NCBI GenBank assembly: GCA_938038205.1
Contig: CALHSA010000041.1
Location: 1 to 39,486 of the forward strand
From: an uncultured bacterium
GTDB taxonomy: Bacteria > Bdellovibrionota_C > UBA2361 > JANWWW01
Length of the DNA: 39,486 nucleotides
Direction: 5' to 3'
Every line of letters begins with the position of its first letter. The first letter of the stretch is position 1. Shown in pieces: positions 1-39,486 of the stretch. The notes below the pieces were generated by a model. It was not told the origin of the DNA and searched no databases. It saw only the letters and a list, made by a program, of their open reading frames with translations. Made by a program: the position numbers and the translations under genes.

Positions 1-2
1 AT

Positions 3-131
3 TCCTCTGAAATTGTTGCTAGCATTGTAAAAAATTGTATGGAAACTGCTTATAAACTTGATGTTCCTTTAAAAGTTGAAATATCTAAGGGAGAAACCTG
101 GTATGAAACTACCATAAAGGGACATACTTAG
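3..131 (+). CDS. polA: DNA polymerase I, C-terminal end (cut by window start)
   Basis: Only the last 42 codons lie in the window; the gene enters from the left. The peptide runs from SSEIVASIVKNCMETAY through LDVPLKVEISKGETWYE to the stop. This matches the extreme C-terminus of family A DNA polymerases, where the final helix (ME.A..L.VPLKV) and the terminal G..W.E motif complete the palm. The enzyme fills gaps and removes primers during replication and repair. The reading frame overlaps the end of the convergent 431-residue gene by 23 bases. No function can be judged beyond this family assignment because the catalytic domains are outside the window. Confidence 0.85.
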   Translation, partial: SSEIVASIVKNCMETAYKLDVPLKVEISKGETWYETTIKGHT

Positions 132-1404
132 AGGGTTCACCTTCACGAATAACAACGAATCCAGGTACTCTAGGAATCAAACTTGGCTCAGATATTAATG
201 CATAAAGCAGCTTGACTAAGATTCTCAGGATAAGGTTGTTTTCCCTTTTTTTACGGCTAGATTTTGATTCAAAGATTGGAATCGAATAGTTACCTTCGCA
301 AACAACGCCTGAAACTCTAAATCTGATGTCACCAATTTTTATCGCAAATGGACCTTGTAGATACTTCTCACGTGACCCTACCTCACTCAAAGGTATTTCA
401 TCCCCTTGTAATCCATACACTTTAGTTACAATCTCATTAAGTAACTTAGAACCGCTTCTGGTTTCTGTTCTCTCCACATCTCCATCATTTAGTCGGAATA
501 TAAAAAAACACGTCAAACCTAACACTTCAAATCTTGCTGCTTGAAACTGAATTGAGGCGAAACTATTCAAATGTCTTGGATTACCATATTCTAGTACGTC
601 TAATATTGGCTCATTTGATGTTTTTACCTCCTCAATTACAATACTTTTCTTAGGAAGAAAGAAGCCAACTATTTCATTACTGTGATAATTAGGATCAATA
701 GAAGATTCCCTAATCACGAAATTTCCATTTCGAACCAGCACCTCAAAAAACTCAGGGTTTAAGGTTTGATGAAATTGCAAACTGAGATAATCATTTAAAA
801 GATGACCATCATATAAAATAAGTATCAAATCCGGGTTATATGTAAGAATGTGAGGACCTAGTGACACCTGTACATTTGGCTCACAAAGAACACCCTCTAA
901 GGGCAACCAACCTTTTCGATGAAGAATCTCTAAATAGTCATAGACACTATCAGTATCTGTTAAATACCTCCAAATTGACAGGAGAAACAATTGAAAAGAT
1001 GCCTTATCCAAAATTTTATGACAAACGCTGTAATCTTTCCTCTCTAACATGCTTCGAATATCTCCAACTAGTGCACTCTCATCAACGGCTAAGTCAACCC
1101 CTTGCTTATACTCTTTTAGCTGATAAATAAGTCTGTTAAACGATTCCAGCTCCTGAATTTCCGGATAAAGTACGCGAAAGACTTCTGGAATAGGATCCGC
1201 TATAATATTCCTTGTATAATCTTCAAATCGCGCTTCAACCTCGGGATCTCTCCTCGCAGTATTGAGAATATTTTCCGGTCCAACTTGACTTACAGGCTTG
1301 TACATTATTACGACTTCCACATTTCCTAAACTTTCTTTGATTGAATCCAACAAATTCGTGAGCTGAGGATCCTTTGGTATATTAGTTACCGATAAATCGT
1401 GCAT
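109..1404 (-). CDS. hypothetical protein, 431 aa, no recognised domain
   Basis: I do not recognise this protein. It starts MHDLSVTNIPKDPQ, has no signal peptide or clear membrane segment, and is a mixed alpha/beta soluble protein by composition. The N-terminal third is acidic and helical. The middle (about 175-330) is rich in strand-like stretches such as HILTYNPDLILILYDG and FFLPKKSIVIEEVKTS. The C-terminus has a basic patch (SSRKKREN, about 384-391) before a hydrophobic helix. A -10-like TATATT (1412-1417, minus strand) lies 7 nt before the ATG with no Shine-Dalgarno sequence, as at several other genes here. It overlaps the polA 3' end and is followed upstream by the longest gene-free stretch in the window, so it may be an accessory insertion between polA and rtcB. 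The long open frame makes it likely real. Confidence 0.7.
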   Translation of the reverse strand: MHDLSVTNIPKDPQLTNLLDSIKESLGNVEVVIMYKPVSQVGPENILNTARRDPEVEARFEDYTRNIIADPIPEVFRVLYPEIQELESFNRLIYQLKEYKQGVDLAVDESALVGDIRSMLERKDYSVCHKILDKASFQLFLLSIWRYLTDTDSVYDYLEILHRKGWLPLEGVLCEPNVQVSLGPHILTYNPDLILILYDGHLLNDYLSLQFHQTLNPEFFEVLVRNGNFVIRESSIDPNYHSNEIVGFFLPKKSIVIEEVKTSNEPILDVLEYGNPRHLNSFASIQFQAARFEVLGLTCFFIFRLNDGDVERTETRSGSKLLNEIVTKVYGLQGDEIPLSEVGSREKYLQGPFAIKIGDIRFRVSGVVCEGNYSIPIFESKSSRKKRENNLILRILVKLLYALISEPSLIPRVPGFVVIREGEPSKYVPLW

Positions 1405-2020
1405 AGAAATAAATATAGTGCAAAATTTAGTTTTAAATAAGGTTAAGGAAATCTAACTAAAAAGTACTTAAAGAGAACTCTCAGGAGTATCCTAGCAGAA
1501 AGCTGAATTATGTATTGACCAAGTATACACTTTGATAACGTCTTATTTTTGGTAGCAAATAATATTTATTTTTCAATCATTTTAAATGAAAAATTTAACT
1601 GTAAAGAATAACTACATAGTTCTAGAAGGTATTAAAACATTAGCTGTTTACAAAATAGAAACCAAAAATGAATTAAAATAACAGTTACATGAAAATTAGA
1701 TTAAAATCTACCTAAGTTTAGAACTTAATGCATAATTTTTTTCAGTATATAATTCAGCTAATCAGAGCTGAAAAATTTTTTAATCTATTTTTCTTAGTAA
1801 ATATTTTCAAATCTCAAAGCTAAAGATTTTTATACCTTAAATCAACTAACTTAGATGCCTTACTTTATTAAATTAAATGTTTAGATAACTTTTTACTACT
1901 CTAATAGAAGCACCCTAAATTAATAGTTAAAAAAAGTGTTAAATAAAGCTCTGTCCAGAGTAAAATTACAGTGTACAATCTGAGTAAAATATTAAAACTT
2001 AAGTTTTTTTTATCGTTTAC
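1405..2020. other. gene-free AT-rich stretch between the 431-aa gene and rtcB
   Basis: About 616 bases without a convincing gene, unusual in a window where most gaps are under 100 bases. It is strongly AT-rich. Visible structure is limited: a small hairpin followed by a T-run near 1753-1781, a CTCT/AGAG mini-hairpin near 1949-1960, and a 14-base palindrome (AAAACTT and its inverted copy) at 1994-2007 just past the rtcB stop, possibly part of rtcB transcription termination. A 31-codon frame at 1586-1681 on the plus strand is too short and unsupported to call. No tRNA or rRNA was seen. It could hold an unrecognised small RNA or be decayed sequence. Confidence 0.6.
1753..1781 (+). terminator. 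possible intrinsic terminator
   Basis: TTCAGC (1753-1758) and GCTGAA (1767-1772) form a 6-bp stem with an 8-nt loop, followed by three A and a run of T at 1776-1781. The stem is short and no plus-strand gene precedes it, so this is weak. It would mark the end of an unseen plus-strand transcript in the gap. Confidence 0.25.
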
Positions 2021-3181
2021 TTAATCCTCTGCCTCTTCATCATCACCAGCCATGACAACTAGTTTTGGTTCGAACTGAGCGATTATCTCCACACAATCCT
2101 CTTGTGCAGCAAGAACTTTTTTTATGTCTTTATATACTTTTGGGCTTTCATCCCTACCAGCTCTTAAAACTCTCACTCCACTAGAAGACGAAAGATTAAT
2201 AACATCCTCCTGGTAACTTAAATGAGATTTAGCGTATCGCCGGGACATTATTCTACCTGCTCCATGAGCGCTTGAGTTAATGCTTCGAGGATTACCTTTG
2301 CCCAACACTAAAAAACCAGGATCTATCATAGTTCCAGGTATATACCCTAACTGGCCAGCAGCTGCTGGGGTTGCACCTTTTCTGTGTACAAAACACTCAT
2401 TGCCATCAACATTCTCAACCCAAGCAAAGTTGTGATGATTCTCCATTGAAAAAATTACCCTTAAATCTAACTCTTTAGTAATCCGAGAGTGTATTAATTC
2501 ATGATTAGCTTTTGCATAATCTCCCGCTAGCTCCATTGCTTCAAAATACTCCTCACCTTCTCCAGGGTATGGTAGCCATGCTAAATTCTTGGCTGTTTTG
2601 GGTGGGTTAGTTACTCTTTTTGCCAAAGAACTGTAATGATTGCAAATTTTTGCACCTAAACCCCTGCTACCACTGTGCGACACTAAACCTAAATATTCCT
2701 CGTCTACATTAAACCTTTCATATGGTCTTAAAAATTTAACAATTCCAAACTCTACAAAATGATTACCTGAACCACTAGTTCCAAGCTGACTTTTAGCTAA
2801 GTCTTTTAATTTAGCTAAAAATTTTATTTTATCCCATCGTGGATCATCCATCACAGGGTGATGTTCATTTAATGGATTTTTAGCTCCGACCCCAAAAAAT
2901 GTTCTTTTTAGTAAAGCTTTTTCAAATTTTTCAATATTTTTAAAGAAAAAATCAGATTTAACATCAAAAATCGACAATCTAACTCTACACGCTATATCTA
3001 CTCCAACAGCATAAGGAACTATCCCACCCCGAGTTGCTAAAACACCGCCAATAGGTAAGCCATATCCAACGTGACTATCAGGCATCAAGGCCCCTTTCAC
3101 CGAAATGGGTAAACTTAAAGCTGATTTCATCTGCTCCACAGATTCATGATCCACCAAACCCTCACCGAAAATACTTAACAT
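2021..3181 (-). CDS. rtcB: RtcB-family RNA ligase (divergent subgroup)
   Basis: RtcB enzymes join 2',3'-cyclic phosphate (or 3'-phosphate) RNA ends to 5'-OH ends using GTP and manganese, in RNA repair or tRNA splicing. The 386 residues carry the metal and catalytic set: VDIAC (Asp62, Cys65), GNHF (His141), SHSGSRGLG (His169), ENHHNFA (His250), HRKGATPA (266-273) and the guanylated His in SSAHGAGR (His306). The spacing of His250 to His306 equals that of E. coli His281 to His337. Two things differ from the best-studied enzymes. The Cys motif reads DIACRV rather than DIGCGM, and the C-terminus is VVMAG followed by an acidic tail instead of ending with the conserved Lys-Gly. The gene lies 42 bases downstream of murA, but that gap holds its own promoter-like elements and a long palindrome, so it may be independently regulated. 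No RtcA or archease gene is present here. Confidence 0.92.
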   Translation of the reverse strand: MLSIFGEGLVDHESVEQMKSALSLPISVKGALMPDSHVGYGLPIGGVLATRGGIVPYAVGVDIACRVRLSIFDVKSDFFFKNIEKFEKALLKRTFFGVGAKNPLNEHHPVMDDPRWDKIKFLAKLKDLAKSQLGTSGSGNHFVEFGIVKFLRPYERFNVDEEYLGLVSHSGSRGLGAKICNHYSSLAKRVTNPPKTAKNLAWLPYPGEGEEYFEAMELAGDYAKANHELIHSRITKELDLRVIFSMENHHNFAWVENVDGNECFVHRKGATPAAAGQLGYIPGTMIDPGFLVLGKGNPRSINSSAHGAGRIMSRRYAKSHLSYQEDVINLSSSSGVRVLRAGRDESPKVYKDIKKVLAAQEDCVEIIAQFEPKLVVMAGDDEEAED

Positions 3182-3184
3182 CCT

Positions 3185-3205
3185 ATTAAGTATTTAATAC
3201 TTAAT
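3185..3205. repeat. 21-bp perfect palindrome upstream of rtcB
   Basis: ATTAAGTATT (3185-3194), one central base, then its exact inverted complement AATACTTAAT (3196-3205). It ends 3 bases before the rtcB start codon and covers the predicted -10 box (TAAATA at 3191-3196, minus strand). Position and symmetry suggest an operator for a dimeric repressor. AT-richness makes chance palindromes more likely, but 10-bp arms are long even so. A 5' RNA hairpin is less likely if transcription starts at or near the ATG. Confidence 0.5.
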
Positions 3206-3219
3206 TATTTATATTTCAA
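3191..3219 (-). promoter_or_regulatory. putative rtcB promoter
   Basis: On the minus strand TTGAAA (3214-3219) is followed after 17 nt by TAAATA (3191-3196), which ends 9 nt before the rtcB ATG. The expected transcription start is at or next to the start codon, so the mRNA would be leaderless. No Shine-Dalgarno sequence is visible at usable spacing. Confidence 0.45.
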
Positions 3220-3223
3220 AAAT

Positions 3224-4516
3224 TTAAAAAATCTTAATTTCATCCAGCGCCGTATCAATAAAATATATAGAACCACCTAAATTTCTAATTTTAATATCAA
3301 TAGAATCATACCCTCTTCTAAGGTGATATGAATCTAAAATCTCACTCTCACCTTTCGCAGTTAATCCAGCAAGAACAAGGGCTGCGCCTGTACGGATATC
3401 CAAAGCCCTAACCTGAGCAGGAATTAAAGTGGTGCTCCTAAGTATCATGCATCCGTTTTTTAAAAGCTTGTAATTAATACCAAATTTTTTTAATTCTTCA
3501 AGGTAAGCAAAACGTGTTGGAAAAACATTATCCTTTAACACTCCCCGAGATTCTACTTTTGAGCCTAGAACCGCCATCATCGGCTGTAAATCAGTTGGAA
3601 ATCCAGGATATGGTGAGGCTACTATCCGAAAATTGTTAAGTTTTCTCGTTTCTTTAATTTCGATGCTTTGATCATCAACACTTTTAATTTGTACTCCTAG
3701 TTTTTGAAGCTTTTTCAAAACGTTATTAACACGCCATCTTTGAACTCCTGAAACCGTTACCTTTCTGCCTATTAAAGCTCCTAGGAGCGTAAATGTTAAG
3801 AATTCAATGCGATCCCCTGGAAGGTCAAAAACATAATCATTTGCAAGTAATTCTTTACCTCTAATTTTGATAGTTCTGTTTAGAACTTCAATATCAGCTC
3901 CACAGCCTTTGAGAAAATGAATTAAATCGATGATTTCAGGCTCAACCGCGCAGTTTTCCAAATTAACCGTAATATTTGATGAAGATGAATAAATTATAGA
4001 TTGTTGAGTTGCTCCAACTGAGGGAAATGGAAATCTTAATCTCAGTTTTTTGGGTTCCGACTTAACCTTATGAACTTCAACATAACCCTCATGTATCTTG
4101 TACTCAAAGCCTAATTTTTTGAAAAAAGCTAAATGATAGTTAATAGGTCTCGGGCCAATCTTGTCTCCTCCAGGTAACATGATACTTGCAGAGCCAAATT
4201 TATTAAGAACTCCTGCCAAAAGAAGCACGCTTGATCTAACTTCATTCGCATAAGAGTATCTTATGTCATTACTTTTTAAACCGTTATTTCTCAAAAATAA
4301 CGTGTTGTTAGGCAGCCAAGATACCTCAATTCCTAGCTTCTCTAATAAAGAAATCATAAAGTACACGTCTGTAATATTAGGAACATTCCTCAAAAAAAAT
4401 CTTCCTTTAACTACCAAACTCGCAGCTAGGATTGGGAGAACAGAATTTTTTGATCCACTAACTAAAACTTCTCCCTCCAGCTTTTCACCTCCTCGAATTC
4501 TAAGAATTTCATTCAT
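3224..4516 (-). CDS. murA: UDP-N-acetylglucosamine 1-carboxyvinyltransferase, Asp-type active site
   Basis: MurA transfers enolpyruvate from PEP to UDP-GlcNAc, the first committed step of peptidoglycan synthesis in the cytoplasm. At 430 residues it has normal length. Family residues seen are GSKNSVLP (Lys23-Asn24), the NEVRSS segment (Arg94), PGFPTDLQPM with the general base Asp309, and LDIRTGAAL (Arg375). The catalytic loop reads LPGGDKIGPRPIN at about 114-126: Asp118 stands where E. coli has Cys115. Known MurA enzymes with Asp here (Mycobacterium, Chlamydia, Borrelia) are intrinsically insensitive to fosfomycin, so the same is inferred for this one. The start codon lies 6 bases after the prmC stop, so the two genes are probably cotranscribed. 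Confidence 0.95.
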   Translation of the reverse strand: MNEILRIRGGEKLEGEVLVSGSKNSVLPILAASLVVKGRFFLRNVPNITDVYFMISLLEKLGIEVSWLPNNTLFLRNNGLKSNDIRYSYANEVRSSVLLLAGVLNKFGSASIMLPGGDKIGPRPINYHLAFFKKLGFEYKIHEGYVEVHKVKSEPKKLRLRFPFPSVGATQQSIIYSSSSNITVNLENCAVEPEIIDLIHFLKGCGADIEVLNRTIKIRGKELLANDYVFDLPGDRIEFLTFTLLGALIGRKVTVSGVQRWRVNNVLKKLQKLGVQIKSVDDQSIEIKETRKLNNFRIVASPYPGFPTDLQPMMAVLGSKVESRGVLKDNVFPTRFAYLEELKKFGINYKLLKNGCMILRSTTLIPAQVRALDIRTGAALVLAGLTAKGESEILDSYHLRRGYDSIDIKIRNLGGSIYFIDTALDEIKIF

Positions 4517-4522
4517 TAAACT

Positions 4523-5299
4523 TTAAGCAGTTAATTTTAAAAAACAAACACCTAAGAGAGAATCAATTTGCTCAACGACTAGACCCACATCTTCACAAAG
4601 CTTTTTTATATTGGGTACCAAATGATTGGATGACTCCAGTAGTATAAATCCATTTTCTGAAATGAAGTTTCTAACTCTTATCAAAAATCTTCTGATAGTG
4701 TAGAATCCATTCTCTTTTGCTACAAGAGCCCTTATCGGCTCTTCGCGAATAGAACCCCTGAAATCTGTTTTTTTTAAATAGGGTGGATTACACAAAATTA
4801 TGTCAAAACTCTCGTTTAAATTTCTGGGAAACAAATCTGCTTTAAATACTCTACTATTCAAAATGTTATAGACTTGTAGATTTTTACAAATACACCTAAC
4901 TGCTCTAGTAGATTTATCAATTAAAGTCGTTTCAACAATAAAACCTTTTTTTTTCAACTCAAGTGTCAATGCAATAGCAAGAGCTCCAGTGCCAGCACAA
5001 ACATCTAAAATTTTAACTTGAGGCCAAAAATGAGAAGCCTCATTTAGTGCAAATTCGATTAATGTCTCGGTTTCTGGACGAGGAATAAATACTCCATTTG
5101 AAACAAAAAATTTATAGTTCATAAAAAAGCAGAAACCTCGAGAATACGCTAATGGATAATCAAGCCTCTTGAGCTTTTTCTGTATAGTGTTTCTAATTAG
5201 TTTTGGTAAACTACTTAGATTTAAAAGCTCTCCAATATTGACCCTGCACCTCTCAGCCAAGACTTTGATTTCAAAATTTTTCAAGCCACTTAACCTCAT
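4523..5299 (-). CDS. prmC: peptide chain release factor N5-glutamine methyltransferase
   Basis: PrmC (HemK) methylates the Gln of the GGQ motif in release factors, using S-adenosylmethionine, and so raises termination efficiency. The 258 residues show the family signature FIPRPETETL (71-80), the SAM-binding motif I region DVCAGTGALAIAL (99-111) and the catalytic NPPY (171-174). An N-terminal helical domain precedes the Rossmann fold. It is somewhat shorter than the usual 275-290 residues. The normal neighbour prfA is absent, but murA follows directly, an arrangement in which prmC and murA form a short operon. A -10-like AATACT lies 9 nt upstream of the ATG. Confidence 0.93.
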   Translation of the reverse strand: MRLSGLKNFEIKVLAERCRVNIGELLNLSSLPKLIRNTIQKKLKRLDYPLAYSRGFCFFMNYKFFVSNGVFIPRPETETLIEFALNEASHFWPQVKILDVCAGTGALAIALTLELKKKGFIVETTLIDKSTRAVRCICKNLQVYNILNSRVFKADLFPRNLNESFDIILCNPPYLKKTDFRGSIREEPIRALVAKENGFYTIRRFLIRVRNFISENGFILLESSNHLVPNIKKLCEDVGLVVEQIDSLLGVCFLKLTA

Positions 5300-5321
5300 T
5301 CGAAGCTCAGTATTTAGGAGA

Positions 5322-5350
5322 TGTAAAACCTCTCATCAGTATGTTATAAT
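5322..5350 (+). promoter_or_regulatory. putative promoter of the Fe-S carrier gene
   Basis: A perfect TATAAT (5345-5350) lies 8 nt before the ATG at 5359, with a weak -35 (TGTAAA, 5322-5327) at 17-nt spacing. The spacing predicts a transcript starting at the ATG. There is no Shine-Dalgarno sequence in between. Confidence 0.5.
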
Positions 5351-5358
5351 TAAAAATT

Positions 5359-5712
5359 ATGGAAAACCAACAAGCACCTAATGAATTTCCTATTTTACTA
5401 ACTGATGCTGCAAAAAATGCAATTTTAAAAGCCTTACAGGAAGAAGGTGATGGAGCAAAATGGGTTAGAATATCAGTAAGAGGCGGTGGATGCTCAGGCT
5501 ATCAGTACAATCTTGATTTTGAGGATGAGAAAAGGGATGATGATCATGAACTAGCTTTGAATGAATGTTTTGGTGTACTGCTTGACCCTATTTCGGCTCA
5601 GATGTTAAAAGGAACTTCAGTAGATTTTATCTCTGGGCTGAATGGAAGTGGTTTCAAGTTTAATAACCCAAACGCTAAAAGAACATGTGGTTGTGGACAC
5701 AGTTTTTCCTAG
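5359..5712 (+). CDS. A-type iron-sulfur cluster carrier (IscA/SufA/ErpA family)
   Basis: A-type carriers receive an Fe-S cluster from a scaffold and pass it to target apoproteins. The 117-residue protein has the three conserved Cys ligands: Cys45 in RGGGCSGYQY, and Cys110 and Cys112 in RTCGCGHSF. Their spacing (C-x64-C-x-C) is diagnostic. The C-terminal CGCGHSF is closest to the ErpA-like form, but I cannot separate ErpA from IscA or SufA by eye. The gene heads a plus-strand group with the YjbQ-family and B12-domain genes and is divergent from prmC. The Suf genes are about 29 kb away in this window, so this carrier is not in a suf operon. Confidence 0.93.
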   Translation: MENQQAPNEFPILLTDAAKNAILKALQEEGDGAKWVRISVRGGGCSGYQYNLDFEDEKRDDDHELALNECFGVLLDPISAQMLKGTSVDFISGLNGSGFKFNNPNAKRTCGCGHSFS

Positions 5713-5727
5713 TTCAAATTTAATATT

Positions 5728-6144
5728 TTGAAAAGCTTTAGAAAAATTATTGAGATAAACCATCCAAAGAAGTACGGGATTATTAGAATCACTGATGAAG
5801 TGGAGAAAGCAGTCAAAGAGAGTGGAATAAAAGAAGGTTTATGTTTGGTAAACTCGATGCATGTTACCTCGAGTGTTTTTATAAACGATAACGAGTTTGG
5901 GCTACATCAAGATTTACTTGATTGGTTAGAAAATTTAGCTCCCTATTCTCCATCAAAGTATAGACATAATAGAACTGGAGAAGATAATGCTGATGCTCAC
6001 CTTAAAAGAAGTATTCTAGGAAGGGAAGTAGTGATTGCAGTGACGAATGGAAAACTAGACTTTGGGCCTTGGGAGGAGATTTTTTATGGGGAATTTGATG
6101 GACAGCGAGTAAAAAGGGTTTTGATAAAATTGATCGGAGAGTGA
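5728..6144 (+). CDS. YjbQ-family protein (UPF0047)
   Basis: This 138-residue protein matches the YjbQ/UPF0047 family, small beta-rich trimers annotated as secondary thiamine-phosphate synthases because some members rescue thiE defects; the physiological role is unsettled. Seen motifs are [18 protein letters not shown] (about 43-59) with the conserved His45, and [14 protein letters not shown] (80-93) followed by [21 protein letters not shown]. The start is a TTG at 5728, chosen because the peptide from that codon ([10 protein letters not shown]) matches the family N-terminus. There is no good ribosome binding site. The stop overlaps the start of the next gene (TGATG), suggesting translational coupling. 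Confidence 0.88.
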
Positions 6145-6563
6145 TGAAACCTCTAAAAATATTATTGTCAAAGGTGGGGCTAGACGGACATGATAGGGGA
6201 GTGAAGATAATAGCTCGGGCTTTCATGGAAGCTGGTTTTGAGGTAGTTTATACTGGACTTCATAGATCTGCGGAGGATGTAGTTAAAGCTGCAATCGAGG
6301 AGGATGTAGATGCAATTGGAGTAAGTATTTTGTCGGGAGCTCATATGACTCATATTCCCAAAATACTAGATCTACTTCGCTCTGAAGGGGAAGATATTCC
6401 AGTTTTTGGAGGTGGAATTATACCTGAGGACGATATTGTTAAGTTAAAAGAACTAGGAGTAAAAGAAATATTTCCTCCGGGCTCATCTCTAACCGAAATA
6501 GTTGATTGGGTTAAGAAGAACATACCTAAACGGTCACAAGTGAGCCGTTCAGCAATATCTTAG
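6144..6563 (+). CDS. stand-alone cobalamin-binding domain, methylmalonyl-CoA mutase C-terminal type
   Basis: The 139-residue protein is a single B12-binding Rossmann domain. The DGHDRG motif (residues 14-19) supplies the His that ligates cobalt in base-off/His-on binding, and SILSGAHM and FGGGIIP are the conserved loops around the nucleotide tail. It is of the type that forms the small subunit of methylmalonyl-CoA mutase or isobutyryl-CoA mutase. No mutase large subunit, epimerase or MeaB is present in the window, so its partner must be elsewhere. The ATG at 6144 overlaps the upstream TGA; a GTG at 6141 is an alternative. The last residues (KRSQVSRSAIS) lie over a short inverted repeat (AACGG...CCGTT) that may belong to a terminator. 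Confidence 0.9.
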   Translation: MKPLKILLSKVGLDGHDRGVKIIARAFMEAGFEVVYTGLHRSAEDVVKAAIEEDVDAIGVSILSGAHMTHIPKILDLLRSEGEDIPVFGGGIIPEDDIVKLKELGVKEIFPPGSSLTEIVDWVKKNIPKRSQVSRSAIS

Positions 6564-6564
6564 G

Positions 6565-6747
6565 TTATCTTTTTGAATTAACTTCAAGGTAAAGGCCACT
6601 TGATTCCGAGTTTTTCCGTATGTACCTCTCTTTTATTGTTGAAAAACCCCGGAATATATCGCCTGGCCTAAGATCACTGAACACATAATTCTTCTTGTTC
6701 TTCATCGCCCCAAAAAGATCTTCCATAGTAATCCTTTTATTTTTCAT
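6565..6747 (-). CDS. small hypothetical protein, 60 aa
   Basis: An open frame of 60 codons (MKNKRITMEDLFGAMKNKK...) placed downstream of the LOG-family gene on the same strand and ending two bases past the convergent B12-domain gene. The peptide is basic and has a plausible folded segment (FSDLRPGDIFRGFSTIKERY). No family is recognised and no Shine-Dalgarno sequence is seen. An internal ATG at codon 8 is an alternative start. It fills a gap that would otherwise be empty, which is mild support for its being real. Confidence 0.45.
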   Translation of the reverse strand: MKNKRITMEDLFGAMKNKKNYVFSDLRPGDIFRGFSTIKERYIRKNSESSGLYLEVNSKR

Positions 6748-6799
6748 ATGTAATTGTTATGAGTTATATTTTTTAAACTGTTATTAGTGAAAGTATTAA

Positions 6800-7504
6800 T
6801 TACTGATTGGAATTCATGTGTAAAGAGCAACCTGACAACCACCTAGCATGATCTTGAAGTATAATACTCACAACCTCGTCAACAGAATCAGTAACGGTTA
6901 CAATATCAATATCTTTCGGTGATATTAGCCCTAGCTTCAGAGGATTCATTCTCATCCAATCCAACAAACCGGACCAAAATTCAGTTCCAACAAGTATCAT
7001 CGGCTGTTTTGCAGAGGAGAACTCCTGCAAAAGCTGCCAAGCGAAAAATAGCTCTAAAAGAGTACCAATACCTCCTGGCATAACCACAAAAACCATAGAC
7101 ATTCTAAAAAACTCATCCAACCTCGAGGTGAATTTTGGATGAAGTCTTTTAATGTCTAAATAAACGTTAGGATCCTCACCGATATCTAATTTAATGTTCA
7201 AGCCAACAGCTTTTGCTTTTGTCTTTGCCTCTTTCTGCCCTTCTTTAAGCCCCTTATTCGCTGCCTCCATTAAACCAGGTCCTCCTCCAGTAACCACATC
7301 TATTCCTTCCCAACCCATCCTACGAGCAATCTCAAAAGCCATTCTGCCATATTTAGAGTCAGGTGACATTCTCTTTGAACCCCAAATAGCGACTCTGTAA
7401 TATTTACACTTCTCTGCCTCTTTTAACTCGGTTTCAAGTTCAATTACCTTGTTGATGTAAAAGTCCAGCTCTTCTCTTAATTTTTTTCTTCGATTATCCT
7501 CCAT
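6800..7504 (-). CDS. LOG-family protein (nucleotide 5'-monophosphate phosphoribohydrolase type)
   Basis: The LOG/TIGR00730 family hydrolyses the N-glycosidic bond of nucleoside 5'-monophosphates; plant-type members activate cytokinins and bacterial paralogues probably act on AMP or purine nucleotides. The 234 residues carry both signatures: GGGPGLMEAANKG (73-85) and PGGIGTLLE (143-151), the latter holding the catalytic Glu. A charged helical N-terminal extension (about 1-35) precedes the Rossmann fold, so this is the longer class rather than the compact plant-like LOG. It lies 31 bases downstream of obg, but a TAGAAT box 9 nt before the ATG suggests its own promoter. Confidence 0.88.
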   Translation of the reverse strand: MEDNRRKKLREELDFYINKVIELETELKEAEKCKYYRVAIWGSKRMSPDSKYGRMAFEIARRMGWEGIDVVTGGGPGLMEAANKGLKEGQKEAKTKAKAVGLNIKLDIGEDPNVYLDIKRLHPKFTSRLDEFFRMSMVFVVMPGGIGTLLELFFAWQLLQEFSSAKQPMILVGTEFWSGLLDWMRMNPLKLGLISPKDIDIVTVTDSVDEVVSIILQDHARWLSGCSLHMNSNQ

Positions 7505-7535
7505 TATTCTTAGATTCTATACCATAAATAAGCTT

Positions 7536-8540
7536 TTAAGAATTAAGATTTAAGTGCTTGGTGATTTTACTTAGAAAGTCATCTACTCCAATTTTTGTTA
7601 TTGAAGATAAAAAGCAAACATCCAAATAACCCATCTTGCGGCCTTCAAGTTCAAGCTCCTGTTTTTTTGGTTCACAAAGATCAATCTTGGTAAAAACAAG
7701 AATTTTTGGTTTATTGAAAATATCCTTTGAAAACATACTTATTTCATCTTCAATTAACTTAATCGGAGAAAAATCTAACCCTGCTGGACTTTGAATTAAA
7801 GTTATATCAACTAAGTGGCATATTATTCTGACCCTAGATAAATGTTTCAGAAACTTAAAACCCAAACCTTTACCTGAGGATGCCCCTTGTATTAAACCGG
7901 GCAGATCAGCAACAACGAACGATATATCTTTGAATGTGACAATTCCCAACTCTGGGGCTAATGTCGTAAAGGGATACTCAGCAATTCTTGGTTTAGCTCG
8001 TGAAATAACTGATAAAAGTGAAGATTTACCAGCATTAGGTAAACCAACTAAACCTACATGAGCTATTACCTCTAAACTCAGCATTACCTTTTTTTCTTCA
8101 CCAGGTTTGCCTCTTGTAAACTTCAAAGGCATCCGATTCCGAGCCGATGCAAATCTAGAGTTACCTAAACCTCCTGCTCCACCCTTAGCTACCACATAAA
8201 AAGAACCATCTTCGACCAAGTCTGCTATAACCTCCTTAGTCTCAAGATCTATTATTTTTGTGCCTAGAGGAACATACAAATAAACGTTCTTTCCTTTTTT
8301 ACCAGTCTTATTGTTAGTTCCTCCTTTACCACCATTCTCAGCCACAAAATGCTTTTTATATTTAAAATCTAGCAGGGTTAATTTTCTTTTATCAGCCACT
8401 ACTACTACATCTCCTCCTTTTCCTCCATCACCACCATCCGGGCCTCCTTTAGGTTGATGTCGAGTTCTCGCAAAATGACACATGCCATCCCCGCCATTGC
8501 CACCCTTGGTATGAATCACTACTTCATCAACAAACTTCAC
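7536..8540 (-). CDS. obg: GTPase Obg (ObgE/CgtA)
   Basis: Obg is an essential large-ribosomal-subunit assembly GTPase that links growth to ppGpp levels. The glycine-rich Obg fold occupies residues 1-157 (KGGPDGGDGGKGGDVVV, then GGAGGLGNSRF). The G domain follows: G1 GLPNAGKSS (166-174), G2 region FTTLAPELG (191-199), G3 DLPGLI (212-217), G4 FTKIDL (283-288). It ends right after the G domain at 334 residues, so the C-terminal OCT domain found in Firmicutes is absent, as in many Gram-negative members. The usual neighbours rplU and rpmA are not adjacent. The start is GTG, fixed by the family N-terminus MKFVDEV. It is divergent from tilS across only 25 bases. Confidence 0.95.
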   Translation of the reverse strand: MKFVDEVVIHTKGGNGGDGMCHFARTRHQPKGGPDGGDGGKGGDVVVVADKRKLTLLDFKYKKHFVAENGGKGGTNNKTGKKGKNVYLYVPLGTKIIDLETKEVIADLVEDGSFYVVAKGGAGGLGNSRFASARNRMPLKFTRGKPGEEKKVMLSLEVIAHVGLVGLPNAGKSSLLSVISRAKPRIAEYPFTTLAPELGIVTFKDISFVVADLPGLIQGASSGKGLGFKFLKHLSRVRIICHLVDITLIQSPAGLDFSPIKLIEDEISMFSKDIFNKPKILVFTKIDLCEPKKQELELEGRKMGYLDVCFLSSITKIGVDDFLSKITKHLNLNS

Positions 8541-8548
8541 TTGAAATT

Positions 8549-8576
8549 AGTTTAGAATTTACGATATGAAAAACAA
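8549..8576 (-). promoter_or_regulatory. putative obg promoter, overlapping the tilS -10 box
   Basis: Minus strand TTGTTT (8571-8576), 16 nt, then TAAACT (8549-8554), ending 8 nt before the obg GTG. On the plus strand a TAGAAT (8553-8558) lies 7 nt before the tilS ATG. The two -10 boxes overlap by two bases, so the divergent genes would compete for polymerase. No clear -35 is seen for tilS. Confidence 0.4.
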
Positions 8577-9504
8577 AATTTTTAATTTAATCAAAGAGAC
8601 TCGTAGTGTTATAGCAGACAAATTTGTTATTGCAGCTGTTTCCGGAGGCAAAGATAGCGTATTCATGTTACATATTTTAGAGAAAGCCAAACCAAAAAAA
8701 TTAGTCGTTGCGCATTACAATCATAAATCTCGCCCAGAAAGTGATTCAGACGAGGAATTTGTTAAAAGTTTGGCAAAAATGAAAAATTTAGACTTTTTCT
8801 CAGAATCTCTAAATGAGCAACCAAAAAAAGGTGAGAGCCTTGAGGCGTTTTATCGAGAGAAGAGATATGAATTTTTAAATAAATTAAGACTTACTTTGGG
8901 TGCAGATTACATATGTGTTGCCCACTCAGCAAATGACATTATTGAAACTTTTTTGTTTAAGATGATAACGGGACGTTTTATATCAGTCCCTCAACGTCTC
9001 TCACAGGATTTAAATATTTTTAGACCATTATTCACCTGGAGAACAGATGAAATTCTAAAGGCAATCTCCTTTTTAAAACTTAAATTTGTTTCTGATCAAT
9101 CAAACTTTGATCAGAGATTTGACAGGAACTTTATCCGAGAAATAGTAAACATGATAACTGAAAGGTTTGGCCCAAAAACTATTAATAACCTTTTAGATAA
9201 AATCTTAGAAATTGAGGAAAGCCGTCTGGTCTCTAAAAACTTAGCTTATGCTTTGTTAAAAAGAATTGAACCATACAGATACGATGAGATTAAATCATGT
9301 TTAAGTGACTTAGAGCTTGATCAAGCAAAATATTATTTTTTAAATGAGTGGATGTTCCTGCTTAAAAAATTCTACTTGGGGACTACACATCTTAAACGTT
9401 TAAAAGTTTTTTTTGAAGAATCGAGGCACTCAATACAACTTCCGAGAAGAATAACCCTTAAAAAAATCGAGAAAAAATTACAATTCGAGGTTACTTGCTC
9501 ATAA
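8566..9504 (+). CDS. tilS: tRNA(Ile)-lysidine synthase
   Basis: TilS converts C34 of the CAU-anticodon tRNA-Ile to lysidine, so that it reads AUA and is charged with Ile. The PP-loop SGGKDS (26-31) binds ATP. Family landmarks follow: AHYNHKSR...SDSDEEFV (49-66), SLEAFYREKRYEF (91-103), the AHSANDIIETFL helix (119-130) and SDQSNFDQRFDRNFIR (176-191), which resembles the DxSN.d..y.RN.iR consensus. At 312 residues it has the catalytic domain and a shortened C-terminal part, compared with about 430 in E. coli. AUA codons are common in this AT-rich window, so the enzyme should be important. Confidence 0.92.
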   Translation: MKNKIFNLIKETRSVIADKFVIAAVSGGKDSVFMLHILEKAKPKKLVVAHYNHKSRPESDSDEEFVKSLAKMKNLDFFSESLNEQPKKGESLEAFYREKRYEFLNKLRLTLGADYICVAHSANDIIETFLFKMITGRFISVPQRLSQDLNIFRPLFTWRTDEILKAISFLKLKFVSDQSNFDQRFDRNFIREIVNMITERFGPKTINNLLDKILEIEESRLVSKNLAYALLKRIEPYRYDEIKSCLSDLELDQAKYYFLNEWMFLLKKFYLGTTHLKRLKVFFEESRHSIQLPRRITLKKIEKKLQFEVTCS

Positions 9505-9523
9505 ACCCTCCAGAATTTATCAT
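9495..9523 (+). promoter_or_regulatory. putative promoter of the secreted protease gene
   Basis: TTGCTC (9495-9500), 17-nt spacer, TATCAT (9518-9523), then 9 nt to the ATG at 9533. It lies over the 3' end of tilS. The geometry predicts a leaderless transcript. Confidence 0.5.
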
Positions 9524-9537
9524 TAGGGTTTAATGAG
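9498..9537. repeat. 12-bp inverted repeat enclosing the protease promoter and start codon
   Basis: CTCATAAACCCT (9498-9509) pairs with AGGGTTT-A-ATGAG (9525-9537) with a single bulged A. The 15-nt interior contains the -10 box and the right arm includes the start ATG. No T-run follows, so it is not a normal terminator for tilS. It may be an operator flanking the -10, or an RNA hairpin at the start codon if transcription begins upstream. Confidence 0.5.
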
Positions 9538-10348
9538 ACTACTATTTTACTTATTTTTATTTTTAGTAATTGGCTGTGGTGAGAACAACAATGATACCCA
9601 AGCAGCTCAGTTAAGCGGTGGATGTAAAATTACCACAATAGTAGGCGGCAAATCATGCGGCACTAGTAGGGGTCCAGTAGCTTTTTTAGTGATGTTTAAC
9701 AAACGGGGCGATGCTATTGGATTTTGCTCAGGTTCATTCATAACTAAAAACAGAATCATCACAGCAGCACACTGTGTAGATGGTTCTGCTAAAGTTAAAA
9801 TAATCTCGGGGGATTATATCTCCCACTCAGTTAGGATAATTAAGCACCCTAAGTACAAATCCAAATTTAAAAAATCTAATGAATTAGGTGTGGAGGCGCA
9901 TGATGTGGCTGTTATTTATGTTGCGAATCCCATAGACACGGAGCCATTTCCTATATTGGCATCCAGCTATGTTTCACCTAATCAGACAATAAGAGTCATG
10001 GGGTACGGGCTTTTTGATAACAAAAATTTTGATTTTTCTAGCCCTGAAAAAAATTTAAGGGGAGCAAAAATGAGAGTTTCATGGGTGGATAACTATTTCT
10101 TCTACTCCACTTATGAAGCTTCGAATGCAGCTGCTTGTATTGGTGATAGTGGTGGACCGGCAATTGGATACAATAATTTAAATATTCCTGGTATTGTAGG
10201 GATAACTCACGCTGTATACGCACCCGTTGACGAAAATGGAATCCCTATTTGTAGTGATGAAGACGTAATATCTATTTTTATTCCCTTGGCTTCACCGAAT
10301 ATTCTCAATTTTATCTTAAAACACGCTCCCGAGGCCAAGATTATTTAG
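9533..10348 (+). CDS. secreted trypsin-like (S1) serine protease, predicted lipoprotein
   Basis: The N-terminus MRLLFYLFLFLVIGC is a short lipoprotein signal with lipobox VIGC, so Cys15 should be lipidated and the enzyme anchored at a membrane facing the periplasm or surface. The chymotrypsin fold has the full catalytic triad: His80 in ITAAHC, Asp124 in EAHDVAVIYV, and Ser206 in ACIGDSGGPA. IVGGK (about 36-40) is reminiscent of the processed N-terminus IVGG of trypsins, so activation by cleavage after Thr35 is possible. Two extra Cys (31 and 42) may form a disulfide. The specificity residue cannot be assigned safely by eye. The 3' end overlaps the convergent FliI-like gene by 33 bases. Confidence 0.92.
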   Translation: MRLLFYLFLFLVIGCGENNNDTQAAQLSGGCKITTIVGGKSCGTSRGPVAFLVMFNKRGDAIGFCSGSFITKNRIITAAHCVDGSAKVKIISGDYISHSVRIIKHPKYKSKFKKSNELGVEAHDVAVIYVANPIDTEPFPILASSYVSPNQTIRVMGYGLFDNKNFDFSSPEKNLRGAKMRVSWVDNYFFYSTYEASNAAACIGDSGGPAIGYNNLNIPGIVGITHAVYAPVDENGIPICSDEDVISIFIPLASPNILNFILKHAPEAKII

Positions 10349-11599
10349 TGCCCTTTGACTAGCTTTTTTATTATAAAGTATTGAAGATACTTCCCGCAGA
10401 AACTCTAGCTTATCATCCTCTGTCCATGAAGTTTTCTGATCCTGCATTAACCATTTCATAACAACTTCCTCAACAGCTAATGCTTTTGCTAGATGAGGTG
10501 GCATTGATTGAGAGAGGTACATAAGTTCTCGATCCTGCTCCAAAGTTTTAAGATTAAGCCTAACTTCATCTAAAATTTTTTGCTCCTCAGGAGTTAAAAA
10601 TTTTCGCTCCAATCTTGATAAAGAATGAACAAGATCAAGTGCTGGGTAGACTCCTTTTTGTTGAATATTCCTACTTAAAATGATATGCCCATCAAGTAAG
10701 CTTTTAACCTCCTCGGCTAAAATATCTTGGTCATGATTTTCTGGTGTTAAAAGGGTATAGAAGGCAGTAATTGCACCTGATGATGATTTTCCAGGAACCT
10801 CGAGAAGCTTTGGTAAAGTAGTAAAAACGCTTGGAGTTAAACCTTGACGAACTGGTATCTCTCCGTTTTGTAAACCAATCTCTCTGATCGCCCTAGCTAC
10901 TCTAGTTAGCGAATCAATAACTAATAAAACATTTTTACCTTTTGACCTGTAATAATTTGCAACCTGCGTAGCTGAAATAAATGAGAAAAACCTTCTAATC
11001 GAACTCTCACTACTTATTGAAACGATTATTTTAATACTCTTACCAATACATTCCTGATTAACAAATTCTAAAAGCTCGGTAACTTCACGCCCTCTTTCAC
11101 CAATCAAACCAACTATGGCAATATCATATTCAGCATGAAGTAAAAGATATCTAATCAGAGTTGATTTACCTACTCCTGCATTTGCTATTATCACACTTCT
11201 CTGTCCTATTCCCACAGGCATAAACCAATCAATACCTTTTACACCTGTCTTAAACTGTTGAGAGATCGAAACTTTATTCTCAAAACCATTTTCAAAACAG
11301 TTTAATTTGATAGCTATTTTCCCCGTTTCTGCTCCAAATACACTGTGAAGTATTCGCTCATCATCTAACCTGAAATGCAGACTCTTAAACCTGCTTACCA
11401 CCCTTCCTGAACTCGAAACTACTTGATTATCAAAGAGTGGAGTAAGGGTGGCATACTCTCCATTAAAGCCAGTGACAACGTACTTCAAATCTGCGTTTTG
11501 AGTATCCTCTACTACATCCATATAACTAACAGGCCAAATTCTAGCTGTTGCTACCAAACCGTTGTAAGAAACTAGTTCTCCTTCAACCTCTAAACCCAT
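10316..11599 (-). CDS. FliI/SctN-type export ATPase
   Basis: The family energises protein export at the base of flagella and type III secretion systems, forming a hexamer related to F1 beta. The 427 residues show a short N-terminal beta-barrel (about 1-90), Walker A ANAGVGKST (139-147), the GLIGERGREVTE segment with the catalytic Glu (164-175), Walker B VLLVIDSLTRVARAIREI (about 214-231), RQGLTPSVFTTLPKLLEVPG (241-260) and LLDGHIILSR (291-300). These last motifs separate FliI/SctN from F1 and Rho. The P-loop differs slightly from the usual AGSGVGKS. Its gene follows the coiled-coil gene by 2 bases. No other flagellar or T3SS gene is in the window, which is unusual. I cannot tell flagellar from injectisome type by eye. 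Confidence 0.85.
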   Translation of the reverse strand: MGLEVEGELVSYNGLVATARIWPVSYMDVVEDTQNADLKYVVTGFNGEYATLTPLFDNQVVSSSGRVVSRFKSLHFRLDDERILHSVFGAETGKIAIKLNCFENGFENKVSISQQFKTGVKGIDWFMPVGIGQRSVIIANAGVGKSTLIRYLLLHAEYDIAIVGLIGERGREVTELLEFVNQECIGKSIKIIVSISSESSIRRFFSFISATQVANYYRSKGKNVLLVIDSLTRVARAIREIGLQNGEIPVRQGLTPSVFTTLPKLLEVPGKSSSGAITAFYTLLTPENHDQDILAEEVKSLLDGHIILSRNIQQKGVYPALDLVHSLSRLERKFLTPEEQKILDEVRLNLKTLEQDRELMYLSQSMPPHLAKALAVEEVVMKWLMQDQKTSWTEDDKLEFLREVSSILYNKKASQRALNNLGLGSVF

Positions 11600-11601
11600 G
11601 T

Positions 11602-12093
11602 CTAAATCACAGAATTAACGCATGAGGTTAAATCAGCTACTATGGAATAACGATACTTTAGATTTCCTGCATTCTTCTCAAATGTATAAGTAATCTTGTC
11701 TAAAAATTCCTCTCTTGCTCTCTGTAACTCCTCATTTGATAGAGAACCGGATAGGATATTACTTAGTTTTGAAAGCTTTTTATCTATTATCTGCTTTTTA
11801 CTCTCAGTATCTAAATCAGATAAAAATTCAAGTAACCCTTTTAGAGCCAAATCAAGGCTCTTTTTAAGAAGAATATCATCAAGCTCTGTTTTGACACGTA
11901 GCAGAAGCTTTTTAATCTCCTGAATCTCATTAGCGTAGTTTTGTTCCAACTGCTTAAGTTGCTGATCTAATTTTTTTTCATACCTCGATCGCAGTATATG
12001 TCTTAATTTGAAAATGCGATTAGCCAAGCGTGATCTGATGATTTTTATGTAGTTGTTAAAAACACTGCTTGAAGCTGCACAGAAAACAGCCAT
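11602..12093 (-). CDS. coiled-coil protein, possible FliH/SctL-like stator of the adjacent ATPase
   Basis: The 163-residue protein is highly charged and predicted helical, with a long heptad-like region (about 25-80: RHILRSRYEKKLDQQLKQLEQ and on) and a second helical block to about 140. In flagellar and T3SS operons fliH/sctL lies directly upstream of fliI/sctN, as this gene does with a 2-base gap, so a FliH/SctL-like peripheral stalk role is inferred from position, length and coiled-coil nature. I see no diagnostic sequence motif. A FliJ/SctO-like central stalk is an alternative, although that gene usually follows the ATPase. Start: ATG 33 bases after the holA stop. Confidence 0.55.
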   Translation of the reverse strand: MAVFCAASSSVFNNYIKIIRSRLANRIFKLRHILRSRYEKKLDQQLKQLEQNYANEIQEIKKLLLRVKTELDDILLKKSLDLALKGLLEFLSDLDTESKKQIIDKKLSKLSNILSGSLSNEELQRAREEFLDKITYTFEKNAGNLKYRYSIVADLTSCVNSVI

Positions 12094-12126
12094 CTTAAGA
12101 AATTTATCGACACTTGTCTGTTTAAG

Positions 12127-13002
12127 TTAACCTAATTTAGACAAGGTTAATAATAAAAATTCTTTATCTGAGATCGATGCAGTTTTATAATCAGCCTCTG
12201 CTTGAATAAGAGTCCTCAACGCTTCAACTAACTCATTTTCATTCCATAACTTCATGTATCCAGAAAGCTGCGATCTTAACCAGTAGGGCACTACGTTAAA
12301 ATTTCGCTTTGGACCTTCTCTTTTGAGATACAACATCGCTGAAAAATACCTACACAATCCCCAAACTATAGGAATAAAATCAAAAGTATTCTGATCTAAA
12401 TCTTTTAATATCCTTACTGGAGAACATTTACTTAACACTAAGTTAATTACGTCGTTGATTTGAGTTTGGCCTCTGCTAAAAGTTTTAACATCCGCACAAA
12501 GTCTTGCAATCTGAATTATGTTAAGAGCGTTTTCTGGCGATTCATTTTCAAGCATTGTCTTAATTTTCTCAGCCTTTGTAATCCCTAAAACCTCCTTTGC
12601 AAGCGGAATTAAATCAGTTGAAAATCTGATCTTATACTCTAGCACAGTTCCCACCGGTTTAACTGCACTTAATAGTTCTTGATTCAATTCAGAGGCGTCC
12701 ATTACAAATTTAATATCCCTCCTATCAAAAACAGATTTAAATTTCGAGAGAAGCTTTGTGTTTAAATGAAAATCAACTAAATAAAAAACCTTTTCCTGAC
12801 CAAACAGATTTTTACCTGTATTTTCGATAATCTCCTCAAACTTCTCCGAGTCAAATTCGGATTCAATTTTTTTTACCTCGAATCTTTTTTTTAGTTCAGC
12901 TATAGCAATCTTCCTTAATAAAATTAGTAAGCGAAGATTATTGGAAAAAATTAACAAGGGAAATTTAGCAGTAGCTATTTTTTGTTTGAATTCCTTAATC
13001 AT
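12127..13002 (-). CDS. holA: DNA polymerase III subunit delta
   Basis: Delta is the clamp-opening subunit of the replicative clamp loader. The 291 residues fit the family weakly but throughout. The N-terminal AAA+-like domain lacks a Walker A, as expected for delta, and includes the LFGQEKVFYLVDF segment (the L F.E+ + vv+ pattern). The C-terminal collar domain has FIPIVWGLCRYFSAMLYLK, then VPYWLRSQLSGYMKLWNENELVEALRTLIQAEADYKTASISDKEFLLL. That matches the family's V..YFV+KLL.QA..fs...L..al..L..aD...K pattern. It heads a minus-strand group with the coiled-coil and ATPase genes and shares a divergent region with tRNA-Phe. Confidence 0.78.
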   Translation of the reverse strand: MIKEFKQKIATAKFPLLIFSNNLRLLILLRKIAIAELKKRFEVKKIESEFDSEKFEEIIENTGKNLFGQEKVFYLVDFHLNTKLLSKFKSVFDRRDIKFVMDASELNQELLSAVKPVGTVLEYKIRFSTDLIPLAKEVLGITKAEKIKTMLENESPENALNIIQIARLCADVKTFSRGQTQINDVINLVLSKCSPVRILKDLDQNTFDFIPIVWGLCRYFSAMLYLKREGPKRNFNVVPYWLRSQLSGYMKLWNENELVEALRTLIQAEADYKTASISDKEFLLLTLSKLG

Positions 13003-13030
13003 TGATGTAAGGTTGTATTATACTTATAAT
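13002..13030 (+). promoter_or_regulatory. promoter of tRNA-Phe
   Basis: TTGATG (13002-13007), 17 nt, TATAAT (13025-13030). A start about 7 nt later leaves roughly 4 nt before the mature tRNA 5' end at 13041. This is one of the best promoter matches in the window. Confidence 0.65.
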
Positions 13031-13040
13031 CTAGTGACAG

Positions 13041-13113
13041 GCCCAGGTAGCTCAGTTGGTAGAGCAGTAGACTGAAAATCTACGTGTCGGCGGTTCGATT
13101 CCGTCCCTGGGCA
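13041..13113 (+). tRNA. tRNA-Phe (GAA)
   Basis: A complete 73-nt cloverleaf. The acceptor GCCCAGG pairs with CCTGGGC, with discriminator A at 13113. The D arm contains AGCTCAGTTGGTAGAGC. The anticodon stem GTAGA/TCTAC encloses loop CTGAAAA, giving anticodon GAA at 13074-13076. The T arm contains the TTCGATT loop. The 3' CCA is not encoded and must be added after transcription. Confidence 0.97.
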
Positions 13114-13125
13114 AAAGCTTTTTTG

Positions 13126-13154
13126 TTGATTAAAAGTTCTCCTCGATGTAATCT
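13126..13154 (+). promoter_or_regulatory. putative promoter of the glycine-zipper lipoprotein
   Basis: TTGATT (13126-13131), 17 nt, TAATCT (13149-13154), then 7 nt to the ATG at 13162. There is no Shine-Dalgarno sequence. Same leaderless geometry as other genes in the window. Confidence 0.5.
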
Positions 13155-13161
13155 TTTCTTG

Positions 13162-14235
13162 ATGAAGAGGTTAATTTCGATTTTTACTGTTCTACTATTA
13201 GTTGGTTGTTCAACAATTCAGCAAGCTTACGAAAATTTTAATTCCCGATCTGATACAACTAAGGGTGCGATTATAGGCGGATCTGCTGGTGCGCTAGTAG
13301 GAGCAGCTTTAGGAAGCCAAACTGGCACGCCTGTAGAGGGGATGATAGTGGGTAGTGCAATAGGCGCAGGTATAGGGTCTACTATAGGCTACGCGCTTGA
13401 TACCAAAGCTCAGAAGGTAGAGCAAACAGAGTATCAGAAGCAGGTAAAGGAGTATGAGTTACTTAGAGAGCGAGAAATCTTAGAAGGATTAGAGCACTCT
13501 CCTCGTAGGGAGAGGGTGGCAGTAGGAGATCTGTACTTTTCAAAAATCAATAGGCAGAGCTACTTTACAGACTCTTATGCCTTACAGTCAGATAAAAGTA
13601 TGGCCTCAATTTCGAAGGTGAATGAAGTTAAACCAGTTTCAGCTGAAAAACCTGACTTAACACCACTTGAACCTAAGAGGGCAGAAATGGTGGAAAATAA
13701 CCAATCTATACTTTCAATTAACCCTTATAGCTCTGATCAAAAACCTGATCAAAGCCTAAACCTTTCCAAGACTGGCTTGAAGAATGAAGAGAGAACCTCA
13801 AAACAGAGTATCTCGCAACCTCATGAAAGGAGTATGGCTGATCAAAAATCAAACACGATTGAACAGAGATCCAAGGTTGAAAAATCAAATGAGGCTCGTA
13901 GAGTTGAAGAACCCAAGCCTGAAGTGAAGACTCAAAACTTTACTCAAGCTCCGGATATGGCCTCAATCCCCTCAAGTGCTCAGGAATTGTGTCCTGAAGG
14001 AATTGAAGAGCTAAAGAAGGCAAATGAGGCAACTGAGTTATCATCGAAGCTTTTCCATACACGAAGATCTATTAGATTGTGCAATAATTTCACGCCAGGA
14101 CGACTTGCCTTAGCTAAGCTTTATATAGAATTGAAGAGGTACGAGGATGCTAGTTTCGAATTAGAGAATATCCTTAAAACTGAGCCCAATAATAAGGAAG
14201 CAAAAGAACTCTTGAATTCTATCTCCTCGAGGTAA
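13162..14235 (+). CDS. lipoprotein with glycine-zipper and C-terminal TPR-like region
   Basis: The start is set at the ATG giving MKRLISIFTVLLLVGC; an upstream in-frame start would begin inside tRNA-Phe. The signal ends in lipobox LVGC, so Cys16 should be lipidated. Residues about 33-74 (GAIIGGSAGALVGAALG, then VGSAIGAGIGSTIGYALD) form a glycine zipper of the type seen in outer-membrane lipoproteins such as SlyB/YMGG proteins, able to insert in or pack against a membrane. A long charged, Ser/Lys/Glu-rich low-complexity linker follows (about 85-285). The last 70 residues (FTPGRLALAKLYIELKRYEDASFELENILKTEPNNKEAKELL) look like one to two TPR repeats. Function is unknown; an envelope scaffold is inferred. 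Its stop overlaps the next start (TAATG). Confidence 0.85.
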   Translation: MKRLISIFTVLLLVGCSTIQQAYENFNSRSDTTKGAIIGGSAGALVGAALGSQTGTPVEGMIVGSAIGAGIGSTIGYALDTKAQKVEQTEYQKQVKEYELLREREILEGLEHSPRRERVAVGDLYFSKINRQSYFTDSYALQSDKSMASISKVNEVKPVSAEKPDLTPLEPKRAEMVENNQSILSINPYSSDQKPDQSLNLSKTGLKNEERTSKQSISQPHERSMADQKSNTIEQRSKVEKSNEARRVEEPKPEVKTQNFTQAPDMASIPSSAQELCPEGIEELKKANEATELSSKLFHTRRSIRLCNNFTPGRLALAKLYIELKRYEDASFELENILKTEPNNKEAKELLNSISSR

Positions 14236-14726
14236 TGTTGGATGAAATTTACTCGTTATCACACCAAACAAAGGTTCTTTTAATTTTTTTAAGGCATTTG
14301 GGATGTGCCTTAAACTTCATAATAGCTGCTGAGGCAAAAAAGGTATTAAAAAAGGAGAAAAAAATTCAGATTTTTTGTTTTTATCCACACTCATACGTGA
14401 ACTCGAAAACATTAGAAGATGTTTTTGGATTCCCACCTGGAGCAATTAAATTTATTCCAGATCCAGAGAAAAAATTTTACAAGCATTTCTCAGTTGGAAA
14501 GGGTAATACTTTGCAGGTCCTAAAAGGGGGATTAAAACTAATGAAACTATTTCCAAAAGTAATCAAAGTTTTACCTTGGATCTTCAAGGTTGACAAAAAA
14601 GAGTTGCACCAGTTGCCTGGATTTATTATCCTGGAGAAGGGAAAGGCAACTATATATTCACCTAAAGATATTGCAGATTTGCCAAAATTAGATCAGTTTT
14701 TATGTTTGGAAGCTGCTAATGACTGA
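14235..14726 (+). CDS. thioredoxin-fold AhpC/TSA-like protein (SelL-related, PF13911 type)
   Basis: The 163 residues follow the AhpC-TSA_2/SelL pattern: VLLIFLRHLGCALNFIIAAE (13-32, where the family has FLRHFGC.FC), a DPEKKFYKHFSVGKGN segment (about 76-91; family sDP...Y..fgl..g), a basic middle, and LPGFIILEKGKA (127-138). A single Cys24 remains. The second active-site Cys of CxxC-type members is replaced by Asn, so it would work as a one-Cys peroxiredoxin-like enzyme, or not as a reductase at all. It is translationally coupled to the upstream lipoprotein gene. The 3' end overlaps the convergent dehydrogenase gene by 34 bases. Confidence 0.7.
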   Translation: MLDEIYSLSHQTKVLLIFLRHLGCALNFIIAAEAKKVLKKEKKIQIFCFYPHSYVNSKTLEDVFGFPPGAIKFIPDPEKKFYKHFSVGKGNTLQVLKGGLKLMKLFPKVIKVLPWIFKVDKKELHQLPGFIILEKGKATIYSPKDIADLPKLDQFLCLEAAND

Positions 14727-16057
14727 GCCTCAGGTATTAATCTATCTAACCTGACTTTGAATGATAATTCTAGACAATCCTTAAAGTGTTGATAATCGTA
14801 AAAAGCAAGTTCAATTAAATCTCTTAAATCTAAAAAAAGTTCATCTATAGTTTCATATGAAACATCTAATTTTTTTTCCAAGCAACTTTTACACCAGAGA
14901 ATTAAAGTTAATCTTAAGTGATCAAATCGTAAATTTTTTTCAGCACAGTTTAAGATTGCTTTTTTTACCAAATTCTCAACTTTCTCCTTACTATTTCGAG
15001 CCAACCTAGTGACAGAATCTGTTAAATTTTTATTCAAAAATCTATTAAAAGTAGTAAATGCAAACATAAATGCTTCTGAATTATTAACCAAATCGCAACC
15101 AGGAATTACCTCGTAAAACACCTGTTTCTCTAAGTGGTATCGGAAAAGGTGATTTTCAATAACCTGGTAAACATAGTCTAAATTAGCCTGTACTCCAAGG
15201 ATCCCTATAGTAAAGTGAGTAAGATTAAGCGCCAAAAGTTTTAAATTTTCATAAAAACGAACATCCTCAGTAAATGTGACATAAGGCAAACTAGAAAGTG
15301 CTCTTAAGTGATATTTGGCTTTGCTGTCTATTATCCAACTTATGTGCTCCTCACTGAAAACGGGAACCTTATCATCTATTTCACGCTTGTTGATGTAATT
15401 AAGTATTAACTCGGGTGAGGCTTTAGGCGTAATTCTGTCCACTACAGAATCAGCAAAAACGAAAAAATCTTTTAACTTATGCAAATTGGATGGTTTGGTA
15501 ACAGTAAAAAATCTCTCAAGATTCGCTTTTAAGGTTGATGAGTTTAACGTCAAATTGTCGCAAGAAATAACAACCACTGGCTTTTTCTTAAGCATATCAA
15601 GAATTAATCCAAAGAAGTGATAAACTGAGTTCTCTGGAATTTGAGACCACAAATTTTTTTCAATCAAATCAAAATAATAACCCTTTTGAGTAAGGGTTAA
15701 AGTAATTATTTCAATTTCACTTAAATCAATCCCCGACAAATCTTCAAAATACTTTAAAAGGCTCCCTATTAAATAGGTTTCAACTTTTTCATTACCTAAT
15801 GTAGTCAAAGTGTATAAATTGTCTTGCTTTGAAAGTCCCTCTCTTAATAACTCATCCGGGATAAGATTTAACCCAATTATACCATAATTAGGCTCTATCT
15901 TATTTACTTGATCAAATATAAATGCTTGATGAGATCTATGAAAATTACCAACACCAATATGTAAAATATTAGGTTTTAACTTTTCTCGATTGTAATCAAA
16001 AACCTTGACCCCTCTTTCTCTTAATTTAAGTACATTGTTCTCGGAAATTTTAATCAT
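14693..16057 (-). CDS. long-chain polyol/mannonate dehydrogenase family protein (mannitol dehydrogenase type)
   Basis: The family oxidises or reduces polyols and hexuronates with NAD(H), for example mannitol 2-dehydrogenase and fructuronate reductase. The 454-residue protein has the NAD site ILHIGVGNFHRSHQA (31-45), TLTLTQKGYY (119-128), VVISCDNLTLN (152-162), FADSVVDRITP (201-211) and the catalytic K-x4-N-x2-H motif (Lys273, Asn278, His281), with the exact spacing of Pseudomonas mannitol 2-dehydrogenase. One oxyanion-hole Asn, in the usual FPNSMVDR motif, is Asp here (FADSVVDR). That may change catalysis or substrate. The start overlaps the murF stop by 4 bases, so it is coupled to murF, an unusual pairing. 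Substrate unknown. Confidence 0.82.
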   Translation of the reverse strand: MIKISENNVLKLRERGVKVFDYNREKLKPNILHIGVGNFHRSHQAFIFDQVNKIEPNYGIIGLNLIPDELLREGLSKQDNLYTLTTLGNEKVETYLIGSLLKYFEDLSGIDLSEIEIITLTLTQKGYYFDLIEKNLWSQIPENSVYHFFGLILDMLKKKPVVVISCDNLTLNSSTLKANLERFFTVTKPSNLHKLKDFFVFADSVVDRITPKASPELILNYINKREIDDKVPVFSEEHISWIIDSKAKYHLRALSSLPYVTFTEDVRFYENLKLLALNLTHFTIGILGVQANLDYVYQVIENHLFRYHLEKQVFYEVIPGCDLVNNSEAFMFAFTTFNRFLNKNLTDSVTRLARNSKEKVENLVKKAILNCAEKNLRFDHLRLTLILWCKSCLEKKLDVSYETIDELFLDLRDLIELAFYDYQHFKDCLELSFKVRLDRLIPEAQSLAASKHKN

Positions 16058-17424
16058 TTTTCCAATAAATCAACTACTCTCTCAAGCCCATAAACGTGGG
16101 AGCCTTTTAGAAGAATAATACAATCTTTAAGCTTTTTTAACTCTTTTACTAAATGTGAAAGATTATTATGATCAAACTGGATAACATAATCCTTGCCAAA
16201 AACCTCAATAAACTGATTTATCATCCCGCCACAAAAGTAAATTTTACTAAAGCCTAATTTTTTTAAAATTTTTGCCACTTTATTATGATAATACTCTGAT
16301 CTAGCACCTAACTCTGCCATTTCACTGATAACCCCAACCAACTTTTTCCCACCGAATTTTTTTGAAATCTCAGCAGTCTCTGTGGCTGATGATATCAAAC
16401 TCCCTGGATTTGAGTTGTAGCAATCAACCACTAAGATATTACTTCGAATTTTTCTTACTGTTGACCTAAAATCTGGTAGTGTCAAAGATTTAGATGTAAG
16501 TATCTTTTCAATTCGCGATGTGTCTAAAAATTCAGTGCAAACTGATACAGCACAAACTAGATTGTTAAGATTAAATATCCCAAAGTGAGGAAAAAGTATC
16601 GGCTTTCGGAATATATTTAACTTAAAAATATATCCTATTTCTTTTTCCACTGGAGTTACTTTTTCTATGAAAACATTGGCTCTTGAGTTTTCCATGGAGA
16701 AGAATTTCAAAAAATCGTAGTTCTCCTTGCAAAATCTCCTTAAATATTTATCATCGTAATTTAACCACCAAAATTTTGTTTTTGGATTCGATTTTAGCCA
16801 TGAAATTTGTTCAGTTTCAGCTTTTAAAACTCCCAAAACTGATTTAAAAAACTGAAGATGACTTGGATAAATATTAGTTGTAACACTGCCATTAGGTTTA
16901 ACTAAGTTAGTTAGCTCTTCTACTTCACCGAAATGATTAGTTCCAGTTTCAATAACACCAATCTTTGTTTTCTCTGGCATATTCAACAAAGCTAAAGAGA
17001 CTCCCAATAAATTATTCTGATTCTTATGGGTCGCAAAAACGGGATAACTGTCTTCTAGTATTTGTTTAATGAATTCCTTAGTTGTCGTTTTGCCTGTAGC
17101 TCCCGTGATAGTTACAAACTCTGTCGTCGATGATTTTCTCTTAAACTCAGCTAATTCTTTTAAGGATCTTAAGGGGTCTTCTGAATAGAACACGTTATTT
17201 CGATCAGAAAATCTACTAGCTTTTTCAAGATTTGAGCTTATAACTACCCCTCCTTTTTCCAGGGCCTGATTTATAAAATCGTTTGCGTCAAATTTAGTTC
17301 CTTTAAAGCAAACAAAGCAGTCGTTAGGTGTTATAATCCGAGAATCAAGTTTAAAAGAGTTTATTTTAAGACTCTTAAACTTACCAACTAATTTACAGAA
17401 CTTTAGTAAATCGTCTGATCTCAA
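16054..17424 (-). CDS. murF: UDP-N-acetylmuramoyl-tripeptide--D-alanyl-D-alanine ligase
   Basis: MurF adds D-Ala-D-Ala to the UDP-MurNAc tripeptide, the last cytoplasmic step of stem-peptide building. The 456 residues hold DSRIITPNDCFVCFKG near the N-terminus (UDP-binding domain), the ATP loop TITGATGKTTTK (about 105-116), HKNQNNLLGVSLALL, the metal-binding ETGTNHFGEVEEL, DCYNSNPGSL (ribose and nucleotide contacts), SEMAELGARSEYYH and LLKGSHVYGLERVV near the end. This order is that of MurF rather than MurE. The gene starts immediately after the ettA stop with no spacer. No other mur ligase is nearby, so the usual division and cell wall cluster is dispersed. Confidence 0.93.
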   Translation of the reverse strand: MRSDDLLKFCKLVGKFKSLKINSFKLDSRIITPNDCFVCFKGTKFDANDFINQALEKGGVVISSNLEKASRFSDRNNVFYSEDPLRSLKELAEFKRKSSTTEFVTITGATGKTTTKEFIKQILEDSYPVFATHKNQNNLLGVSLALLNMPEKTKIGVIETGTNHFGEVEELTNLVKPNGSVTTNIYPSHLQFFKSVLGVLKAETEQISWLKSNPKTKFWWLNYDDKYLRRFCKENYDFLKFFSMENSRANVFIEKVTPVEKEIGYIFKLNIFRKPILFPHFGIFNLNNLVCAVSVCTEFLDTSRIEKILTSKSLTLPDFRSTVRKIRSNILVVDCYNSNPGSLISSATETAEISKKFGGKKLVGVISEMAELGARSEYYHNKVAKILKKLGFSKIYFCGGMINQFIEVFGKDYVIQFDHNNLSHLVKELKKLKDCIILLKGSHVYGLERVVDLLEK

Positions 17425-19095
17425 CTAACTAAAGAAAACTTCACCAAAACGAGATTTAAGTAGATTCTGCCCAGTTTGAGTTTTAAAAAATTCGGTGGGT
17501 GGTAAATCTGCTAGGGTCCAATTACCATCTCCAAGAGAAACTAATGTATGAGTACATATTCTATCCAAAAACCATCTATCATGACTTATAATCAATGCGG
17601 TGCCCGGAAAACTAATAATTGCTTCCTCAAGAGCTCTACAAGAATCTACGTCTAAATCATTAGTCGGCTCATCCAATAAAAGAACATTGCAAGGATTAGA
17701 TAAAACTTTTGCCAATAATAACCTATTTTTTTCTCCCCCTGATAAAACTTTAACAAGCTTCTGCTGATCATCCCCCGTAAAATTAAATTTAGCTAAATAG
17801 GATCTAACATTTACCCAGTTGTCTCCAATTTTTATCTGACCTGAATCATCACCTGTGAGCGCCTGCCAAACAGGAAGTTCAGGATTTAAACTATCTCTGA
17901 ACTGGTCCGCATAACCCAATACAACACTCTCTCCCACCTTAACTACTCCGGTATCAGGTTCCTCTTGGCCCACTATCAACTTAAAAAGGGTAGATTTTCC
18001 ACAGCCGTTGGGACCTATTATTCCTAAAATCATCGATGGTGTAATTTTCAAGTTAAAATCCCTAAATAAAACTTTATTCCCTTTTTTCTTAGTTAGGTTT
18101 TCAAAATCAAGAACGTTATTACCAAGTCTCGGCCCAGTAGGGATAAAAATTTCTAATTCTCGAATTTTATCCTGATCAGTGGTTTTAAGAAGTTCTTCGT
18201 ACCTGTTTAATCTAGCTTTATTTTTAGACATCCGTGCTTGTGGCGATGCTACTACCCACTCATACTCTTTCTTGATAGCCTTTAATCTAGCATCATGCTC
18301 CTTTCTCTCCCTTTCGAGCCTCTGTTGTTTCTGTTTCAACCATTCAGAGTAATTCCCCTTATAAGGATAATAATCCCCTCTATCAAGCTCAAGAATCCAT
18401 TCAGCAACCTCTTCTAAAAAATACCTGTCGTGCGTAACTGCTAAAACAGTTCCTTTGAATTTTGCCAAATAATTCTCAAGCCAAAGTACAGCCTCTGCAT
18501 CAAGATGATTTGTAGGTTCATCAAGTAAAAGAATGTCAGGCTCAGACAAAATTAGCGTTGCTAAGTCTACCCTTCGTCTCTCTCCACCAGAGAGCTCAAA
18601 AAATGGAATATCTAAATCATAAATTCCCAATGATCTTGAGATATGCTGAATTTTAAAATCTAAATCCCAGCCATCCCTAGCATCCAAAATCTCTTGATAC
18701 TTAGCTTGTTTAGAAAGCAGTTCATCAAATTCTTCTGGTGTTAGGTTTGGATCTGAAAATTTCTCGCTAATTTCATTAAACTTTTTGTATGCTTCAAAAA
18801 CTTCTTTTAAACCATCCTCAAGTAGGACCTGTCGAACGGGTCTACTATCCCTTGACTCTACCGACTGTTTAAGATATCCCAGCTTCAGCCTTTCAGAGAC
18901 CTTTACAGAGCCTTTATAGTTATTATCGAGCCCGGCAATGATTCTAAGAAAAGTTGATTTACCCGAACCATTCGCACCTAAAATTCCTATTTTTGCTCCA
19001 TGGAAAAAACTAAGAGACATATCCTTTATAATCACTTTATTTCCGAATGATTTATGGAGATTAACAACTGTTATTGCGTACTCAAACTCAGCCAT
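17425..19095 (-). CDS. ettA: energy-dependent translational throttle protein EttA (ABC-F)
   Basis: EttA is an ABC-F ATPase that binds the ribosomal E site and gates entry into the elongation cycle according to the ADP/ATP ratio. The protein is 556 residues, almost exactly the family length. It has two nucleotide-binding domains without membrane segments: first Walker A GANGSGKST, signature LSGGERRRVDLA and Walker B LLLDEPTNHLD; then GPNGCGKST, LSGGEKNRLLLA and LLLDEPTNDLD. The linker between them contains the charged arm (KQKQQRLERERKEHDARLKAI). The start MAEFEYAITVVNLHKSFG matches the family. It is followed without a gap by murF and is divergent from the prolyl-tRNA editing gene. Confidence 0.94.
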   Translation of the reverse strand: MAEFEYAITVVNLHKSFGNKVIIKDMSLSFFHGAKIGILGANGSGKSTFLRIIAGLDNNYKGSVKVSERLKLGYLKQSVESRDSRPVRQVLLEDGLKEVFEAYKKFNEISEKFSDPNLTPEEFDELLSKQAKYQEILDARDGWDLDFKIQHISRSLGIYDLDIPFFELSGGERRRVDLATLILSEPDILLLDEPTNHLDAEAVLWLENYLAKFKGTVLAVTHDRYFLEEVAEWILELDRGDYYPYKGNYSEWLKQKQQRLERERKEHDARLKAIKKEYEWVVASPQARMSKNKARLNRYEELLKTTDQDKIRELEIFIPTGPRLGNNVLDFENLTKKKGNKVLFRDFNLKITPSMILGIIGPNGCGKSTLFKLIVGQEEPDTGVVKVGESVVLGYADQFRDSLNPELPVWQALTGDDSGQIKIGDNWVNVRSYLAKFNFTGDDQQKLVKVLSGGEKNRLLLAKVLSNPCNVLLLDEPTNDLDVDSCRALEEAIISFPGTALIISHDRWFLDRICTHTLVSLGDGNWTLADLPPTEFFKTQTGQNLLKSRFGEVFFS

Positions 19096-19130
19096 CTAAA
19101 CGCTTAAAATATGATACTCTTAAAGATAGC

Positions 19131-19613
19131 ATGATTCGAGAGTTGATTTTAAATTATTTATCTGAATCAGGTATTAATCATAATATCTACTCACATCAAC
19201 CTTTCTTTAGTTGTAAGGATAATGATTTACGATTATCTTCATTAGATGTAAAGAATCTCCTCCTTTATTCAAAAAACACCGACCAAGTTGTTCTTTGCGT
19301 TCTTTCATGTGAACATCGATTAGATTTTAAAAATCTAAAAAAATTACTGGGCTTAGTTGATCTCGAGTTTGCAACAACTGAAATTTGTGAAAAAGTTTTA
19401 AGATGTTCACCTGGTAGTATCTCAGTTCTCGGGCTCCTTATAACAAAATATCCATGTAAAGTTTTTTTTGATGAGTTTTTGTTAGATAAGAGTATTCAGA
19501 TACATCCTTGCGATAATACTTACACAGTTGAAATTACTACACATGATTTAGTCAGACTTCTTAACACTTTTGGAATAAGAGTTGAATTCAGATCTATTGG
19601 AAAAAATAACTAG
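19131..19613 (+). CDS. prolyl-tRNA editing domain protein (YbaK/ProX, PrdX-like)
   Basis: Trans-editing deacylases of this family hydrolyse mischarged Ala- or Cys-tRNA(Pro). The 160-residue protein matches the PrdX/ProXp-ala outline: GINHNIYSHQPFFSCKD (family y.HpP.fT..ea), SSLDVKNLLLYSK with the conserved Lys of KNLfL, HRLDFKNLKKLLGLVDLEFATTEICEKVLRCSPGSISVLGL, and a C-terminal FDEFLLDKSIQIHPCDNTYTVEITTHDLVRLL. I chose the ATG at 19131 (MIRELILNYL) because an upstream TTG at 19074 would put the coding region over the ettA start. A TATGAT/GATACT -10 element lies at 19110-19118, giving a very short leader. The substrate (Ala versus Cys) is inferred, not shown. Confidence 0.85.
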   Translation: MIRELILNYLSESGINHNIYSHQPFFSCKDNDLRLSSLDVKNLLLYSKNTDQVVLCVLSCEHRLDFKNLKKLLGLVDLEFATTEICEKVLRCSPGSISVLGLLITKYPCKVFFDEFLLDKSIQIHPCDNTYTVEITTHDLVRLLNTFGIRVEFRSIGKNN

Positions 19614-19682
19614 AATAAAATTTATGATGTAATTAAAATTAACTTTAAAAAAAAAAAGTAAATCCGATTTCAAAAACAATTC

Positions 19683-20399
19683 ATGATTCAAACTTTCAAA
19701 GCATTTATCATTGATCCTGACTCCGACGCTAGACTTCGTTTAAGGCAGAGTATGGCGTCAGTGCCTAATTTTAAAACGCTGGTACAGTTTAGCTCTCCCT
19801 CCGAGGCTCTAAATCAGTTAAACGTACTAGATCACATTGATGTTTTATTTATAGGAAATAGGTACGGAAAACAGATAGTAAGAAATTTTATTCAGCAAGG
19901 TAAACAGACAAAAGGGGGGCAGGATAGTGCCTATATTGTGGTACTCCCATCACTAACGGAGAGTAAATCGGTTATAGCTGAGGCCATGATGGATGGAGCT
20001 GATGGTATTTTATGTGAACCTTTTTCCGTTGAGCAATTAATAAACATAACCAAAATAGCAATTCGAGTAAAGAAAGAGAGAAGTGAGCAAAGACAAAGGG
20101 CAGCTATATCTCTCATGGTACCAGAGATAGCTAAACAAACGGATCTAGTAGCTTCAATTAAAGCTTCAGGAATGGAACCTGAGACATCCTTTAAAGTATT
20201 AAAGGAAAAAATGGAAAAAATTAGGTCAATGGATGAGTCGGGGATAAATATTTATTTAGAGCTAATGACTTCTCATATTGAAAATCTTCCTGCACCTATT
20301 CTTAATACAACTATTAAACCGTATACTGGAGTAAGTAGAAGACTAAGACAAAGAATTGAACAAAAGGTTGCTGAAAAAGTTAAAGGAGATCAGGTATGA
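19683..20399 (+). CDS. pseudo-receiver domain protein with C-terminal helical region
   Basis: Residues about 5-125 follow the CheY fold: FKAFIIDPDSDARLRLRQSM keeps the acidic pair at the end of strand 1, and AYIVVLPSLTESKSVIAEAMMDGADGILCEPFSVEQL resembles strands 4-5. The phosphoacceptor position is lost: the strand-3 segment DVLFIGNRYGKQI has Gly/Asn where Asp is required, and the conserved Lys of the KP motif is Glu (CEPF). It is therefore probably not phosphorylated and may act as a protein-binding module. The C-terminal 100 residues are helical and charged, with the basic end RRLRQRIEQKVAEKVKG. Its stop overlaps the start of the intact receiver gene (ATGATG), so the two are coupled and may interact. 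The output is unknown. Confidence 0.8.
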   Translation: MIQTFKAFIIDPDSDARLRLRQSMASVPNFKTLVQFSSPSEALNQLNVLDHIDVLFIGNRYGKQIVRNFIQQGKQTKGGQDSAYIVVLPSLTESKSVIAEAMMDGADGILCEPFSVEQLINITKIAIRVKKERSEQRQRAAISLMVPEIAKQTDLVASIKASGMEPETSFKVLKEKMEKIRSMDESGINIYLELMTSHIENLPAPILNTTIKPYTGVSRRLRQRIEQKVAEKVKGDQV

Positions 20400-20797
20400 T
20401 GTTAGATAGATTAACAGCTTTGGTAGTTGATGACGACCCTATTTCGGCAAGTATCTTGGAGAATTACCTAAACAAATTAGCTTTTGAGGTTATATCGTGT
20501 ACTAACGGCAAAACAGCTTACGAAATATTACTTCATCAACATGAGATACTGGATTTAGTGATAACTGATATTGTTATGCCTGATATGGATGGAAGAGAGC
20601 TCATTCACCTAATAAGATCAAATCCAGCTACGAACGATCTTCCCGTAATAGTAGTCTCCGGATTGGTCAATCAGAATGAACTAAAAGATCTTTGTGAAAA
20701 TTATGACAAGCAAATAACGAAATACCTTACCAAGCCAATTGATTTCAAGGAATTAGAGCGCGTTCTTGACGAGCTACACATTAGAGTTGTTCAATAA
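20396..20797 (+). CDS. single-domain response regulator (CheY-like)
   Basis: The 133-residue protein is a stand-alone receiver with all key residues: VVDDD (acidic cluster, about 10-14), the phosphoacceptor in LVITDIVMPDMDG, the switch Ser in VIVVSG and the Lys in TKPID. It has no output domain, so it should signal by protein interaction, as CheY or Spo0F do. A good Shine-Dalgarno AAGGAG (20383-20388) sits 7 nt before the first ATG. No histidine kinase is nearby. Coupling to the degenerate receiver upstream suggests the two act together. Confidence 0.92.
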   Translation: MMLDRLTALVVDDDPISASILENYLNKLAFEVISCTNGKTAYEILLHQHEILDLVITDIVMPDMDGRELIHLIRSNPATNDLPVIVVSGLVNQNELKDLCENYDKQITKYLTKPIDFKELERVLDELHIRVVQ

Positions 20798-20832
20798 CTG
20801 TTCCTAGGAAAAATTACTTAAATAAATCTGAT

Positions 20833-20922
20833 CGGAAGGAGAGGGATTCGAACCCTCGGATGCTGTTTTACAGCATCGCCGGTTTTCAAAACCGGTGCCT
20901 TAAACCACTCGGCCACCCTTCC
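20833..20922 (-). tRNA. tRNA-Ser (TGA)
   Basis: A 90-nt class II tRNA on the minus strand. The 5' end GGAAGGG pairs with TCCTTCC (one G-U pair), with discriminator G at 20833. The anticodon stem CCGGT/ACCGG encloses TTTGAAA, giving anticodon TGA. A long variable arm (GATGCTG/CAGCATC) is typical of tRNA-Ser. The T arm is GAGGG-TTCGAAT-CCCTC. CCA is not encoded. Confidence 0.97.
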
Positions 20923-20985
20923 TTATTATTTAATTATACGAAACTTTAACCTTTATAAAAATTTCATAAAAGCGATATTTTCAAT

Positions 20986-21273
20986 ATGTTTTTTATAAGA
21001 CTTTTAATTTTATTCTATTGTTTTAAACAAATCGATCAATTTCTTCTGGAGAACTATCCTAAACAGAGACAAATGATTTTAGAGGTACTAACAGATTCTA
21101 CTCAAGAAGCACTTCAATTCTTAAACGAGTCATTTGAAAGCACCCTTCTGAAACAGGATAAGCCGATAACCCACAGGCCTATTAATCAAGAGATAAATGA
21201 ATTACTTTCTCATCGACAATTATTCGAAAATCGTTCAAAGGAAAAGGTTCTTCCGATTTTAAGTAGGTTTTAA
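20986..21273 (+). CDS. small hypothetical protein, 95 aa, possible membrane anchor
   Basis: An open frame of 95 codons begins MFFIRLLILFYCF, a hydrophobic N-terminus that could be a membrane anchor or uncleaved signal, followed by a polar helical Gln/Glu-rich part (NYPKQRQMILEVLTDSTQEALQFLNESFES). The last 92 bases overlap the 3' end of aat on the other strand, longer than other overlaps here, which lowers confidence. No family is recognised. Upstream there is a GATATT 6 nt before the ATG and no Shine-Dalgarno sequence. Confidence 0.4.
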   Translation: MFFIRLLILFYCFKQIDQFLLENYPKQRQMILEVLTDSTQEALQFLNESFESTLLKQDKPITHRPINQEINELLSHRQLFENRSKEKVLPILSRF

Positions 21274-21856
21274 GAATATCCAAAAAATCCTTTCTAGGAA
21301 TCTCTATTCCCCCAAACCTTTGAGTGATCGAATTCAAAACTTGAATGTCAATAAATCCTATATCACAACTTTGAAGATATTTAACAAGAGCCATTAATGC
21401 ATATTTACTTCCCCCTTTTCTGACACTGTACATAGTTTCCGCACAAACATAGTTATTTATTCTTATACAAAAAATAGTTCCAATAGGCTGATTATTCTCA
21501 AACGCAGTTAGAGAGAAAAAATTATCATTCAATAATGCTTGTAAATAGAAATCAATTAATTTTTGCGTAAGCCAAGTTTGGCCATGTTTACCTATGTGAT
21601 ATAATCTTGCATTTTTTAATTCGTCTGCTACCAAATAGTTAAAAACGCATGTTATATTAAGTCCAGGGTTCTTTTTTCCAAGCACCGAGTCATAATTAAA
21701 CTTATCAAGAAACAAAACTCCCCTTCTGATTGGGCTGTACCAAAAAACAAACTCCTCATCAACGGGCCATGGAAAAACCCCTCGTTTGTACGCATCTAGA
21801 GCAACCTGAAACGGGATTGAACTCGATACAGCAAGTATTTCAGATTTGTAAGCCAT
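21182..21856 (-). CDS. aat: leucyl/phenylalanyl-tRNA--protein transferase
   Basis: Aat attaches Leu or Phe to the N-terminus of proteins starting with Arg or Lys, creating an N-degron recognised by ClpS. The 224 residues show the family pattern: YKRGVFPWPVDEEFVFWYSPIRRGVL (about 23-48), GQTWLTQKLIDFY (substrate loop; family GTWI), GTIFCIRINNYVCAETMYSVRKGGSKYAL (family fGEsMFS...sKval) and IDIQVLNSITQRFGGIEIPRKDFL. It is divergent from clpS, with clpA next, so the whole bacterial N-degron pathway lies within 3.4 kb. The 3' end overlaps a doubtful small ORF. Confidence 0.93.
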   Translation of the reverse strand: MAYKSEILAVSSSIPFQVALDAYKRGVFPWPVDEEFVFWYSPIRRGVLFLDKFNYDSVLGKKNPGLNITCVFNYLVADELKNARLYHIGKHGQTWLTQKLIDFYLQALLNDNFFSLTAFENNQPIGTIFCIRINNYVCAETMYSVRKGGSKYALMALVKYLQSCDIGFIDIQVLNSITQRFGGIEIPRKDFLDILKTYLKSEEPFPLNDFRIIVDEKVIHLSLD

Positions 21857-21915
21857 TTATTTGATTCTCGCTATATTCTTTTATGATATCATATGTTTGT
21901 AGAATTCGGCATCTT

Positions 21916-22221
21916 ATGGCGGGGAATAAGTCCAACCTAAGGGTAAAAAGAAAATCAAATGTTCTAACTCGTACCCCAAAATTGTTTAAAGTTGTTTTAT
22001 TAAATGATGATTTCACCCCAATGCAGTTCGTAGTTGATGTTCTTATTTCAATTTTTGGTAAAGGTTATGCCGAAGCAGTTGCAATTATGCTAAAAGTACA
22101 CAATGAAGGTCAAGCGATTTGTGGCGAGTACCCAAAAGAAATTGCTGACACAAAAGTTGAACTAACAATTCAACTAGCCAGAAGGCATGGGTATCCTCTG
22201 CAAGCAGTTGTATCAGAATGA
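21916..22221 (+). CDS. clpS: ATP-dependent Clp protease adaptor ClpS
   Basis: ClpS binds N-degron substrates and delivers them to ClpA(P). The 101-residue protein has the unstructured N-terminal extension then the core: KLFKVVLLNDDFTPMQFVVDVL (binding pocket NDDxTPM), VAIMLKVHNEGQAICGEYPKEIADTK (pocket His in VHNEG, and the CG.y..EiAetK motif) and ARRHGYPLQ. I chose the ATG at 21916 (MAGNKSNLRV). An ATG at 21883 would add 11 residues, and the upstream sequence does not settle the choice: TAGAAT lies 10 nt before one and TATATT 5 nt before the other. Divergent from aat. Confidence 0.94.
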   Translation: MAGNKSNLRVKRKSNVLTRTPKLFKVVLLNDDFTPMQFVVDVLISIFGKGYAEAVAIMLKVHNEGQAICGEYPKEIADTKVELTIQLARRHGYPLQAVVSE

Positions 22222-22309
22222 TTACATACGTATGCAGTTTAAATTCAAATACAAGATTTACTCCTTACTTTATTGTTTTTGTGGTACGATAATATAAAGA
22301 GGTAAAGGT

Positions 22310-24520
22310 ATGAGTTCACTTTTCTCCAAGGATGTTGTGTTAATCCTTGAGAGCGCTTTGGAGGAAGCAAAAGCAAAGAATTCAAAAATAATGACTACTG
22401 AGCACATTCTTTATGCTCTTACGTTCTTTTCTCAAACTAAAGAAATTCTACAGTATTTAGGTGTTGACCTTGAGGAATTGAGAGAAGAGCTGGAGCATTA
22501 TTTTGAAAACTACATAGAAAAAAACAAGGATGGTGGAGAAATAATTAGAAGCGTTGCAGTGGACGGTGTTATAAACCAAGCGATAAAAAATGTGATAAAT
22601 GCGGACAGGAACCAGATACAACCTGAGGATCTTTTGCTATCTATATTTGTTCAAAAAGATTGTTTCTCTTCCCAGTTACTTCAAGAATATGGTCTAACAG
22701 ATTTGGCATTAAAGGAAGCGATTACACTGAGACAACAAGGGCGCCTTATTTTATCTAATCAAGAATCTGTAAATAAATCCTATGGAGGATTTTTACCCTA
22801 TGTCACTACCAATCTTACGGAATTAGCCAGGAATAACAGCCTTGATCCAATAATCGGTAGAGAGAAGGAGCTCGAGCAACTAATAACTATTTTAGGACGA
22901 AAGAAGAAAAGTAATCCATTAATCGTGGGTGATCCTGGAGTGGGGAAAACTGCATTGGTTCATGGCTTGTGTCAAAAAATTGTTTCAAAAAACGTACCGG
23001 AAGATTTGTGGGATTATGAAGTTTATTCGCTTGATGTTTCGTCTCTTCTATCCGGTACCCGATTTAGAGGTGATTTTGAGGAAAGATTAAAATCTGTTAT
23101 AGAGGATCTCCTAGCACAAGAAAAAGTTATACTTTTCATTGATGAGATTCACTCAATAGTAGGGGCCGGGGCTACTGTTGGTGATAGTGTAGATGCAGCA
23201 CTGATACTAAAGCCATATATTGGATCAGGTCAACTTAAAGTGATAGGTACCACAACGTTTGATGACTTTAAGAAACACTTAGAGAGAGATAAGGGATTTT
23301 TAAGAAGGTTCTCCGTAGTTGAAATTTCTGAGCCAAGTTACGAAACAGTTATCGAAATTTTAAAATCTGTTGCTAAAGAGTTTGAAAAATTCCATGGGGT
23401 GCGTATCCCCTTTACAACTATAAAGCACACCGTAGAGTTATCTAAGAAATATATGCCAGATAAAAAACTTCCAGACAAAGCAGTTGAATTATTGGATCAA
23501 GCCTGCAGTCGTACTAAATACTTGGAAGATATAAAATTAGTTTCTAAAGCAAGTCTCTCCAAAGCAATCATCGATTTAACTGGTATACCATTTGAAGACA
23601 CCTCCGGTAATTCCAAGAATTCCTTACTTAAATTAAGAGAAAAAATACAAGCTGAGCTTTTTGGACAGGAAGAAGCTGTTCAAGCAGTGACATCGAGCAT
23701 AGTTAGAAGATTGGCTGGAGTAAGAATTTCTGACAAAAAACCAATAGGAAGCTTCCTTTTTGCTGGTCCTACAGGGGTTGGTAAAACTGAATTGGCAAGA
23801 TTATTAGCTAAGTATTTAGGAGCTCGTTTTCTGAGATTTGATATGAGTGAGTTTATGGAAAAACACTCAGTAGCGAAATTAGTGGGAGCCCCTCCAGGAT
23901 ATGTTGGGCATGAAGAGGGAGGTCAGCTCATAAATCTTGTAAGACAGCACTCATGCAATGTCATACTTTTTGATGAAATTGAGAAGGCTCATGAGGACGT
24001 TTATCTAATTTTACTGCAAGTGTTAGATGCAGGGGTCTTAACTGATAGTTCAGGAAGAAAAGCGGACTTCAGTGAGAGTATAATAATTTTAACATCAAAT
24101 CTTGGGCATCAAGGTAGTAAAGCATTAGGTTTTGGTTCAGACCTTGAGAAACAATCGAAAATGAAAGCGATTGAACAATTTTTTAAACCGGAGTTTAGAA
24201 ATAGACTGGATGGGATCATAATCTTTAATCCTTTAAAAGAAGCAGAGATTGATAAAATCTCAGAGAAATTTTTAAAAGAATTGAACAACAGCTTACGGAA
24301 AAAGGGAGTATGTATCACCTGGGATGAGAGAGTAGTAAAGTTTATCTCAAAGAAAGGATTTGATCCTCAAATGGGTGCTCGACCAATATCAAGATTCATA
24401 GAACAGGAAATTGGAAATCTATTAGCAGAGACAATGCTGAAATCAAGATCAAAAAAATTCCAGCTAGTTGTACAGTCTGACAAAATTCATGTGATTGAGC
24501 AGTTTGCTGCAGTCTCTTAG
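22310..24520 (+). CDS. clpA: ATP-dependent Clp protease ATP-binding subunit ClpA
   Basis: ClpA is the AAA+ unfoldase that feeds ClpP. At 736 residues it has the Clp N domain (about 1-145), D1 with Walker A GDPGVGKT and Walker B LFIDEIHSIVGAG, and D2 with GPTGVGKTEL and ILFDEIEKAHEDV. The short D1-D2 junction lacks the coiled-coil middle domain of ClpB/ClpC, which marks it as ClpA. The loop after TSNLGHQGSKALGFGSD contains LGF at the site of the IGL/IGF ClpP-docking tripeptide, so it should pair with ClpP. The C-terminus has FKPEFRNRLDGII and QMGARPISRFIEQE. It has a clear Shine-Dalgarno AAAGAGG (22296-22302) at 7-nt spacing. It lies 88 bases after clpS. clpP is not in the window. Confidence 0.96.
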   Translation: MSSLFSKDVVLILESALEEAKAKNSKIMTTEHILYALTFFSQTKEILQYLGVDLEELREELEHYFENYIEKNKDGGEIIRSVAVDGVINQAIKNVINADRNQIQPEDLLLSIFVQKDCFSSQLLQEYGLTDLALKEAITLRQQGRLILSNQESVNKSYGGFLPYVTTNLTELARNNSLDPIIGREKELEQLITILGRKKKSNPLIVGDPGVGKTALVHGLCQKIVSKNVPEDLWDYEVYSLDVSSLLSGTRFRGDFEERLKSVIEDLLAQEKVILFIDEIHSIVGAGATVGDSVDAALILKPYIGSGQLKVIGTTTFDDFKKHLERDKGFLRRFSVVEISEPSYETVIEILKSVAKEFEKFHGVRIPFTTIKHTVELSKKYMPDKKLPDKAVELLDQACSRTKYLEDIKLVSKASLSKAIIDLTGIPFEDTSGNSKNSLLKLREKIQAELFGQEEAVQAVTSSIVRRLAGVRISDKKPIGSFLFAGPTGVGKTELARLLAKYLGARFLRFDMSEFMEKHSVAKLVGAPPGYVGHEEGGQLINLVRQHSCNVILFDEIEKAHEDVYLILLQVLDAGVLTDSSGRKADFSESIIILTSNLGHQGSKALGFGSDLEKQSKMKAIEQFFKPEFRNRLDGIIIFNPLKEAEIDKISEKFLKELNNSLRKKGVCITWDERVVKFISKKGFDPQMGARPISRFIEQEIGNLLAETMLKSRSKKFQLVVQSDKIHVIEQFAAVS

Positions 24521-25884
24521 ATCTGATACCCAAGAGCCATTCCTAGCAGCTCTGCGAATCGCTCTGCCTTTTTAAATGACTCTATTGAAATACTTGAGCG
24601 ATCATCCAAATCTGTCCCTAGAATAAGTACTCCTGAGTGTTTTTCAAAATTCAAAGGAACTATAAAAAAATTCCCTTCAGCACCAAAAAAAGAATCTTGT
24701 TCTATTTTTTGAATTTTACCTTCTACTACAGCTGTTACAACTGGTAATTCCTCTTTTCTTGGAGAATTTAAAAAAATTGTAGGAATAAAAAAACTTTTTG
24801 CTTTTCCAATTTTTAATTTAGGTATAAGTGCATTCCGGCTTTCATTTAATAGCATAGTTACCGCGTAGTTATAACCACACTTCGGTAGTATTTCCGAAAA
24901 AAGGATTCTAATTGCCTCCACACTTGGATATCCCTCAACTAACTCACCAAAAAAAATTTCAAATATATCATTTTCTAACTCAAAGATCTTTAATTTAGGC
25001 AACATGGTATCTAAATGCCGCTTTCCTTTAACTGTTTTTGCTAATCTAAGTATTTCCTCAACAGTCTGGACATTTGTTAGCATAGGTGGAACGATTGTAC
25101 GCCACGTATTAATCCATTGCTGAATTATCTCTTCAAATACTACCGAATTTATACCTGCATTTTTTAAAGTTTTAGAACTTAAAATCGTCGATATGTTAGA
25201 GGCAGTTACATAGAAAATAGAGGGCTCAGAGCTCGATGCTAATTGTAAATAGTCCCTATTCTCCGCATAACTCTCAAGTATAGAGCCCCCTATACTAAAA
25301 TCAAAAAAGAACTCCTCTATCTCACTTGGTTTTAGGGGTCCAGATTCATAGCATCGGAATAGGAGCTCCTCAAAATTCCCTTGAGATTTTTTAATAACCT
25401 TTTCAAACCAACTTGGTGTATAAAAACTAAAATAAATCATTGGTAGGCTTAGCCTAATTAATGTAAAAATGTCAGCTGATTGAGATCTGAATGCTAGACC
25501 AGTTAGTATAGAGTTAATTTTTACACATGACCATTGTAAAGCCGATAAATTCTCCTCGCAAAAAAAATTTTTACTTTTAATGCTCCGAATGAAATTCTCA
25601 ATATCCTCCCTGTCAAAGGCTATATCTGTAATTTTTTTTTCTTCAGCTAATTTTTCTTTAACTTTTTGAATTTCAAACACCAAAGTTAAAAGTCCAAAAT
25701 CCCATTTTAATCTGGAAAAAAGGTCCTTAAGAGACTTGATTGAGTCAATTTCTTTCTCAAGAGTAGTCACCAAATCACGTTTTATAGGAATATAAACTTT
25801 ATTTTTGTTAGCTGAAGTATTACCACTCTCTAAAGAATCCCCAAAGACGGTGCTGTGGCCAGAGAAAACTATCCGCTTATTCAC
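24517..25884 (-). CDS. hypothetical protein, 455 aa, possible C-terminal GAF-like domain
   Basis: No confident family. The protein has no signal peptide. The N-terminal 30 residues are polar and probably disordered, and residues about 35-320 are mainly helical with aromatic-rich segments (PMIYFSFYTPSWFEKVIKK). Residues about 325-455 resemble a degenerate GAF domain: ILPKCGYNYAVTMLLNESRNALIPKLKIGKA, then FFIVPLNFEKHSGVLILGTD and a final helix SFKKAERFAELLGMALG. A helical or HDOD-like N-terminal part joined to a GAF-like end is known in signalling proteins of delta-type bacteria, but I could not find HDOD motifs, so this is inference. It overlaps the clpA stop by 4 bases and is divergent from the efflux adaptor gene. 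Confidence 0.65.
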   Translation of the reverse strand: MNKRIVFSGHSTVFGDSLESGNTSANKNKVYIPIKRDLVTTLEKEIDSIKSLKDLFSRLKWDFGLLTLVFEIQKVKEKLAEEKKITDIAFDREDIENFIRSIKSKNFFCEENLSALQWSCVKINSILTGLAFRSQSADIFTLIRLSLPMIYFSFYTPSWFEKVIKKSQGNFEELLFRCYESGPLKPSEIEEFFFDFSIGGSILESYAENRDYLQLASSSEPSIFYVTASNISTILSSKTLKNAGINSVVFEEIIQQWINTWRTIVPPMLTNVQTVEEILRLAKTVKGKRHLDTMLPKLKIFELENDIFEIFFGELVEGYPSVEAIRILFSEILPKCGYNYAVTMLLNESRNALIPKLKIGKAKSFFIPTIFLNSPRKEELPVVTAVVEGKIQKIEQDSFFGAEGNFFIVPLNFEKHSGVLILGTDLDDRSSISIESFKKAERFAELLGMALGYQI

Positions 25885-25940
25885 TTAATTTTTATATCGA
25901 TATTAAATTTTTTTTCTTGAGGGGTAATATCAAAACCTAA

Positions 25941-25960
25941 AACAACGTGAAAAAGTTGTT
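25941..25960. repeat. inverted repeat beside the efflux-pump promoter
   Basis: AACAAC (25941-25946) and GTTGTT (25955-25960) are exact inverted copies separated by 8 nt. The right arm overlaps the -35 element (25956-25961) of the adaptor gene. It lies in the 107-bp divergent region and could be an operator for a regulator of the pump. No regulator gene is adjacent. Confidence 0.4.
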
Positions 25961-25984
25961 ATAAGCTAGTGACCCAATTAAAAT
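25956..25984 (+). promoter_or_regulatory. putative promoter of the RND efflux pair
   Basis: TTGTTA (25956-25961), 17 nt, TAAAAT (25979-25984), then 7 nt to the ATG at 25992. A leaderless transcript is expected. The adaptor and pump genes would both be read from it. Confidence 0.5.
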
Positions 25985-25991
25985 TACCCGA

Positions 25992-26975
25992 ATGGGAATT
26001 TTTATCGCCCTGGTAACGATACTTTTTGGGTGTAATCGTGGTTTTTCTAACCAATCTTTTCCTCCTCAAACTGTTGAAGTCATGCCATTAATGAATGAAA
26101 TTCACTATGAAAAAATAACTATTCCGTGCTCAGTCTTTGATTCAGGAGCCATAAAGATATCTTTCCCCGTTGGCGGGACTATTAAATTTTTAGAGCAAGA
26201 AGGTGTCGTTAAATCGGGGACAACTCTTGTTGAGTTAATAAATGATGATTTAATAGCTCTTAAAGAGTCTGTTAAGAAAGAGCTAAATTTCAATAAAACA
26301 GTTCTTGATAGATTTACTCTTTTATTGGAGATGGGAGGAGTCAGTAAAACCGAATTTGAAAAACAAGGTACTATTGTTAAAACCTTAGAGGGTAAGCTAG
26401 CGCAGTTAGACAAATCTCTTAGCGACACTATTTTCAAAGCACCAGAGGATGGAATTTTGGGGCCTTGGCAAGTTAGGGTAGGAGAGGTAATCTCCCCAAA
26501 TCAAGAAATAGGTTTACTAAAAATAAAAGGAACAGCATATATTGATTGCAAACTTCCTGCGGATTATGCCGTTATTCTCTCAACTAATCCTTTTAAATCA
26601 CATTATGAAAACTCAGAATTAGAATTGGTTACAGCTAAACCATCTATAAATCATGAGTCAGATACCATAGTTCTGAGATTTAAAAGTGATCTTGATTTGG
26701 GGAACAATCAGACAGTACCAGTTACTTTCATTATTGAAAGGCAGGATATTAAGGGATACTTTGTTCCAATCGAAGCAGTAAAATTCGATTTTGATGGACC
26801 AAAAATATTCGTTGTTAAGGAAGCTGATAAAAACTTTCAGGCAAAAGCTCACCCAGTGATAGTGGAAGAAATTTTTGGGGACAAAGTAAAAATAAATGCA
26901 GATTTAGAGGAAGGTACTTTGATCATAAGTAAAGGCATAAGTAAGATTTTTAGTGGGGTTAACATTATTTTTTAG
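25992..26975 (+). CDS. RND efflux periplasmic adaptor (HlyD/MFP family), predicted lipoprotein
   Basis: Membrane fusion proteins bridge an inner-membrane RND pump and an outer-membrane channel. MGIFIALVTILFGC is a short lipoprotein signal with lipobox LFGC (Cys14). Two half-lipoyl motifs flank a short coiled-coil hairpin: FPVGGTIKFLEQEGVVKSGTTLVEL (about 59-83), LDRFTLLLEMGGVSKTEFEKQ in the hairpin, and IFKAPEDGILGPWQVRVGEVISPNQEI (about 147-173). A beta-barrel and a membrane-proximal domain follow (YFVPIEAVKFD near 256-266). At 327 residues it is shorter than AcrA (about 400), mainly because the hairpin is short. The pump gene follows after 17 bases. No TolC-like channel is present. Confidence 0.88.
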   Translation: MGIFIALVTILFGCNRGFSNQSFPPQTVEVMPLMNEIHYEKITIPCSVFDSGAIKISFPVGGTIKFLEQEGVVKSGTTLVELINDDLIALKESVKKELNFNKTVLDRFTLLLEMGGVSKTEFEKQGTIVKTLEGKLAQLDKSLSDTIFKAPEDGILGPWQVRVGEVISPNQEIGLLKIKGTAYIDCKLPADYAVILSTNPFKSHYENSELELVTAKPSINHESDTIVLRFKSDLDLGNNQTVPVTFIIERQDIKGYFVPIEAVKFDFDGPKIFVVKEADKNFQAKAHPVIVEEIFGDKVKINADLEEGTLIISKGISKIFSGVNIIF

Positions 26976-26992
26976 TTTTCTGTAGAGTAACA

Positions 26993-29977
26993 ATGAACTT
27001 AAAAAATTTGTCAGTAATTGTTTTTATCCTATTCGGTATTTTTGGGGTAATCTTTGCATTTTATTTGCCGATTAGGCTATTTCCTAAATCTAACCAAGCA
27101 GTAATTAAAGTTACCACAATTTATCCAGGAGCTGATGCAAAAACTGTCTTTGGTTCGGTCTCAACAACACTTGCTAAATTTTTTCGAGGTTTACCTGGCG
27201 TAGATTATATTCAGGGTAGTAGCACTGACTCGGTATCAACACTTCAGCTAATATTAAATCCGAATCCCGATCTAAACAGAATACTCACCGAGGTTTTAGC
27301 AAAAACTCAAGAAGCAAAATTTGAACTTCCTTTTGAAGCATTTCCTCCGATAGTTGAGGTGGTTAAGCCGGATAGTCAGGTTGCTGATATGTACATAAGT
27401 TTCAATTCAGAAATACTGAAGTATCACGAGGTAGCTGATTATATTAACAAAAATATTTTCCCAGTTATCTCGTCAATTGATGGAGTACAAAAACTAGAGA
27501 TTATTGGAGGCAGCTCCCCAGCGATTCGATTTAAATCATCTCACATTGAGCTAGTAAAATCTGGTTTGTCACCCTTACAAGCTCAGAGACAGGTAGCAGA
27601 ACTCGCTAAAAGGAAACCTTCCGGATATCTTGACCTTGGATCAGCGAGACTTAATTTTCAATTAAGTACAAATGTTGAAAGTTTGCCTAGTTTTGTAAAT
27701 AGACCTATTTATGGGTCCTTGAATAATCTAAAGTTACAGGATATTGGTGAAATTTCCATAAGCCCGGAGTCAGTAGACACAGAGACTCGATTCAACGGAA
27801 AAGCAAGTGTTTTTGGAGGAGTTTTTGTAAATCCGACTTATAATGCCTTAACTGTTTTAAAAAATGTCAAAGATAAACTTGATTCAATAAAAAAGGAACA
27901 GGAGCTACCTATTGAAATATCAATACCATACGATACCTCTATTTTTATCTCCTCCAGTTTGCGAGAAATAACAAAAACCTTAATGGAAACTATTCTAATA
28001 GTTTGCTTGGTCATATTCCTATTCTTTAGAAACCTTAAATCAAGTTTTATCGTTTTAATCTCTTTACCGCTTAGTCTTCTAGGAGTACTGCCTTTTTTGT
28101 ACCTTCTTGGTTATTCCATAAATTTACTAACAATTTTGGCTATAGTTTTATCCGTTGGAATAGTTGTAGATGACTCAATAATAATCTTAGAGCGAATTCT
28201 TACAGAAAGATCAAAAGGGAGAAGTATGGAAGTATCAATTAGAGAGACTTTAATTGAACTTTGGAAACCAATGTTATTGCTTAACTTGGTTCTAGTAATT
28301 CTTTTTGTACCTTTCTTTTTTAACACAGGCTTAACAGCCGATCTTTTTAAAGAATTTGCATTCACTCTTTCTGCAGCTATGTTAACGTCCCTGATTGTAG
28401 CTTATACAGTTGTGCCGTATTTAACCCAACAATTGGGAAGTTTAGGAGATCTTAAAATTTTGAATTGGGAAAATGCTGAGCTTAAATATAGAACTATTCT
28501 TGAGAGGTTACTTCATCGTAAGTGGGCGCCGCTTGCTTTAATACTAATTTTTTTACTGACTTACCCTCTTGTTACACGACTACCACAAAAAGATTTTCTA
28601 CCAAAAGAGGACCGCTCAGTTCTCCTTACAGTCGTTGAGGCCCCTAAATTTATTTCTCCAAATAGAATGAGAGAAATATTAGACGAGTGGTATGAATCGG
28701 TTAAAAATACTCCAGCTGTAAGACATGTTTTTCAACTTGGAACACTTGATTTTATGTTTGGAGGTGTTGGACTTCTTCCTTACTCCCAAAGAAAGCTAAC
28801 GGCGTTTGATGTTGAAAAAGAATTGTTCAAAATCGCTAACTCAATTAAATCTGTTAGACTTATACCAATTAATCCTCCTCCTCTGCCATCCTCTGGAACT
28901 TTTCCTTTAGAGGTGGCTTTTTTATCACCAGAGCTATCAAACAGTGTTCTTGTAGTGTGCAATCACCTTGTCCAAGAGTTGCGTAAAATTGGTATTTATA
29001 GTTTTATTGATTGCATACCAAAACTTGATAAGCTTTATGGTTTTTTTGAAATAAATGAAGCAAAATTAGCACAATATGCAATTCCTACCGACCTTTTTCT
29101 TAATGAATTATCCGCTGTTACTGTAGATCGATTTGTCTCAATAATGCCTTTCGGTACAAGGAGTTACAAAGTTTTTTTTAACTTAGATCTCTTTGAAAAT
29201 TTAGAGAACTTAAAATTTGTATCTTTCAAACATCAAAACCGTGATTTTAAGTTTGGCTCGTTTTTATCCATAAAACATAGAGCAGAGTTAGACTCAGTAC
29301 AGCAGATTGGAGAGTACTTTAGTGCTATTTTACGTGCAGCACCAGTGCCTGGATTTCCGCTTGGAAGTGCAATAGACATTGCAAAGCAAAGGCTGGAAGA
29401 ATTAACTCCAAAAAACTTCCGGATCGAGTTTTTAGGAGACTCAAGACAATACCTGAGGAATATTCAAGAGTCCCAAAAAATTTACTTTTTCGCAGGACTA
29501 TTTATTTTTAGCTTGTATTGGTTATCCACAAGGAGTTTTGTATTATCATTTGGAACGATTTTTTTATCTTTTCTTTTTTCATTCTGGATCGGTAACTTTG
29601 TGAATTTCATTGGTGGAACTACAGTGAATTTTTACACGGGTATAGCAATTCTGATATTGATTGGTCTTATAACAAAAAATTACACAATAATTCTTTTTAA
29701 AGTTTTTGAAGAATTAAAGAATGATAAGAATCAGAACATTGAAGAGATAGTAATTAAATCTAGTTGTGAGAGATTAAGGCCGATTCTTATGACCTCATTC
29801 TCAACTGTGCTTGGGCACTTGCCATTAATTTTTGCATCAGGAGCCGGCGCTGTTGCAAGAAACTCGATTGGCATAACGCTAGTATTCTCCATGATTATTC
29901 TAACTGTAATATCAATAACAGTTTTCCCAACTATCTTAGCAACAGCTCTAAAAACTTTAGATTTTCGCCGGAAGTAG
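26993..29977 (+). CDS. RND-family efflux transporter, inner-membrane pump
   Basis: A proton-driven trimeric exporter. The 994-residue protein shows the RND layout: a first transmembrane helix at about 5-25, a large periplasmic loop with PGADAKTVFGSVSTTL (porter domain), a block of six helices from about 335, a second periplasmic loop, then the final helices from about 825. The proton-relay residues are seen as Asp393-Asp394 in VGIVVDDSIIILE (TM4) and Lys895 in IGLITKNYTIILF (TM10), the equivalents of AcrB Asp407-408 and Lys940. It is slightly shorter than AcrB (1049). Substrates cannot be predicted. The closest class by eye is the general drug/solvent (HAE-like) type rather than the metal (CusA) type. 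Confidence 0.93.
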   Translation: MNLKNLSVIVFILFGIFGVIFAFYLPIRLFPKSNQAVIKVTTIYPGADAKTVFGSVSTTLAKFFRGLPGVDYIQGSSTDSVSTLQLILNPNPDLNRILTEVLAKTQEAKFELPFEAFPPIVEVVKPDSQVADMYISFNSEILKYHEVADYINKNIFPVISSIDGVQKLEIIGGSSPAIRFKSSHIELVKSGLSPLQAQRQVAELAKRKPSGYLDLGSARLNFQLSTNVESLPSFVNRPIYGSLNNLKLQDIGEISISPESVDTETRFNGKASVFGGVFVNPTYNALTVLKNVKDKLDSIKKEQELPIEISIPYDTSIFISSSLREITKTLMETILIVCLVIFLFFRNLKSSFIVLISLPLSLLGVLPFLYLLGYSINLLTILAIVLSVGIVVDDSIIILERILTERSKGRSMEVSIRETLIELWKPMLLLNLVLVILFVPFFFNTGLTADLFKEFAFTLSAAMLTSLIVAYTVVPYLTQQLGSLGDLKILNWENAELKYRTILERLLHRKWAPLALILIFLLTYPLVTRLPQKDFLPKEDRSVLLTVVEAPKFISPNRMREILDEWYESVKNTPAVRHVFQLGTLDFMFGGVGLLPYSQRKLTAFDVEKELFKIANSIKSVRLIPINPPPLPSSGTFPLEVAFLSPELSNSVLVVCNHLVQELRKIGIYSFIDCIPKLDKLYGFFEINEAKLAQYAIPTDLFLNELSAVTVDRFVSIMPFGTRSYKVFFNLDLFENLENLKFVSFKHQNRDFKFGSFLSIKHRAELDSVQQIGEYFSAILRAAPVPGFPLGSAIDIAKQRLEELTPKNFRIEFLGDSRQYLRNIQESQKIYFFAGLFIFSLYWLSTRSFVLSFGTIFLSFLFSFWIGNFVNFIGGTTVNFYTGIAILILIGLITKNYTIILFKVFEELKNDKNQNIEEIVIKSSCERLRPILMTSFSTVLGHLPLIFASGAGAVARNSIGITLVFSMIILTVISITVFPTILATALKTLDFRRK

Positions 29978-29983
29978 TATACT
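29978..29983 (+). promoter_or_regulatory. possible -10 element of fabF
   Basis: TATACT lies in the 17-base gap between the RND pump stop and fabF, 11 nt before the ATG. No clear -35 is seen at 17-nt spacing. It suggests that fabF can be transcribed separately from the pump genes. The AGGA just before the ATG is too close to act as a normal Shine-Dalgarno sequence. Confidence 0.3.
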
Positions 29984-29994
29984 TTTAACTAGGA

Positions 29995-31233
29995 ATGCGA
30001 AGGGTAGTAGTTACAGGTCTAGGTGTGATATCGCCTCTTGGATTAAGTGTAACAGATACGTGGCAGAAAATTAAGCTGGGAATGTCGGGTATTGAAAAAA
30101 TCTCCCGATTTGATGCCTCTGAGTTTCCTAGCCAGATTGCAGGAGAGGTAAAGAACTTTGATCCCTCCAACTACTTAGAGTCGAAGGAGATAAAAAAAAC
30201 CGATAGATTTATTCATTTCGCTATCGCATCTGCCACAGAAGCTTGGAGAGACTCTAAACTTAATGATTATGAGTTTAAACCGAATAGAGCTGCGTGTATT
30301 TTCGGAGTTGGTATCGGTGGTTTAGAGATGTGGGAAAGGTATCATGAGATCCTTCTAAAAGAGGGTCCTCGAAAAATCTCTCCATTTTTAATTCCAGGGA
30401 TGATAGCAAACTTAGCACCAGGGCAACTTGCTATAAAGTTTGGTCTAAAAGGTCCAAACTTCACAACTACTAGTGCTTGTGCAAGCTCAGCTCACTCAAT
30501 AGGAGAGGGCTATAGACTTATTCAATCAGGTTTGGCTGATATTGTTGTAGCTGGTGGAAGTGAAGCTGCAATTACACCATTAGGTGTTGGCGGATTTTCT
30601 GCTTTAAGAGCTTTATCAACACGGAATGATGAACCTCAGCGAGCTTCAAGACCTTGGGACAAAGGTAGAGATGGATTTGTAATATCTGAGGGTTCTGCAA
30701 CTTTGATACTTGAAGAGCTTGAGCATGCGACTAAAAGAGGAGCAAAAATTTACGCTGAAATCATAGGATACTATGCAAATTGTGATGCTTATCATATCAC
30801 TGCGCCAAGTGAGGAAGGAGAGGGGGCTATTGAGTGTATGTTGGGGTGTCTTGAACATTCAAAGCTTGAACCTCATCAAGTTGATTATATTAATGCTCAT
30901 GGTACTAGTACCCCTTCTGGAGATTTGATAGAGCTAAAAGCCATTAAAACGGTTTTTAAAGATTCACTTGATAAGATATGCATTAGTTCAACCAAATCTA
31001 TGACCGGACACCTTTTAGGGGCAGCTGGAGCTTTAGAGGCTGTTTTCTGCATTATGGCTATAGTTGATAACTTTATACCTCCAACAATAAATTTAGAGGA
31101 TCCTGAGCCTGATTGTGAGGGTTGTGATTTAGTTCCTCTTAAAGGGAAAGAGAGGAAGATAGATGTTGCTTTATCAAACTCGTTTGGATTTGGCGGTACT
31201 AATGCCTGTTTGCTTTTTAAAAGACTAACATAA
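29995..31233 (+). CDS. fabF: beta-ketoacyl-ACP synthase II
   Basis: FabF condenses malonyl-ACP with acyl-ACP in fatty acid elongation. The length is exactly the family norm, 412 residues. The catalytic triad is Cys162 (TTTSACASSAHS), His302 (NAHGTSTPSGD) and His339 (STKSMTGHLLGAAGA). GFGGTNACLLFKR closes the protein. The usual upstream acpP is absent. Instead the gene follows the RND pump by 17 bases, which is an unusual context for a core lipid gene. Confidence 0.95.
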   Translation: MRRVVVTGLGVISPLGLSVTDTWQKIKLGMSGIEKISRFDASEFPSQIAGEVKNFDPSNYLESKEIKKTDRFIHFAIASATEAWRDSKLNDYEFKPNRAACIFGVGIGGLEMWERYHEILLKEGPRKISPFLIPGMIANLAPGQLAIKFGLKGPNFTTTSACASSAHSIGEGYRLIQSGLADIVVAGGSEAAITPLGVGGFSALRALSTRNDEPQRASRPWDKGRDGFVISEGSATLILEELEHATKRGAKIYAEIIGYYANCDAYHITAPSEEGEGAIECMLGCLEHSKLEPHQVDYINAHGTSTPSGDLIELKAIKTVFKDSLDKICISSTKSMTGHLLGAAGALEAVFCIMAIVDNFIPPTINLEDPEPDCEGCDLVPLKGKERKIDVALSNSFGFGGTNACLLFKRLT

Positions 31234-31272
31234 TTTTTTTTCAGTTACTTTTCTGGTAATATTTAGTAAAAA

Positions 31273-31345
31273 GCGGAAGTAGCTCAGTTGGTAGAGCGTC
31301 AGCCTTCCAAGCTGAATGTCGCGGGTTCGAGTCCCGTCTTCCGCT
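31273..31345 (+). tRNA. tRNA-Gly (TCC)
   Basis: A 73-nt cloverleaf: acceptor GCGGAAG pairs with CTTCCGC, discriminator T at 31345; anticodon stem TCAGC/GCTGA with loop CTTCCAA gives TCC; T arm GCGGG-TTCGAGT-CCCGT. CCA is not encoded. An extended -10 (TGGTAATAT, 31254-31262) lies about 10 nt upstream. Its last two bases overlap the convergent smpB stop codon. Confidence 0.97.
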
Positions 31346-31781
31346 AAACTTTATATTTCCTTAGAAGTTCTCTCTCTATATCTCTTCTTTTAATTTCCTC
31401 CTTTCTTTCGTATTTCTTTTTATGCTTCACAAGAGCAATTCTGACTTTAATTAAACCTCTACTATTTACATAAAGCTCATATGGTAAAACCGTTAAACCT
31501 TTCTCTCTCGACTTTGAGAATATTCTCACAATTTCATTTTTTTTTAATAAAAGTTTTATCGCCCGCTTGTTGGATTTTATCCAAGGTCCGGTAGCATTAA
31601 CTATAAAGTTCACTAACCATAATTCCCCTTTTAAATGGCGAACAAACGCTTTTGACATGTTAAATTTTTTTTCTTTTATTGCCTTCACCTCGTAACCCAA
31701 AAGCTGCAGCCCAGCTTCATAAGTCTCTAAAATATCAAACCTATGCTTTAAATCTCTATTTACTTCTAATACCCTATTCAC
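31344..31781 (-). CDS. smpB: SsrA-binding protein SmpB
   Basis: SmpB partners with tmRNA in trans-translation to free stalled ribosomes. The 145 residues show NRDLKHRFDILETYEAGLQLLGYEVKAIKEKKFNMSKAFV (OB-fold; family n+.a...y.i..t.eaGi.L.GtEVKs.r.g..nl.ds), GLTVLPYELYVNSRGLIKVRIALVKHKKKYERKEEIKRRDIERELLRK and the basic C-terminal tail that enters the mRNA channel. The start is a GTG at 31781. The divergent nagZ begins only 4 bases away, so each promoter must lie inside the neighbouring gene; a TATAAA/TAAAAT element is seen about 17-20 nt upstream within nagZ. The ssrA gene is not in the window. Confidence 0.94.
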   Translation of the reverse strand: MNRVLEVNRDLKHRFDILETYEAGLQLLGYEVKAIKEKKFNMSKAFVRHLKGELWLVNFIVNATGPWIKSNKRAIKLLLKKNEIVRIFSKSREKGLTVLPYELYVNSRGLIKVRIALVKHKKKYERKEEIKRRDIERELLRKYKV

Positions 31782-31785
31782 TGAA

Positions 31786-32820
31786 ATGGTCCGTACCTAT
31801 TTTATACTAGGTTTAAGTGGCGTTGAATTAAAGTCCTGGGAAAAAAATCTACTATCGCATCTTAAACCTATTGGAGTAATCTTGTTCTCACGTAATTTTG
31901 ATGATTCAAAGTTTTGGCACAGATGGTACTTAAAACTTGTAGAGTCAATTCTAAAAGAGATTGGCTCAAATGAACTCATTCTTTGCATTGACCATGAAGG
32001 AGGAAGAGTGCATAGATTTCCTAAATTGGTAACTCACTTTCCCCCAGCGAGAGATTATGTTAATTACACCTTTGAAGTTGGTAAACAAATGGGTAGAGAA
32101 CTTAGGCAGCTTGGTTTTAATTTAAATTTCGCTCCATGCGTTGATGTTTTGACAAACTTAGATAGTATTGTGATTGGAGATAGAGCTTTCTCATCAAACC
32201 CAGATGAAGTAATACCTGCAGCAACAACATTTCTCAAAGGATTAGAATCTGAGGGAGTGTTCGGCTGTTATAAGCATTTTCCGGGCCATGGAGCTACTAA
32301 GCTTGACTCTCACTTTGAGCTGCCAAAAGTAAATTTAAATTTTAGAACTCTGAGAAAGATTCACCTGAAACCGTATTATAAATTACCCTCTAACCTTCGC
32401 TTTATAATGACTGCTCATATTCTTTATCCAAATTTATCCTCAGAAATAGCTACAATGTCTGAGTTTTTTTTAAAAAAAATTTTACGTGAGAAGATTGGTT
32501 ATAAAGGTTTCATAGTTTCAGATGATATTGAGATGAAGGCGCTAGAGAGTTATTGGATCAAAGGTGAGGATTTTATAAAACGGTTGAAGGGATCTGGTTG
32601 CGATATTGTACTTGTATCCAATAATAACTGGATTTTTAGATCCACATTTGAGAAAATTATAATTGATAAACAAATCAATCAATTTGTTTTCGATGCTCAA
32701 AAATTGCATCAGTTTAAAGTTAGCTTGCAAAAAGACCTAGATTTACAGGTTTTTGAAGATGGAAAACGGTTACTTGAAAAGATTAAAATCAAAAGCGAAA
32801 CGCCTGCTGCTAGCTCTTAA
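31786..32820 (+). CDS. nagZ: beta-N-acetylhexosaminidase (GH3, NagZ)
   Basis: NagZ removes GlcNAc from GlcNAc-anhydroMurNAc peptides during cell wall recycling in the cytoplasm. The 344 residues have CIDHEGGRVHRF (67-78), YKHFPGHGATKLDSH (162-176, with the mobile-loop His176 of the catalytic Asp-His pair) and IVSDDIEMKAL (243-253), whose SDD carries the nucleophile. No signal peptide is present, in line with the cytosolic recycling enzyme rather than a secreted glucosidase. The 3' end overlaps nth by 62 bases. Cytosolic NagZ products can induce AmpC-type beta-lactamases in other bacteria; no such gene is seen here. Confidence 0.92.
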   Translation: MVRTYFILGLSGVELKSWEKNLLSHLKPIGVILFSRNFDDSKFWHRWYLKLVESILKEIGSNELILCIDHEGGRVHRFPKLVTHFPPARDYVNYTFEVGKQMGRELRQLGFNLNFAPCVDVLTNLDSIVIGDRAFSSNPDEVIPAATTFLKGLESEGVFGCYKHFPGHGATKLDSHFELPKVNLNFRTLRKIHLKPYYKLPSNLRFIMTAHILYPNLSSEIATMSEFFLKKILREKIGYKGFIVSDDIEMKALESYWIKGEDFIKRLKGSGCDIVLVSNNNWIFRSTFEKIIIDKQINQFVFDAQKLHQFKVSLQKDLDLQVFEDGKRLLEKIKIKSETPAASS

Positions 32821-33400
32821 AGCTAGATATCCATTAAGATCTGGTCTCAATTTCAAAAACAATTACCAACTGTTCGTAGCCGTTATTTTATCTGCCCAAT
32901 GCTCGGATAAGAAGGTAAATGAGGTTACAAGGGCTTTTTTTAAAGTTTATCCTAACTTTAAAAAACTTGCAGAGGCAAAAATCGAGGATGTTGAGAGATT
33001 GCTTAATCAAATTAATTACTTCAAGACAAAATCAAAAAACTTAATAAAAGCAGCAAAAATACTTTCCAGAAGAAAATTTCCGTTGAATTACGATGAACTA
33101 ATAAAGCTTCCTGGAGTCGGAGATAAAACCGCTCAAGTGATCTTAGCTTGTAATGGAATTCCTAGTTTTCCCGTTGATACCCATGTTGCAAGAGTTTCCA
33201 GAAGATTGGGCTTGAGCGAAGCAAAAGCTAGAGAAAAAATTTCGATGGATTTAAAGAGAATTTTTCCAAAGGAGGATTGGATTAATTTACATCATGCTTT
33301 AATTTGGCATGGAAGGGAGATATGCAAGTCAGGTAGACCAAAATGTAATGAATGTGTAATATCTAAACTTTGCCAAACTGCATATGAATATCGAAAGTGA
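32759..33400 (+). CDS. nth: endonuclease III
   Basis: A DNA glycosylase/AP lyase for oxidised pyrimidines. The 213-residue protein has the helix-hairpin-helix LPGVGDKTAQVIL with catalytic Lys123, the catalytic Asp140 in FPVDTHVARV, and a C-terminal 4Fe-4S loop C-x6-C-x2-C-x5-C (Cys189, 196, 199, 205). I chose the ATG at 32759 (MENGYLKRLK); a TTG two codons upstream is possible. It lies inside the end of nagZ and overlaps prfC by 17 bases, so nagZ, nth and prfC form a tightly overlapping operon. Confidence 0.95.
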   Translation: MENGYLKRLKSKAKRLLLALKARYPLRSGLNFKNNYQLFVAVILSAQCSDKKVNEVTRAFFKVYPNFKKLAEAKIEDVERLLNQINYFKTKSKNLIKAAKILSRRKFPLNYDELIKLPGVGDKTAQVILACNGIPSFPVDTHVARVSRRLGLSEAKAREKISMDLKRIFPKEDWINLHHALIWHGREICKSGRPKCNECVISKLCQTAYEYRK

Positions 33401-34856
33401 GGTAAAAAAAAGAAGAACCTTCGCAATAATATCTCACCCTGATGCTGGAAAAACAACTTTAACTGAACAGATTTTAAAAGCATCAGGTTATATTCGAGTT
33501 GCAGGCATGGTAAGAGCAAAGAAATCGGGTAAATTTACCATATCTGATTGGATGGATATTGAAAAAGAGAGAGGGATTAGTGTTAGTTCAAGCGCTATTC
33601 GGGTTGAGTATGGGGGCAGAGTGATCAATATTTTAGATACCCCAGGACATGAGGATTTTTCTGAAGATACTTTAAGAACGCTTTTGGCAGCTGACTTTGC
33701 AGTTATGGTAATAGATTCCTCTAAGGGAGTTGAAACACAGACAATAAAATTATTTGAAGTATGCTCAATTCGGGGAATACCAATAATTACCTTCATGAAT
33801 AAATTAGATCTTCCTTCCAAAGATTTTCTTGAGCTTATAGATGAGATAAATAAAGTTTTAGGTATCCAAGCAGCCTGTTACAATTATCCGTCAGGATCTG
33901 GAGTAGATTTTGTTGGAGTTTATAATGATTTTAATGAAAATTTATCACAAGAAATTAAAGATCTCTTTGAGCTTACAGACAAGCCAAATATAGAAAAATT
34001 CCTAAAAGGTGAGCAAACTCTTATTTTCTGGGGTTCAGCAATAAAAAATATCGGAGTCCAAGAATTATTTCAGTTCCTCATAAACTCTGAATTATTTCCA
34101 CAGCCCCAAAAGCTAATTATTGATGGTAAAGAAACCTTGATCAATCCCTTTCACTCAGAGTTTGTAGGATTTGTTTTTAAAATTCAATCAAACATTGATA
34201 AAAATTATAGGTCTCGAACCGTTTTTGCTAAAATCCTCTCTGGAAAATTAGATAGGCAAGAATCTTATTTTGTTCCAAGGAAACAGCAATTTATAAAAGC
34301 ATCTCGATTGTACTCCATGTTTGGTCAGAGAATGGAAACATTGGATGTATCCTTTGCAGGCGATGTTATTGGACTTAGCTCAGGTGATGATATAAAGCTT
34401 GGTGATGTAATAACTGATACTAGGAAAGACATTAAATACCCTGGTTTTCCAACATTTGCTCCTCAAGTCTTCGCGCTAATTTCAGCGCCCAGTCCCTCAT
34501 CTAGAAAAGCTTTCGATAAGGCGATACAGTTCTACACAGATGAATCGCTTATTCAGAGTTTTGTTGATATTGAAACAGGGCAAACGGTATTCGGAGCGGT
34601 AGGTAAACTTCAGTTTGATGTAGTTGAGGCTCGAATGCAGAAAGAATTTAACATCCAGATAAAAATTGAATACCTTCCTTTTAAACACTCAGTTTTTTGT
34701 TCATTAAATCAGGATCTAAGCAAAATAAATTTACCATCAGGTTGCAAAATCTTCAGAGGAAAGGATCGCTATGTTATCGCTTTTATCGAAGCCTGGCAAG
34801 AGAGATACTTTAAATCTAACAATCCAATAAAAACCGAGGCGTTAATCCTTACCTAA
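33384..34856 (+). CDS. prfC: peptide chain release factor 3
   Basis: RF3 is the GTPase that recycles RF1/RF2 after peptide release. The 490 residues begin with RRTFAIISHPDAGKTTLTEQIL (G1), SDWMDIEKERGISVSSS (G2 region), LDTPGHEDFSEDTLRTL (G3) and FMNKLD (G4). ISHPDAGKTT and SDWM..E..RGISV are RF3-specific within the EF-G-like family. Domain II follows, with FAPQVFALISAPSPSSRKAF near the start of domain III. It is about 35-40 residues shorter than E. coli RF3 (529), the difference lying towards the C-terminus. The start is an ATG inside the nth 3' end. Confidence 0.94.
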   Translation: MNIESEVKKRRTFAIISHPDAGKTTLTEQILKASGYIRVAGMVRAKKSGKFTISDWMDIEKERGISVSSSAIRVEYGGRVINILDTPGHEDFSEDTLRTLLAADFAVMVIDSSKGVETQTIKLFEVCSIRGIPIITFMNKLDLPSKDFLELIDEINKVLGIQAACYNYPSGSGVDFVGVYNDFNENLSQEIKDLFELTDKPNIEKFLKGEQTLIFWGSAIKNIGVQELFQFLINSELFPQPQKLIIDGKETLINPFHSEFVGFVFKIQSNIDKNYRSRTVFAKILSGKLDRQESYFVPRKQQFIKASRLYSMFGQRMETLDVSFAGDVIGLSSGDDIKLGDVITDTRKDIKYPGFPTFAPQVFALISAPSPSSRKAFDKAIQFYTDESLIQSFVDIETGQTVFGAVGKLQFDVVEARMQKEFNIQIKIEYLPFKHSVFCSLNQDLSKINLPSGCKIFRGKDRYVIAFIEAWQERYFKSNNPIKTEALILT

Positions 34857-34887
34857 TCTTGAAAAATTTAGTCAAGATTGTTATCCT
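34855..34887 (+). promoter_or_regulatory. sufC promoter with overlapping inverted repeat
   Basis: TTGAAA (34859-34864), 17 nt, TATCCT (34882-34887), then 6 nt to the sufC ATG. An exact 8-bp inverted repeat, AATCTTGA (34855-34862) and TCAAGATT (34872-34879), covers the -35 box and spacer. It could be an operator for an Fe-S-responsive regulator, or the terminator of prfC, since a T-rich tract (CCTTTTTTC) follows a few bases later. Both readings are possible; the overlap with the -35 favours the first. Confidence 0.5.
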
Positions 34888-34893
34888 TTTTTC

Positions 34894-35634
34894 ATGACTC
34901 CCCTGTTGGAAATATCAAATTTAAGGATAAGTGTTAATGATAAGCCTATTCTGAACGGTATATCTTTAAACGTTCACCAAGGTCAAATTGTTGCGATTAT
35001 GGGTCCAAATGGTAGCGGAAAATCAACTTTAGCCAAAACAATCATGGGATCACCAGAGGTAAAAGTAGATCAGGGTACGATACTTTTTGAGGGAGAGAAT
35101 ATAACAGAACTTGATGTTACTGATAGAGCTAAGCTGGGTATTTTTTTAGCTTTTCAATACCCTCAAGAGATTCCCGGAGTTAATATGCGTTACTTCCTTA
35201 AATCAGCTTATGAAGCTAGATTTGGAAAAAAAATTGACCAACTAGAGTTTAAATCCCTACTCTCTGATGCATTAAAAAAATTAGATTTAGACAGCTCCTT
35301 TGTTCAGAGGAATTTGAATTATGGCTTTTCAGGCGGTGAGAAAAAGAAAAGTGAAATCCTACAGCTACTACTCTTAAAACCAAAATTGGCTATCTTAGAT
35401 GAAACTGACAGTGGTTTAGATATTGACTCACTAAAATCAGTTGCTCAATCAGTTACGCTTCTAAAGCAATCAAATCCTGAAATGGCTTGCTTAATCATAA
35501 CGCACTATGAGCGAATACTTGAATATTTGATTCCTGATAAAGTTTATATAATGAAAAACGGGTACATTTCTGCGGAGGGTGATATTAATTTGGTAAATCA
35601 GATCTTAGAGCATGGTTATGCGTGCTTTTCTTAA
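34894..35634 (+). CDS. sufC: Fe-S cluster assembly ATPase SufC
   Basis: SufC is the ABC-type ATPase of the SufBCD scaffold. The 246 residues include Walker A GPNGSGKST, FQYPQEIPGV in the Q loop (the Suf-specific AFQYPxEIPGV), the signature FSGGEKKKSEILQ and Walker B AILDETDSGLDID. The ExDSGLD form is typical of SufC. sufD follows after 6 bases. sufB, sufS and sufE are not adjacent, so the cluster is split. Confidence 0.95.
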   Translation: MTPLLEISNLRISVNDKPILNGISLNVHQGQIVAIMGPNGSGKSTLAKTIMGSPEVKVDQGTILFEGENITELDVTDRAKLGIFLAFQYPQEIPGVNMRYFLKSAYEARFGKKIDQLEFKSLLSDALKKLDLDSSFVQRNLNYGFSGGEKKKSEILQLLLLKPKLAILDETDSGLDIDSLKSVAQSVTLLKQSNPEMACLIITHYERILEYLIPDKVYIMKNGYISAEGDINLVNQILEHGYACFS

Positions 35635-35640
35635 AAGGAC

Positions 35641-36579
35641 ATGAGCTTGATTGAAGAGATATCTCAAGAACTATACACTGATGAATCGTGGGTTGGGGTA
35701 AGCTCAAAGAGTTTTATTCAAACAGTTACGAGTAATATTGGTGAATATGTTATCGATTCAAACATCAAGTCAAGATTAAATACTTATGATAGTATTGAGA
35801 GGTACCTTGCTAGCAACTTACAGATTAACGGCGCAATAAAGGAAGTTAATTTTTCTCCTCGAAATTCGTATTATAACCTAAAATCTTTTGAGATTAATAA
35901 ATTAGAAACAACCACTTTCTTTTGTAAAGAACCTTCATCATTTTGGATTGATTTAGATATAGATCAAGATACAGAGTTTTTACTTAATGTCGAAAATGAT
36001 TCGGTTTTATTTTTAAAAATAAATATCGAGATATTTGATAAAGCCAGAGTAAATTTTGGAATATTAATAAACAATAACTCTGGAGAATGTAGGGTAAACT
36101 TATGCACTAATTTTAGGCAACCTAAGAGTGAGGTTTTTGTAACAATACTCTCTAAAAACTCAGGAAAACTATCAATTTGTAACAGGCAATTACATCCATT
36201 TGAGGGATGTAAATCGGACTCTCTTTTTAAGTTTTTGGGCTTGGAATCTAGCTATACTCATTTTTGGGGTTTGATTGAGATAATGAGTGAGGCTCAGAAC
36301 TCTGATGCCTATCAACTAGCTAGGGCTATGTTGATAGGGCAGGAGGCCTCCGGAAATCTTATTCCAAACTTAAAGATAGGTGCTAATCAGGTTCGTTGCA
36401 CTCATGGGGCATCCTTCTCTACCATCAACCCGAATGACATTTTTTATTTAAGATCTAGAGGTTTCAGTCTTTCTGAGAGTGTTAAATTTTTAACTGACGG
36501 TTTTCTTTTGGAAGGAGTCAGTAGATTACCTGAAAAATTTCACAACCCTGTTGAAAATTTTGTATTATCCTTGAAATGA
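35641..36579 (+). CDS. sufD: SufD-like Fe-S scaffold component (SufB/SufD family)
   Basis: The 312 residues are a short SufB/SufD-family protein. The C-terminal core motif is clear: LIPNLKIGANQVRCTHGASFSTINPNDIFYLRSRGFSLSESVKFL, with His255 in the CTHGAS motif corresponding to the cluster-site His of SufD (family HGAt.g.ld...lFYl.sRGl...eA...l). The beta-helix region before it is divergent, and the N-terminal domain is shortened compared with E. coli SufD (423). It follows sufC by 6 bases and overlaps the Rieske gene by 4. I call it SufD rather than SufB because the protein is short and a second member of the family is not adjacent, so the SufB assignment remains open. Confidence 0.82.
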   Translation: MSLIEEISQELYTDESWVGVSSKSFIQTVTSNIGEYVIDSNIKSRLNTYDSIERYLASNLQINGAIKEVNFSPRNSYYNLKSFEINKLETTTFFCKEPSSFWIDLDIDQDTEFLLNVENDSVLFLKINIEIFDKARVNFGILINNNSGECRVNLCTNFRQPKSEVFVTILSKNSGKLSICNRQLHPFEGCKSDSLFKFLGLESSYTHFWGLIEIMSEAQNSDAYQLARAMLIGQEASGNLIPNLKIGANQVRCTHGASFSTINPNDIFYLRSRGFSLSESVKFLTDGFLLEGVSRLPEKFHNPVENFVLSLK

Positions 36580-36893
36580 GAATTAGTTTGGGTAAGCTTG
36601 AAAATTTTCAACGAGAAGGAATTCATAGAGTTTTTGTAAATGGACTTGATTTGATATTAATAAAAAAAAATGGAGAATTTTTTTGTTTAGAGAATAGATG
36701 CTCTCATGAAGACTTCCCTTTGGAGGATGGGGATCTTGATGAACACAATGGAGTAAGCTGCGTTGTATGTCCTGCTCATGGAGCAAAGTTTAGCTTTTCT
36801 GGACAAGCACTCACACTGCCTGCGGTTGAGAACATCAAATCATACAAGATTGAAATAGCTGAAGGAGAGGTTTTTGCAACACTTAATGAGTAA
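36576..36893 (+). CDS. Rieske 2Fe-2S ferredoxin
   Basis: The 105-residue protein is a free Rieske domain: ENRCSHEDFPLEDG (Cys42, His44) and VVCPAHGAKFSFSG (Cys65, His68) ligate the 2Fe-2S cluster. It resembles the small ferredoxins annotated as non-haem iron oxygenase components, but a gene of this type is often found at the end of suf operons. The start overlaps the sufD stop by 4 bases (ATGA), indicating coupling, so a role in electron supply for Fe-S assembly is inferred. Confidence 0.9.
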   Translation: MRISLGKLENFQREGIHRVFVNGLDLILIKKNGEFFCLENRCSHEDFPLEDGDLDEHNGVSCVVCPAHGAKFSFSGQALTLPAVENIKSYKIEIAEGEVFATLNE

Positions 36894-36899
36894 TTTAGT

Positions 36900-36929
36900 T
36901 TGAATATTTTTTTTTAAATTTAGTACACT
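36900..36929 (+). promoter_or_regulatory. putative trigger factor promoter
   Basis: TTGAAT (36900-36905), 18 nt, TACACT (36924-36929), then 7 nt to the GTG start at 36937. An in-frame stop (TAA, 36931-36933) just before the GTG excludes an earlier start. The arrangement predicts a leaderless mRNA starting on GTG. Confidence 0.5.
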
Positions 36930-36936
36930 TTAATCA

Positions 36937-38154
36937 GTGAGTGAAGAAAAAAAGCTTCAATTTAGGCTTCCTAAAGAAGAGATTGAACAGCTTGTTGAAG
37001 AGCAACTTAGAGAAAAAGCCAGGACATCAAATATTAGAGGCTTCAGGCCAGGTAAAGCACCCTTGGAATTTATACGAAAGAAATACTATGCATCAACATT
37101 TGATTCAGTAACGCGGGATAAATTAATTGACCTCGTTGATTCTTATAGAAAAAACGAGAAGCTGGCAGGTGTTGTTCCGACAGATGTTGTTTACCAAGTG
37201 GTTGAAAATGATGTTATCTGTGATGTTACAGTGATTCCTTTAGTTGGTATTGATATTCAAAAATTTGAGACTAAACTTCTGGAAGAGGAGTTAGAGCTAT
37301 CTCAATGGAGTGCCCTAGATGACGAGAAAATAAACGATGTTTTGCAAGCCGTTCAAGAAGCTTTCTCATATCACTCCTTGAATAAAATTAAAGACAAAGT
37401 AGATTCAGAGTGTGATTTGCTTATGGCTATTAAGAAGCCCATTGAAATTAATTTGCTTGTAAGAAACTTATCTTTTGATCAGTATGCTAATAAAATTTTC
37501 AGTGAGCTTAATGGGAAAGCAGTGGGAGATAAAATATCATTAACTCATACTTATGCAGATAGAGAGTTTGAATTTGAGTTAGAAATAACTCAGATTAGAG
37601 ATGTAATGAAAGGAGATCCTCAACAAAATCTTGACTCTCAGAAAATCAAGGAAACGCTAAACAAATATATAGAGGATTTAAATGCATCAGTAAAATTTGA
37701 GACCATCAAATCAAAAATAATGCTAATAGCTTTATCAGATGAGGATTTTAAAAACTCATTCAAAGAGATTAACAAGCATTTACAAATAACTGACCCTGGC
37801 GCTATTGAAAAAATAATTTTCTCTTATATTTTTGAAGCGCAGAATCTTACCTTTACGGATGAAGAGTTTAAACAAGAGCTGGTTCAATTTTTTATCCGAT
37901 CAGGCGTTAATCCGTCTTCTATTCCTCCATCTGAGTTTAATTTAATCCGAGAGAATATTTTAGCTTCACTTAAAACTTCCAAAGTTATAGATCATTATTC
38001 AGGAAAAATCAGATTTAAAATAATTCCAGAGAGTGCATCGATAGATCTTTACTTATCTTTACTTAAAATCCATACTCTGAAAATGATTTTTGACCGAATC
38101 TGTTCGCAAATAATAAATCTAGAGTTGACCTCGAGTAATCAAAAATCTGACTAG
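36937..38154 (+). CDS. tig: trigger factor, degenerate form
   Basis: Trigger factor is the ribosome-bound chaperone at the peptide exit. The 405 residues contain the ribosome-docking signature GFRPGKAP (35-42), preceded by KEEIEQLVEEQLREKARTSNIR. The N-terminus is short: the protein starts about ten residues later than usual. The middle FKBP-type domain (about 140-225) is much degraded, and I see none of the usual F..G...PGF motif. The long helical C-terminal domain that forms the chaperone arms is present. It was probably retained for holding nascent chains without prolyl isomerase activity. The 3' end overlaps tsf by 4 bases. clpP and clpX, its frequent neighbours, are absent. Confidence 0.85.
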   Translation: MSEEKKLQFRLPKEEIEQLVEEQLREKARTSNIRGFRPGKAPLEFIRKKYYASTFDSVTRDKLIDLVDSYRKNEKLAGVVPTDVVYQVVENDVICDVTVIPLVGIDIQKFETKLLEEELELSQWSALDDEKINDVLQAVQEAFSYHSLNKIKDKVDSECDLLMAIKKPIEINLLVRNLSFDQYANKIFSELNGKAVGDKISLTHTYADREFEFELEITQIRDVMKGDPQQNLDSQKIKETLNKYIEDLNASVKFETIKSKIMLIALSDEDFKNSFKEINKHLQITDPGAIEKIIFSYIFEAQNLTFTDEEFKQELVQFFIRSGVNPSSIPPSEFNLIRENILASLKTSKVIDHYSGKIRFKIIPESASIDLYLSLLKIHTLKMIFDRICSQIINLELTSSNQKSD

Positions 38155-38744
38155 ATTTTTACTTCACCTACCTCAAACCGCATAAAACGAGAGATTTTAA
38201 TGTTTTCTCCAAATTTTGCACTCGAATTAGCTAAAAACTCTCGAACTTTAATAGACGTATCTTTGATATAAACTTGTTCAAGTAAGCAAACATCGGCAAA
38301 AAAAGAGTTAAGTTTGCCTTCCGCAATTTTTTCAAACTTGTCTTCAGGTACATCTGAGTATTGAGCTTTAATTATCTCAATCTCTTTATCAATAACTTCT
38401 GTTGGAACATCTTCTCTGGTTATGTACCTTGGCCTCATTGCTGCAACTTGCATAGCCAGCTCTCTAGCTAAGTTTTTAAACTCTTCGTTTTTAGCAACAA
38501 AATCTGTTTCACAGTTCAATTCAACTACAGCACAAATTTTATCACCTGGATGAACATAAACTCCTAAAGTCCCCTCTGATGCAGACCTTACTGATCTCTT
38601 TTCAAGATCTTTCAAACCTTTTTTTCTCAGAATTTCAATTGCCTTTTTTATATCTCCACCACTTTCCTCTAATGCGTTTTTACAATCAGTAATTCCTGCT
38701 CCAGTAATCTCCCGTAACTGCTTAATTAACGAAACATCAACCAT
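38151..38744 (-). CDS. tsf: elongation factor Ts
   Basis: EF-Ts recycles EF-Tu by nucleotide exchange. The protein is the short 197-residue type. It has the N-terminal UBA-like domain (LIKQLREITGAGITDCKNALEESGGDIKKAIEILRKKG) and the TDFVA core ELNCETDFVAKNEEF (about 74-88), with the C-terminal core reduced as in Thermus-like EF-Ts. The usual upstream rpsB and downstream pyrH/frr are missing; a small lipoprotein gene lies upstream instead. The promoter is minus-strand TAAAAT (38751-38756), 6 nt before the ATG. Confidence 0.95.
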   Translation of the reverse strand: MVDVSLIKQLREITGAGITDCKNALEESGGDIKKAIEILRKKGLKDLEKRSVRSASEGTLGVYVHPGDKICAVVELNCETDFVAKNEEFKNLARELAMQVAAMRPRYITREDVPTEVIDKEIEIIKAQYSDVPEDKFEKIAEGKLNSFFADVCLLEQVYIKDTSIKVREFLANSSAKFGENIKISRFMRFEVGEVKI

Positions 38745-38750
38745 GCGGGT

Positions 38751-38756
38751 ATTTTA
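38751..38756 (-). promoter_or_regulatory. putative -10 element of tsf
   Basis: TAAAAT on the minus strand, 6 nt upstream of the tsf ATG, with TTTAAA at 17-nt spacing as a weak -35. There is no Shine-Dalgarno sequence, so the gene fits the leaderless pattern. Confidence 0.4.
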
Positions 38757-38783
38757 ACAGACTGAAGGATGAATTTAAATTAC

Positions 38784-38984
38784 TTACTCCATTTCTGTAA
38801 GGGTTTCTTCCGGAGTTACTGTTGGAGTTTTTGGTCGAGTTTTTGTTGGAGTAACTACAGTAACTGTGGAGGTTTTAGTTGGTGTTTCATCTACTCTACA
38901 GTTGGGGCAAAATTCATAATCCTCAGAGCAGGAATCAAGTCCAAGCAAAAATAGAACCATCAAAGCTAGCAAAAATTCTCTCAT
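38784..38984 (-). CDS. small Thr/Pro-rich predicted lipoprotein, 66 aa
   Basis: MREFLLALMVLFLLGLDSC is a plausible export signal ending in a Cys with Ser at -1 and Leu at -3; Asp at -2 is unusual for a lipobox. After a short acidic stretch (SEDYEFCPNC, two further Cys) the rest is Thr/Pro/Val-rich with loosely repeated TPTKT/TPTVTP units. Such tails are often extended wall- or membrane-linked stalks. TAAAAT lies 7 nt upstream of the ATG (38992-38997), supporting a real gene. No family is recognised. Confidence 0.6.
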   Translation of the reverse strand: MREFLLALMVLFLLGLDSCSEDYEFCPNCRVDETPTKTSTVTVVTPTKTRPKTPTVTPEETLTEME

Positions 38985-39104
38985 GCTTGCTATTTTATGA
39001 AGGATGAAGTTATATTGCTACTAAAAGACAACAAGCTTTTTTATTCTTGAGAATATTTATAACATCTATTCGATAGTATATATTTTAATTAATAAGCCAA
39101 ACTT

Positions 39105-39177
39105 GGGCCCATAGCTCAGTTGGGAGAGCGCAACATTCGCACTGTTGAGGTCAGCGGTTCGAATCCGCTTGGGTCCA
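39105..39177 (+). tRNA. tRNA-Ala (CGC)
   Basis: A 73-nt cloverleaf. Acceptor GGGCCCA pairs with TGGGTCC and includes the G3:U70 pair that defines tRNA-Ala; discriminator A at 39177. Anticodon stem CAACA/TGTTG with loop TTCGCAC gives anticodon CGC, reading GCG. T arm AGCGG-TTCGAAT-CCGCT. CCA is not encoded. A TGGT/ACCA mini-stem followed by seven T (about 39202-39234) downstream could be its terminator. Confidence 0.96.
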
Positions 39178-39265
39178 ATGTAATGGATTGAGCTGTTTGG
39201 ATGGTAATCCTTATAACCAGGCTGATTTTTTTGTAATATGAAAGTAATTTGAATTTAAAGATTAA

Positions 39266-39436
39266 TTAAATATTTTTGAGAATCGCTTCAAAGGGCATTT
39301 CAAAACGTTTCGGTCGAGGCAGATAAATATCTAGACCTGAGTTTGATGGTTTTTTGTTAGAAACCGATTTCTTAACCTCCCTCCCTTGATTATTTGGCTG
39401 TAAATTTCCTTTTCGAGAATCAACCCGATTTAACAT
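39266..39436 (-). CDS. small conserved-looking protein, 56 aa
   Basis: A 56-codon frame (MLNRVDSRKGNLQPNNQG..., ending in GLDIYLPRPKRFEMPFEAIL and a short tail). The first half is basic, Asn/Ser/Lys-rich and probably disordered; the second half is a plausible short binding motif. It has the best promoter match in the window and an AAAAAGG sequence 4 nt before the ATG, so it is probably expressed. No family is recognised. It may be a small regulator or adaptor. Confidence 0.6.
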   Translation of the reverse strand: MLNRVDSRKGNLQPNNQGREVKKSVSNKKPSNSGLDIYLPRPKRFEMPFEAILKNI

Positions 39437-39449
39437 AGAACCTTTTTCT

Positions 39450-39478
39450 ATTTTAAGGTAGTTCTAAGCATTTGTCAA
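39450..39478 (-). promoter_or_regulatory. near-consensus promoter of the 56-aa ORF
   Basis: On the minus strand TTGACA (39473-39478) is a perfect -35. After exactly 17 nt comes TAAAAT (39450-39455). The ATG is 13 nt downstream of the -10, leaving room for a short leader with an AAGG ribosome site. Confidence 0.65.
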
Positions 39479-39486
39479 ATTTAGAA

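Follow-up and report, generated by a model that had tools for sequence, protein, structure and literature searches.

Promoter-like -10 boxes set against start codons suggest leaderless genes and shared divergent promoters in an uncultured diderm bacterium

Introduction

Leaderless genes are already known in Gram-negative bacteria. Zheng et al. (2011; PMC3160421) reported TA-led leaderless genes at 13% in Acidobacteria, 26% in Aquificae and 16% in delta-Proteobacteria (up to 20.6%). In Deinococcus-Thermus, about one ORF in three has a -10 motif adjoining its start codon, and this motif acts as a promoter -10 element, not as a ribosome site (PMC12340547). The StartLink paper cites a prediction that 21.6% of bacterial species use leaderless initiation (PMC9581028). 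Bidirectional promoters with a symmetric -10 element are a further related system, in which boxes on opposite strands overlap and the two start sites lie 18 or 23 bp apart (PMC12825309, 2026); the word ‘leaderless’ is absent from that paper.

The genome described here belongs to an uncultured diderm lineage. A sequence-only reading of one contig (the window, 39,486 nt) proposed that many -10 boxes stand right against start codons and that the messages should therefore begin at the first codon, with no ribosome-binding leader. The arrangement resembles that of the TA-led genes in having a TANNNT whose first T lies ~10–12 bp before the start, in the dinucleotide-shuffle control and in the coexistence of Shine-Dalgarno (SD)-led genes, but differs from it in the lineage and in a fuller motif, TA[AT]AAT with TTG at -35 (PMC3160421). 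As in Deinococcus-Thermus, the -10 box lies immediately 5’ of the start codon; unlike in that group, many boxes have a -35 element at 17 nt and LpxC is present (PMC12340547). Predicted leaderless and SD modes are mixed in one genome, as in the genomes that GeneMarkS-2 predicts to be leaderless (PMC9581028); the present figures are our own box counts. Overlapping opposite-strand -10 boxes at the 18 and 23 bp separations are common to this genome and the bidirectional promoters (PMC12825309). Unlike in those promoters, the start codons here lie at or near the corresponding start sites, so that two leaderless genes would share a single element.

Genome and gene set

The genome-wide test covers 1.15 Mb of the genome, all contigs but one of a MAG that is 81% complete; the sequence available includes no 16S rRNA gene. 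Start codons were called by our own coding-potential caller without upstream sequence, and some are wrong. The calls comprise 594 first genes, which can begin a transcription unit, and 380 tight operon-internal genes. Distance d is the number of nucleotides from the -10 box to the start codon, and chance rates come from dinucleotide shuffles of the upstream sequence. The genome encodes S1, RpoD and further sigma factors, and an Obg tree places it in a class apart from the named phyla sampled. The sequence-only reading had called extensive leaderless initiation not standard for Gram-negative diderms. The diderm part holds, as LpxC (E 3e-58) and Omp85/BamA (E 1e-46) are both encoded, and the presence of LpxC also argues against an actinobacterial or Deinococcus lineage, which would be LPS-less and without this gene. 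The suggestion of an exception holds only in part, since leaderless genes have already been listed in Gram-negatives (PMC3160421, PMC9581028).

Enrichment of -10 boxes at gene starts

The genome-wide count of TANNNT at 6–9 nt against shuffled sequence, proposed in the sequence-only reading as its own check, is strongly positive. The motif stands at d = 6–9 in 39.7% of the first genes, compared with 16.5% ± 1.6% after shuffling (z 14.7), whereas the tight operon genes exhibit no enrichment (12.9% versus 12.1%). The positional profile of the first genes has its maximum at d = 6–9, where the motif is found in 39% of divergent genes, 36% of co-directional genes with a gap of at least 40 nt and 51% of those with a gap of 15–39 nt. 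De novo motif discovery with a width of 8 (W=8) yields [GT]TTA[AT]AAT, which peaks at d = 6–11, in first genes only, and agrees with -10 positions T1, A2 and T6. A W=6 search converged on AAATTT, had no useful position preference and was dropped in favour of W=8.

It is very probable that many unit-first genes are expressed from sigma70-type promoters that abut the start codon, generating leaderless mRNAs, and that close divergent pairs can sit on a symmetric bidirectional -10 element. The -10 box would end 6–11 nt before the start codon in a large share of unit-first genes, and we infer that RNA polymerase initiates at the start codon or within about 5 nt of it. The resulting leaderless mRNAs would be translated without SD pairing, while operon-internal genes would keep a weak SD signal or rely on coupling. 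Judged from the sequence, leaderless mRNAs (0–5 nt leader) are predicted for ~30–36% of unit-first genes; boxes at d = 10–12 would imply leaders of 4–6 nt. The predicted share of all genes is roughly a fifth, which is close to the highest proteobacterial values (PMC3160421). Standard gene callers presume SD leaders, so starts can be misplaced in such genomes.

Promoters in the window

The six -35/-10 pairs and all of the single -10 boxes proposed for the window are present at the spacings claimed. Five pairs lie on the plus strand: TTGCTC-17-TATCAT before a trypsin-like protease gene (9495..9523; 9 nt to ATG), TTGATT-17-TAATCT before a glycine-zipper lipoprotein gene (13126..13154; 7 nt to ATG 13162), TTGTTA-17-TAAAAT before an efflux adaptor gene (25956..25984; 7 nt to ATG), TTGAAA-17-TATCCT before sufC (34859..34887; 6 nt to ATG) and TTGAAT-18-TACACT before tig (36900..36929; 7 nt to GTG). 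An alternative opening of the glycine-zipper lipoprotein ORF at 13084 would overlap a tRNA gene. The sixth pair, on the minus strand before rtcB (3191..3219), has TTGAAA (3214–3219), a 17-nt spacer and the -10-like TAAATA (3191–3196), 9 nt from the ATG; its letters and spacing are as proposed, but the box is doubtful, as TAAATA departs from TANNNT and the same-family relative has not retained it.

Single -10 boxes precede the Fe-S carrier gene (TATAAT, 5345..5350, plus strand, 8 nt to ATG) and, on the minus strand, the 431-aa gene (TATATT, 1412..1417, 7 nt to ATG), the LOG-family gene (TAGAAT, 7514..7519, 9 nt to ATG), tsf (TAAAAT, 38751..38756, 6 nt to ATG) and the 66-aa lipoprotein ORF (TAAAAT, 38992..38997, 7 nt to ATG). 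TANNNT occurs by chance in ~16% of first genes, and therefore one or two of those given here may be fortuitous. The SD sites reported for two plus-strand genes were likewise confirmed: the SD-like GAGG of clpA (22299..22302; 7 nt to ATG) provides a leadered contrast, and GGAG before the second receiver gene (20385..20388; 7 nt to ATG) an operon-internal one.

Divergent genes and shared boxes

The box of obg (TAAACT, 8549..8554, minus strand) lies 8 nt from its GTG. The sequence-only reading overlooked a second box in the same promoter region, TAGAAT, 7 nt before the ATG (8566) of tilS (8553..8558, plus strand). The two boxes overlap by 2 bp and form one symmetric element within a 25-nt intergenic region. 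Bidirectional promoters with symmetric -10 elements were reportedly described by Warman et al. in 2021. With no leader between promoter and gene, divergent genes can stand 20–30 bp apart, and obg and tilS would be such a pair, back to back on one bidirectional -10 element.

Divergent genes are close throughout the genome, with a median start-to-start gap of 63 nt (75 nt in the same-family genome G001) compared with 238 nt in E. coli; the divergent gaps of D. deserti plasmid 1, unlike those here, are long (median 406 nt). An alternative, of appreciable but lesser probability, is that this spacing is plain streamlining, with overlapping boxes a by-product and one direction active. The genome is compact everywhere, with tandem and convergent gap medians of 2–3 nt, so the short divergent gaps are partly due to streamlining, and TANNNTA automatically reads as a box on both strands. 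However, tandem and convergent gaps in G001 are not compact, yet its divergent genes are nearly as close as those here. In addition, boxes at leaderless distance for both genes far exceed the shuffles: among 22 divergent pairs 15–34 nt apart, 17 carry both boxes (5.1 shuffled), and these mostly overlap. Two overlap offsets are preferred, -7 (11 versus 2.5) and -2 (9 versus 2.7), with 0 of 500 shuffles as high, and they imply start sites 18 and 23 bp apart. The obg/tilS box is also retained in G001 while its flanks diverge. Divergent gaps also cluster at 45–60 nt, and there a search for interleaved promoters found both-sided boxes at the chance level (4 versus 4.0).

The new feature is the combination of unusually close divergent starts with overlapping -10 boxes at known bidirectional geometries, where two genes often seem to share one box that may fire both ways. 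Few pairs make up the bidirectional set, and those of G001 by themselves do not reach significance (TANNNTA in 3/6). The case for a family-wide genome layout is evenly balanced; in it, many divergent neighbours would sit on one symmetric ~7–10 bp -10 box, both start codons would coincide with polymerase start points, and one element would act as the promoter of two leaderless genes and mark the 5’ boundary of each. Such pairs offer a direct test of bidirectional promoters as a gene-organising principle versus noise.

Promoter or ribosome signal

Several observations bear on the nature of the box. First, TTG is found 16–18 nt upstream in 56 of 236 boxes (24%), compared with ~7% elsewhere (4–11% in other windows; p 6e-16). 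Second, SD sites in first genes are at background (5.7% versus 4.6%), and an SD 4-mer is almost missing (0–3%) from those that carry a box; in tight genes SD sites are somewhat over background (17.1% versus 10.2%). The -35 coupling, the restriction to first genes and the background-level SD together identify the box as a sigma70 -10 element and not a ribosome site. A recognizable -35 is present in only a quarter of boxes.

The AT-rich upstream regions and the general lack of SD sites would also suit a Bacteroidetes-like, non-SD ribosome-binding or accessibility signal. This is very unlikely, as such a signal would be independent of operon position and of any -35, whereas the box is absent before operon-internal genes, where ribosomes must bind as well, is coupled to TTG and matches the conserved -10 positions. 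It is similarly improbable that starts were called too far upstream and that the boxes drive ordinary leadered mRNAs from true starts downstream. Coding-potential calling lacks precision, and alternative starts exist for several genes, but enrichment is greater, not smaller, where orthologue N-termini align near residue 1 (49% versus 16%), and Obg and EF-Ts, with well conserved N-termini, directly follow boxes. These homology-verified starts comprise only 39 first genes; between this genome and a related genus the box is present in both orthologues in 15 cases, in neither in 15 and in one only in 9 (Fisher p 5e-4). The interpretation as promoters of leaderless or near-leaderless mRNAs is supported: the signal is confined to start-of-transcript genes, has a -35 at 17 (±1) nt, replaces SD and is kept at the same genes in a related genus. 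Chance in an AT-rich genome has a negligible probability. TANNNT does fall at ~4% of upstream positions at random and single boxes may still be fortuitous, but the excess over dinucleotide shuffles refutes chance at the genome level and the AT-rich relative G009 (34% GC) has no enrichment, though in 62 genes only.

Relatives and start sites

G001 is positive in the same test (27.6% versus 12.7% shuffled, z 6.1), and its tight genes exhibit a moderate TANNNT excess too (17.6% versus 8.3%, n=85). One other class member has a weak signal, enrichment is absent from class members G004 and G009 and from E. coli, and the positive controls, D. deserti and T. thermophilus plasmid DNA, behave as they should. 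No box precedes obg in the other class members, among the plus-orientation loci judged. In this diderm family about a fifth of the genes are predicted to be leaderless, and other members of the class apparently do not share the trait, which provides a natural comparison for the gain or loss of leaderless initiation.

Start-codon choice exhibits no clear difference with respect to the box, except that few TTG starts have boxes at 6–7 nt. In a search for a -1 pyrimidine/+1 purine start-site signature, a pyrimidine precedes the start codon in 60% of genes at d = 6 versus 41% of tight genes, which is suggestive only.

Promoter boxes beside start codons

The window is contig 41 of an assembly that spans 1.22 Mb in 46 contigs, is 81% complete and has a GC content of 35%; one contig of 64,711 bases, all N, was kept out of every genome-wide count. 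Genes were called with our own phase-specific coding model, which is blind to sequence upstream of the start, and 1,008 of the 1,019 genes called have a usable upstream region. First genes (n=594), able to begin a transcript, are divergent or lie 15 nt or more behind a co-directional gene; tight, operon-internal genes (n=380) have gaps below 15 nt; and 34 genes at contig ends stand apart from both classes.

The sequence-only reading had described recurrent -10-like boxes 6–9 nt before start codons that lack a Shine-Dalgarno (SD) sequence, predicting leaderless mRNAs. The boxes and spacings it listed are all present; that of rtcB is doubtful, because its sequence, TAAATA, mismatches TANNNT and the same-family orthologue has none. 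The genome-wide count that it proposed bears the pattern out: TANNNT lies at 6–9 nt in 39.7% of the first genes, where dinucleotide shuffling leaves 16.5% (sd 1.6); for tight genes the two rates are 12.9% and 12.1%. SD 4-mers occur in just 0–3% of box-bearing first genes. First genes with orthologue-verified N-termini have a box rate of 49% versus 16% shuffled, and a shuffle-corrected position-weight score at moderate thresholds assigns boxes to 29–36% of first genes, or ~17–21% of all genes. An unsupervised motif search of first genes recovers [GT]TTA[AT]AAT, mostly 6–11 nt ahead of the start, and no such motif in tight genes. TTG is found at a spacer of 16–18 in 56 of 236 genes with TANNNT at 6–9 nt, compared with 4–11% in other windows (p 6e-16).

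These statistics support the promoter nature and geometry of the boxes; the position of the RNA ends, leaderless translation and the firing of one box in both directions are inferred. Most likely, sigma70 polymerase would act on the -10 box, which is frequently accompanied by a weak -35, and start at the first codon or a few nucleotides upstream of it; the mRNA, having no space for SD pairing, would be translated as leaderless. Downstream operon genes would rely on a weak SD signal or on coupling, since the median tandem gap is 3 nt. Even operon-internal genes seldom have SD sequences (17%, against 10% in shuffles and 77% in E. coli), so they may depend mainly on another mode, for instance termination-reinitiation.

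Symmetric boxes in divergent pairs

In closely divergent pairs, a single symmetric box would serve both genes. Among the 22 pairs 15–34 nt apart, 17 have a -10 box at 5–12 nt before both genes, compared with 5.1 after shuffling of the intergenic sequences (at most 11 in 300 shuffles), and 18 contain the self-complementary TANNNTA (9.2 expected; 0/1000 shuffles reach 18). Offsets between opposing boxes form two peaks (11 observed against 2.5 expected, and 9 against 2.7; 0/500 shuffles as high), which imply distances of 18 and 23 bp between the two transcription starts. In bidirectional promoters a start spacing of 18 bp is commonest, and 10 and 23 bp are also common (PMC12825309), so the implied separations match two of the three preferred spacings. 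The bidirectional set comprises 42 pairs (12–40 nt) pooled from two genomes, one supplying most; the same-family genome G001 alone gives no significant signal.

The 25-nt region between the divergent genes obg and tilS (window 8541–8565) carries overlapping back-to-back -10 boxes. Within its sequence, ttgaaatt-AGTTTA-gaatttacgat, TAAACT (obg, 8 nt) and TAGAAT (tilS, 7 nt) have two bases in common. The pair also occurs in G001, at a spacing of 26 nt and with the core TAGTTTA[AG]AAT preserved between flanks that differ; a second pair (contig C19, 29515/29544) has its core preserved there too.

The start-to-start median of divergent genes is 63 nt here, 75 in G001, 238 in E. coli, and 197 and 274 in two relatives negative for the box. 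The genome is compact in every orientation; G001 is not, yet its divergent gaps are also short.

A further cluster of divergent gaps lies at 45–60 nt (e.g. window 5299/5359), usually with a -10 box at leaderless distance before one gene only. The starts of smpB (GTG 31781, minus) and a glycoside-hydrolase-like gene (31786, plus) are separated by 4 nt (window 31782–31785), so each promoter must lie largely within the opposite gene. Elsewhere in the window, a trypsin-like serine protease (9533–10348; Pfam Trypsin, E 1e-19) has a lipoprotein-like signal.

Controls and relatives

Controls and relatives were run through the same pipeline. In E. coli the box is depleted (2.6% vs 7.1%) and SD is strong, and the signal is detected as expected in plasmids of two established users of leaderless initiation, D. 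deserti (z 6.3) and T. thermophilus (z 5.2, though with n=23 first genes). G001 shows the enrichment (27.6% vs 12.7%, z 6.1) and has few SD sites. Of the other class members, G003 shows a weaker box signal (z 3.3) with SD present, and G004 and G009 are negative at n=62–65 first genes each. This distribution, drawn from small samples of the relatives, argues that the box-adjacent trait is a mark of the family and not of the entire class. Boxes are conserved gene by gene between the genome and G001 (box present in both at 15 genes, in neither at 15, in this genome alone at 7 and in G001 alone at 2; Fisher p 5e-4). The anti-Shine-Dalgarno 16S tail is ordinary, GGATCACCTCCTT, in three other class members; the 81%-complete assembly of the genome itself yielded no 16S gene.

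Relation to known systems

The sequence-only reading had regarded extensive leaderless initiation as established in actinobacteria and Deinococcus but not standard for Gram-negative diderms. The -10-adjacent mode has indeed been tested experimentally in Deinococcus (PMC12340547), but leaderless Gram-negative genes are on record: in genomes with detection they average 15.8% in delta-Proteobacteria (up to 20.6%), 13.3% in Acidobacteria and 26.5% in Aquificae (Zheng et al. 2011, PMC3160421). The StartLink introduction cites a figure of 21.6% of bacterial species as predicted users of leaderless transcription (PMC9581028). The trait alone is therefore of a known kind. Searches of an open-access library turned up no account of a symmetric -10 box being shared systematically between two leaderless genes. 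Individual cases are known from restriction-modification systems, both of regulated divergent promoters whose polymerase sites overlap and of leaderless genes (PMC5333194).
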